Positions 1-39,509 of a stretch of DNA of 39,509 nucleotides are shown piece by piece. The position numbers and the translations under genes are program-made. The notes under the pieces were generated by a model. The model saw only the letters and a list, made by a program, of their open reading frames with translations. It was not told the DNA's origin and searched no databases. Within the stretch, counting starts at the first letter, position 1. Each line of letters begins with the position of its first letter. The stretch comes from Saprospiraceae bacterium (lineage in GTDB: Bacteria; Bacteroidota; Bacteroidia; Chitinophagales; Saprospiraceae), in the NCBI GenBank assembly GCA_020848995.1, contig JADLHA010000050.1, positions 1 through 39,509 of the forward strand, written 5' to 3'.

Positions 1-57
1 CGTTTTTCCACTCATTTCCAATTCATTTTGCAATTGGTCAAATTCCTGCTTCGTCAT
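1..57 (-). CDS. IS66-type accessory protein (TnpA-like), N-terminal fragment at window edge
   Basis: An ATG at 57-55 on the minus strand opens a frame that runs off the left edge. Its 19 residues begin MTKQEFDQLQ and end with MSGKT. This resembles the start of the small accessory protein (ORF A) of IS66-family elements, which has a similar acidic N-terminus followed by an SG motif. The identification rests on a very short stretch. It points away from the IS66 tnpC remnant next to it, which suggests a second IS66 element whose end lies at roughly 60-124. Confidence 0.4.
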   Translation of the reverse strand, partial: MTKQEFDQLQNELEMSGKT

Positions 58-124
58 ATATACTAATTTCCAGCGAAGCTACAGCGTGTCGTGGGCGCTG
101 GCAAGATGTACTTCCTAGTACGGA

Positions 125-464
125 TACTTTGGATATACTATCAAAAGATGGGATAACCTATCCGCCTATATCTATCATGGCGAGGTAGAAATTGATAATA
201 ATCTTATCGAAAATTCAATCCGTCCATTAGCCCTGGGCCGGAAAAATTATTTGTTTGCAGGTTCTGAGGATTCGGCTCAAAGGGCTGCAATGGTGTATTC
301 CCTGTTTGCAACCTGCCAACTACATGACAATTAACCCTTATGACTGGTTAACCGATGTATTCCACAGGATTAAGGATCATCCAATCAATCGAATCGCTGA
401 ACTGCTACCACAGAATTGGAACAAGGCAACTGTTCATACAAAAGTGGGCGAGGTCTTGGCATAA
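125..464 (+). pseudogene. IS66-family transposase (TnpC), C-terminal remnant with frameshift
   Basis: The frame starting at 125 reads into IDNNLIENSIRPLALGRKN, the conserved IS66 transposase motif, then LFAGSEDSAQRA, and hits a stop at 332-334. The reading continues one frame over, from about 327, with INPYDWLTDVF and then ELLPQNWNK, which is the classic IS66 C-terminal tail; it ends at 464. One base of insertion or deletion near 327-331 therefore breaks the gene. A stop at 116-118 in the first frame shows that homology ends close to 125, so only about the last 110 residues of a roughly 500-residue transposase remain. The element is dead. Its 5' part was probably removed by the neighbouring IS66-like element on the left. 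Confidence 0.85.
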
Positions 465-489
465 ATGCAGTTGGTAGGACGGATACATT

Positions 490-507
490 ATAACGAACGT
501 ACGTTAT
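490..507. repeat. Near-palindromic motif site A (ACGAACGTACGT core)
   Basis: The 18 bases have the form ATAACG-N6-CGTTAT, so the outer arms are perfect inverted repeats. The core differs by one base from ACGAACGTTYGT, which recurs elsewhere in the window. It lies between the IS66 remnant and the 3' end of the SGNH hydrolase gene. Confidence 0.55.
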
Positions 508-1667
508 TATTGAGGACGGATCGCGACCAACTGAACGGAGGCCCTTCTTCCCCCGGTGAAAACGGCGAACTGGTATATCCCGGCAGGAATGTTCTGGAGA
601 CTCAAGCTGTTTTGGGAATGGGGTACCTCGCGCCCGGCGCCGCTAAGCCATGTGTGTCCGGTGGTCAGGTCGCGGAGTTCCCAGCGCAGGGGGCCCTGGA
701 GTTTGCTGTGCGTCCAATCGATCAGCAGATGATCCCCGGCCGGGTTGGGATAAGCACGCACCGGGTGGTCGCCGTGCTGGTCAGCGGTCCCGGTGAGCCC
801 GTCCCAACCGGCAATGCGCGCCATCAGCACCCAAAAGGCCTTGGCTACGCGGATCCCTCCGGCTGAAATGCTTCCCAGGTGGCCTCCTTCGGTTTCCGTA
901 GTGTATTGAGGACAGATGGCAGGGATGGCCAGCCCGTCATCGGGGTGTTGTTCGTCCAGGTAGTCCACTCCGTCGCGGTTGTCGTAGCAGGGTTTCCCGG
1001 CCGGGTCGTGCGACAGGATGTCGGCTACGTCGAACAACACGACCCCGTTGTTGCGGGCGTATTCCCGCATCTGGGCGTTGAACGATTCCGATTCGGGCGT
1101 GCCGATTCCGCGGGCCAGCGAAGTTGTCCACCAAACGATCGTCTTCCCGGCATGGCGGGCGGCGAAATCCGCGTACACCGTTGCATGGTTGCGACCGGGG
1201 TTACTGCCAAAAAAGCCATTTGCTGCATCGGCAATGCGCGACCCCGGTGTCACCGCCAGATAGGAGAACTGGCATCCCGCCACGTCGAGCGTATCCATCA
1301 TGGGACCGGCAACATCGGCAAAGCACTGCACGTCTTCCGAACAGTTGTTAGGCCAAAAAACATAAGTCCACCGGGAACGGTCCCATACGCCGTTCCAGTA
1401 AACTTCGGAGGGGTTGACCGCATAAGCGGAATCGCGGTGCTGGTAGCGCTTGCAATAGCTGGGAGCGGTGCTCCACGGACTGGCCAGGCAGTCGAGTGAA
1501 GACGATATGTTGGCACCCACGGAGCGGTCCATAAACAGCATCCGGAGCTGTGCGGCGCGCTCCTTGTATTCCGTCGGGATGCGGTCGAAGTCGGCAACCG
1601 AGTTCCGATCGATCACCAGACCCTGCGCCGTCAGGCCAACACCACATACCGCGAGTATGGTTGCCAT
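507..1667 (-). CDS. Secreted SGNH/GDSL-like hydrolase with T9SS sorting domain
   Basis: The reading frame is open from 1883, but the first 72 codons look non-coding. The Met codon at 1667 is followed at once by a hydrophobic segment ending in LTAQG, like a short signal peptide, so I place the start there (386 aa) with moderate certainty. A serine in FMDRSVG near residue 49 could be the GDS-block nucleophile. DEQHP further on fits the DxxH catalytic block of SGNH hydrolases. The segment GGHLGSISAGGIRVAKAFW follows, as in family members acting on esters or carbohydrates. The C-terminus has YPNPAGDHLLIDW and ends with an IPAGIYQF-type strand pattern, a type A T9SS sorting domain, so the product is probably exported to the surface. 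The substrate is not known. It stands alone, convergent with the IS66 remnant. Confidence 0.7.
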   Translation of the reverse strand: MATILAVCGVGLTAQGLVIDRNSVADFDRIPTEYKERAAQLRMLFMDRSVGANISSSLDCLASPWSTAPSYCKRYQHRDSAYAVNPSEVYWNGVWDRSRWTYVFWPNNCSEDVQCFADVAGPMMDTLDVAGCQFSYLAVTPGSRIADAANGFFGSNPGRNHATVYADFAARHAGKTIVWWTTSLARGIGTPESESFNAQMREYARNNGVVLFDVADILSHDPAGKPCYDNRDGVDYLDEQHPDDGLAIPAICPQYTTETEGGHLGSISAGGIRVAKAFWVLMARIAGWDGLTGTADQHGDHPVRAYPNPAGDHLLIDWTHSKLQGPLRWELRDLTTGHTWLSGAGREVPHSQNSLSLQNIPAGIYQFAVFTGGRRASVQLVAIRPQ

Positions 1668-1969
1668 CAGGCATGCCCTTATGCCCGGGATACCCGCTGC
1701 AAGGGAAACGAAGTGCGTCGAGGTGCGGTGTTCATCTGCAAAGGGAGCAAAAGAACAGAGGGCGGTTTCCTTCCCCGGAGAAATTTTCAGATCTGGACTG
1801 TGCATGGCGTTGAAACGTGTTTTGATTTCCGAACCGGCGATTGCAAATATAACGTTCCCGAAGTGCCTATTTTCCCGGAACAAAAGCCGTGCTGCACCAG
1901 GGAATAATTATACAGCAAATTGCGCGGCCAGTTTGCGACCGGCTTATGCCTCGCAGTCTTTATCCTGCA

Positions 1970-3100
1970 TCATACCAGAGACTGGTACAGCGATTCGTAT
2001 TGAGGCAGCACGCGGTCCAGGGAAAATGCATGTGCGCGCTCCAAAGCGGCTCTTCTGAAGGCAGCCAGGCGCCCGTCGTCGGAAAGCAGCCAGCAGGCCT
2101 TTTCAGCCATTCCGGCGACATCGCCAACCGGCAGGGTGTAACCGCAATGTCCGTCAACAATGACCTCGCGCAGGCCGCCGGCGTCGGAAGCGATCACGGG
2201 AACCTCGCAGGCCATCGCCTCGAGCGCCACCAATCCGAAGCTTTCCTGTTCTGAGGGAAGCAAAAAGAGGTCTGCCAACGAAAGCACTTCTTCGACGGTA
2301 TCCTGTTTTCCGAGGAATTTGACGGAAGAGCAGATGCCCCATTCGCGGCAGAGGTTTTCCAGCCGTGGACGCTCCGGCCCGTCGCCAACCAACAGCAATT
2401 TTGACGGAAAGTGCTGCTGAACTTTTCTGAAAACAGCAAGTACGTCGTCAATGCGTTTGACCTTCCGGAAGTTCGAAACGTGGATCAGGATGCGCTCGTC
2501 GTCTTCTGCCATTTGCTTGCGCAACTCTGGATGTTCGCGTTTGCCGAAACGCCGGAAGTCGATGAAATTGGGAATGACGTGGATGTCCTTTTCCATAGCA
2601 AAGGTGGCCAGGGTTTGCTGGCGCAATGATGCGGAAACGGCTGTGACCGCATCCGACTGGTTAATGCTGAACTCGACCACGGGAAAGTAGGATCGGTCCG
2701 CGCCAATCAGGGTGATGTCGGTGCCGTGCAGCGTCGTCACAAAGGGCAGATGCACGCTCTTGGTGCGCAGGATCTCCCTGCTCAGGTAGCCGATGGTCGC
2801 ATGGGGAAGGGCGTAATGCACGTGCAGGATGTCGAGTTTCTCAAACAACGCCACGTCGACAATTTTGCTGGCGAGCGCCGTATCCATGGGCGGAAATTCA
2901 AAAAGCGGGTATTCCATCGGGGCCACTTCGTGGTAAAAGACCCCCGGAAGGTAGTGCGCCAGTCGTGCGGGTCGTCGATAATTGATGAAGTGCACGCGGT
3001 GTCCCTTCTCCGCCAGGGCCATTCCCAGTTCGGTGGCGACCACCCCGCTTCCGCCGTAAGTCGGATAGCAAACCATGCCGATGTTCATGCCTCGCTCCAT
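1970..3100 (-). CDS. bshA: N-acetyl-alpha-D-glucosaminyl L-malate synthase (bacillithiol biosynthesis)
   Basis: The 376-residue protein is a GT4-type glycosyltransferase of normal BshA length. Its N-terminus MNIGMVCYPTYGGSGVVATE is the family hallmark, followed by HVHYALPHA and, in the C-terminal half, the nucleotide-sugar binding region with PSEQESFGLVALEAMACEVP. By family knowledge it joins UDP-GlcNAc to L-malate, the first step to bacillithiol, the low-molecular-weight thiol of many Bacteroidota. The enzyme is cytosolic. Two starts are possible: Met at 3100, or the Met four codons in (3088), which gives the usual N-terminus and has GGAG eight bases upstream. The gene is divergent from the MerR-type regulator, with about 30 bases between them. 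bshB and bshC are not in the window. Confidence 0.93.
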   Translation of the reverse strand: MERGMNIGMVCYPTYGGSGVVATELGMALAEKGHRVHFINYRRPARLAHYLPGVFYHEVAPMEYPLFEFPPMDTALASKIVDVALFEKLDILHVHYALPHATIGYLSREILRTKSVHLPFVTTLHGTDITLIGADRSYFPVVEFSINQSDAVTAVSASLRQQTLATFAMEKDIHVIPNFIDFRRFGKREHPELRKQMAEDDERILIHVSNFRKVKRIDDVLAVFRKVQQHFPSKLLLVGDGPERPRLENLCREWGICSSVKFLGKQDTVEEVLSLADLFLLPSEQESFGLVALEAMACEVPVIASDAGGLREVIVDGHCGYTLPVGDVAGMAEKACWLLSDDGRLAAFRRAALERAHAFSLDRVLPQYESLYQSLV

Positions 3101-3129
3101 GTCCCAATGTAAACAATCCTTTGCGCCGA

Positions 3130-4074
3130 ATGTTATATGCTGCGGTTCTTTATCCCGCCCCTGCCTTGGCCATCTATTCCATAGCGGACCTCGAAATGCT
3201 GACCGGCATCAAAGCCCATACCATACGGATATGGGAGAAGCGCTATGCGGTGATTACCCCCAAGCGCACTCAAACGAACATCCGCTATTATACGGACGAC
3301 GACCTCCGCAGACTCGCCAACATTGCCCTGCTCAACCAACAGGGGTACAAGATCTCGCTGCTCTCAGGCATGCCTGCCCAGGAAATAGAATCCCGCGTTG
3401 CCGACATCAATTCGGTGGAAGTTTTCAACCGCGATGCCCTGGATGCCCTGACCCTCTCCATCCTGCAGCTCAACGACAAGAATTTTACGCACCTCGTCAA
3501 TACCAACATCAACCAACTGGGATTTGACCAGGCTCTGGAACAAATTCTCATGCCGCTCCTCGACAAGCTCAACGCCATGTGGCTCACCGGGAGTTTTAAA
3601 AAGGTTCACGAGGAGTTTGTGAGCCGCATCATCAAGAAAAAAATCATCCAGGAACTGCGCAAATGCGAAACCCAGGAGGTTGCCGGTGATGCGAGTTTTC
3701 TGCTCTTTCAGCCGCACGAGGAGAAGCAGGAACTGAACCAGCTCTTTGTCGAACTGTTCCTCCGCAAAAACCAGTTGAAGGTCATCGACCTCGGAAGTGA
3801 TCTCCTGGTCAACGATCTGCTCGATGCCATCCAGATCGCCAGACCAAAATTTCTATTCACCATCGCGCACGAAGAATCTTCGGTGCCCTTTATCGAAGAC
3901 CTCATCCGCGCACTGGCTGAACTCACCGACCCGCCCATACTCCTGCTCACGGGCTATTGTGCACATCAATTCGCAGATCAGACGCGCTTTATCCGGGTAA
4001 CAGAGGGCTTTGAAGACCTCGAAAAATTCATCCAGGCAGTTCGCGAAATGAACGGTGCCTCCGGCAAGACCTGA
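3130..4074 (+). CDS. MerR-family transcriptional regulator with degenerate B12-binding-like domain
   Basis: A MerR-type helix-turn-helix occupies the N-terminus, with YSIADLEMLTG, HTIRIWEKRY, NIRYYTDDDLRRL and LNQQGYKISLL. A helical B12-binding-2-like region follows (IN..FDQALEQILMPLLDKLNAMW), then a Rossmann-like B12-binding fold (LKVIDLGSDLLVNDLLDAI..). This is the architecture of CarH/LitR-type photoreceptor regulators. At the position where the cobalamin-ligating His of the E/D-x-H-x-x-G loop is expected, the sequence reads EEKQELN, so the ligand seems lost (Gln for His). It may therefore not bind B12. Three starts are possible: TTG 3121, ATG 3130 (used here) or TTG 3166, the last giving the usual N-terminus MAIYSIADLE. 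It is divergent from bshA. Its target is unknown. Confidence 0.85.
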   Translation: MLYAAVLYPAPALAIYSIADLEMLTGIKAHTIRIWEKRYAVITPKRTQTNIRYYTDDDLRRLANIALLNQQGYKISLLSGMPAQEIESRVADINSVEVFNRDALDALTLSILQLNDKNFTHLVNTNINQLGFDQALEQILMPLLDKLNAMWLTGSFKKVHEEFVSRIIKKKIIQELRKCETQEVAGDASFLLFQPHEEKQELNQLFVELFLRKNQLKVIDLGSDLLVNDLLDAIQIARPKFLFTIAHEESSVPFIEDLIRALAELTDPPILLLTGYCAHQFADQTRFIRVTEGFEDLEKFIQAVREMNGASGKT

Positions 4075-4202
4075 GTGGAGTAAGGATCTTCGCATTAGTT
4101 TGGCACGGCGATTTCTTTGCCCATGCCCGCATGTATTGCTGCGTTCGCGACAAGCGATGCTCAAACGCGCTTCTTAGTGTGAGGGACCAGCGGAAACCAG
4201 GG

Positions 4203-5165
4203 TCAGCAATACCTCCCCGCGACCAGGTACTGCCGCACGTAATCGCGCACCGCATCACCAAAGTCCCACATTGGCTTGCGATAGCCAGCGTGGCGAAGTT
4301 TTTGCATTTCGGCACAGGTGTAATTCTGATAAGTCTTCAACAGGTCGACGGGCATATCGATGTATTCGATGTCAGGAGTGAGGCCAAGCGATCCGAACAC
4401 CGCATGTGCGAGTGCTTGAAATGGATGTGCCTGGCCCGTGCCCAGATTGTAAATGCCGTTAGGCCGGCGATTGCTGAAAAAATCGAAAAGCGCATCCACT
4501 ACATCGGGTACGTAGATAAAATCGCGCTGTTGCCCGCCGTCGGGAATTGACGGATCATTTGAGCGGAACAATTTCATTTTTCCCGTTTGCCGGATCTGGT
4601 GATATGCATGAAAGATCACCGAGGCCATGCGTCCCTTGTGGTACTCATTGGGACCGAAGACGTTGAAAAATTTGAATCCGGCCCAACGGGGAGGGGTGGC
4701 TGTCTGTTCGAGTACCCAGCAATCCATTTTCTGTTTTGACCATCCGTAGGCATTCAGCGGCTGCAGTTGCGGGATGAGGGCGTGGTCGTCGCTATACCCC
4801 AGCTTTCCGTCGCCATAGGTTGCAGCACTGGATGCATAGATCAGGGGTATTCCGCCTCTGGTGCACAAGCTCCAGATGTTTTGTGAATAGCCGTGATTGA
4901 GTTCAACGAACACTTGTTCGTTCCGTTCCGTGGTGTCGGTGCGGGCGCCGATGTGAAACACGCATTGCACTTCCTGCAGATGGGTGGCCAGCCAGTCTGG
5001 AAACTGTTTGCGGTCGAGGTAGGAGCGGTAGCGCTTGTTGGTCAGGTTGGGGGTTGAGCTCTTTTCCGGAGCGTCTACCAGGATGAGGTCCTCGTGTCCG
5101 CTGCGGTTGAGGCGTTCCACCAGGCACGACCCAATAAACCCCGCCGCCCCGGTCACCGCGATCAT
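4203..5165 (-). CDS. hldD: ADP-L-glycero-D-manno-heptose 6-epimerase
   Basis: This NAD(P)-dependent extended SDR epimerase makes ADP-L-glycero-D-manno-heptose for LPS core. The 320-residue product opens with MIAVTGAAGFIGS, carrying the TGxxGxxG dinucleotide-binding loop at residues 5-12. It has the catalytic Y140-x-x-x-K144 (YGWSK), and GARTDTTE and FFNVFGPNEYHKGRMASV, which are characteristic of HldD/RfaD rather than other epimerases. The frame is open upstream to 5204. I chose the ATG at 5165 because it overlaps the gcvP stop as ATGA and has an AGGA ribosome-binding site just before it, so translation is likely coupled to gcvP. The rest of the heptose pathway is not in the window. Confidence 0.94.
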   Translation of the reverse strand: MIAVTGAAGFIGSCLVERLNRSGHEDLILVDAPEKSSTPNLTNKRYRSYLDRKQFPDWLATHLQEVQCVFHIGARTDTTERNEQVFVELNHGYSQNIWSLCTRGGIPLIYASSAATYGDGKLGYSDDHALIPQLQPLNAYGWSKQKMDCWVLEQTATPPRWAGFKFFNVFGPNEYHKGRMASVIFHAYHQIRQTGKMKLFRSNDPSIPDGGQQRDFIYVPDVVDALFDFFSNRRPNGIYNLGTGQAHPFQALAHAVFGSLGLTPDIEYIDMPVDLLKTYQNYTCAEMQKLRHAGYRKPMWDFGDAVRDYVRQYLVAGRYC

Positions 5166-8026
5166 GCGTCCTGTAAATAGCATTCCATTGGCGGGCAGGT
5201 GCAAACCAGGTTGCGATCGCCATGTGCATTGTTGACCCGGCTTACAGAGGGCCAGAACTTAGCACCCTGGCGCAGGTAAGGGAGCGGGAAGGCCGCTTTT
5301 TCCCTCGCGTAGGGCAGTACGTAGTGGTCAGAGCAGATCACATCCGCCGTATGGGGTGCGTTGCACAGCACGTTCTGGTCGTGGGGGTATTCGCCCCGGG
5401 CAATTTCCTGGATCTCCTGGTAGATGTTGAGCAGGGCATCGCAAAAGCGGTCGAGTTCTGCGAGGTCTTCCGATTCCGTGGGTTCGATCATGATGGTCCC
5501 GGCAACGGGGAACGACAGGGTAGGTGCATGAAAGCCGTAATCCATCAGGCGCTTGGCCACGTCCTCGGCGCTGACCCCTGCATCTTTGAAGGGCCTCAGG
5601 TCGATGATGAGCTCGTGCGCCACGCGCCCAAGGGCTCCGGTGTACAGTACCTTGTAATGCGAGGAAAGCCTGCTGGCGATGTAGTTTGCGTTGAGGATGG
5701 CGTATTCGGTCGCGCTGCGCAGTCCTTCGGGCCCGAGCATGCGGATGTATGCGTGGGAAATGATCAGTATGCTTGCGCTTCCAAAAGCAGCGCTCGAAAC
5801 GGACGGAACGGGTTTGCCGTCACTTCCCTGGATATAGGGGTGCGAGGGCAAAAAGGGTTTCAGCTTTTCGTTGACGCAGATCGGACCAACACCCGGTCCA
5901 CCTCCCCCGTGAGGTATGGCAAAGGTCTTGTGCAGGTTGAGGTGGCATACGTCGGCACCGATGATCGCAGGGCTGGTGACTCCCACCTGGGCATTCATGT
6001 TCGCTCCGTCCATGTAAACCATGCCTCCGTTCCGGTGGACGATGTCGCAGATCTCGCGAATGGCCGTTTCGAAAACGCCGTGGGTCGAGGGGTAGGTGAC
6101 CATGAGGCAGGCCAGTTCATCCCGATGGGCCTCTGCCTTTTCGCGAAGCGCGTCGACGATGATGTTGCCTTGTTCGTCGCAAGGCGTCACCACGACCTCG
6201 TATCCGGCGACAACAGCGCTGGCAGGGTTGGTGCCATGTGCCGATGATGGGATCAGGGCAATTTTTCGCCGGTGGTCCCCCCTGGCTTCGTGGTAGGCCC
6301 GTATGGTCAGAAGTCCGGCAAATTCGCCCTGGGCCCCCGAATTGGGCTGCAGGGAACAGGCGGCAAATCCGGTAATGGTGCACAGGTATTGCTCGAGTTC
6401 AGCAATGAGTTGCCGGTATCCGGCAGCCTGGTCCTGCGGTACAAAGGGATGCATATTGGCAAATGCCGGCCAGCTCACCGGGATCATTTCCGTGGCAGCA
6501 TTGAGTTTCATGGTGCAAGAACCCAGAGAGATCATCGAATGCACCAAAGACAGGTCCTTGTTTTCCAACCGCTTGATGTAGCGCATCATCGCAGATTCGG
6601 TATGGTAGCTGTTGAAGATGGCATGGGTCATGAATTCCGAACTGCGCACCAGGGCTGGGGGAATGGACGGCTGAACCGGTTTGGAGAGGTGGAAGGGTTT
6701 CCCTTCCGAAAACACGGCGCAGATCTCGGACAAATCCTGTATACCATGGGTTTCGTCGATGCTGATCCGGACGCTGGAATCGGCATACCAGAAGTTGATG
6801 CCTGCCGCTTCTGCACGGCCTCGCAAAGCCTGCCAGGCCCCGTCGCCGAGTTTAACGGAGAGGGTGTCGAAATAGGATTGGCTTTCGAGTTCGAAACCCA
6901 GTCCGGTCAGCGCCTGGGCCAGGGATCCCGTCAGGCTGTGTATCCTTCGGGCAATGGCCTTCAGGCCTAAGGGGCCGTGATAAACGCCGTACATGGAAGC
7001 CATTATGGCCAGCAAGGCCTGGGCGGTGCAGATGTTGGAGGTGGCCTTCTCGCGACGAATGTGCTGCTCGCGCGTCTGCAATGCCATGCGGAGCGCGGTA
7101 TGGCCGTGTGCGTCGATGGAGACCCCGATGATCCTACCGGGGATGCTGCGCTTATACTCTTCCCGGGTGGCAAAGAAGGCCGCGTGGGGCCCACCGAAAC
7201 CCATGGGAACGCCAAAGCGCTGGCTGTTGCCAAGGGCAACGTCTGCTCCGAGCTCGCCGGGATTTTTGAGCAGGCAAAGGGCCATGAGGTCAGTGGCCAT
7301 GGCAACCAGGGCTCCTGCCTGGTGCACGCGATCGATGTAGCGATCCAATTCGCAAATGCGCCCCGCTTTATCGGGGCATTGCAACAAAACCCCGAAACAG
7401 TTGGATGGCAACGGGTCGGCTTCCCAGTCGCCCACCACCACCTCGATGCCCGCAGGCCAGGCCCTTGAATGCAGAACCGCAAGGGTTTGGTCGTAGACGC
7501 CCCGGTCGACAAAAAAGACATTGGGCGAGCTTTCCCGGGTTTTGCCGGCTTTTTGGTGGTAAAACATCAGCATGGCCTCCGCAGCAGCCGTTCCCTCGTC
7601 AAGCAGGGAGGCGTTGGCAATCGGCAAGCCGGTCAGGTCGGCTACCATGGTCTGAAAATTGAGCAGCGCCTCCAATCGTCCCTGCGAAATCTCGGCCTGG
7701 TAAGGTGTATATTGGGTGTACCATCCGGGATTCTGGAAAACGTTGCGCAGGATGGGAGATGGCGTTACCGCGCCGTAGTAACCCTGTCCGATGAAATTGC
7801 GGAATAGCTGGTTTTTTGCGGCATAGCCCTCGAGCAGGCGAAGGTACTCGTACTCGGGCAAAGCGGAAGGAAGATCGAGCGGACCATCCATGCGGATGTC
7901 GTCAGGAATGGTCTGGCCGATGAGCTCGTCGAGGCTGCTGACGCCGGTAGCTTTGAGCAGGATGCTGCGTTCGGGGCCGAGGGTTCCGATGTGGCGGGAT
8001 ACAAACTGGTCGTGTCTTGGAAACAT
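5162..8026 (-). CDS. gcvP: Glycine dehydrogenase (aminomethyl-transferring), glycine cleavage P-protein
   Basis: This PLP enzyme decarboxylates glycine and passes the aminomethyl group to lipoylated H-protein. At 954 residues it is the long, single-chain form with both the N-terminal (non-catalytic-like) and C-terminal halves. The PLP lysine is K700 in HLNLHKTFAIPHGGGGPG, with the glycine-rich loop after it. Other family blocks are FIGQGYYGAVTPSPILRN near the N-terminus, SLGSCTMKLNA and QPNSGAQGEFAGL mid-protein, and EPTESE near the C-terminus. The start at 8026 (MFPRHDQFVSRHIG) is typical. A candidate -7 box lies at 8049-8056. The gene overlaps hldD by four bases. gcvT and gcvH are not in the window, as is common in this phylum. 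Confidence 0.97.
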   Translation of the reverse strand: MFPRHDQFVSRHIGTLGPERSILLKATGVSSLDELIGQTIPDDIRMDGPLDLPSALPEYEYLRLLEGYAAKNQLFRNFIGQGYYGAVTPSPILRNVFQNPGWYTQYTPYQAEISQGRLEALLNFQTMVADLTGLPIANASLLDEGTAAAEAMLMFYHQKAGKTRESSPNVFFVDRGVYDQTLAVLHSRAWPAGIEVVVGDWEADPLPSNCFGVLLQCPDKAGRICELDRYIDRVHQAGALVAMATDLMALCLLKNPGELGADVALGNSQRFGVPMGFGGPHAAFFATREEYKRSIPGRIIGVSIDAHGHTALRMALQTREQHIRREKATSNICTAQALLAIMASMYGVYHGPLGLKAIARRIHSLTGSLAQALTGLGFELESQSYFDTLSVKLGDGAWQALRGRAEAAGINFWYADSSVRISIDETHGIQDLSEICAVFSEGKPFHLSKPVQPSIPPALVRSSEFMTHAIFNSYHTESAMMRYIKRLENKDLSLVHSMISLGSCTMKLNAATEMIPVSWPAFANMHPFVPQDQAAGYRQLIAELEQYLCTITGFAACSLQPNSGAQGEFAGLLTIRAYHEARGDHRRKIALIPSSAHGTNPASAVVAGYEVVVTPCDEQGNIIVDALREKAEAHRDELACLMVTYPSTHGVFETAIREICDIVHRNGGMVYMDGANMNAQVGVTSPAIIGADVCHLNLHKTFAIPHGGGGPGVGPICVNEKLKPFLPSHPYIQGSDGKPVPSVSSAAFGSASILIISHAYIRMLGPEGLRSATEYAILNANYIASRLSSHYKVLYTGALGRVAHELIIDLRPFKDAGVSAEDVAKRLMDYGFHAPTLSFPVAGTIMIEPTESEDLAELDRFCDALLNIYQEIQEIARGEYPHDQNVLCNAPHTADVICSDHYVLPYAREKAAFPLPYLRQGAKFWPSVSRVNNAHGDRNLVCTCPPMECYLQDA

Positions 8027-8048
8027 GGTCGAATTTTAAATCAGGCTG

Positions 8049-8056
8049 CAAAAATA
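8049..8056 (-). promoter_or_regulatory. Candidate -7 promoter element for gcvP-hldD
   Basis: On the minus strand this reads TATTTTTG, a full match to the Bacteroidota TAnnTTTG box, 22 bases upstream of the gcvP start codon. The expected TTTG about 20 bases further upstream is only a weak TTTT. This is a moderate call. Confidence 0.5.
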
Positions 8057-8206
8057 GGGCATCGTACGACAGAAAATGCAGCCGGATGACTAAAGTTAAG
8101 CCTTGGGGCTTCCATTGGGCGAAACGGGCTGAACACTTCTCCTGTCCGGTGCGGACATCTCCCCGGAAGGAATTTTGTCCTCCCTGCCTGGAGCGCATCC
8201 ACTTTA

Positions 8207-8229
8207 TACTTACGAACGTTTGTTTGTTT
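8207..8229. promoter_or_regulatory. Near-palindromic motif site B (exact ACGAACGTTTGT)
   Basis: The core is at 8212-8223, inside the 209-base gap between the nosY 3' end and gcvP. It is flanked by TACTT on the left and TGTTT on the right. The site sits about 155 bases upstream of the gcvP -7 box. A TetR-type operator is the simplest reading; which gene it would control is unknown. The rest of this gap shows no gene and no glycine riboswitch-like structure. Confidence 0.5.
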
Positions 8230-8235
8230 CATGGA

Positions 8236-9012
8236 TCAGAGATCCTTGTTCCGGAAGATCCGCAGAGACATGATCAGCGGCAGGATCGTCCAGAGGAGGA
8301 GGATGCCCCCTGTATAGAGGATTCCCCGGTAACTCCCGAAAAACTCCTTGAAAAGAGCTCCGGTGTAGCCCATCAGCGCACTGACGTCCATGCGAAGCAT
8401 CATGGAGACCCTCGTTAGGTCAATGGGGTTGAGCGCGGTCAGCAGCAGGGTCAATCGCTCGAGGGGGTAATCGGAGAAGGTGAAAAGGATCATCAGCACG
8501 ATGCCGTCGTATACGAGGGCAAAGTAAAACCACAGCAACAGCACGATGCCGATTCCGCGTGCTTTGTCGCGCGCCAGCACGGCTGCGCAAAAGGCAATGG
8601 CGGTGCAGGCAAAGGTCAGCAGGGTGCCGGTGAGCAAAAAGTTAAACGCCAGCAAGTCCTGAAAATGCACCAGCACCGGGATGCCCAGGCCTACGACAAA
8701 TGCCAGCACCAGGGACAGGGCACAGGCAAGGAATTCGCTGAGGAACACCTGCCGTCTTCCCAGGGGTTGTGCCAATAGCATCTCGATGAATTCGTACGAA
8801 TTGTAGTAGTGGATCGTCGAAAAGATCATGCTGATCAGCGGAATGACGATCAGCTCGATGTTGAGCAGGCTCAACAGGGCCTTGTCGGGATTTTCTTCCA
8901 GGTTGAACAGCAGCAGCGCAGCCAGCAACTGGAATCCTGCATACAATACGATGACTTTGTTGCGGATGATGTCGGAGAATATATACCTGGTCAGTGTCCA
9001 CATGGCGGTCAT
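8236..9012 (-). CDS. nosY: NosY, ABC-2 type permease of the nos copper-site maturation transporter
   Basis: The 258-residue membrane protein has about six hydrophobic segments and the ABC-2 permease pattern NSYEFIEMLLAQPLGRRQVFLSEFLA typical of NosY. It is the last gene of the nos cluster and overlaps nosF by four bases (ATGA), so the two are co-translated. By family knowledge NosFY is an inner-membrane ABC transporter that works with periplasmic NosD to supply a sulfur species or copper for the CuZ site of NosZ. The start at 9012 gives MTAMWTLTRY; the Met at 9003 is possible. Assignment as NosY, rather than a generic permease, relies on neighbours as well as sequence. Confidence 0.9.
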   Translation of the reverse strand: MTAMWTLTRYIFSDIIRNKVIVLYAGFQLLAALLLFNLEENPDKALLSLLNIELIVIPLISMIFSTIHYYNSYEFIEMLLAQPLGRRQVFLSEFLACALSLVLAFVVGLGIPVLVHFQDLLAFNFLLTGTLLTFACTAIAFCAAVLARDKARGIGIVLLLWFYFALVYDGIVLMILFTFSDYPLERLTLLLTALNPIDLTRVSMMLRMDVSALMGYTGALFKEFFGSYRGILYTGGILLLWTILPLIMSLRIFRNKDL

Positions 9013-9722
9013 CCGTTACTTTGTTGCATAATGCTGGCGATGGCTTTCCCGAATTTCTGTTCGCCGGTGAAGTTGCGCAACTCCTCCATGCTGGCCTGGT
9101 AATGCACCCGCCCTTCCTGAAGATACAGGATGTGGGTCGTCAGGTCGTCGAGATCGCTCAGAATGTGAGAGGTGATGACCACCAGCCGTCTTTGATCCCG
9201 GATTTTCCGGATCTTTTCCTTGAGGATTTCGGAAGACAGCGGATCGAGTCCTGCCGTCGGTTCGTCGAGGATGTAGATTTCGGGATTAAATAGGAAGGCG
9301 ACCGCAGCGCTGACTTTTTGCCGGGTACCTCCCGACAGCGTGCGCATGGGCTGGTCGTAGATGCGCTCGAGGCGGTAATGGGCGATGAGTTCTTCGTCGG
9401 TTTGCCCGTCGTGTTTTGCACGGAGTGACCGGAGCAGGTCGAAGAGCTGGCCAACCTTCATGTGGTCGGGATAGCGGCCGATCTGGGGCATGTATCCAAT
9501 GGTAGACCGATAGTGAAAGTCCTTGCCAATGGGCTGGCCGTTGATGTGAATTTCTCCGCCATCCGGCCGCACCAGACCGAGAATGCATTTAATGAGGGTG
9601 GTCTTCCCGGAGCCGTTCGGCCCGATGAGCGAAACGACCTGATTCTCTTCCATCCTGAGGTCCACTTGCTGAAGGGCCCTGAGGCGCTTGAAGCTCTTGG
9701 TAAGTCCGCGCGTCTCGATCAT
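9009..9722 (-). CDS. nosF: NosF, ABC transporter ATP-binding protein
   Basis: The 237-residue protein is a complete ABC ATPase: Walker A GPNGSGKTT near residues 34-42, signature LSGGTRQKVS, Walker B IYILDEPTAGLDP, and a switch His in ITSHILSDLDDL. It overlaps nosD (9719-9722) and nosY (9009-9012) by four bases each, a tight translational unit. It energises NosY for maturation of the NosZ CuZ cluster on the periplasmic side. Length and motifs are normal, with no sign of decay. Confidence 0.95.
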   Translation of the reverse strand: MIETRGLTKSFKRLRALQQVDLRMEENQVVSLIGPNGSGKTTLIKCILGLVRPDGGEIHINGQPIGKDFHYRSTIGYMPQIGRYPDHMKVGQLFDLLRSLRAKHDGQTDEELIAHYRLERIYDQPMRTLSGGTRQKVSAAVAFLFNPEIYILDEPTAGLDPLSSEILKEKIRKIRDQRRLVVITSHILSDLDDLTTHILYLQEGRVHYQASMEELRNFTGEQKFGKAIASIMQQSNG

Positions 9723-10957
9723 ACGCGCACGGGTTTCATCAGCGGTCGCCGGTCGATCAGCAATTCCGGGGTAATGCTCGGAATGGCCTTTTCCGCTTTG
9801 TCGAGAAATGAGATGAGTATGCTGCGCAGCAGGATCAGGGTAAAGGGATTGCGCTCGACAACCATGGAGTACATGCTGACGGGTCGGTATGGCACGTCGC
9901 CCATGCCGTCGCGGGTGCGGTCGTACCCGTCGTATTTGTCCCAGTAGTTGCGGTCAAAGTCGTTGAGCACGAGGGTGCCGTTGGTGGCAATGTCGAAGGT
10001 GTTGCCGGAAAAATTGTTGAGGCTGATGCGATTGTCGTTGCAGCTGGCCTGAATGCGCATGGCCCATCCGTTTTTGGAAAAGGAATTCCAGAGTATTTGC
10101 ATGCGGCTAGATCCCTCCATAAATATGCCTACGGTGTTGTGCACAAAATAATTTTGCCCGATGTAGCTGTCCGTTATGTCTTTGAGCAACAATCCGTAGG
10201 CGGCGTTGCCCCAGTTGTGCAGAAATTCGTTTTGCTCCATGGTCACTTTGCGCGAGTACATAACGGCCACGCCGGCTCCATTTTCGATGAAGCGGTTGCC
10301 TTCGTAGCGGTCGTCGTTGGAAAACATAAAGTGCAGGCCGTAGCGCAGGTTGCCCCGGCTGGTATTGCAACGGATCCGGGAATCTGAGACAAATTCAAAA
10401 TAAATTCCGTCGCGATGTCCTGAAATGTCGTTTTCCTCTATGAGGGCGCTTTTGCATTTCCAGAGGTGGATTCCGTTGCCGGTGTTGTGTTCACTGCGCG
10501 GAACTCCTTCGATGGAATTGTTGCGAACGACGATGTCGCTTGCATTGGCAAGGTGGATGGCAAAATGACTGCGGGCGATTTGATTGTCTTCAATGTGCAC
10601 GCCGGTAATGTCGATGCACTTAATGGCAGCCAGGTCGTTCATCGCTGAAATTCCGCTGTTTTCAAGCCGGAAACCCATAACGATAATGTTCCGGCCGCTC
10701 AGGGTGAGGATGTCGTGGACGTTTTCGCCGTCGAGCAGGGGTCTTCCCACTCCAATGAAGGTAAGCGGCTTGTCAATCAACAAATTTCCTTCCCGGTAGG
10801 TTCCTCCCATGACCATTACCGTATCGCCGGCTGAAGCAAGATGGAGGGCTTCCGCAATGGTAGCATGCCCTTGTACGCCGCCCACGATGTATTGGACGGC
10901 ACTCAGCGGGAAGGCCATCGCCAACATGGCCAGAACCCAAAAGCCCCTCGCGGTCAT
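9719..10957 (-). CDS. nosD: NosD, periplasmic copper-site maturation protein
   Basis: A signal peptide (GFWVLAMLAMAFPLSAVQY) is followed by repeated short strand-turn units with many Asn/Ile/Gly, for example IVVRNNSIEG, ALIEENDISG and MEQNEFLHNWGN. This is the right-handed parallel beta-helix of the NosD/CASH family. The protein is about 412 residues long, normal for NosD. It acts in the periplasm with NosF and NosY to build the CuZ centre of nitrous oxide reductase. The frame is open to a GTG at 10963; the ATG at 10957, nine bases after the nosL stop, is preferred. The stop overlaps the start of nosF. Confidence 0.93.
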   Translation of the reverse strand: MTARGFWVLAMLAMAFPLSAVQYIVGGVQGHATIAEALHLASAGDTVMVMGGTYREGNLLIDKPLTFIGVGRPLLDGENVHDILTLSGRNIIVMGFRLENSGISAMNDLAAIKCIDITGVHIEDNQIARSHFAIHLANASDIVVRNNSIEGVPRSEHNTGNGIHLWKCKSALIEENDISGHRDGIYFEFVSDSRIRCNTSRGNLRYGLHFMFSNDDRYEGNRFIENGAGVAVMYSRKVTMEQNEFLHNWGNAAYGLLLKDITDSYIGQNYFVHNTVGIFMEGSSRMQILWNSFSKNGWAMRIQASCNDNRISLNNFSGNTFDIATNGTLVLNDFDRNYWDKYDGYDRTRDGMGDVPYRPVSMYSMVVERNPFTLILLRSILISFLDKAEKAIPSITPELLIDRRPLMKPVRV

Positions 10958-10966
10958 TGGCACCGC

Positions 10967-11995
10967 TCAGTCGATGTTTTGGTAAACGTAATCCCAGCCA
11001 ACGATCTGGCGACCGCTGCCCTGAGCAGAAAAATCTTTTGCAATGGCTTCTGAAGAGAACGCGGCCGTGTTAAAATTCATCGGACTCCGGACATCCTGTC
11101 CAACGACAAAATGGGCTTTGTCCACTTCGATCAGAACATTCTGTTGACTAAAGTCGGCTACGAGCACGTGGGCCATTTTGCGGTTGTCAAATTCTCCCGA
11201 CTTCATCATGCGCACCATGCAGCCTACATCGTCGAATTTGTAGACCTTGCCTTTTTCGGTGACGAGCTCAGCGCCAAAACGCAGGTCGACGATGCCCATT
11301 TTACACATGTGGCAAACATCGGTGCCTGGGATAAACGGTTCCGGCTTTGCCTTACAGGAGGCCGTAATGACAAACAGGGCAGCGAGGGCTGCCATCGGAG
11401 CAGCATTCGATTTGCGGGGACGGTGGCGGTTCCATTCGTAAAGCCACACCACGGCCATTACAGCAGCAGCGATCAAAACAATCCATCCTCCGACATCGGG
11501 CTGGGAGTACGCATCGAAATTGAGCAGCCTCTTGTGTCCGATGAGCGGCGGCTGGTAAGACAACCCGGGAACTTTAATGGCTGCCGCAGGGTCGAGGTTG
11601 TGGCCGTACTCGTATGCCCACCGGTAAAAATCGAACATGCTGAACACCCCCCCAAAAGCCGTGAACACCAGATACCAGAACAGGATTGCGAGTCGGCCAA
11701 ACCAGGCTACCAGCAATCCCAGCAGGATGTAAAACCCAACGATGTAAACCAGGAAAGCAAATTCCGGAAACATGTCGACCGTAATTTCCTTCATGCCGAT
11801 GTAGTGATTCAATCCGTTGATGATCTCCACATCCCCGGTAATGTCGTACAACCAGATATTCATCGTGAGTCCTTCCGGATACTGCGGGGCAAAGAGGTCG
11901 ATGCGCCAAACGGGAACAAAATAAGTTACGATCAGCAGCAGGGAGGCAAAAAATACAATCCAGCGGGAGGTCTGGCTCAATTTTGTTTTTCCCAT
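10967..11995 (-). CDS. nosL: NosL copper chaperone fused to an N-terminal multi-pass membrane module
   Basis: The 342-residue protein has two parts. Residues 1-200 form a membrane module with four hydrophobic helices (about 12-30, 77-100, 103-120 and 171-188) and no domain I can name. Residues 201-214 look like an embedded lipoprotein signal (MAALAALFVITASC). They are followed by a standard NosL domain with the Cu(I)-binding motif C228-H-M230-C231 and FDDVGCMVRMM. NosL is by family knowledge the outer-membrane or periplasmic lipoprotein that gives Cu(I) to NosZ. An internal start at 11395 could yield a free lipoprotein, but the frame is continuous. It lies between the fasciclin gene, with a terminator-like hairpin in the gap, and nosD. 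Confidence 0.88.
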   Translation of the reverse strand: MGKTKLSQTSRWIVFFASLLLIVTYFVPVWRIDLFAPQYPEGLTMNIWLYDITGDVEIINGLNHYIGMKEITVDMFPEFAFLVYIVGFYILLGLLVAWFGRLAILFWYLVFTAFGGVFSMFDFYRWAYEYGHNLDPAAAIKVPGLSYQPPLIGHKRLLNFDAYSQPDVGGWIVLIAAAVMAVVWLYEWNRHRPRKSNAAPMAALAALFVITASCKAKPEPFIPGTDVCHMCKMGIVDLRFGAELVTEKGKVYKFDDVGCMVRMMKSGEFDNRKMAHVLVADFSQQNVLIEVDKAHFVVGQDVRSPMNFNTAAFSSEAIAKDFSAQGSGRQIVGWDYVYQNID

Positions 11996-12102
11996 GAGAG
12001 GTGATTTTTAACCGCGACCGGAAGCGTTAAGAATAAGAAATCAAACCCGGTCAATTAGTAAATAAAATCAGTGTAAAAATGTTTTGCGAACCGGAATTTT
12101 TC

Positions 12103-12139
12103 TAAAACAAAGGGGCGCAGTCCGGTTGGCCACGCCCCT
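12103..12139 (-). terminator. Candidate Rho-independent terminator after the fasciclin gene
   Basis: Read on the minus strand, AGGGGCG pairs with CGCCCCT across a 15-base loop (stem arms at 12133-12139 and 12111-12117). It is followed by TTTGTTTT. This sits between the fasciclin lipoprotein gene and nosL, so it may lower transcription of nosLDFY relative to nosZ. The seven-pair stem and imperfect T-run make it a moderate terminator. Confidence 0.6.
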
Positions 12140-12194
12140 CAAATCAAATCAAAAGTTCATGAACGCTCAGTATTGCATTTTGCAAGGGCGGCGA

Positions 12195-12767
12195 TCACTT
12201 TGCCGGTGGCAGCAAAACGGCATCGATTACGTAAACGAGTCCGTTGGAGGCAGGAACCGCTGCCACGACGTTTGCTGAGTTATTGACCATCATCTTGCCG
12301 TCTTTGACCTGCAGGGTGATGTTGTCGCCATTGGCCATGCCCAGGGATTGCCCGTCGCGGATCATATTTTCTTTGTACACGGCAAGTGCCACGTGATACT
12401 CGAGAATATTGCGAAGCGCATCTTTCTGCTCGGCCTGCATCAGTTTGTCAAGCGTGCCGGCCGGCAATTTTTCAAAGGCGGCATTGGTCGGAGCAAATAC
12501 CGTGAAGGGGCCGGCGTTAGCAAGCGCGTGTACGTACTCTGCCTGCTGAAGGGCCTTGACCAGGGTGGAGTGGTCAGCTGATCCCACAGCAACTTTGACG
12601 ATGTCCTTTTGCGATTCGTCGTCCTGGACGCCTGCCTGCCCGAGATCGGTGGTTCCGGTTTCGGCTGCGGCTGTGGCTTCGGAACTTGCTGCTTTTTCCC
12701 CGCCTCCGCAGGAAGCAAAAGCCAGCAATGCGATCCACATCATGGAGAGCACAATGCGATGTTTCAT
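12195..12767 (-). CDS. Fasciclin-domain lipoprotein of the nos cluster
   Basis: A lipoprotein signal ends at LAFASC (C20) and is followed by a low-complexity Ala/Glu/Thr linker. One fasciclin (FAS1) domain spans about residues 55-188, with ADHSTLVKALQQA, FTVFAPTNAAFEKLP, LRNILEYHV and the C-terminal NGLVYVIDAVLLPP. FAS1 domains are surface or periplasmic protein-protein modules. Genes like this are often found between nosZ and nosL in Bacteroidota, but their task is unknown. The gene lies 37 bases after the nosZ stop, so it is very likely co-transcribed. A terminator-like hairpin follows it. Confidence 0.9.
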   Translation of the reverse strand: MKHRIVLSMMWIALLAFASCGGGEKAASSEATAAAETGTTDLGQAGVQDDESQKDIVKVAVGSADHSTLVKALQQAEYVHALANAGPFTVFAPTNAAFEKLPAGTLDKLMQAEQKDALRNILEYHVALAVYKENMIRDGQSLGMANGDNITLQVKDGKMMVNNSANVVAAVPASNGLVYVIDAVLLPPAK

Positions 12768-12803
12768 ATACTTTTCGTTTTTGTTATGAAAAAATAAAAA
12801 CTG

Positions 12804-14774
12804 TTATTGCTGATCCCCGGTACTAAACGTCAGCGGAACATTTGCTCCCGCCGGACTCACCCGGACATAGCCCTGCATCTCCTGGTGTAGGGCTGAGCAG
12901 AAGTCGGTGCAATACATCGGAAAAACGCCAACGCGATCCGGCTTCCAGAGCAGGGTTTGGGTTTCTCCGGGCATGATGAGCAATTCGGCATTGTTCGCTC
13001 CTTTTACGGCAAATCCATGGGGAACATCCCAGTCCTGCTCGAGGTTGGTCACGTGGAAATACACCTGATCTCCCACTTTCACCCCTTCGATGTTGTCGGG
13101 AACAAAGTGAGATCGGATCGAAGTCATGTAAACGTGAACCTCGTTGCCCTTGCGCTCTACCCGTGCTTCTTTTTCTCCGAGCGCTGCGTGGGGATTCTTG
13201 TTCTCTTCCAGCTTGTAGATCTTCTTCGAATTTTTCATGATCATTTCAGCCGGAATGGCTTCAGCGTAGTGCGGTTCGCCAATCGTAGGAAAGTCGAGCA
13301 GCAATTGCATTTTGTCGCCATCGATCGAATAGAGTTGGGCGCTTTGGGTGAGTTCCGGACCGGTGGGGAGGTAGCGGTCTTTGGTGATCTTGTTGTAAGC
13401 GATTACGTATTTGCCCCAGGGCTTTTTGGTTGGACCACCGGGAACGCAGAGGTGCCCGATCGAATAATATGTCGGCACGCGGTCAACAACCTGCAGGTCG
13501 CTGACGCGCCATTTTACGATTTCGGAAGAAACAAAAAACGAGGTGTAGGCGAAACCGTTGGCGTCGAATTCGGTATGAAGGGGTCCGAGTCCGGGTTTCT
13601 TCACTTCTCCGTGAAGCACTGCGTCATATTTCAACACGGGAATTCCTTCGTAGTCTCCTTCAAAATTCTTGGAGGCAATGGCCTCCTGGATCTTGGTAAA
13701 GGAAAATACGGGAATGAGGGCTGCAAGCTTTCCACTGCCGACGATGTATTCGCCACTGGGATCCGTATCGCAACCGTGGGGCGATTTCGGACAAGGCATG
13801 AAGTACACCATATCCGGGCAATCTTTCGGATCGAGCATAATGACTTCATTTTCCATTTTGGAAGTGGCTATATGCTTTTCTTCATCATAGACGTTGTGGG
13901 CATACTTTACATTCTTCTTCACGCCCTTGCCGGCTTTCACGTATTCCTCAGCCTTTTTCCAGTTGACGGCCATGATGAAGTCTTTGTCTTTCTGACTTGC
14001 GTTGACTTCAAGCAAGGTGTTGGCCCTTTCCGAGTTGTAGCAGGAGAAAAAGAACCAGCCATGGGATTTGCCCTTGCCGGCTCTTGACAAGTCGAAATTT
14101 ATACCGGGCAGCAGGATCTGAAAAGCGATTTTCATTTCCCCCGACGTCTGATCGACGGAGATGAAACTTACCGTGCCGCGGAAATTCTCCTTGTAGGTTT
14201 TGATCGGAACGTCGACTTTGTCACCCATTGGCACGCTAAAACGCGTTCCAGCCACTACGTACTCCGTGTTTTCGGTAATGAAAGGCGAAGAATGGTTACC
14301 GCCGCTGTTGGGGATCTCAATGATCTCCGCGGTTCGGAACGTTTTCAGGTCGATGCGGGCGATCCTGGGTGTGTTGTTGGCGTTGCCAAAAGCCCAGCGA
14401 CCATCGTGGATGCCATCCGTCACGGAAAGCGCCGGATGGTGCAGGTCATCCCATGGAACAAAGCCGTGTGAAGTGTTCAGCATGGGTTTTGTTTCTTCCG
14501 CATACCCCCAACCCTTTTCCGGATCTACCGAAAAAACGGGAATGACGCGGAACAGACGGCCGGAAGGCAATCCATAAACGGACATCTGTCCGCTGAATCC
14601 TCCGGAAACAAAATTGTAGAACTCGTCGTACTTGCCCGGTGGAACATAAGCCTTCACGGCCGAATCGCCGGAGACTGCAGATTGCACACCTTTGGGCTTG
14701 CACGCCTGAATGGAGAATAAAAGACTCACCAGCATGGCTCCTCCTACCATGCCCCATGGCATTCTGAAAGACAT
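12804..14774 (-). CDS. nosZ: Nitrous oxide reductase, clade II (Sec-dependent, probable lipoprotein)
   Basis: The enzyme reduces N2O to N2 in the periplasm. All copper ligands are present in the 656 residues. The seven CuZ histidines are H112, H113, H161, H333, H400, H441 and H502. The CuA set is H586, C622, C626, H630 and M633 (CTDFCSALHQEM). The N-terminus lacks a twin-arginine motif and instead has a Sec-type hydrophobic stretch ending in SIQAC, so the protein may be anchored as a lipoprotein at C25. These are clade II features. The gene lies 44 bases after a lipoprotein cytochrome c gene, its likely electron donor, and starts the nosZ-fasciclin-nosL-nosD-nosF-nosY series. No nosR or nosX is seen. 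Confidence 0.98.
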   Translation of the reverse strand: MSFRMPWGMVGGAMLVSLLFSIQACKPKGVQSAVSGDSAVKAYVPPGKYDEFYNFVSGGFSGQMSVYGLPSGRLFRVIPVFSVDPEKGWGYAEETKPMLNTSHGFVPWDDLHHPALSVTDGIHDGRWAFGNANNTPRIARIDLKTFRTAEIIEIPNSGGNHSSPFITENTEYVVAGTRFSVPMGDKVDVPIKTYKENFRGTVSFISVDQTSGEMKIAFQILLPGINFDLSRAGKGKSHGWFFFSCYNSERANTLLEVNASQKDKDFIMAVNWKKAEEYVKAGKGVKKNVKYAHNVYDEEKHIATSKMENEVIMLDPKDCPDMVYFMPCPKSPHGCDTDPSGEYIVGSGKLAALIPVFSFTKIQEAIASKNFEGDYEGIPVLKYDAVLHGEVKKPGLGPLHTEFDANGFAYTSFFVSSEIVKWRVSDLQVVDRVPTYYSIGHLCVPGGPTKKPWGKYVIAYNKITKDRYLPTGPELTQSAQLYSIDGDKMQLLLDFPTIGEPHYAEAIPAEMIMKNSKKIYKLEENKNPHAALGEKEARVERKGNEVHVYMTSIRSHFVPDNIEGVKVGDQVYFHVTNLEQDWDVPHGFAVKGANNAELLIMPGETQTLLWKPDRVGVFPMYCTDFCSALHQEMQGYVRVSPAGANVPLTFSTGDQQ

Positions 14775-14818
14775 AGAATTAAATTATGGTTAGAAATAGA
14801 TTGCTTCCTCCGGCAACA

Positions 14819-15289
14819 TTACATCTCGCCGTCATTCTTGCGCATGAACTCCAGGATTTGTCTGGCTTCCTCCTTGCTGACATTCTGGTTGGGCATGCGC
14901 ACTAAACACTGCTCGAGCAATTTCTGGGCTTCCTCGTCAGACTCCAGCATGGTTTCGACGTTGGTGATCATGTTCATAATCCATGCCGGCTTACGCGTTT
15001 TTGTAAGGCCCTTCCATCCGGGTCCGACCAGCTTTTCCTCTGTCAACTTGTGGCAGGCCAGACACTTCAGGTTATAGATGTTTTCACCGCCCTTAACCCA
15101 TTCTTCGTTCAGCGGATTCCCAAGGGTGATGTCCTCATCCTTGATCAGGGTTCCATGGACTTCCGGCTGGCTCTTCTCAATCGCCTCAAAGTCGACTTGG
15201 GGCAAATCCTCCTTCACCCCTCCTTTGCATTGGACCAGCAAGATGGACACCAGTCCCAATCCAAGCACTGCAATGATCTGATTTTTCAT
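14819..15289 (-). CDS. Mono-haem cytochrome c lipoprotein, putative electron donor to NosZ
   Basis: A lipoprotein signal ends at LLVQC (C21). The haem c motif is C76-L-A-C79-H80, and M132 in CLVRMPNQN is a likely sixth ligand, so this is a class I-like cytochrome of 156 residues. It is the first gene of the nos operon, directly behind the promoter at 15315-15346, with nosZ next. Small cytochromes at this place in clade II clusters are thought to pass electrons from the quinol pool to NosZ; that role is inferred from context. Confidence 0.92.
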   Translation of the reverse strand: MKNQIIAVLGLGLVSILLVQCKGGVKEDLPQVDFEAIEKSQPEVHGTLIKDEDITLGNPLNEEWVKGGENIYNLKCLACHKLTEEKLVGPGWKGLTKTRKPAWIMNMITNVETMLESDEEAQKLLEQCLVRMPNQNVSKEEARQILEFMRKNDGEM

Positions 15290-15314
15290 GTTGATTTGAT
15301 TTTTAAAAATTTCC

Positions 15315-15346
15315 CAAAGATACTTGGGTAGTTTTTACATTCCAAA
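15315..15346 (-). promoter_or_regulatory. Promoter of the nos operon
   Basis: On the minus strand the -33 element TTTG (15346-15343), a 20-base spacer and the -7 element TATCTTTG (15322-15315) match the Bacteroidota housekeeping promoter pattern well. Transcription should begin near 15308, giving a short leader before the cytochrome start at 15289. Confidence 0.75.
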
Positions 15347-15372
15347 GGTCTTCCCGGCGCCTGCCAGTCACC

Positions 15373-15408
15373 GTGACATCGGTCAACAGCACTTATGATT
15401 CTCGTCAT
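15373..15408. promoter_or_regulatory. Two Crp/Fnr-like boxes upstream of the nos promoter
   Basis: The proximal site at 15373-15386 reads gTGACatcgGTCAa, close to the TTGAC-N4-GTCAA type of Fnr/Dnr box. The distal site at 15395-15408 reads aTGATtctcGTCAt and lies within a perfect TATGA-N6-TCATA inverted repeat. Their centres are 22 bases apart, about two helix turns, at roughly -71 and -93 from the expected start. This fits activation by an anaerobic or NO-responsive Crp/Fnr regulator, which is common for nos genes. The rest of the 15290-15612 gap shows no gene. Confidence 0.5.
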
Positions 15409-15612
15409 AGATGCACCTGACGTGAGTACGAAACAAAATGCTGATTTTTAGTCCGATGCAGGCCAAACGGGCAATTGAACGCGCCTCAATACTTGGCGCC
15501 TTCCAGTGGCCTTTTCGATCAGCCTTGCGACCCGTTGGCAAAGCATTGGGTTTTGATTAACACATGAGGGGAGCGATTCAAAAAATAAGATGCCCGACGC
15601 TCAAATTGATGG

Positions 15613-17760
15613 CTACTCCCTGGATTCCTGCTCCAAGCCGTCTGTTCCCTGCGAGGCCTTGAGCTGTTGCAGGGCAAAGTCCCTTTTTTGCTGTGAGGGA
15701 AGGTAATTCGGATCCAGGCGAAGCGCCTCATCGTAAGCCGCCACGGCTTGCTTCCACTGACCGAGCTGCGCAAAAACCAGTCCCCTGTTGTGCCTGGCCA
15801 TCACATTGGAAGGATCCAGGGTAAGCACTTTGGAATAGCTGTCGAGGGCTTCATCCCATCGCTTCAGAAATCCGAAAATGTTGCCGCGGTTGACCAGCAA
15901 TTGCACGTTGCCCGGATCGACGGCCAGGGCTTCTTCGTATCGCGCGATCGCAAGATCCCACTCTTTGCGCTTGTAGTGAGCGTTGCCCAATTTGAACAGG
16001 GCCGTTGCGTTGCGGGGATTCAGCTTTAGCGCTTCGGAGTAATCGGAAATGGCCTTGTCGGACTGGTCAAGTGCAGCGTACGAGATTCCGCGGTTGAGGT
16101 AGGCCGCCACTTTGGAGGTATCCCGGCGAATGGATTCGCCAAAATCGGAGATGGCCTCTGCGTGCCGGTTGAGGGTTGCCAGCGTGATGCCCCGGTTTAA
16201 AAATACATTGGGGTATTCGGGTCTTTGTGCGATGAGCTTTGAAAAGACATCGACGGCCTCATCCCTGCGGCCCAGTTTTTCAAGGGCAATCGCCCGCTCA
16301 GAGAGGGCGTCGGTATATTCCGGGATCAGCCTGAGGGCTCTGCTGTAATTTTCCTCTGCCTGGTCCCATTTTCCAAGTTCCTTGTAGGCAAATCCCAGGT
16401 TGTACCATGGGCGAACGATGCCTGGCGCTTTGGCGACGTTATCGCTCCACAGGCTCAGGTGATCTTTCCACACCACATTGCGCTGGTGTGCCAGAAATGA
16501 AAAGCATAAGATGATGCAGGCAAAAGCACCAAGGGTAAAGGCAGGGTATTTCTGACGGAACATAAGATAGCTTCCTGCTGTCACGGCATAAAAAAATCCT
16601 ACGGAAGGAAGGTAGCTGCGGTGTTCGTAGATGACATCGTAGATCGGGATGACACTTGATTCCACCGACGACGTCAGAAAAAACCACAGGATGCCAAATG
16701 CGAGCAGCCGGTGCCGTCCCCACCAAAATACGGAAAGCCCCAGCAGGGCCAGCAGCACCAGCAGGCTGAACAGCGTGCGAGCTTCGAGCAGGCCCTTTGC
16801 CACCGGAAAGTCGTAATCGAGCATCTGGTTGACCGGAACAAAGAGCAGCTGAAGGTATTTGAGCAACGCGCTGAACTGCGTATAGAGGTAGGTGAGTGGG
16901 GTCAGGGTGTAAGGGTGTTCGTAAGAAGGAGGAATGGTTTTAAACATTCCTGAAGGGACCACAGCTATCAACAGCCAGATAAAAAGAGCGGTTCCGGCTA
17001 GAATAAGGGGAATAACGGATTTGTTTTTCCAGGGAATTGTCGTTCCGGTGCGGAAAAAGGCAAGTTCGACCAAAAGTATGGCCAGAGGCAGGGTAAAGGC
17101 ATTTTCTTTGGTGTGCAGGGCCAGCAGGGCGGTCAACGCGGCAGCAGCGTAGAACCCTGCACGACGGCGGCGTGAAGTTTTTGCCAGCCGTGCGGATGCA
17201 TACAGCGCTATGGAGAGCAGGTAGAACATGGCGGCCATGGATGCCATACGCTGAACCACGTAGGTTACGCTTTGCGTGGCCAGCGGATGGGCTACAAACA
17301 ATAACCCGGCCACCAGGGCAATTTCTTTGCGGTATGAAGAAAGAGCTTGCCCCTGCATCGCCGGAGCATCGAAAAGTTTCAAACACAGCCAGGCAACGAG
17401 CAGAGCGTTGAGGATATGGATGGCGAGGTTGACCAGGTGAAATCCCCACGGTTCGGGTCCGTGAATGTGCAAGTTCAGGGCGAAGCTGTAAAAGGCAACC
17501 AACCGGGTGCGGCTGAATTTCCACCAGGCGCTGAAGTTGTCGAGTTCCGGGAAGCGGGTGTCTCCGGCAAAATTGAAGTAATCGTCGAAATGAAAACTGC
17601 ATTCGAACGAATTCGAATAGACGGCCGTGCCAAGCAGAACGATCAGCAACATTCCAACGGGAAGGAGAAGCGGATGCTGCAGGAAAGCGGGAGTGCTGCC
17701 GGGTAGCTGTTTTGGTGCCCCACTATGAACGGGTGTTTGGCTCACACGCGTGCGTTTCAT
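15613..17760 (-). CDS. TMTC-like multi-pass membrane protein with C-terminal TPR repeats
   Basis: The 715-residue protein has about ten hydrophobic segments in residues 33-410 and about eight TPR units in residues 420-700 (YNLGFAYKELGKWDQAEENY, RGISYAALDQSDKAISDY and so on). The first outer loop has FHFDDYFNF and the early region SRTRLVAFYSFALN. This layout is that of GT-C fold mannosyltransferase-like proteins such as the TMTC family, where an acidic DD motif in the first loop is catalytic. It may therefore transfer a sugar from a lipid carrier to proteins or glycans, but the substrate is unknown. It is divergent from the ABC exporter genes and next to a large glycan cluster. Confidence 0.78.
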   Translation of the reverse strand: MKRTRVSQTPVHSGAPKQLPGSTPAFLQHPLLLPVGMLLIVLLGTAVYSNSFECSFHFDDYFNFAGDTRFPELDNFSAWWKFSRTRLVAFYSFALNLHIHGPEPWGFHLVNLAIHILNALLVAWLCLKLFDAPAMQGQALSSYRKEIALVAGLLFVAHPLATQSVTYVVQRMASMAAMFYLLSIALYASARLAKTSRRRRAGFYAAAALTALLALHTKENAFTLPLAILLVELAFFRTGTTIPWKNKSVIPLILAGTALFIWLLIAVVPSGMFKTIPPSYEHPYTLTPLTYLYTQFSALLKYLQLLFVPVNQMLDYDFPVAKGLLEARTLFSLLVLLALLGLSVFWWGRHRLLAFGILWFFLTSSVESSVIPIYDVIYEHRSYLPSVGFFYAVTAGSYLMFRQKYPAFTLGAFACIILCFSFLAHQRNVVWKDHLSLWSDNVAKAPGIVRPWYNLGFAYKELGKWDQAEENYSRALRLIPEYTDALSERAIALEKLGRRDEAVDVFSKLIAQRPEYPNVFLNRGITLATLNRHAEAISDFGESIRRDTSKVAAYLNRGISYAALDQSDKAISDYSEALKLNPRNATALFKLGNAHYKRKEWDLAIARYEEALAVDPGNVQLLVNRGNIFGFLKRWDEALDSYSKVLTLDPSNVMARHNRGLVFAQLGQWKQAVAAYDEALRLDPNYLPSQQKRDFALQQLKASQGTDGLEQESRE

Positions 17761-17849
17761 GCTGTAAAAATAAACCTTTGCGGGGTTCTGAGCCAGAGAG
17801 TACTCCTTTCCTTAGCCGGAAACCGCGCGACTCAGTCGCCCGGTGGTGC

Positions 17850-17879
17850 TTGGAATCAGGCCGTACTTGCTTACTTTTG
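17850..17879 (+). promoter_or_regulatory. Promoter of the polysaccharide ABC exporter genes
   Basis: TTGG at 17850-17853 and TACTTTTG at 17872-17879 (a full TAnnTTTG match) are 18 bases apart. A start site near 17886 would exclude upstream in-frame starts of the permease and supports the TTG at 17920. Confidence 0.6.
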
Positions 17880-17919
17880 TAGAACCCGAATATCCGACGC
17901 GGTAAACATACGGGCGACC

Positions 17920-18762
17920 TTGAAAACGATCATTTACACTCCGGACCCCCATCTGCGCAATCCCCGAAAGCTGTTTCGAGAGATGCTTGCCGACCTGTTG
18001 TTGTCGCGGCAACTCGCATTTCAGCTCGCGCTGCGCGACATCCGCGCACAGTACAGGCAGAGCCTGTTGGGATTTTTGTGGATGATCGCCCTGCCTCTGG
18101 CCAATGCCCTCATTTGGATTTTGCTCAAAAACAGTGGTGTCGTTGCCCTCGCAGACGTTGCGATACCCTATGCCCTGTTTGCATTGAGCGGCACGCTGTT
18201 GTGGTCGGTGTTCACCGATGCAACCCTCTCTCCCATAGCGCAATTGATGGGCTCTAAACATGTTCTGGTCAAAATCAACTTTCCCGCTGAGGCCATTTTT
18301 CTTTCAGGCATCTACCAAACAGTCCTTCATGCGGGTATCAAAACGCTGATCCTGTTCACAGCCTGGTGTTCTTTTGGGCTCAGCCTGCATTGGAGTTGGC
18401 TGCTTTTCCCTCTGGCCGTTCTGGCGCTGATCCTCGTCGGAACCACATTGGGTATGCTGCTGACGCCCGTAGGAATGTTGTACTCGGATATCCAAAAAGT
18501 GCTTCCTCTGGTCCTGCAATTGCTGATGTTCGCAACGCCGGTGGTTTTTGCAGTACCCGCCGGTAGTTGGGCAGCAAAGTTATTTGCCTGGAATCCGCTA
18601 ACCCCCTTGTTTTTAACGGGTCGACATTGGCTGAGTGGCCAGGAAGCTGAGGAGCTGTATTCTTTTGTAGTCGTTTGTTCGCTTGCACTAATTTTTCTCT
18701 TGGTCGTTTGGGTCGCCTTCCGTCTGGCAAAACCCATCATTGTAGAACGCATCGGCACTTGA
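17920..18762 (+). CDS. ABC-2 type permease for polysaccharide export (Wzm-like)
   Basis: The protein has about six membrane helices and the N-terminal signature LALRDIRAQYRQSLLGFLW of Wzm/KpsM/TagG-type exporters of lipid-linked glycans. The frame is open from 17725, but homologues usually start around MKTIIYTP, which matches a TTG at 17920 (280 aa), and a good promoter lies just upstream at 17850-17879. An ATG at 17983 is less likely because it would cut into the conserved N-terminal region. The ATPase subunit follows after seven bases. Together they should flip an O-antigen- or capsule-like polymer across the inner membrane. Confidence 0.9.
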   Translation: MKTIIYTPDPHLRNPRKLFREMLADLLLSRQLAFQLALRDIRAQYRQSLLGFLWMIALPLANALIWILLKNSGVVALADVAIPYALFALSGTLLWSVFTDATLSPIAQLMGSKHVLVKINFPAEAIFLSGIYQTVLHAGIKTLILFTAWCSFGLSLHWSWLLFPLAVLALILVGTTLGMLLTPVGMLYSDIQKVLPLVLQLLMFATPVVFAVPAGSWAAKLFAWNPLTPLFLTGRHWLSGQEAEELYSFVVVCSLALIFLLVVWVAFRLAKPIIVERIGT

Positions 18763-18769
18763 ACACCCC

Positions 18770-19984
18770 ATGAGCGAAATACTGATCTCAGCCGATAAAG
18801 TCTCAAAAAAATTCTGTCGTGACCTGCGCACCAGCCTGCGATATGGTATCTGCGACCTGTTGGCCGCGTACACGGGCATGTCCAATCGGACTGGGCAGGT
18901 ACTGCGCGACAAAGAATTCTGGGCAGTAAAAGACGTGAGTTTTGAAGTTCGCCGGGGAGAGTGTCTTGGGCTGATCGGCCACAACGGGTCGGGAAAAAGC
19001 ACCCTGCTCAAAATGCTCAACGGACTTCTCCGACCGGACACGGGTCGCATCGAAATGCGAGGTCGCGTAGGGGCCCTTATCGAGTTGGGTGCAGGCTTCA
19101 ATCCCGTACTTACCGGAAGGGAAAACATCTTTAACAACGGGGCGCTTCTTGGCATGAGCCGCCTCAATGTGCGAAACAAGATGGAAGAAATCGTCGAATT
19201 TTCTGAGCTTGGTGAATTTATAGACTCCCCGGTTTCCTTCTACAGCTCTGGTATGCGGATGCGTCTGGGTTTCTCCATTGCCGTTCATTCCGATCCGGAC
19301 ATCCTGCTGCTCGACGAAGTGCTCGCGGTCGGCGACCTGGGCTTCACCCTCAAATGTTACAACAAAATGGACGAGTTGCAGCAGAAAACGGCTATGGTCT
19401 TTGTATCCCACAGCATGCCGAAAATTGCACGCATGTGCACCGGTATCGTCGTAATGAATGCAGGTTGTTCGATCAATCCTTCGTTTGACGTATCGGCTGG
19501 CATTAGCAAGTATTACGATGCACAACATTTTGCGCCTGGCCAGCGCTTCGATTCGGGCGTGGCCGAACTGGTGGGAATCGCTCTGCGTTCCGGAGAGCAT
19601 GTTTCACAGCCAGGAGAAATTTTTGAACTTTGCGAAGGCGAATCGCTGGATATTTTGCTCACCTTGAAACTGCATCGTCCCGTTCAAAATCCAAAACTCT
19701 GGCTGGTCTTCCTGGATAGAGAACAACGCGGATTTGCGGAAATTGGAAATTTTGATAAATTTCATACCGGGCCTCTATCACCGGGACCTTTCAGCTGCTC
19801 AGTAGTGCTCGGAAAATTATCTCTGAACCCCGGTTTGTACTCTATTACTCTTGGGCTGCACGAAGAAGCTGTATCCGGACGTAACCAACTTTTACGTATC
19901 CAGTCAGCTGTATATTTTAAAGTGAATGGGAAGAAGCAGGGGTGGGTGCCCATTCAGATTGATACCCGCTGGCAGTTTTCATGA
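18770..19984 (+). CDS. Polysaccharide ABC exporter ATP-binding subunit (Wzt-like) with C-terminal domain
   Basis: Residues 1-240 are an ABC ATPase: Walker A GHNGSGKST, signature YSSGMRMRLGFS, Walker B ILLLDEVLAVGD. The sequence LIELGAGFNPVLTGREN is typical of the Wzt/KpsT/TagH group. About 150 further residues (250-404) form a beta-rich domain in the place of the Wzt C-terminal carbohydrate-binding domain, with LSPGPFSCSV and LNPGLYSITLGLHE. In known Wzt proteins that domain recognises the finished glycan end. The gene follows the permease directly and precedes five GT2 genes, so the polymer is probably made by those enzymes. Confidence 0.92.
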   Translation: MSEILISADKVSKKFCRDLRTSLRYGICDLLAAYTGMSNRTGQVLRDKEFWAVKDVSFEVRRGECLGLIGHNGSGKSTLLKMLNGLLRPDTGRIEMRGRVGALIELGAGFNPVLTGRENIFNNGALLGMSRLNVRNKMEEIVEFSELGEFIDSPVSFYSSGMRMRLGFSIAVHSDPDILLLDEVLAVGDLGFTLKCYNKMDELQQKTAMVFVSHSMPKIARMCTGIVVMNAGCSINPSFDVSAGISKYYDAQHFAPGQRFDSGVAELVGIALRSGEHVSQPGEIFELCEGESLDILLTLKLHRPVQNPKLWLVFLDREQRGFAEIGNFDKFHTGPLSPGPFSCSVVLGKLSLNPGLYSITLGLHEEAVSGRNQLLRIQSAVYFKVNGKKQGWVPIQIDTRWQFS

Positions 19985-20113
19985 AAAAGGCAGCCCGTTT
20001 TCGCAATAGCTCTTCTCCGAAAAAGCACGCGTGCATCCCGGGACTGCGCATTTTCGCTTTTGCATGGATTCGAAGCATTAACCGTTGCGTTCCACATTTG
20101 CAAAATTAGTAAT

Positions 20114-20131
20114 GAACAGACGTTCGTTAGT
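20114..20131. promoter_or_regulatory. Near-palindromic motif site C, next to a GT2 start codon
   Basis: On the minus strand the core reads ACGAACGTCTGT, one base away from the recurring ACGAACGTTYGT, and is flanked by ACTA. It ends exactly at the base before the ATG of the first GT2 gene. A bound repressor here would block transcription or initiation. Confidence 0.5.
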
Positions 20132-21148
20132 ATGAATATTTCCGTGGTCATTCCGGTTTTCAATGCTGCCACCTTTATCGAACGGGCCGTAACCTCAGTT
20201 GTAGCCCACCCGGAAGTTAAACAAATTATCCTCGTGGAAGACGGTTCTACGGACAACTCTTTGGAAATATGCCAGAGACTGACTGCTCAGCATCCGTGTG
20301 TTGAACTGCATCGCCATCCCGGAGGGGTCAACTGCGGAGCGGGAGCTTCGCGAAACACTGGCATGGCTCATGTGAATCAGGAGTACACCTGTTTCCTCGA
20401 CGCCGACGATACGTTCACTTCTATCCGCTTTGTGAAAGAGCGAGAGGTATTTGCGCAACATCTTGATGCCGATGGCGTGTACGGGGCCACCGGAACGGTT
20501 TACCACGATTCCACCGGAGCCGCAGCCTGGGAAAAGTCTGGCTTAGACGAAAACACACTTACAACAGTGAGAAAACCCGTTCCACCGAAAGCCCTTTTTG
20601 AATACCTCGTTGGTTACAGGCCTGCTAAGCACTCTCCGGGTCACATTCACCTCGATGCGCTCACGCTCAAAACGCGTGCGCTTCATAAATTAAATTTGAG
20701 GTTTGCTGAGCACCTCATTCTCCATCAGGATACGGCATTTATTTGGCAGTGCGCATACTATCTTCGAATGTATCCGGGAGAATTAGATCGTCCAATTGCT
20801 AAATATATTTTGCACCAGGGAAGCCGCTTCATACATTACACAGACCTTTCATCGTCAAGAACAGTATTTTTCAGTTTTCTATTAAATTGGATAAGGCAGG
20901 ACGGTCTTGAAAAGAAATACTTTTTGCACTTCAAAAGACTTTACTGCCGGGCACGGAAAGCAAATTGCTCGGTTTTAGAGCGCCTGGAATTATCCTTGAG
21001 TTTACTCAAACAAGACCCCGGGGCCCTTCACTTAATATTAAACGATTGCGTAGTTGCGAATATGTTTTATCTTGTTCGAATAAAGGCAAAATTTTGTAAA
21101 ATGGTCGGATTTAGATCCAGGAATGTCTCCCATGAGAAATCAAAATAA
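20132..21148 (+). CDS. GT2 family glycosyltransferase (tandem paralogue 1)
   Basis: A GT-A fold domain begins at once with MNISVVIPVFNAATFIERAV, then VEDGSTDNS and CFLDADDTF (the DxD-type metal/sugar-nucleotide site), plus DADGVYGATGTVYHD shared with the next genes. The ATG at 20132 matches where the family begins; a TTG at 20060 in frame is not needed. At 338 residues there is a C-terminal tail beyond the catalytic core and no membrane helix. It is the first of four adjacent paralogues. The sugar and acceptor are unknown. It probably adds residues to the polymer exported by the Wzm/Wzt pair. Confidence 0.9.
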   Translation: MNISVVIPVFNAATFIERAVTSVVAHPEVKQIILVEDGSTDNSLEICQRLTAQHPCVELHRHPGGVNCGAGASRNTGMAHVNQEYTCFLDADDTFTSIRFVKEREVFAQHLDADGVYGATGTVYHDSTGAAAWEKSGLDENTLTTVRKPVPPKALFEYLVGYRPAKHSPGHIHLDALTLKTRALHKLNLRFAEHLILHQDTAFIWQCAYYLRMYPGELDRPIAKYILHQGSRFIHYTDLSSSRTVFFSFLLNWIRQDGLEKKYFLHFKRLYCRARKANCSVLERLELSLSLLKQDPGALHLILNDCVVANMFYLVRIKAKFCKMVGFRSRNVSHEKSK

Positions 21149-21181
21149 AGATCAATCGCATTCAAAAAGGGACTATAGCCT

Positions 21182-22117
21182 GTGAATGTTTCCGTGATCA
21201 TACCGGTTTACAATGCGGAAAGTTTCGTTGAGGCTGCTGTTAGATCTGCCGTGCAGCACTTGGAAGTGAAACAGATCATCCTCGTGGAGGATGGCTCAAC
21301 GGACAATTCCCTTGAAGTCTGCCGGCGAATTGCGCGCGAATGCCCTTTGATTGAGCTTTATCGTCACCCCGGGGGCATCAACTGTGGTGCAGGGGCCTCC
21401 CGCAATTTGGGATTGGCACATGTAACCCAGGAATTTACCTGCTTCCTGGATGCTGATGACACATTCAAGGTAAACCGCTTCCGGAAGGAAAGTGCAGTTT
21501 TTAATCATTTTTCCGATGCAGATGGGGTTTACGGGGCCACGGGCGTAATCTACCACGATGAAGTCGGTGCCAGGGCATGGGAAACCCATGGCCACTCATC
21601 GGAATCGATCACGACGATCCGCACATACCTCGAACCCGGTCAACTTTTTGAATACCTCATCGGTTATCCGGGAGCGAAGGCTTGGAACGGGCATTTTTGC
21701 CTGGATGCACTTACCTTACGATCGGCATCTCTGGACCGCTTGGGCATCCAGTTTGATGCGGCTCTGCGATTGCATCAGGATTCTGCATTTATTCTCAAAT
21801 GCGCTTTGCTGATGCGCTTGTACCCTGGAGAAACGGATGCTCCGGTAGCTCTGCGCGGCGTACACCGCAACAATCGATTTATTCACCACACCGACCTTGC
21901 AAGCTCGAAGCGTTTACAATTTGAGCACTTCCTCGGATGGTGCAAGCAAACCGGAATTCAGACAAAATACCGGTTGCACCTGCAAATTAGATTATGCCAG
22001 ATTAAACCCTCCAGGTGTTCGTATGCTTACCGAATGTGGTTATCTGTTCGTTTGGCTATCGCAGATCCAACAAAAGCTACTCTGATATTCACAAAATGGC
22101 TTTCCGAAATTTTATGA
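21182..22117 (+). CDS. GT2 family glycosyltransferase (tandem paralogue 2)
   Basis: The product (311 aa, GTG start) opens with MNVSVIIPVYNAESFVEAAV and keeps VEDGSTDNSLEVC, HPGGINCGAGASRNLG, CFLDADDTF and DADGVYGATGVIYHD. It is closely related to the gene before it along the whole length, including the region around RNNRFIHHTDL. The GTG at 21182 follows the preceding stop after 33 bases. The enzyme should be a cytosolic or membrane-associated glycosyltransferase of the same glycan pathway. Confidence 0.9.
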   Translation: MNVSVIIPVYNAESFVEAAVRSAVQHLEVKQIILVEDGSTDNSLEVCRRIARECPLIELYRHPGGINCGAGASRNLGLAHVTQEFTCFLDADDTFKVNRFRKESAVFNHFSDADGVYGATGVIYHDEVGARAWETHGHSSESITTIRTYLEPGQLFEYLIGYPGAKAWNGHFCLDALTLRSASLDRLGIQFDAALRLHQDSAFILKCALLMRLYPGETDAPVALRGVHRNNRFIHHTDLASSKRLQFEHFLGWCKQTGIQTKYRLHLQIRLCQIKPSRCSYAYRMWLSVRLAIADPTKATLIFTKWLSEIL

Positions 22118-22199
22118 TAAAGCATTTCGCCCTGCCGGTACACGTTCGGAACCGATCACAACTTCTGGAGTTTTTTCTAGATAACTGAGGAAATGGCAT

Positions 22200-22230
22200 T
22201 TTGCAAACTGAGGAAAATGTTCTATATTTA
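22200..22230 (+). promoter_or_regulatory. Internal promoter before the third GT2 paralogue
   Basis: TTTG at 22200-22203, a 19-base spacer and TATATTTA at 22223-22230 (seven of eight matches to TAnnTTTG). The predicted start near 22237 leaves about 12 bases before the ATG at 22249. This also argues against the in-frame TTG at 22201 as the start. Confidence 0.6.
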
Positions 22231-22248
22231 GCAATTTCACTCTTATTC

Positions 22249-23256
22249 ATGGATGTATCCGTTGTAATTCCTGTTTACAATGCCGCTTCATTTATCAGCG
22301 AGGCGGTGAATTCTGCCTTAGCTCAGCCTGAAGTAAAGCAAATTATACTTGTAGAGGATGGATCTTCAGACAATTCACTTGAAGTTTGCAGAGCATTGGC
22401 CTCTGAATCGTCGAAAGTTGAGGTGTACAGACATCCACACGGCACAAATTGTGGAGAGGGGGCCTCGAGAAATCTGGGCATGGAAAAGGCCAGACATTCC
22501 TATATTTCCTTTCTCGATGCCGATGATTTTATGCTTCCGGGTCGTTTTGAGACAGATCGTGGGGTCTTTGAACGGTATCCGGATGCCGACGGGGTTTATT
22601 GTTCGGTACTCAACTTCTTTCACGACAGCACCGGTAAGGTAGCATGGCTCAACAGGGGATTCAAAGAATCATCGCTTACGGGATTGAGCGAACCGGCAGA
22701 TCCTGGATCCCTTTTTAACATTCTGACGGGTTATCTGCGCAATCAACCCATAACGGGACACCTAATTCCCGATTGCCTTACCATAAAGAGGGAATCTCTT
22801 AAAGCGGCAAGAATTCGCTTTCCGGATGAGCTTCGTATGCATACCGACACGCTTTTTATCTACCAGTGCGCCTATTATTTAAAACTCTATGCTGGGGTAC
22901 TTGACCGGGGTATAGTAATGAGACGCATTCATAGCAACAACGCGTTTATTCACGAAATGGATATTCAGCAGACAAGATCTTTGTTTTATCTTGCTACGAT
23001 CCGGTGGGCGGTAAATCAAAAGCTGCCAAGACGTTACATTTTCTATTTCAGGAGGCGTTACTGCTCTTTAAAGGAAGAGAATTGCCGCCTTTTTGTGGGT
23101 CTGTTATTACATCTTAGAAGCTTCTGTGCTGATCCCCACTACCGGAGAGCTTCTAAAGAAAAAGCGCGCAAACGGACCATTCTGAAGAAAGGGGTTTTTT
23201 CATTCCGAATTTTTGACGAAGCTTTTGCCATTTTTACCCCCGCCTTTAAAAAGTGA
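22249..23256 (+). CDS. GT2 family glycosyltransferase (tandem paralogue 3)
   Basis: Starting from MDVSVVIPVYNAASFISEAV, the 335 residues carry VEDGSSDNSLEVC, HPHGTNCGEGASRNLG, SFLDADDFM and DADGVYCSVLNFFHD. It is the most diverged of the four paralogues and has a longer, basic C-terminal tail (ASKEKARKRTILKK). The start at 22249 is set by homology and by the promoter at 22200-22230. Its stop overlaps the GTG start of the next gene. The substrate is unknown. Confidence 0.9.
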   Translation: MDVSVVIPVYNAASFISEAVNSALAQPEVKQIILVEDGSSDNSLEVCRALASESSKVEVYRHPHGTNCGEGASRNLGMEKARHSYISFLDADDFMLPGRFETDRGVFERYPDADGVYCSVLNFFHDSTGKVAWLNRGFKESSLTGLSEPADPGSLFNILTGYLRNQPITGHLIPDCLTIKRESLKAARIRFPDELRMHTDTLFIYQCAYYLKLYAGVLDRGIVMRRIHSNNAFIHEMDIQQTRSLFYLATIRWAVNQKLPRRYIFYFRRRYCSLKEENCRLFVGLLLHLRSFCADPHYRRASKEKARKRTILKKGVFSFRIFDEAFAIFTPAFKK

Positions 23257-24185
23257 ATGTAAGCGTCATCATACCGGTTTACAATGCGGGCAACTTCGTA
23301 GAGGATGCCGTGAAATCAGCGATTCAACACCCGGAAGTACAACAGGTCATCCTGGTAGAAGACGGATCCCCGGACCATTCTCTCGAAGTTTGTGTTCGGC
23401 TTTCCCAACAGTATCCAAAAGTAGAATTGCACCGCCACCCCGGCGGCGTCAACCGGGGCGCAGGGGCCACCAGGAATGAAGGTTTGCGATGGGTTCGGTG
23501 CGAATTCGTATGTTTCCTGGATGCCGATGACTACTTTACCTCCCTGCGATTCCAACGGGAACGGGAAATCTTTGCCCGGCACAGCGATGCTGATGGCGTT
23601 TACGGCGCAACCGGCGTGTGGATTGAAGATGCCGTTGGAGGAGCCGCCTGGACACAAAGTGGATTCGGTATAACTCAACTCGATACCGTAAACAAGGAAA
23701 TAGACCCCAAAGCACTTTTCGATTTTTTGACGGGTGTGCGCAACTGCGACAATTACTCCGGTTATTTTACTATCAATGCTGTGACATTTCGAAGCTTGCG
23801 CTTAATTGATAGTAGAATTCAATTCAATGAACACCTGCCCCTTCATGAAGATACCGACTTCTTTTTCAGACTTAGCCATTCCGCGAAATTACATACAGGA
23901 GAATTTGAGCAGGCTGTTGCGATTCGCCGAGTGCACCAGGATAACCGATACCTGTTTGACAATGAGCGCCGCCGGACACACCGATTGCTCTACGCCGAAC
24001 TGCGCAAATGGGCTGACTCCATTCCCCTGTCCTGGCGCCATCGGTTCACGTTTGCCTGGTACCATTTTGCCGCAAGATTCGAAAATTTTCCGCAAGTAAA
24101 GCGCGTCCTACTCATTCTGCACGCTCTGTTTTGCGACCCCTGCTTTGCAAAACGAGCGCTTTCGCGCCTATTGAAAGGGAGGTAA
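23253..24185 (+). CDS. GT2 family glycosyltransferase (tandem paralogue 4)
   Basis: A GTG start overlaps the preceding stop as GTGA, so the gene is translationally coupled. The 310-residue product reads MNVSVIIPVYNAGNFVEDAV, VEDGSPDHSLEVC, HPGGVNRGAGATRNEG, CFLDADDYF and DADGVYGATGVWIED. The core motifs are intact. It differs from paralogues 1 and 2 in the acceptor half (LTGVRNCDNYSGYF), which may mean a different acceptor. Confidence 0.9.
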   Translation: MNVSVIIPVYNAGNFVEDAVKSAIQHPEVQQVILVEDGSPDHSLEVCVRLSQQYPKVELHRHPGGVNRGAGATRNEGLRWVRCEFVCFLDADDYFTSLRFQREREIFARHSDADGVYGATGVWIEDAVGGAAWTQSGFGITQLDTVNKEIDPKALFDFLTGVRNCDNYSGYFTINAVTFRSLRLIDSRIQFNEHLPLHEDTDFFFRLSHSAKLHTGEFEQAVAIRRVHQDNRYLFDNERRRTHRLLYAELRKWADSIPLSWRHRFTFAWYHFAARFENFPQVKRVLLILHALFCDPCFAKRALSRLLKGR

Positions 24186-24255
24186 AGCGCGACGGATCCG
24201 CTAATGGAATAAGCTGTTCCCGGAGCAGGGATCGCAGGGGCAACGTTCATTTCAC

Positions 24256-24263
24256 TATCTTTG
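24256..24263 (+). promoter_or_regulatory. Candidate -7 box immediately before a GT2 gene
   Basis: TATCTTTG matches TAnnTTTG fully and ends four bases before the ATG at 24268. No clear TTTG lies about 20 bases upstream. If it is active, the transcript would begin at or next to the start codon (leaderless), or translation would begin at the second Met (24283). Confidence 0.4.
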
Positions 24264-24267
24264 AATT

Positions 24268-25332
24268 ATGGCATCAGATCCAATGCCCGATCTCGGAACG
24301 GTGCAGCTCAGCATCATCCTTCCATTCTACAATTCTGCCCGCTGGCTTCCTTCCTGTCTGAAGGCGCTGTGCGGCCAAAAGCACAGGTCGCTGGAGGTAC
24401 TTGCCATCGACGACGGATCTAAAGACGATTCCGCCAGAATCGCAGAAGATTTCGCAAAAAGAGATCCCCGCATCCGACTGTTCCGGATTGACCATACCGG
24501 GCCAGGGGCAGCACGAAATATAGGGCTTGAAAACGCGAGGGGCAAATACATCGGATTTGTCGACAGCGACGACTTGATCCATGCCTCTATGTTTGATGCG
24601 ATGGTTGCCACCGCACGTGATGCAGACGCTGACGCCGTAGTTTGCGATTACGTCCTCCTCCGCCCAATACCCTTCGGAAAAGTTTGGGCTCAACGTGCAA
24701 ACGTTACGTCTTTAAGTGATCAAAACGGCCAATTCGCATGCCCTGCCGGAGGCAGATTCAACCCGTTTACCCTGAATCCTGCACCTTGGAATAAAATCTT
24801 CCGCAGGGAACTCATTGAATGCAACGGCATTCGATTTACCGAAACGCATCACTACGAAGACGTGCCCTTCGTTTATACATGCCTGATGCGGGCACACCGG
24901 GTGGGTCTGGTTGAACGCCCACTTTATAGCCACCGCTACCGTTGGCCCGGATCGGTCTCCGCTGCTATAGATGAGCGTCGCTTCGATATTTTTCCCTTGC
25001 TTGACCAGCTGGAGGACACCGTTCGCTGTACGCCGGAAATAAGCCATCAACTCGATCATTTTCTTACATTTCGAAAAAGCACGTTGCTCTATCACCTCAG
25101 CCACGTACACCCCTCCTTGCGGGATGCTTTCTGGCAGCGCATTCAGGCAACGCTTTATGATGGCGATCATCACAAGCAATACGTTGCCCGGTCCTGTCCA
25201 CGAACGCTTGTGCTGCGAATCAGGATCGTCAATGCTCTTGGGCAAGCCCTGCTTTTTATCGTCGGGAAACACGCCGCTGCATTCAGAGGCGTACACAAGG
25301 TACTGTTGTCGTGGTTCACCACACCATCATAA
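24268..25332 (+). CDS. GT2 family glycosyltransferase (WcaA-type)
   Basis: The 354-residue protein is a GT2 enzyme of another subgroup than the four before it. It has LSIILPFYNSARWLPSCLKAL, AIDDGSKDDSARI, GPGAARNIGLENARG and GFVDSDDLIHASMF, then APWNKIFRRELIE and HHYEDVPFVYTCLM, typical of capsule and LPS glycosyltransferases. There is no membrane segment. It closes the plus-strand glycan block and is convergent with the GT4 gene at 25562. The 229 bases between them hold an inverted repeat, GTTAC-N4-GTAAC at 25489-25502, without a T-run, and nothing else clear. Confidence 0.92.
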   Translation: MASDPMPDLGTVQLSIILPFYNSARWLPSCLKALCGQKHRSLEVLAIDDGSKDDSARIAEDFAKRDPRIRLFRIDHTGPGAARNIGLENARGKYIGFVDSDDLIHASMFDAMVATARDADADAVVCDYVLLRPIPFGKVWAQRANVTSLSDQNGQFACPAGGRFNPFTLNPAPWNKIFRRELIECNGIRFTETHHYEDVPFVYTCLMRAHRVGLVERPLYSHRYRWPGSVSAAIDERRFDIFPLLDQLEDTVRCTPEISHQLDHFLTFRKSTLLYHLSHVHPSLRDAFWQRIQATLYDGDHHKQYVARSCPRTLVLRIRIVNALGQALLFIVGKHAAAFRGVHKVLLSWFTTPS

Positions 25333-25561
25333 CACCCTCTAAGGGCACTTCTAAAAACCCCTCATGCGCCAGCCAACCCACAACAGCTCGCGCGCTTAAT
25401 GAATTTGTCTTCACCATCCTTGGTTGCTGCTCAGTCGGTGGTCGTTCCATACAGATGCCTTCGCTGCACTCCTTGTAGTTTCCCCAATGTTACGTTGGTA
25501 ACAACATGAAGCGAGACAGCTCTTTTCCTTCTGTCATGAAAATGGGATTTTTGAGCTACCC

Positions 25562-26644
25562 TCAAATTGTTTTGCCTTGCAGCACCCCGTCCAGGAAAGG
25601 CAGAAATACCTCCTCTGTCAGTCGCCCGTAGTCGTTCATCATGGCCTTTTCGCGGATGGCGTTGCGGTCAAACGATTCAAATCGTTGAATCATTTGGCGG
25701 AGTCCTTCACAAACGCTGGTTTCGTCGTCACCGATGAGGACCCCGCAGTTGGGATCGACGATCTGCCGGTTGCTCTGCGTCGCCGTAGCCAGCACGGGCA
25801 TACCGTGCATGAGGTATTCGAAGGTCTTCGTCGGAGGTTGCGCATCGTATTTCGGAAGCACCGGTACAAAAGAAAGGCCGGCGTTGCACCTTTGAAAAAC
25901 CGCTTCCAGGTCATCCCCGCGCAACTCTCCGGTAAATTCCACCCTTCCAAGCAGCTCTGGTTCGGCGATGGTACGGCGCAGTACCGCTTCTTCCTCCCTG
26001 GAGCCGTAACCGACGATGGTAACATGCAGCTTTCTGTTTCCGGGAGGATCATGAAGAAATCGCCGGAACCCCCTCAAAAAAACGTCAATATTCCTTCCCG
26101 TCAGGATGCCTACGTAAAGCAGTTTAATGTCGTGTCCGGGAATAAAAGGTACCATATCTGCCCGGGCAGCGCCAACCGGAATAATAACGAACGTTCGTTT
26201 GTATCCTATCCTCTGTGGAAGTTCTCCAGAAACGAAACTCACGTGCCGGAACAGCGAGAGCTCTACGAGCATCATGGCGTTGAGCAGGCGGTTGATCCAT
26301 TCGCGTTGCTCAACAAAGCCCGTTCGCACATCTGCGATCACCGGCACTCGCGGGAACGCTAACTTCAACATGCTGCACAATGGCGTGTAGCAAATGAAAA
26401 CCACGTCGTACCGGTGGCATCGCATTTCAGAAATGCAGGCGCGGAACAGGCGCAGGTTTCGCACAATGGCGGTCCCCGATTTTACCGGATGCCGGACGCG
26501 CACCTTGCCGTCAGGCCTTTGCGGCTTGCGCTCGTCACAACCGATGTAGCTCACTGCGAAATGGGCTGAAAGTTCATTGCAGTAATGAAAGGCATCCGTA
26601 TGATAACCAAACTGGCTGACGTCGACCCACAGGAGTTTTTTCAA
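25562..26644 (-). CDS. GT4-type glycosyltransferase
   Basis: The 360-residue protein has a GT-B layout: an N-terminal acceptor half (LWVDVSQFGYHTDAFHYCNEL) and a C-terminal nucleotide-sugar half with LLYVGILTGRNIDVFLRGF, VTIVGYGSREEE and PTKTFEYLMHGMPVLAT. The last segment corresponds to the EX7E region of GT4 enzymes; the first Glu is present in KTFEYL, while the rest is loose. Its start overlaps the stop of the next GT4 gene upstream by four bases. The motif site D lies inside this gene. Donor and acceptor are unknown; a role in the same surface glycan is likely. Confidence 0.87.
   Translation of the reverse strand: MKKLLWVDVSQFGYHTDAFHYCNELSAHFAVSYIGCDERKPQRPDGKVRVRHPVKSGTAIVRNLRLFRACISEMRCHRYDVVFICYTPLCSMLKLAFPRVPVIADVRTGFVEQREWINRLLNAMMLVELSLFRHVSFVSGELPQRIGYKRTFVIIPVGAARADMVPFIPGHDIKLLYVGILTGRNIDVFLRGFRRFLHDPPGNRKLHVTIVGYGSREEEAVLRRTIAEPELLGRVEFTGELRGDDLEAVFQRCNAGLSFVPVLPKYDAQPPTKTFEYLMHGMPVLATATQSNRQIVDPNCGVLIGDDETSVCEGLRQMIQRFESFDRNAIREKAMMNDYGRLTEEVFLPFLDGVLQGKTI
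26184..26204. repeat. Near-palindromic motif site D (exact ACGAACGTTCGT), inside a gene
   Basis: The core at 26187-26198 is a perfect 12-base palindrome with ATA on its left and TTGTAT on its right. It lies within the GT4 coding sequence, where it encodes KRTFVII on the minus strand. An intragenic copy is not what a simple promoter operator would predict. Confidence 0.5.
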
Positions 26645-27807
26645 GGCAAATGGGTTTCTGTAGCGGATTCAATGCCGGCCAACTTCCCAACGGTGCACTC
26701 CCAGGTATATTCCTGCAGGATGAGCTGGTGTAGGGCTTCGGCCATAGATTGGCGAAGCCCGGGATCGCGCAACAAGGTTTGGAAAGCCTCCTTGAGGGCT
26801 CCGGGTTCAGGCATGGGCAACAGGATACCTCGTCCGCCACCGGCGAGGAGTTCGCGAGTTCCTCCCGGGTCTGTCGAGACGACGGTGCAGCGGTGCAGGC
26901 CTGCTTCCAGAACGACCGTGGGCAGCCCCTCGGGATGCTTGGATGGCAATACGACGACGTTGATGGAAGCGAGCAGGCCCATCATGGAAGGATGGTCCAA
27001 TGCGCCCAGCCAGTGAATGTTGTTGCCGCAGGATGCTTGCACCTTTTGTCGCAAGGGTCCATCGCCCGCAAGGAACAAATGCGCTTCCGGGTGCTCCTGA
27101 ACAAGTAAGGCAAAGGCTTCCAGCAAGGGCAAAACCCCCTTCTGTTCGATAAACCTTCCGGCATAACAATAACACACCGCCGACGGGGGCAGGCCGAATC
27201 CGGTGCGAAGGTCCCAGGGATTCACTTTTGCGTCGTCGCGACAGACGCTGTTTGGAAGGACCCCCGAGGCGTGGATGCCAAAATGCTTCAGCCATTGTGC
27301 ACTGGCCTGGGACACGCCATAAAATAGTGGTTGGTACCTCCAGAGCAACCAGCGAGTGAACAAGTGTTCGTATAACCTGCCGGCTGCATCGGCGAATGCA
27401 TTGTTCACGGTGAGGTGTTGTGATCCGTGTTCGATGACGATGGCACGGATTGCCCATTTTTTTGCGAGGTGGAGCGCGTAAAGGCTGTGAACATAAAAAC
27501 GCGCATTGACCACAAAAAAACCTACGTCCAGTGATTCCAGTTGATCCTGCAGCTGCTGTGCTTTGCTGTGGTACACCATCGGAATGGGGTAGCGTTGACG
27601 GAATGCCCGCGCCACGGGCAACCGGAATAGGTGTATGCCGCCATCCAATGTATAGCCTGCTTCAGCTCCGGCCGCCGAAGTGAGTACCGCTACCCTTCTT
27701 CCGCTTTTGACAAGTTGCCTTGCCATACTTTCTGCATAGCGTTCCACGCCGCCGATATGTGGTGCAAAAAAGGGTGTGCAGATGCAGATGCATTTATCCC
27801 GGGCCAT
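26641..27807 (-). CDS. GT4-type glycosyltransferase
   Basis: The 388-residue protein (from the Met at 27807) starts MARDKCICICTPFFAPHIGGVERY, the typical GT4 opening with GGVERY. The C-terminal half has YAGRFIEQKGVLPLLEAF, LFLAGDGPLRQ, and VVLPSKHPEGLPTVVLEAGL, which contains the EX7E motif. The frame is open to 27849, but the start at 27807 overlaps the end of the preceding GT2 gene by 14 bases and matches the family start, so I prefer it. The gene is in a tail-to-head series with its neighbours on the minus strand. Confidence 0.92.
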   Translation of the reverse strand: MARDKCICICTPFFAPHIGGVERYAESMARQLVKSGRRVAVLTSAAGAEAGYTLDGGIHLFRLPVARAFRQRYPIPMVYHSKAQQLQDQLESLDVGFFVVNARFYVHSLYALHLAKKWAIRAIVIEHGSQHLTVNNAFADAAGRLYEHLFTRWLLWRYQPLFYGVSQASAQWLKHFGIHASGVLPNSVCRDDAKVNPWDLRTGFGLPPSAVCYCYAGRFIEQKGVLPLLEAFALLVQEHPEAHLFLAGDGPLRQKVQASCGNNIHWLGALDHPSMMGLLASINVVVLPSKHPEGLPTVVLEAGLHRCTVVSTDPGGTRELLAGGGRGILLPMPEPGALKEAFQTLLRDPGLRQSMAEALHQLILQEYTWECTVGKLAGIESATETHLP

Positions 27808-28741
27808 TGGGGGGCAGGTGCTTGCGTATGCTGGAAAGTTGTTCGGCAATCAGACCCAGCAAAAAGAATACGATGCCGGCAAAAATGCCGAGGAGGCTTC
27901 CCGTCGTGACTCCGCGCCCTGCAAGCAAAATGGGCAGCCCCACCGTCAATCCGGTCGCCATGCAGATCACCGCAAGCGGCAGGAAGATCCTGGCGGGATT
28001 GAAGAGGATCACGATGTTGAGGATTTCCATGACCGTCTGAAATGCCGTCTGTATGCCAATGGTGCTCGTTCCTTTTTCCCGGGGAAGCACGGTGATGGGG
28101 TGTTCAATTACGAGGTGGCGGTTGCTGATGAACACCAGGGTGATGATGTCGCTAAACGACATGGTATTGGGGGCGAGGTGGAGGTATCGCTGCAATAAGG
28201 GCGTCCGGTAAACTTTCATTCCCGAATTCAGGTCATGCACCGGCACCTTCATCATTATTCGGGCCACCGTGCGGATCAGAAATTTGCCCATTCCGCGCAA
28301 CATGCTAGCCGGCGGAAGTCCCCTGCGGGACCCCACCACGAGGTCGGCATCGCGCTCGCGCATCAGGGAGATCAGTCGTTCGATGTCTTCGAGGCGATGT
28401 TGCCCGTCTGCATCCATGGTGGCGCAGCATTCGGTATCGCAATGCCCTGCAGCCGTTTTCAGCGCAGCGCCGTACCCCCGGTTGAGTTTATGCCGGAGGT
28501 AGTGAAATCCCGGTGCGCCCAGAAAAGCTTCACAGCGAACGCGGGTGTCGTCTGTAGAGCCGTCGTCGACGACCAGGAGTTTCCACCCCCGGGCACGGCA
28601 AAACTCCAGCGCGCCGGGCAATAGAATGCCTAGGTTCTCTCCCTCGTTGAAGGCAGGCATGAGGACCGTAAGCTGCTCTTCGCGATGCGTGTTATTGAGA
28701 ATGCCTGTTTCGATGCAGCGAAAATACTGCATTTTGGCCAT
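27794..28741 (-). CDS. Polyprenyl-phosphate (DPM-like) GT2 glycosyltransferase with C-terminal membrane helices
   Basis: The GT2 domain shows LMPAFNEGENLGILLPGAL, VVDDGSTDDT, LNRGYGAALKTA and TMDADGQH. Two hydrophobic helices lie at the C-terminus (IFLPLAVICMATGLTVGLP and LLGIFAGIVFFLLGLIAEQ). This is the dolichol-phosphate mannose synthase-like class, which attaches a sugar to undecaprenyl phosphate at the inner membrane. Length is 315 residues. It could feed the TMTC-like GT-C protein at 15613-17760, which would need such a lipid-linked donor; that link is inference. It begins 76 bases after the cytochrome operon, on the same strand. Confidence 0.92.
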   Translation of the reverse strand: MAKMQYFRCIETGILNNTHREEQLTVLMPAFNEGENLGILLPGALEFCRARGWKLLVVDDGSTDDTRVRCEAFLGAPGFHYLRHKLNRGYGAALKTAAGHCDTECCATMDADGQHRLEDIERLISLMRERDADLVVGSRRGLPPASMLRGMGKFLIRTVARIMMKVPVHDLNSGMKVYRTPLLQRYLHLAPNTMSFSDIITLVFISNRHLVIEHPITVLPREKGTSTIGIQTAFQTVMEILNIVILFNPARIFLPLAVICMATGLTVGLPILLAGRGVTTGSLLGIFAGIVFFLLGLIAEQLSSIRKHLPPNGPG

Positions 28742-28817
28742 GGCGCTAAGGCATTGAGCGGGAAGGTCCTCCTCGTAGGCAAATGCCCGGTCAGGGCAAT
28801 AGCGGCGGGGGTGAGCA

Positions 28818-29234
28818 TCAGTTGTTCTTTGCCCCCTGGCGGATCCAGAGGAGGACGCTCTCGATATCGTGCGGGGGAATGGGCCCGGAAGGTGGCATCT
28901 GGATGGGATTTCCGTTCAGGTACTGGTAGAGTAGGCTTCCTTCCGGATTGGAGGGAAGCACATAAGGCGCCCGGAATCCCGTTAGCAGCAGCTGTTCGTA
29001 AGAGCAACAGGGCAGAAGGTTCAATTTCTGGTTGGCGGCTCCATGGCAAGGCGTACAGTAGGCATTGAATAAAGGCTGGATGTCGTTTGCAAAACTGATG
29101 GAGTCTGCCGGAGTGCCGGGATCCTTCACCAGCGGTCCTTCGTCACTTTCACATGCAGAAAATGAACCCGCCAGAAAAAATGCAGCAGCAATGCGGGGAA
29201 AAGCAAAGCGGAACATGCGGAGGGGTTTGATCAT
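28818..29234 (-). CDS. Cytochrome c-like lipoprotein (CxxCH)
   Basis: The lipoprotein signal ends at SFSAC (C28). A small domain follows with DIQPLFNAYC-TPCH (haem motif C60-T-P-C63-H64) and a conserved tail MPPSGPIPPHDIESVLLWIRQGA, where M113 may be the sixth haem ligand. This is the pattern of small planctomycete-type cytochrome c domains. The 138-residue product is a paralogue of the next gene upstream, and both end in WIRQGA-NN. It is the last gene of a four-gene minus-strand operon with a DUF5777-like barrel. The function is unknown; electron transfer at the outer membrane is a guess. Confidence 0.85.
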   Translation of the reverse strand: MIKPLRMFRFAFPRIAAAFFLAGSFSACESDEGPLVKDPGTPADSISFANDIQPLFNAYCTPCHGAANQKLNLLPCCSYEQLLLTGFRAPYVLPSNPEGSLLYQYLNGNPIQMPPSGPIPPHDIESVLLWIRQGAKNN

Positions 29235-29240
29235 GGCGGA

Positions 29241-29708
29241 TCAATTGTTGAGGGCCCCCTGGCGAATCCAGGTCAGCACCGAATCAATTTTTTCGGAAGA
29301 CCAGGCAGGTCCACCCTGAGGCATCAGCAGTAATTCACCCCGGAGATGCCGGATGAGCAAACTGCTTTCGGGCTGCACCGGATCAACGTAGGGCGCATTG
29401 AAGCCGTCGGCAACCAACTGGTTGTAGGAGACCGGAGGACGCAGGTCGAGTTTGGGATGAGAGGGGTTGTGGCAACCCTGAACGCAGCCCTTTGCCAGCA
29501 TGGGCTTGATGAAATTATTGTACGACAGCGTGTCGCCGGCAGGCGGATCCACCACCGTATCGCAGGAGTGACCGTGGTCTCCGTGCCCATTCAGGATCAG
29601 CGGCCCCTGGTCTTTTTCGCAGGAGGTCAAGCCTGTGATCAAGAGAGCAACTGCTCCACAGACTAACCACTGTAAAGCCGGATAACGAACGTTTGTTAGT
29701 TTTTTCAT
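29241..29708 (-). CDS. Cytochrome c-like lipoprotein with unusual CxxxCH motif
   Basis: The lipoprotein signal ends at LTSC (C30), followed by a His-rich stretch (GHGDHGHSC). The haem-like motif is C75-V-Q-G-C79-H80, with three residues between the cysteines instead of two. M129 lies in LLMPQGGPAW, and the tail DSVLTWIRQGALNN matches the paralogous gene downstream, six bases away. The protein is 155 residues. The wider motif may still bind haem c, as spaced variants are known, or may bind another metal. Its start overlaps the stop of the DUF5777-like gene. Motif site E lies just inside the coding start. Confidence 0.8.
   Translation of the reverse strand: MKKLTNVRYPALQWLVCGAVALLITGLTSCEKDQGPLILNGHGDHGHSCDTVVDPPAGDTLSYNNFIKPMLAKGCVQGCHNPSHPKLDLRPPVSYNQLVADGFNAPYVDPVQPESSLLIRHLRGELLLMPQGGPAWSSEKIDSVLTWIRQGALNN
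29682..29700. promoter_or_regulatory. Near-palindromic motif site E (exact ACGAACGTTTGT)
   Basis: The core at 29685-29696 lies within ATAACGAACGTTTGTTAGT. It covers codons 3 to 9 of the CxxxCH lipoprotein gene. A similar half-site, TTGTTAGT, sits at the same distance from the start codon of the DUF5777-like gene at 30603-30610. Confidence 0.5.
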
Positions 29709-30619
29709 TTTCTCCAGTAGGTTCTTTGAATATTAAAACCGAGCAGGAAGTGCCCATCCAGCAGATCCGCCGATCGGGTGGTGTAGATCTGGCTCTCGAG
29801 TATCCGCGAGGCGTTGCTTACGAACAACTGGAAAACGTGTCCGGCGGTACCAAACTCCACCCCCACCGAAAAGGGATCTATAAAACCGGCCGACCGGTTG
29901 TTGAAGACCCTTGCATATTCGAAGATCAGTGCGCTGCTGAAGCCCAATTTGTAACGCCCGCCTGCCGACAACACCATGGTGAGGTTGTCGTTTCCCGCAG
30001 GAACGAGGTTTTGGTAAATGAAAACAGGCGTTAGTTGCAGGGTCCAGCGCTCTGACAGTTTCGATGAAACGATGAGTTGCGTGTTGTACGCCAGGCGGTG
30101 GCCAAATTTGTAGCGGAAAGGCGTTATGGAATCGCCGAAATAGGCGTTGGGCGGAACGGAGGGAAAGTCCTCCGTTCGCAAGGCCGCATTGGCATAAAGG
30201 GCCATTGACACCGGCATTTTCCAATTGGTCGTTTGCCGGGCAAACTGGTATTTTCCTTCGAGGTCGAGGGTTTTGGAAGCGTTGGTCCTCCCCAATTCCA
30301 GGTACAGACGGTCTGAGAAACTCCAGCCCAGGGCAAGGCGGATGGTCGACGGCAGGTCGAATCCGAGAAATTGCTCTACCAATGAAGAATCCAGCCCCAC
30401 CGTGCCAAAGCGATGCTGGATCTCGAAATACCAGGATCGGGCAGGTTGGATTTTCGTGGTCTGCGCGTTGATGAGCTGGGTTCCGGTGAACGCAAATTCA
30501 ACCGGAGAGGAGACGCTTTCCTGCGAGGGATTCTCCGGCCCATCCTCCTGCGCCACCAGGGTGGGTAAGAAACTGGCCAGAACCAGACCCACAAACAAAC
30601 ACTTGTTAGTTTGCAGCAT
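29705..30619 (-). CDS. DUF5777-like outer-membrane beta-barrel protein
   Basis: A signal peptide (LFVGLVLASFLPTLVAQ) is followed by alternating polar/hydrophobic strands typical of a beta barrel. Blocks characteristic of the DUF5777 group are present: FAFTGTQLINAQTT, WYFEIQHRFGTVG, TIRLALGWSFSDRLYLELGR and a C-terminal aromatic strand. The frame is open to 30664, but the Met at 30619 (MLQTNKCLFVG) sits right before the signal peptide and is preferred (304 aa). The gene follows a cytochrome c gene after five bases and overlaps the next gene. The function of the family is unknown; its repeated company with cytochromes suggests a redox-linked porin or scaffold. Confidence 0.82.
   Translation of the reverse strand: MLQTNKCLFVGLVLASFLPTLVAQEDGPENPSQESVSSPVEFAFTGTQLINAQTTKIQPARSWYFEIQHRFGTVGLDSSLVEQFLGFDLPSTIRLALGWSFSDRLYLELGRTNASKTLDLEGKYQFARQTTNWKMPVSMALYANAALRTEDFPSVPPNAYFGDSITPFRYKFGHRLAYNTQLIVSSKLSERWTLQLTPVFIYQNLVPAGNDNLTMVLSAGGRYKLGFSSALIFEYARVFNNRSAGFIDPFSVGVEFGTAGHVFQLFVSNASRILESQIYTTRSADLLDGHFLLGFNIQRTYWRK
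30591..30614. promoter_or_regulatory. Degenerate motif site G at the start of the DUF5777-like gene
   Basis: The stretch contains ACAAACAAAC followed by ACTTGTTAGTTTGC. It shares the half-site TTGTTAGT with site E and lies just inside the coding start, but lacks the AACGTT centre. A weak call. Confidence 0.3.
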
Positions 30620-30624
30620 GGGTT

Positions 30625-31020
30625 CTACTTTTTTAAAGTGCGTATGTAGTGTACGAGGTTCCACCGCTGATCAGCCGTCAGAGAATGTTTGTAGGGAGCC
30701 ATCGTACCGCGACCTTCGGTGATTTTCCAAAAGAGCGCCCCATCCGTTTGCTTTTGAACGGCTGCCGATGCAAAATTGGCGGGTTTGGGATTCAGCGCCT
30801 GTGCGGCAGGACCGTTGCCCGTGCCGTCAGCGCCGTGACAGGTCTGGCAGATGGTGGAAAAAACCTTTTTTGCATCCTTCATTCCCGCCTCGGTCTTTTT
30901 TACCGGATTGGCCACTTTGCTGGCTGAAGCCGGAACTACCCACGGCTCCTTCCCTCCCTGGAACGACATAAAACAGGCGGCAACAATTGCGGCCACAGGG
31001 ATCATCAGTCTATACTTCAT
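30625..31020 (-). CDS. Mono-haem class I cytochrome c
   Basis: The 131-residue protein has a hydrophobic N-terminal export signal (IPVAAIVAACFMSFQGG), the haem motif C58-Q-T-C61-H62 followed by GADGTGNGPAAQALNPKPANF, and M107 in GRGTMAPYKHSL as axial ligand. The tail QRWNLVHYIRTLK is typical of cytochrome c class I domains. It should be a soluble periplasmic electron carrier. It is the first gene of the operon with the DUF5777-like barrel and two cytochrome-like lipoproteins. Confidence 0.93.
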   Translation of the reverse strand: MKYRLMIPVAAIVAACFMSFQGGKEPWVVPASASKVANPVKKTEAGMKDAKKVFSTICQTCHGADGTGNGPAAQALNPKPANFASAAVQKQTDGALFWKITEGRGTMAPYKHSLTADQRWNLVHYIRTLKK

Positions 31021-31581
31021 TTGTTATCAATTGTTTATAATTCAAGATCGGCCGGTTTACCCCCTACGCCCCATCCCGTCCAGAAACAAGTTCAGCTGTA
31101 TGTAAGTAAACGTTCACTCGCAAAGATACTTCATTAAAGAGATCAACGTCTTTTTCCTCCTTTTCGTTCCGGTCAACGCAGAAATACCCCCTGGAGACGT
31201 GCCCGTTTCCTTTCGCTGTTGCCCCTATGGTTTTCATCACCACGCGGGTGTCGTTTTTTGCAGTGGCTGCCAAAACCGTCGGGGGTTTCTTCAATCCATC
31301 AAAAAATAGTTTGGTTGTCTGATCCACACATTACAAAAAAAAAATGCATTGCGCAGCGCACATCAGCACACTGAACATTTGCAAAAACGTGCATGCGAAA
31401 ATTTATCAAAAAACATTTGGCGGTCTCGCAGCAATGCGTCTACATTTACCACAGGAAAAACGAAGTAAACAGCAGATCGCTGTATCTTTTCCGGGCCTGT
31501 CATTTAACACCCTACTCAGAATTCACCTCATTTAATCTCCTGCTCAGGCTCGCGGCTTTTATCTGATCATACCACAGTATT
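31021..31581. other. Intergenic region between the cytochrome operon and the HYR protein gene
   Basis: This 561-base divergent gap holds no convincing gene. It contains the palindrome AGTAAACGTTCACT at 31105-31118 and an A-run at 31335-31343. A weak promoter-like pair lies on the plus strand: TTTG at 31416-31419, 21 bases, then TACATTTA at 31441-31448. An 87-codon frame on the minus strand (31064-31327) has no homology I recognise and a GTG start, and I leave it out. Confidence 0.5.
31105..31118. promoter_or_regulatory. Near-palindrome site H upstream of the cytochrome operon
   Basis: AGTAAACGTTCACT is a 14-base inverted repeat with one mismatched pair, sharing the AACGTT centre of the other sites. 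It lies 85 bases upstream of the start codon of the first cytochrome gene, a good place for an operator. Confidence 0.45.
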
Positions 31582-34500
31582 ATGCGAAAAACGATTACCC
31601 CCCTGTCGTTGGGCATACTCGTTTGCCTGACCCTGATTGCGTCTGTTCATGACGCCATTGCGCAACCGGCTAAAGCGCAGGACCCTACCATTCCTCCGTC
31701 TGCGAGCAACTGCGTGCAGCCTCCCATCATCCATTGTCCGCCACCGTTTAATGCTTGTCCCGGGACTTTGCTGGATCCGGACGTGACCGGATGGGCAAAA
31801 GCGCGAGCGGCGCAGCCGGAATGTCCAAAGCCGGTTCTCAGCTACAGCGAACGCACCCTCCAAACGGGGACCTGCGCCGGTAGCCTTCTGTTGCAGCGCA
31901 TCTGGACCGCTGCTGATCCTGCCGATCCAAGCCTTCGCTCTTTTTGCATACAATACGTCAGTTCACTGGACACCCTGGCCCCGCATTTCTCCCATTGTCC
32001 CCGGGATACCGTCATCCTCAGCAACGAGCACTGCGTAGGCGTGTTCCGCTGGGAAATGCCCTGTCTGTCGGATGGCTGTGGCAATTTTGAATTGCATTCC
32101 AGCCATCCCAACGGCGGCGAGTTCTCCATTGGCCACCATCTCATTCTGCTTACGGCGACCGACGAATGCGGCAATACTGCCTCCTGCCAGTTCAAGCTCG
32201 AAGTTCTTGAAAACTGCTGCCAGCATCCTCCCCGGCTCTCCTGCCCTCCGGATTTCACCGGCTGCCCTTCACAATCGACCGATCCTTCAGAAACCGGTTT
32301 TGCCATTGCCACAAAATCCTCTCCCACCTGCAATGATCCCATCCTATCGCACCATGATTCGATCGTACATACGAACGTTTGTACGTATGCAATACTTCGC
32401 ACGTGGACGGCAACGGATCCCGACAACCCGGAGCTCCACACTTCGTGTACACAGCACATCGTGCTCGAAGACCACACCCCTCCCACAATAACCTATTGTC
32501 CGCCTTCGGTAACCGTGTCGTCTGACGAACATTGCGAAGCGGTCATCGAATGGGATGATCCCTTGGCGGTCGATGCCTGTGGCACTGCCAATGTGACAAC
32601 ATCCCTGCCAAAAGATTTCAAATTCCAGCTTGGCGTCACGGGCGTGGTCGTGATCGCCACCGATGCCTGCGGCAATACCTCCAAATGCGAATTCGTGATC
32701 ACGGTCACCGAAAACTGTTGCCGGCAGGCACCTGCCATTCAGTGCCCCTCCGACTACACCACCTGCCCCGGAGCATCGTTGGATCCCGCTTTTGCCGGAA
32801 GGCCAACCGTTCATCCGGGAGGGCCCCATTGTCCTCCTCCACTGGTTAGCTCTGCCGACCTCGTTCGCGACTCCTCAGCCTGTTCCCGCAGCATAACCCG
32901 CATCTGGACGGCAACCGACCCGGTGAACCCGGCATTGACTGCACATTGTTCACAACAATTGCGCGCAGAAGATCATCAGCCTCCAATCATCAGCTATTGT
33001 CCGCCGAACGTCACCGTTCAGTCCGACGAGAATTGCGAAGCAGTCATCAACTGGAGCGACCCGGTTGCCAGTGACGGTTGCGGTGATGTTCAGGTAACGA
33101 CATCGCTTCCTAGAGATTTTAAATTTCAAATCGGCGTTACGGGCGTGGTCGTGATCGCCACCGATGCTTGCGGAAATACCTCCAAATGCGAATTCGTGAT
33201 CACGGTCACCGAGAATTGCTGCAGGGAAAATCCGGAAATTCTCTGTCCTGCAGACTATACAGATTGTCCAGGCGCATCCCTGGATCCTTCCGTCACGGGC
33301 ACGCCACAAGTAAATACTGCTTCACCCAGTTGTCCGAATGCAGTACTGGAATATCGAGATGACACCATCGCTCTGGAGCCATGCCGTTTGCAGATAGCGC
33401 GGACATGGACTGCTTACATTCCTGGCAAAGAACACTTGCGCGCGTCTTGTGTACAACAGTTGCATTACGAAGACGAGGATGAGCCGTATTTCACGTTTTG
33501 TCCGCCGGATCAGCACGTTGCTTCCGATCCGGACTGCCAGGCCAGCGTTTCCTGGCGTGCTCCCATCGCCAAAGATGCCTGTGGAGGGGTGACCCTTCTG
33601 AGCAGCCACGCCTCGGGTGCCCGTTTTCCGCTTGGATCGACATCCGTTCAGGTCGTGGCCACGGATGCCTGCGGCAATACTTCGTCCTGTGCATTTCAGG
33701 TCACGGTTGCAAACAACTGCTGCCAGCATCCGCCCAGCCTGGTCTGCCCTGCCGACTTCACAGGATGCCCGGGGACCTCGTCTGACCCTTCTGTCACCGG
33801 TACCGCCACCGCGCTCCCCGGGGGCGCACACTGTGGACAACCCCTGTTGAGTTACCGCGACAGCATTTTGACACAAAGCACCTGCAACACGGAATGGATC
33901 CGCATTTGGGAGGCGCGGGATCCCATTTTCCCGGAACTCGCAGCGCGGTGTGAGCAGCGCATCCGGTTTGCAGACCGTCAGGCTCCGGTGATTACCTACT
34001 GTCCGCCTTCGCGCATCATCGCATCCGGTCCCAACTGCGAAATCGTCGTTGGTTGGGACGACCCGCAGGCAACCGATGCCTGTGGAGATGTTCAGATCAG
34101 CACCTCCTTACCTAAAGACTTTTCCTTTAAGCTCGGGATCACCGGCGTGGTGGTCATTGCAACCGATGCCTGTGGCAATACATCCAAATGCGAATTTGTA
34201 ATCGACGTGCTCGAAAACTGCTGCAACGATGCACCCGTCATCACCTGTCCGCCCCATTACCAGGACTGTCCCGGTGCAGACATCGACCCTGCTTTGACCG
34301 GCAGTGCTACGGCAAAGCCCTACCACAAAGCCTGCAGCCCGGCGGTAATTTCTTATACGGACGTACTCACCCTGACTCACTTGTGCGACCTGTCAATTGA
34401 TCGCATCTGGAAGGCGACCAATCCCAAAAACAATGCAGCTTCACAATGCATCCAAAACATCCGCCTGGTTGACACGACGGCTCCGGAATTTTTGAGTTGT

Positions 34501-36630
34501 CCCGGCGATATCACGGTAGATCCCGGATACGATTGCCGTATCCCCGTTTACTGGAATGTTCCGGAAGCGCGCGATTTCTGCAGTACGGTTTCCCTGGTTT
34601 CTTCGCATGCGCCAGGCAGCGTATTTGAAACGGGCGATACAAGGATAGTGTATACTGCGAGTGACGCTTGCAGCAATACTAACAACTGTTCGTTTGTCGT
34701 TCGCGTGAGCGATAAATGTTGCAGCGCCGCGCCGGTGCTGAGCTGTCCGCCAGCTTTCAGGGCATGTCCGGGTTCGGACATTTCGCCGGCCAGTGCCGGC
34801 TTGCCAACGGCCACAGCGGGCAGAACCGAATGCGACGACCCCGTTTTGAGTTATGCAGACCGGGTATTGACTTCTGGCCCGTGCCACGGGGCGGTTGTGC
34901 TAGAGCGCAGCTGGACGGCGCAGGACCCCTGGCGGCCGGAATTGCAGTCGTCGTGCATTCAGGAAATTGAACTCAAAGATGACCAGCCGCCTGTGCTGAC
35001 CGGAATGCCCGAAGACCGGGTGATCGATGCACGCGGAGCGTGCGAGGTGAACGTTACATGGGATCTGCCCAATGCAACTGACAACTGTGGGCTCCGGTAC
35101 CTCGATCCCAATTTTCCGCCTTCGAGTTCTTTTGGAGCTGGCGTGCGCTGGGTCGTTTACACAGCAACAGATAATTGCGACAACATAACCCGCGATAGTT
35201 TTCGCATCGAAGTCACGGGAACGGAAATCGCCATTGACTGTCCGCGCGACACGGTCATCCCGCGACAGAATCCCTTCGTCAACGGAGCGTTTTTCGACTG
35301 GGACGAACCCATAGCGAAACACTGCGAACCCTGCATCGACAGCATTCCTGGATTTATTTACATGGGCAAGTTGAATGGCAAGCGCTATTTCTGTTCGCTG
35401 GGACCCGCAAACTGGACTGCTGCGCGGATACGCTGTGAACAGCTCGGCGGTAATCTGGCTGTTGTCGAAACAGCAGAAGAAAACCGCTTCTTATCCACGC
35501 TGCTCAACGGACAAACCGCCTGGATCGGAGCTACCGATGAAAAAATTGAGGGCCACTTTGAATGGATCGACGGACAGCCGGTCATCTTCAGCAACTGGCT
35601 TCCGGGTCAACCCAACAATTCGGGTGGCGACGAAGACCACGTAGAGCTGCTGCCTGACGGTGGATGGAACGACCGCAACGGCGCTACCCAACGCGAATTC
35701 ATTTGCGAGATCCCTTGTTACGAGCTCATCCAGACTTCTGGGGTAGCCAAGGGAGAGCTGTTGCCCTGTGGGGAGAATGTGATCCGGTACATCGCCCGGA
35801 AAAACGGCGAGGCCGATACCTGCCAATTTACCGTAACCGTCGATTGCAACGCTCAGACCACTTACTGTCAAACTGCGGCAGTCAACAGCGAATACATGCA
35901 CATTCAACGCGTGCGATTTGCCGGAATAGACCAAACTTCCGGCAACGATAGCGGCTACCGCTACTTTTCGGATCCCTGCGGTGCCATAGAAGCATCTCAT
36001 ACGTATTCGATCTGTCTGCAACCGGGCTATGCGAGCATTCCCTACCAGGTGTACTGGAAGGTCTGGATCGATTACAATGCCGACGGATTTTTCGATCCGC
36101 TGACGGAGGAGGTCGTCTATGGTTACGGCAACGCCGAGATGTGCGCACAGATCACCATGCCGGCTTACCTGCCTAAAGCCATTACCCGCATGCGCGTCAT
36201 CCAATCGTTTACCGCGTATCCTCCCAATCCCTGCACAGCGCCGCTGTTCGGAGAAGTTGAAGATTACTGCTTATTGTCGAATGGAGGTCCGGGCATGGGT
36301 GCAAACGATCCCAGTGGACAATTCCGCAAGATGGGAACGGCGGTTCCCCTGCATGCAGCAGACGTACGAATGCCCGATCTGTTGGTATCCTCCTTTGAAG
36401 TGTTGGTATTTCCCAATCCTGCTGATGCGGTCGTGCACTTTCGTGCGGTGCAGTCGTTCGAACTCGAGCTGTTCGATGCGCAGGGCAAGCTCACCTTTAA
36501 AACGGATCCCGGAGATCCCTTGTCAGAACACACGCTGAATGTCTCCTCGTGGAAGCCCGGCTTGTACACCGGACTTGCAAGAACCCCCGGAGGCCAAACT
36601 CGCGTTTGCCGGATGCTCGTCAATCCTTAG
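31582..36630 (+). CDS. Giant secreted adhesin-like protein: seven HYR-containing repeats, C-type lectin, GEVED and T9SS domains
   Basis: The 1682-residue protein has a signal peptide (LSLGILVCLTLIASVHDAIAQ). Seven units of about 167 residues follow (roughly 46-1213). Each has a Cys-rich half (CPxDYxxCPGxSLDP, ...RIWTAxDP) and an HYR half (ITYCPPxVTV, ATDACGNTSKCEF). A C-type lectin domain spans about residues 1251-1378, with WIGATDE, GQPNNSGGDEDHVEL and GGWND, where QPN and WND are the Ca2+/sugar positions. A GEVED domain follows at about 1431-1563 (WIDYNADGFFDP, GEVEDYCLL). The end (VFPNPADAVVHF, LNVSSWKPGLYTG) is a type A T9SS signal. The many cysteines suggest a disulfide-stabilised fibre on the cell surface that may bind glycans. 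The gene stands alone, with a strong terminator after it. Confidence 0.93.
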   Translation: MRKTITPLSLGILVCLTLIASVHDAIAQPAKAQDPTIPPSASNCVQPPIIHCPPPFNACPGTLLDPDVTGWAKARAAQPECPKPVLSYSERTLQTGTCAGSLLLQRIWTAADPADPSLRSFCIQYVSSLDTLAPHFSHCPRDTVILSNEHCVGVFRWEMPCLSDGCGNFELHSSHPNGGEFSIGHHLILLTATDECGNTASCQFKLEVLENCCQHPPRLSCPPDFTGCPSQSTDPSETGFAIATKSSPTCNDPILSHHDSIVHTNVCTYAILRTWTATDPDNPELHTSCTQHIVLEDHTPPTITYCPPSVTVSSDEHCEAVIEWDDPLAVDACGTANVTTSLPKDFKFQLGVTGVVVIATDACGNTSKCEFVITVTENCCRQAPAIQCPSDYTTCPGASLDPAFAGRPTVHPGGPHCPPPLVSSADLVRDSSACSRSITRIWTATDPVNPALTAHCSQQLRAEDHQPPIISYCPPNVTVQSDENCEAVINWSDPVASDGCGDVQVTTSLPRDFKFQIGVTGVVVIATDACGNTSKCEFVITVTENCCRENPEILCPADYTDCPGASLDPSVTGTPQVNTASPSCPNAVLEYRDDTIALEPCRLQIARTWTAYIPGKEHLRASCVQQLHYEDEDEPYFTFCPPDQHVASDPDCQASVSWRAPIAKDACGGVTLLSSHASGARFPLGSTSVQVVATDACGNTSSCAFQVTVANNCCQHPPSLVCPADFTGCPGTSSDPSVTGTATALPGGAHCGQPLLSYRDSILTQSTCNTEWIRIWEARDPIFPELAARCEQRIRFADRQAPVITYCPPSRIIASGPNCEIVVGWDDPQATDACGDVQISTSLPKDFSFKLGITGVVVIATDACGNTSKCEFVIDVLENCCNDAPVITCPPHYQDCPGADIDPALTGSATAKPYHKACSPAVISYTDVLTLTHLCDLSIDRIWKATNPKNNAASQCIQNIRLVDTTAPEFLSCPGDITVDPGYDCRIPVYWNVPEARDFCSTVSLVSSHAPGSVFETGDTRIVYTASDACSNTNNCSFVVRVSDKCCSAAPVLSCPPAFRACPGSDISPASAGLPTATAGRTECDDPVLSYADRVLTSGPCHGAVVLERSWTAQDPWRPELQSSCIQEIELKDDQPPVLTGMPEDRVIDARGACEVNVTWDLPNATDNCGLRYLDPNFPPSSSFGAGVRWVVYTATDNCDNITRDSFRIEVTGTEIAIDCPRDTVIPRQNPFVNGAFFDWDEPIAKHCEPCIDSIPGFIYMGKLNGKRYFCSLGPANWTAARIRCEQLGGNLAVVETAEENRFLSTLLNGQTAWIGATDEKIEGHFEWIDGQPVIFSNWLPGQPNNSGGDEDHVELLPDGGWNDRNGATQREFICEIPCYELIQTSGVAKGELLPCGENVIRYIARKNGEADTCQFTVTVDCNAQTTYCQTAAVNSEYMHIQRVRFAGIDQTSGNDSGYRYFSDPCGAIEASHTYSICLQPGYASIPYQVYWKVWIDYNADGFFDPLTEEVVYGYGNAEMCAQITMPAYLPKAITRMRVIQSFTAYPPNPCTAPLFGEVEDYCLLSNGGPGMGANDPSGQFRKMGTAVPLHAADVRMPDLLVSSFEVLVFPNPADAVVHFRAVQSFELELFDAQGKLTFKTDPGDPLSEHTLNVSSWKPGLYTGLARTPGGQTRVCRMLVNP
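31711..35220 (+). repeat. Seven tandem in-frame repeats of about 501 bases in the HYR protein gene
   Basis: Unit ends are marked by the ENCC-type motif near 32219, 32718, 33222, 33723, 34224 and 34725; the seventh ends near 35220. Units 2 and 3 are almost identical in DNA over the GVTGVVVIATDACG part (32631-32720 against 33133-33222), and unit 5 is close. This suggests recent exchange or duplication. Confidence 0.85.
32365..32389. repeat. Near-palindromic motif site F (exact ACGAACGTTTGT), inside the HYR gene
   Basis: The core at 32371-32382 is flanked by CAT on the left and ACGTATG on the right, so CATACG and CGTATG form outer arms. It encodes THTNVCTY-like residues in repeat 2, where the other repeats have a different sequence. 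Confidence 0.5.
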
Positions 36631-36659
36631 TTTTTCCTATACTGAAAAGGTATGAAGCC

Positions 36660-36699
36660 TGGGCCGGTTGCTGAACGTAGCACCGGTCCTTTTTTTTTT
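36660..36699 (+). terminator. Rho-independent terminator of the HYR protein gene
   Basis: GGGCCGGTTGCT pairs with AGCACCGGTCC (one bulge) around a short loop, followed by an unbroken run of about ten T. It begins 30 bases after the stop codon. Confidence 0.88.
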
Positions 36700-36802
36700 C
36701 TATCCACCTCGTTACTCAGATAAGCGAGGAATGCTTTTCAGGCGCCAAATATGGCACATGGCCAGATTACACTGGATTGCTATTTTTTGTGTATCGTCTA
36801 GT

Positions 36803-37084
36803 AATCATGGCAATCCCTTAATCATGGTCCAGGAATTTAAGCATTCATTTTTTTGTCCTTGATTTTCATGATTGACTTGATTGCTTGATTCTTTTGCGTA
36901 TCGTTTTCCAATCATGGCAATCCCATAATCCCCTAATCATGGTCCAGGAATTTAAGCATTCATTTTTTTGTCCTTGATTTTCATGATTGACTTGATTGCT
37001 TGATTCTTTTGCGTATCGTTTTCCAATCATGGCAATCCCTTAATCCCTTAATCATGGTCCAGGAATTTAAGCATTTCTTGTTTT
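36803..37084. repeat. AT-rich tandem repeat, units of about 107-115 bases
   Basis: Three units start with AATCATGGCAATCCC at 36803, 36910 and 37025; the third stops after about 60 bases. A decayed partial unit lies just before (about 36776-36802). Units 1 and 2 are nearly identical but differ by a short AATCCC insertion. Inside each unit are smaller TTGATT and CATGATT repeats. No open frame crosses it. It separates the HYR gene from the GH28 gene. Confidence 0.9.
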
Positions 37085-37201
37085 GTCCCTGAATGCGTGG
37101 ACAGCCCGGAAGGAGACCCGGAGGCTATTGCTGTGGCGAAGCGCTTTATCCGCGCTGCTTCCCCGTTTGCGCTGATCTCCCTGTCTGCCAGGGGTTTTGC
37201 T

Positions 37202-37209
37202 TATGTTTG
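37202..37209 (+). promoter_or_regulatory. Candidate -7 box of the GH28 gene
   Basis: TATGTTTG fully matches TAnnTTTG, 17 bases before the ATG at 37227. The upstream TTTG is at a wrong distance, so the call is weak, but it favours the 37227 start over the in-frame start at 37197. Confidence 0.35.
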
Positions 37210-37226
37210 TTGGCCAAAACGGTTCT

Positions 37227-38732
37227 ATGCGACTGATCATTTTCTCCCTGTCCCTTTTTCTTTCGATCTGCAACCCGGGGGTTGCCGCAGAGTACAACAT
37301 CCTGAGCTATGGCGCCGTGGGTGACGGGGTCACCATGAATACGAAGGCCATCCAAAAGGCCATTGACGAGGCCCATGCGCAGGGTGGTGGACGGGTGCGC
37401 ATACCGGCCGGCCGTTTTGTAAGCGGAACCCTCATTATGAAGAGCGGTGTGGAGCTTCACCTCGAAAAGCGCGCGGTGCTGCTTGGCAGCATCGTCGCCG
37501 CCGATTACCCCACCCTCAGCCGATGGAAGGCCCTCATCGGGGCAGACGGCGCAAGGGGCATTTCCATTACCGGCAAAGGCACCATCGACGGCAGGGGAGC
37601 ACAGCTTGCGCTACACGTCGACAGCCTGTTTTACGCTGGTCAGATCGACAGCCACAACTACTACTTTGCCGAAAGAAGGCCCTGGGCCGAACTCCGTCCG
37701 CAGATCATTGAGTTCAACCTGTGCAGCGACGTCCTTGTGCGCGACGTGACCCTTAAAAATGCAGCCTGCTGGGTTCAGACTTACCAGAAATGCAGTGGGC
37801 TGGTCATCGACAACCTGCGCGTTGACAGCGACGCTTACTGGAACAACGACGGGATCGACATTCTGGATTGCACCAATGTGAGCATCACCAACTGCGACAT
37901 CAACAGTTCCGACGATGGCATCTGCATCAAATCGGAAGATTTCAGCCTCCAGCACATCAACGACAACATCTACATTGCCGATTGCCGGATCCGCTCCAGC
38001 GCCAGCGCGGTCAAATTTGGTACTTCCCTGGTCAGCGGTACTCGAAATGTGGTCATTCGCAACATCGAAGTCTACGACACTTACCGCTCGGCCATCGCCA
38101 TCGAAGCAACCCAGGGCGGTTTTATTGAAAACGTTCTGGTTGAGAACATCCGGGCAAAAAATACGGGCAATGCCCTTTTCCTTCGCATTGGCAGGATCCG
38201 GGGAGCAGAGAAGGCGGGGCCGCTGAAAAATGTCACCATACGCAATGTAAAAGTTGAGGTTCCCTATGATATTCCCGATAAGGATTACATCATTCGGGGG
38301 CCCGCAGTGCCTGGCTTTCACAACACATTTCCTTCTTCCATAACCGGAAACCCCGGTGTTTATGTCGAAACCGTGACCATTGAGAACGTAGAGATCATTT
38401 ATCCCGGCAGGGGAAATAAGGCCTATGCCAACCTGCCCTTATACCGCATCAAAGACGTTCCGGAACTGGAAACGGAATATCCCGAATTTTCCATGTTCGG
38501 CGAATTGCCGGCATGGGGTTTTTACGTCCGGCATGTGAAAGGCCTGAACTTTAAAAACATCCATCTGAAAATCAAAAATCCGGATTACCGCCCTGCCATG
38601 GTTTTTGACGACGTGCACGATCTTAAAATTGAGTCGCTGATCGTTCGCGGCGACAATAAAAACGAACCCCTGTTTTTCCGCGACTGCAGCGGTGTACAGG
38701 TCAGCGGTCTCCAGCTTTTCCTCAAAAATTAA
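37227..38732 (+). CDS. Glycoside hydrolase family 28 (polygalacturonase-like)
   Basis: A signal peptide (LIIFSLSLFLSICNPGVAAE) is followed by YNILSYGAVGDGVTMNTKAIQKAID, the standard start of bacterial GH28 enzymes, and a right-handed beta-helix. Numbered from 37227 (501 aa), catalytic acid motifs are N207-D208-G-I-D211 and D229-D230 in SSDDGICIKS. The next canonical blocks are altered: where GHG and RIK are expected the sequence has SASAVKFGT and later different residues, as in subfamilies with other substrates. The enzyme should act on a pectin-like or other uronic/rhamnose polymer in the periplasm. It is followed by a broken sugar transporter gene, which may once have formed a use operon with it. 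Confidence 0.9.
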   Translation: MRLIIFSLSLFLSICNPGVAAEYNILSYGAVGDGVTMNTKAIQKAIDEAHAQGGGRVRIPAGRFVSGTLIMKSGVELHLEKRAVLLGSIVAADYPTLSRWKALIGADGARGISITGKGTIDGRGAQLALHVDSLFYAGQIDSHNYYFAERRPWAELRPQIIEFNLCSDVLVRDVTLKNAACWVQTYQKCSGLVIDNLRVDSDAYWNNDGIDILDCTNVSITNCDINSSDDGICIKSEDFSLQHINDNIYIADCRIRSSASAVKFGTSLVSGTRNVVIRNIEVYDTYRSAIAIEATQGGFIENVLVENIRAKNTGNALFLRIGRIRGAEKAGPLKNVTIRNVKVEVPYDIPDKDYIIRGPAVPGFHNTFPSSITGNPGVYVETVTIENVEIIYPGRGNKAYANLPLYRIKDVPELETEYPEFSMFGELPAWGFYVRHVKGLNFKNIHLKIKNPDYRPAMVFDDVHDLKIESLIVRGDNKNEPLFFRDCSGVQVSGLQLFLKN

Positions 38733-38764
38733 ACTCGTGTTTACAAAAAGCTACTCGTAAGACC

Positions 38765-38955
38765 ATGTTCCAAAAAGCAGAAAGCCATTTGGTGCATTTC
38801 AGCGCTCTGACGGCGCCTCTTTCGGTACTGCTGTTCGGCTTTGATACCGTTGTCATCTCCGGTGCGGAACAAACGATCCGGAACCTGTGGCAACTGAGCA
38901 GCCTACAGCACGGGCTGGCCATCAGCATGGCGCTTTAGGGTACCGTGTTCTGAGC
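38765..38955 (+). pseudogene. Broken MFS sugar:proton symporter gene, N-terminal remnant
   Basis: The frame from the ATG at 38765 reads into LLFGFDTVVISGAEQTI, the first helix and following loop of the sugar porter (XylE-like) family. A TAG at 38936-38938 replaces a Trp or Tyr codon in the usual MALWGTV block. GTVF then continues in frame up to a TGA. After that only a trace resembling a GRR-type loop can be guessed before similarity ends. The transporter normally has about 450 residues, so most of it is gone. The break may be linked to the IS30-type element that follows. Confidence 0.8.
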
Positions 38956-39141
38956 GCATAAGCACCGGCGCGCGCAGACTGACCTTTCTCCAACATTGGG
39001 AGCTCTGATCTTCAAAAATAATACGCCTCAAACTCTAACGGATGGTACTTCAACTCACATATGAATATTCATGCTCTTTCATCTCTTGACTTCAAGTAGC
39101 TAATGCAAGAATCAGGTACGTGAAATTACCTAATTTTTGTC

Positions 39142-39509
39142 ATGAAAACATATAAAAGGATCACTATTCAAGAGAGAGAACGGATATCGCACCTATTTGC
39201 CTTGGGAAATACATTACAGTGTATTGCATCGGATGTAGGTCGATCAGCGTCCACGATTGGGAGAGTGATTAGGCGTAACCTATCAAAAGGTGAATACTTC
39301 GCCCTTTCGGCCCACCAAAAGGCCGAAGGAATGCAGAGGTATTCACACGCTCCTAAGCAAAAAATTGACCAAAATCAGAAAATGAAGTTGGCGATATACA
39401 CTAAATTGAGGCTCAGATGGTCTCCCCAACAGATTTCAGTTTGGTTAAAAACGGTGTATGGGATGAGTATAAGCCACGAAACGATCTATAAGTATATTTA
39501 TGTCCAAGC
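39142..39509 (+). CDS. IS30-family transposase, N-terminal part (cut by window edge)
   Basis: From the ATG at 39142 the product starts MKTYKRITIQERERISHLFA and has a helix-turn-helix (IASDVGRSASTIGRVIRRN), then LRWSPQQISVWLK and SISHETIYKYIY. These are the hallmark N-terminal blocks of IS30-type transposases. About 122 residues are visible with no break, and the DDE catalytic part lies beyond the window. The preceding bases (about 38956-39141) should hold the left inverted repeat, which I could not define without the right end. Confidence 0.92.
   Translation, partial: MKTYKRITIQERERISHLFALGNTLQCIASDVGRSASTIGRVIRRNLSKGEYFALSAHQKAEGMQRYSHAPKQKIDQNQKMKLAIYTKLRLRWSPQQISVWLKTVYGMSISHETIYKYIYVQ

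Follow-up and report, generated by a model that had tools for sequence, protein, structure and literature searches.

A 24-bp palindrome recurring across the chromosome of a Saprospiraceae bacterium and nearly absent from its presumed replication terminus

Palindromic sites in the window

The window (the whole stretch of 39,509 nt analyzed here) encodes, among others, an ABC-2 permease, glycosyltransferases, and an HYR/lectin-domain protein, and contains eight sites that score at least 18 bits in a weight matrix for a recurring palindrome. The exact 12-mer core, ACGAACGTTYGT, gives five strand matches at four places, whereas 100 dinucleotide shuffles average 0.02. These are the four exact copies that a first-pass annotation had reported (8212-8223, 26187-26198, 29685-29696, and 32371-32382). 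Both of its one-mismatch copies are also present, the first at 493-504 rather than 494-505 and the second at 20116-20127, inside the span 20114-20131; however, its site list was incomplete, as the matrix adds 30595-30606 and 34682-34693. A third one-mismatch match (25200-25211) scores below 14 bits and has a degenerate counterpart in the sister species (G006); it was left out of the site count.

The first site (487..510, core 493-504, ACGAACGTACGT; 19.8 bits) adjoins the stop end of a minus-strand ORF (507-1883), that is, a gene 3' end, and its core is unchanged in the sister species (C17:1144). The second (8206..8229, core 8212-8223; 30.5 bits) is an exact, intergenic copy immediately after the stop of the minus-strand ABC-2 permease gene (8236-9012) and upstream of gcvP, with an identical core in the sister species. 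The third (20110..20133, core 20116-20127; 25.0 bits) has one mismatch and lies between two plus-strand genes, approximately 10 bp before a glycosyltransferase start; in the sister species its letters have changed with the palindrome retained (23.7 bits). The fourth (26181..26204, core 26187-26198; 30.0 bits), a perfect palindrome and hence counted on both strands, is within a glycosyltransferase gene (25562-26644, minus strand), and the core is identical in the sister species. The fifth (29679..29702, core 29685-29696; 25.4 bits), an exact copy, occupies the first codons of a minus-strand ORF (29241-29708) and shows one core change in the sister species (21.8 bits), and the sixth (30589..30612, core 30595-30606; 21.9 bits) is near the start of a gene called within the minus-strand ORF 29705-30664 (C17:31957 in the sister species, 20.0 bits). 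The last two are both within the HYR/lectin-domain gene (31582-36630, plus strand): an exact copy (32365..32388, core 32371-32382; 26.1 bits) with changed letters in the sister species (23.8 bits), and a further site (34676..34699, core 34682-34693; 23.1 bits) with a 28.4-bit counterpart. Two exact copies had been described as lying deep inside genes, which is true of those at 26187 and 32371, the other two being intergenic (8212) or in first codons (29685).

Abundance, conservation, and occurrence of the motif

The recurrence is larger than first noted: the 3.14-Mb genome has 115 exact occurrences of ACGAACGTTYGT, of which 65 are asymmetric and 50 palindromic, compared with two strand matches for the reversed-pattern control, and in its full form the motif spans 24 bp as the palindrome AWACTAACRAACGTTYGTTAGTWT, with the half-site CNAACNAAC. 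Strong sites, defined by a matrix score of at least 18 bits, number 167 in the 2.06 Mb of this genome sampled and therefore approximately 255 per genome by extrapolation, a rough figure because site-rich or site-poor contigs partly guided which stretches were sampled. Since the sequence scanned includes part of the training data of the matrix, reversed sequence served as control; over 1.08 Mb from this genome and the sister species, 100 sites scored at least 18 bits, and none did in the reversed sequence. Coding sequence held 80 sites, whereas 20 synonymous-codon shuffles gave between 1 and 11. The genome-wide count is thus far above the chance or codon level, and the dinucleotide shuffles, reversed-pattern control, and synonymous-codon shuffles rule out either as the cause. 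A mobile repeat of the REP/MITE type was also rejected, given that no base exceeds 34% more than 12 bp from the center across the 167 sites and that half of the sites are in genes. A methylation target, which had been suggested, is unlikely for a motif so long. The literature searched gave no match to the exact 12-mer and, judged by the listing, nothing relevant on Saprospiraceae and palindromes.

Over 393 kb aligned with the sister species at approximately 85% identity, 41 of 42 strong sites still score at least 18 bits, and the reverse comparison likewise gives 41 of 42. One 22-bit site of the sister species, inside the site-poor region described below, has a counterpart in this genome that scores 10. 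Third codon positions in genic cores are identical at 64 of 66 positions (97%) versus 69% elsewhere, and therefore selection acts on the DNA.

Among 119 genomes of the order searched, the motif is carried by two, this genome (G000) and the one sister species (G006), with at most four strand matches in each of the remaining 117. Conservation in relatives thus extends to one of the eight genus members searched, and the other seven are without the motif. An AT-richer form, AACAAACGTTTGTT, occurs at 14 places in this genome and 15 in the sister species, but at only one place (in G072) among 18 others searched; together with matrix scans, these counts rule out an AT-richer version of the motif in relatives. 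The scan of 154 kb from seven genus members gave one match of at least 14 bits (14.3 bits), and that of 1.28 Mb from 80 named loci gave nine matches versus 12 in reversed sequence. In a viral collection, the 17-mer occurs once in each of six contigs, two of these copies being palindromes with a match on either strand; one of the six contigs also has two weaker sites (15-16 bits), and no phage link was seen among the six.

Placement relative to genes and along the chromosome

With genes called by a simple custom script rather than a standard gene finder, 42 of the 167 strong sites fall in convergent gaps versus 2.9 expected (approximately 14-fold enrichment) and 33 in co-directional gaps versus 9.5 expected; 85 are genic versus 147 expected, six are at contig edges versus 2.9 expected, and divergent gaps hold a single site versus 5.1 expected. 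Of the 33 co-directional sites, 22 are closer to the upstream stop, and 31 of the 85 genic sites fall within the final 20% of the gene. This placement, with divergent gaps shunned and convergent gaps crowded, is unlike that of ordinary operators.

Two contigs (C48 and C41, 308 kb sampled) form a desert with one site of at least 18 bits versus 29 expected. The desert was chosen after the site counts were seen; heterogeneity of exact sites over all 52 contigs reaches only p = 0.04, and in 20-kb windows the variance-to-mean ratio is 1.35, falling to 1.16 when C48 is left out. The deficit holds in each gene-layout class, for genic sites (1 versus 15.5 expected), convergent gaps of 24-1000 bp with a site (0/22 versus 30/133 elsewhere), and co-directional gaps with a site (0/74 versus 30/527 elsewhere), which rules out a by-product of gene layout. 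One 20-kb piece from each of the two contigs was mapped, and both match, in matching orientation, one contig of the sister species, on which exact sites are missing between 83 and 480 kb (397 kb; at least 8.9 expected, Poisson P at most 1.4e-4), and they lie in order on one contig of a further genome (G007); because of this shared mapping, assembly contamination is ruled out as the source of the desert. The desert carries genes that look core, judged by N-terminal sequence (gyrA-like, ribonucleotide-reductase-like, and MutS2-like).

The desert is contiguous, AT-rich, and fast-evolving, with a plus-to-minus GC-skew change (cumulative skew maximum of 3045 for C48, compared with 1451 at 81 kb for C28), and based on skew, GC, and divergence it is probably the replication terminus. 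The correspondence is imperfect elsewhere: C28, which also has a plus-to-minus change, is rich in sites (22 in 160 kb), and C24, minus-to-plus after gene-strand correction, is poor in them (3 in 160 kb). A dif site was not found, either by consensus or by conservation. Site density follows GC (rho 0.46), and because the desert is also AT-richer, base composition may be its cause. The single parB gene sits inside the desert, although parAB genes are usually located near origins, which counts against the terminus reading; a parS pair (56624 and 56683) and an origin-type skew change on C38 speak for it. On C38, seven of the eight windows covering the left 20 kb have negative skew and all 16 windows at 40-80 kb have positive skew, opposite to the change in the desert, and together with parS this makes C38 the probable origin contig. 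The dnaA gene is located on C29, although, according to one paper, the position of dnaA is not always that of the origin (PMC10197239). The origin contig has nine strong sites in 60 kb versus 4.9 expected (P 0.06, not significant), other contigs being denser, and a smooth origin-to-terminus gradient of sites is therefore unsupported.

A putative chromosome-wide protein-binding system

Of the possibilities raised by the first-pass annotation, the best supported is a genome-wide signal, for example a nucleoid organizer site, given the 115 exact sites, the positions kept in the sister species, and the macro-scale desert. The best reading of these sequence patterns would be a separately evolved, chromosome-wide, putative protein-binding system working like nucleoid occlusion. 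That the motif is the site of one sequence-specific DNA-binding protein with the whole chromosome as its platform, like a nucleoid-occlusion or chromosome-position factor, we regard as having a slightly less than even chance of being correct, the non-significant site density of the origin contig counting somewhat against it.

Several known systems are comparable in part. The matS site of MatP is likewise a short palindrome, but it lies inside Ter and defines the terminus macrodomain, whereas the presumed terminus here is nearly empty (1 site, 29 expected). The SBS motif differs from the motif described here, and we know of no nucleoid-occlusion system for which strong 3'-end placement is a hallmark. 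One paper describes the sites of both SlmA and Noc as palindromes that are under-represented in Ter (PMC4726725). The likeness to E. coli SlmA lies in chromosome-wide palindromic sites that are sparse in Ter (PMC4726725), here in the presumed terminus; the differences are the 24-52 SBS sites compared with the approximately 255 estimated here, and the strong 3'-end placement. The NBS of Noc (B. subtilis and S. aureus) are also described as palindromic, approximately 70 in B. subtilis, and sparse in Ter (PMC4726725). Noc, however, is a ParB relative, and a second ParB-like protein is absent from both motif-bearing genomes (a single ParB_N match each); across the genus, eight of nine genomes have one ParB_N match and the ninth (66% complete) has none.

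A local TetR-type operator, as first proposed, is not supported, given the avoidance of divergent (promoter) gaps and the 85 of 167 sites inside genes, although a TetR-type binder could still apply. The broader alternative, in which a repressor or activator, TetR-like or not, controls a large regulon, would account for a long palindrome typical of dimeric regulators and for several window sites near starts (20116, 29685, and 30595); with the divergent, convergent, and genic counts against it, and a macro-scale desert that it does not predict, we consider such a global operator improbable. A role in ending transcription at gene 3' ends, as an RNA hairpin or through a bound protein, would fit the convergent-gap enrichment, the proximity of co-directional sites to the upstream stop, and the genic sites in the last gene fifth, but half of the sites are inside genes, and none of the 22 convergent gaps of 24-1000 bp in the desert has a site; a roadblock or terminator is thus similarly improbable. 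For the hairpin variant, the G-U form is somewhat commoner than the A-C form on the transcribed strand in genes (23 to 16), but in co-directional gaps the A-C form prevails (12 to 2), the opposite of what a hairpin needs; it is this co-directional orientation, and not the genic one, that disfavors a hairpin.

DNA uptake sequences, which biased transformation maintains in Neisseria and Pasteurellaceae, for example, occur genome-wide, in genes and at gene ends, and the present motif resembles them in this as well as in being species-restricted and kept in position. However, it is palindromic and has a desert at the presumed terminus, whereas known uptake sequences are, to our knowledge, non-palindromic, several times denser, and without any known terminus desert. 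The desert has core-looking genes and synteny with G007, and is therefore unexpected for an uptake signal, which explains it poorly; a search on DNA uptake sequences in Bacteroidetes gave nothing on point by title, and we regard this explanation as very unlikely. A different chromosome-folding signal, in which a nucleoid-associated or condensin-loading protein would have its sites outside the terminus and no role in division, draws on the same layout evidence as the nucleoid-occlusion-like reading, and the present data do not separate the two; two Bacteroidetes strains of one Hi-C study are described there as without a known condensin (PMC10197239). We consider it unlikely, if not markedly so.

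In the nucleoid-occlusion-like reading, a dimer or pair of dimers would bind the palindrome, and the bound protein would mark unsegregated DNA and hold back division, or a different step of the cell cycle, until what remains at midcell is the terminus, free of sites. The survey for a binder covered the TetR and ParB families. One of four TetR proteins (G000:C44, ~53895-54518) is a candidate binder and nothing more; it lacks a close relative among the proteins of the genus that were compared. It is also the one of the four scanned with the SlmA model, where it scores 26.3 bits versus a cut-off of 120, and is thus not SlmA.

Little is known of how division and segregation are coupled in Bacteroidota, and a literature search on nucleoid occlusion and Bacteroidetes gave no such system by title. 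It is conceivable, though on balance doubtful, that the motif represents a third independent origin of a nucleoid-occlusion-type system and the first such system in Bacteroidota, which would have arisen within one genus, with sites at gene ends and silent codon positions, a cleared terminus, and presence in two sister species but in none of the seven other genus members searched. If so, the time separating congeneric species is long enough for protein-binding sites to spread through a chromosome in a few hundred copies and to be retained individually, and a genome pair with the signal beside near relatives without it would offer a setting for how such systems begin. The defined 24-bp sequence is a ready bait for pulling down the binder.

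A palindrome found in two sister species among 119 genomes

All four exact and two one-mismatch copies of a 12-mer palindrome core reported in the window by the first-pass annotation were recovered. The window is one whole contig (C50) of the Saprospiraceae bacterium assembly (G000; 3,141,349 bases, 52 contigs), and the nearest named relatives of its GcvP are from Saprospiraceae metagenome genomes. The suggestion of a genome-wide signal holds, with the 12-mer at 115 places across G000 (65 asymmetric and 50 fully palindromic) vs 2 strand matches for the reversed pattern. Based on a weight matrix derived from both strands, the full motif is a 24-bp palindrome, AWACTAACRAACGTTYGTTAGTWT, with the half-site CNAACNAAC, within which a CNAA step is repeated; there is no strong sequence bias >12 bp from the palindrome centre. 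In 1.08 Mb of G000 and its sister species G006, 100 sites score ≥18 bits (strong sites) vs 0 in reversed sequence, and the 167 strong sites in 2.06 Mb of G000 scale to 255 for the whole genome. Among site pairs within 60 bp of each other (≥13 bits; G000 and G006 stretches), 15 of 23 are spaced 14–23 bp.

The search covered 119 genomes: G000, 8 congeneric genomes, 62 further genomes from the family, and 48 more from the order. The motif is carried by just two of them, G000 (85 forward, 80 reverse) and G006 (86 forward, 80 reverse). Conservation in related genomes, whose absence the first-pass annotation had named as a refuting result, extends to G006 but not to the seven other genus members, which have 0 or 1 match each; the remaining 110 genomes never exceed 4 strand matches. 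An AT-rich form of the motif occurs at 14 places in G000 and 15 in G006, with one in G072 among 18 others.

Alignment of 393 kb between G000 and G006 (identity about 85%) showed that 41 of 42 strong G000 sites are also strong in G006 (the exception scoring 17.6), and 41 of 42 strong G006 sites are also strong in G000 (the exception, in the site-poor region described below, scoring 10.4). Margins and class rules were passed by 19 genic and 17 intergenic sites of the 42, and identity at their ten fixed core positions is 97% (genic) and 94% (intergenic), compared with 86% and 84% at random places; in genic cores, 64 of 66 third codon positions are identical vs 69% elsewhere. Within coding sequence, the 80 strong sites exceed a codon-preserving control (1–11 in 20 synonymous-codon shuffles), and genic sites occupy all three frames (41, 28, and 16). 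The palindrome is a genuine signal, under strong selection, specific to this lineage, and spread over the whole chromosome.

Placement relative to genes and replication

An operator of promoter type, as first proposed, is at odds with the overall layout of the 167 strong G000 sites, which is the reverse of that of promoter operators, though three of eight window sites are near starts. Compared with expectation by length, sites are scarce in divergent gaps (1 vs 5.1) and within genes (85 vs 147), and abundant in convergent gaps (42 vs 2.9) and co-directional gaps (33 vs 9.5), with 6 vs 2.9 at contig edges. For sites in co-directional gaps, the median distance is 39 bp to the preceding stop codon and 94 bp to the following start. 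Genic sites tend toward gene ends, 31 of the 85 lying in the last fifth of the gene.

Contigs C48 (211 kb) and C41 (97 kb) have zero strong sites and one, respectively, vs 29 expected for both together; the Poisson value (6e-12) is not a fair test alone because low counts were the basis for choosing these two contigs. A more independent check is provided by a single 480-kb G006 contig, to which one 20-kb piece of each maps in shared orientation: exact sites occur only at 54, 62, and 83 kb, with at least 8.9 expected in the rest. This desert is AT-richer (0.49–0.50 vs 0.527 in C28 and C6) and more diverged from G006 (77–82% identity vs 84–90% in most other aligned blocks); one aligned block inside the window is also low (80%). 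A short repeat around 8317–8490 of locus L235 (C41 near 48.3–48.5 kb), with copies spaced about 41 and 148 bp, is the source of most listed matches among 144 in G006, and represents an interspersed tandem repeat family.

The cumulative GC skew maximum falls inside the desert (C48:166.8 kb), and C41 skew is negative throughout when raw and in four of five bins after gene-strand correction. Contig C38 has a canonical parS (14/14 fixed letters) and a partial parS (12/14) 59 bp apart, a skew that switches from minus to plus within the 20–40 kb interval (bracketed by sequence on either side), and 9 strong sites in 60 kb vs 4.9 expected (P 0.06). The simplest reading places the origin in C38 and the terminus in C48. 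Counter to this axis are further skew changes in C28 and C24, the site-poor C24 (3 sites in 160 kb; mapping to G006:C2 without a link to the desert), and the location of the sole parB in the desert. Since the parS and site-density survey spans about two thirds of G000, further parS or site-poor regions are possible in the remaining third. The single ParB gene (G000:C48:107004–107282; G006:C1:206004–206282) is in the site-free region. It is separated by ~60 kb from the skew peak that resembles a terminus, and the parS pair is on a different contig, which would be unusual if the terminus and origin assignments are right.

Candidate binding protein and possible function

Candidate binders were considered from the TetR and ParB families. 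G000 and G006 each encode four TetR proteins, and the other seven genus members none to two. The candidate at C44, about 53895–54518, has a partner in G006 (85% identity); against five proteins from four other genus members (five of the eight TetR matches in the other seven), its similarity is short, of HTH length only, whereas the other three G000 TetR proteins match longer: C1 (71% in G001, 54% in G008), C32 (37% in G004), and C24 (26% in G007). No NCBIfam name for the C44 protein is above cut-off (best scores BetI, 71 of 201 bits; RefZ, 42 of 180; SlmA, 26 of 120), and the 60 PDB matches listed of 153 are TetR-type regulators.

We propose a protein that would bind the palindrome at sites spread over the chromosome but not around the terminus; with these sites at gene ends and silent positions, promoters would be less disturbed. 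SlmA in E. coli and Noc in B. subtilis are considered to use a similar layout to keep cells from dividing over DNA until segregation is in its late stage (PMC4726725). By analogy, the layout appears nucleoid-occlusion-like and the system may work like SlmA or Noc, from which we infer a comparable division-blocking role for the palindrome binder. It differs from the Noc kind in that a second, Noc-like ParB is absent, one parB having been found.

Other features of the window and genome

The minus-strand window region 8236–15289 looks like a nitrous-oxide reduction cluster, with Pfam matches to an ABC-2 permease (8236–9012), NosD (9719–10963), and a nos_propeller nitrous-oxide reductase-like protein (12804–14774), and ABC ATPase-like and cytochrome-c-like ORFs recognized by reading. 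Genes at 17725–25332 suggest surface polysaccharide export: an ORF resembling an ABC-2 export permease and an ABC ATPase whose Wzt_C match falls below threshold, together with five consecutive glycosyltransferase-like ORFs (four alike; the one scanned is family 2). The gene at 31582–36630 holds two palindromes and encodes a large protein in which seven HYR stretches are combined with C-type lectin and GEVED domains. At locus L244 (2664–2910), directly after dnaA, a tRNA-Ser (gct) gene is followed by a simple GTGTGGGTGTGAGT-type repeat, identified by eye.
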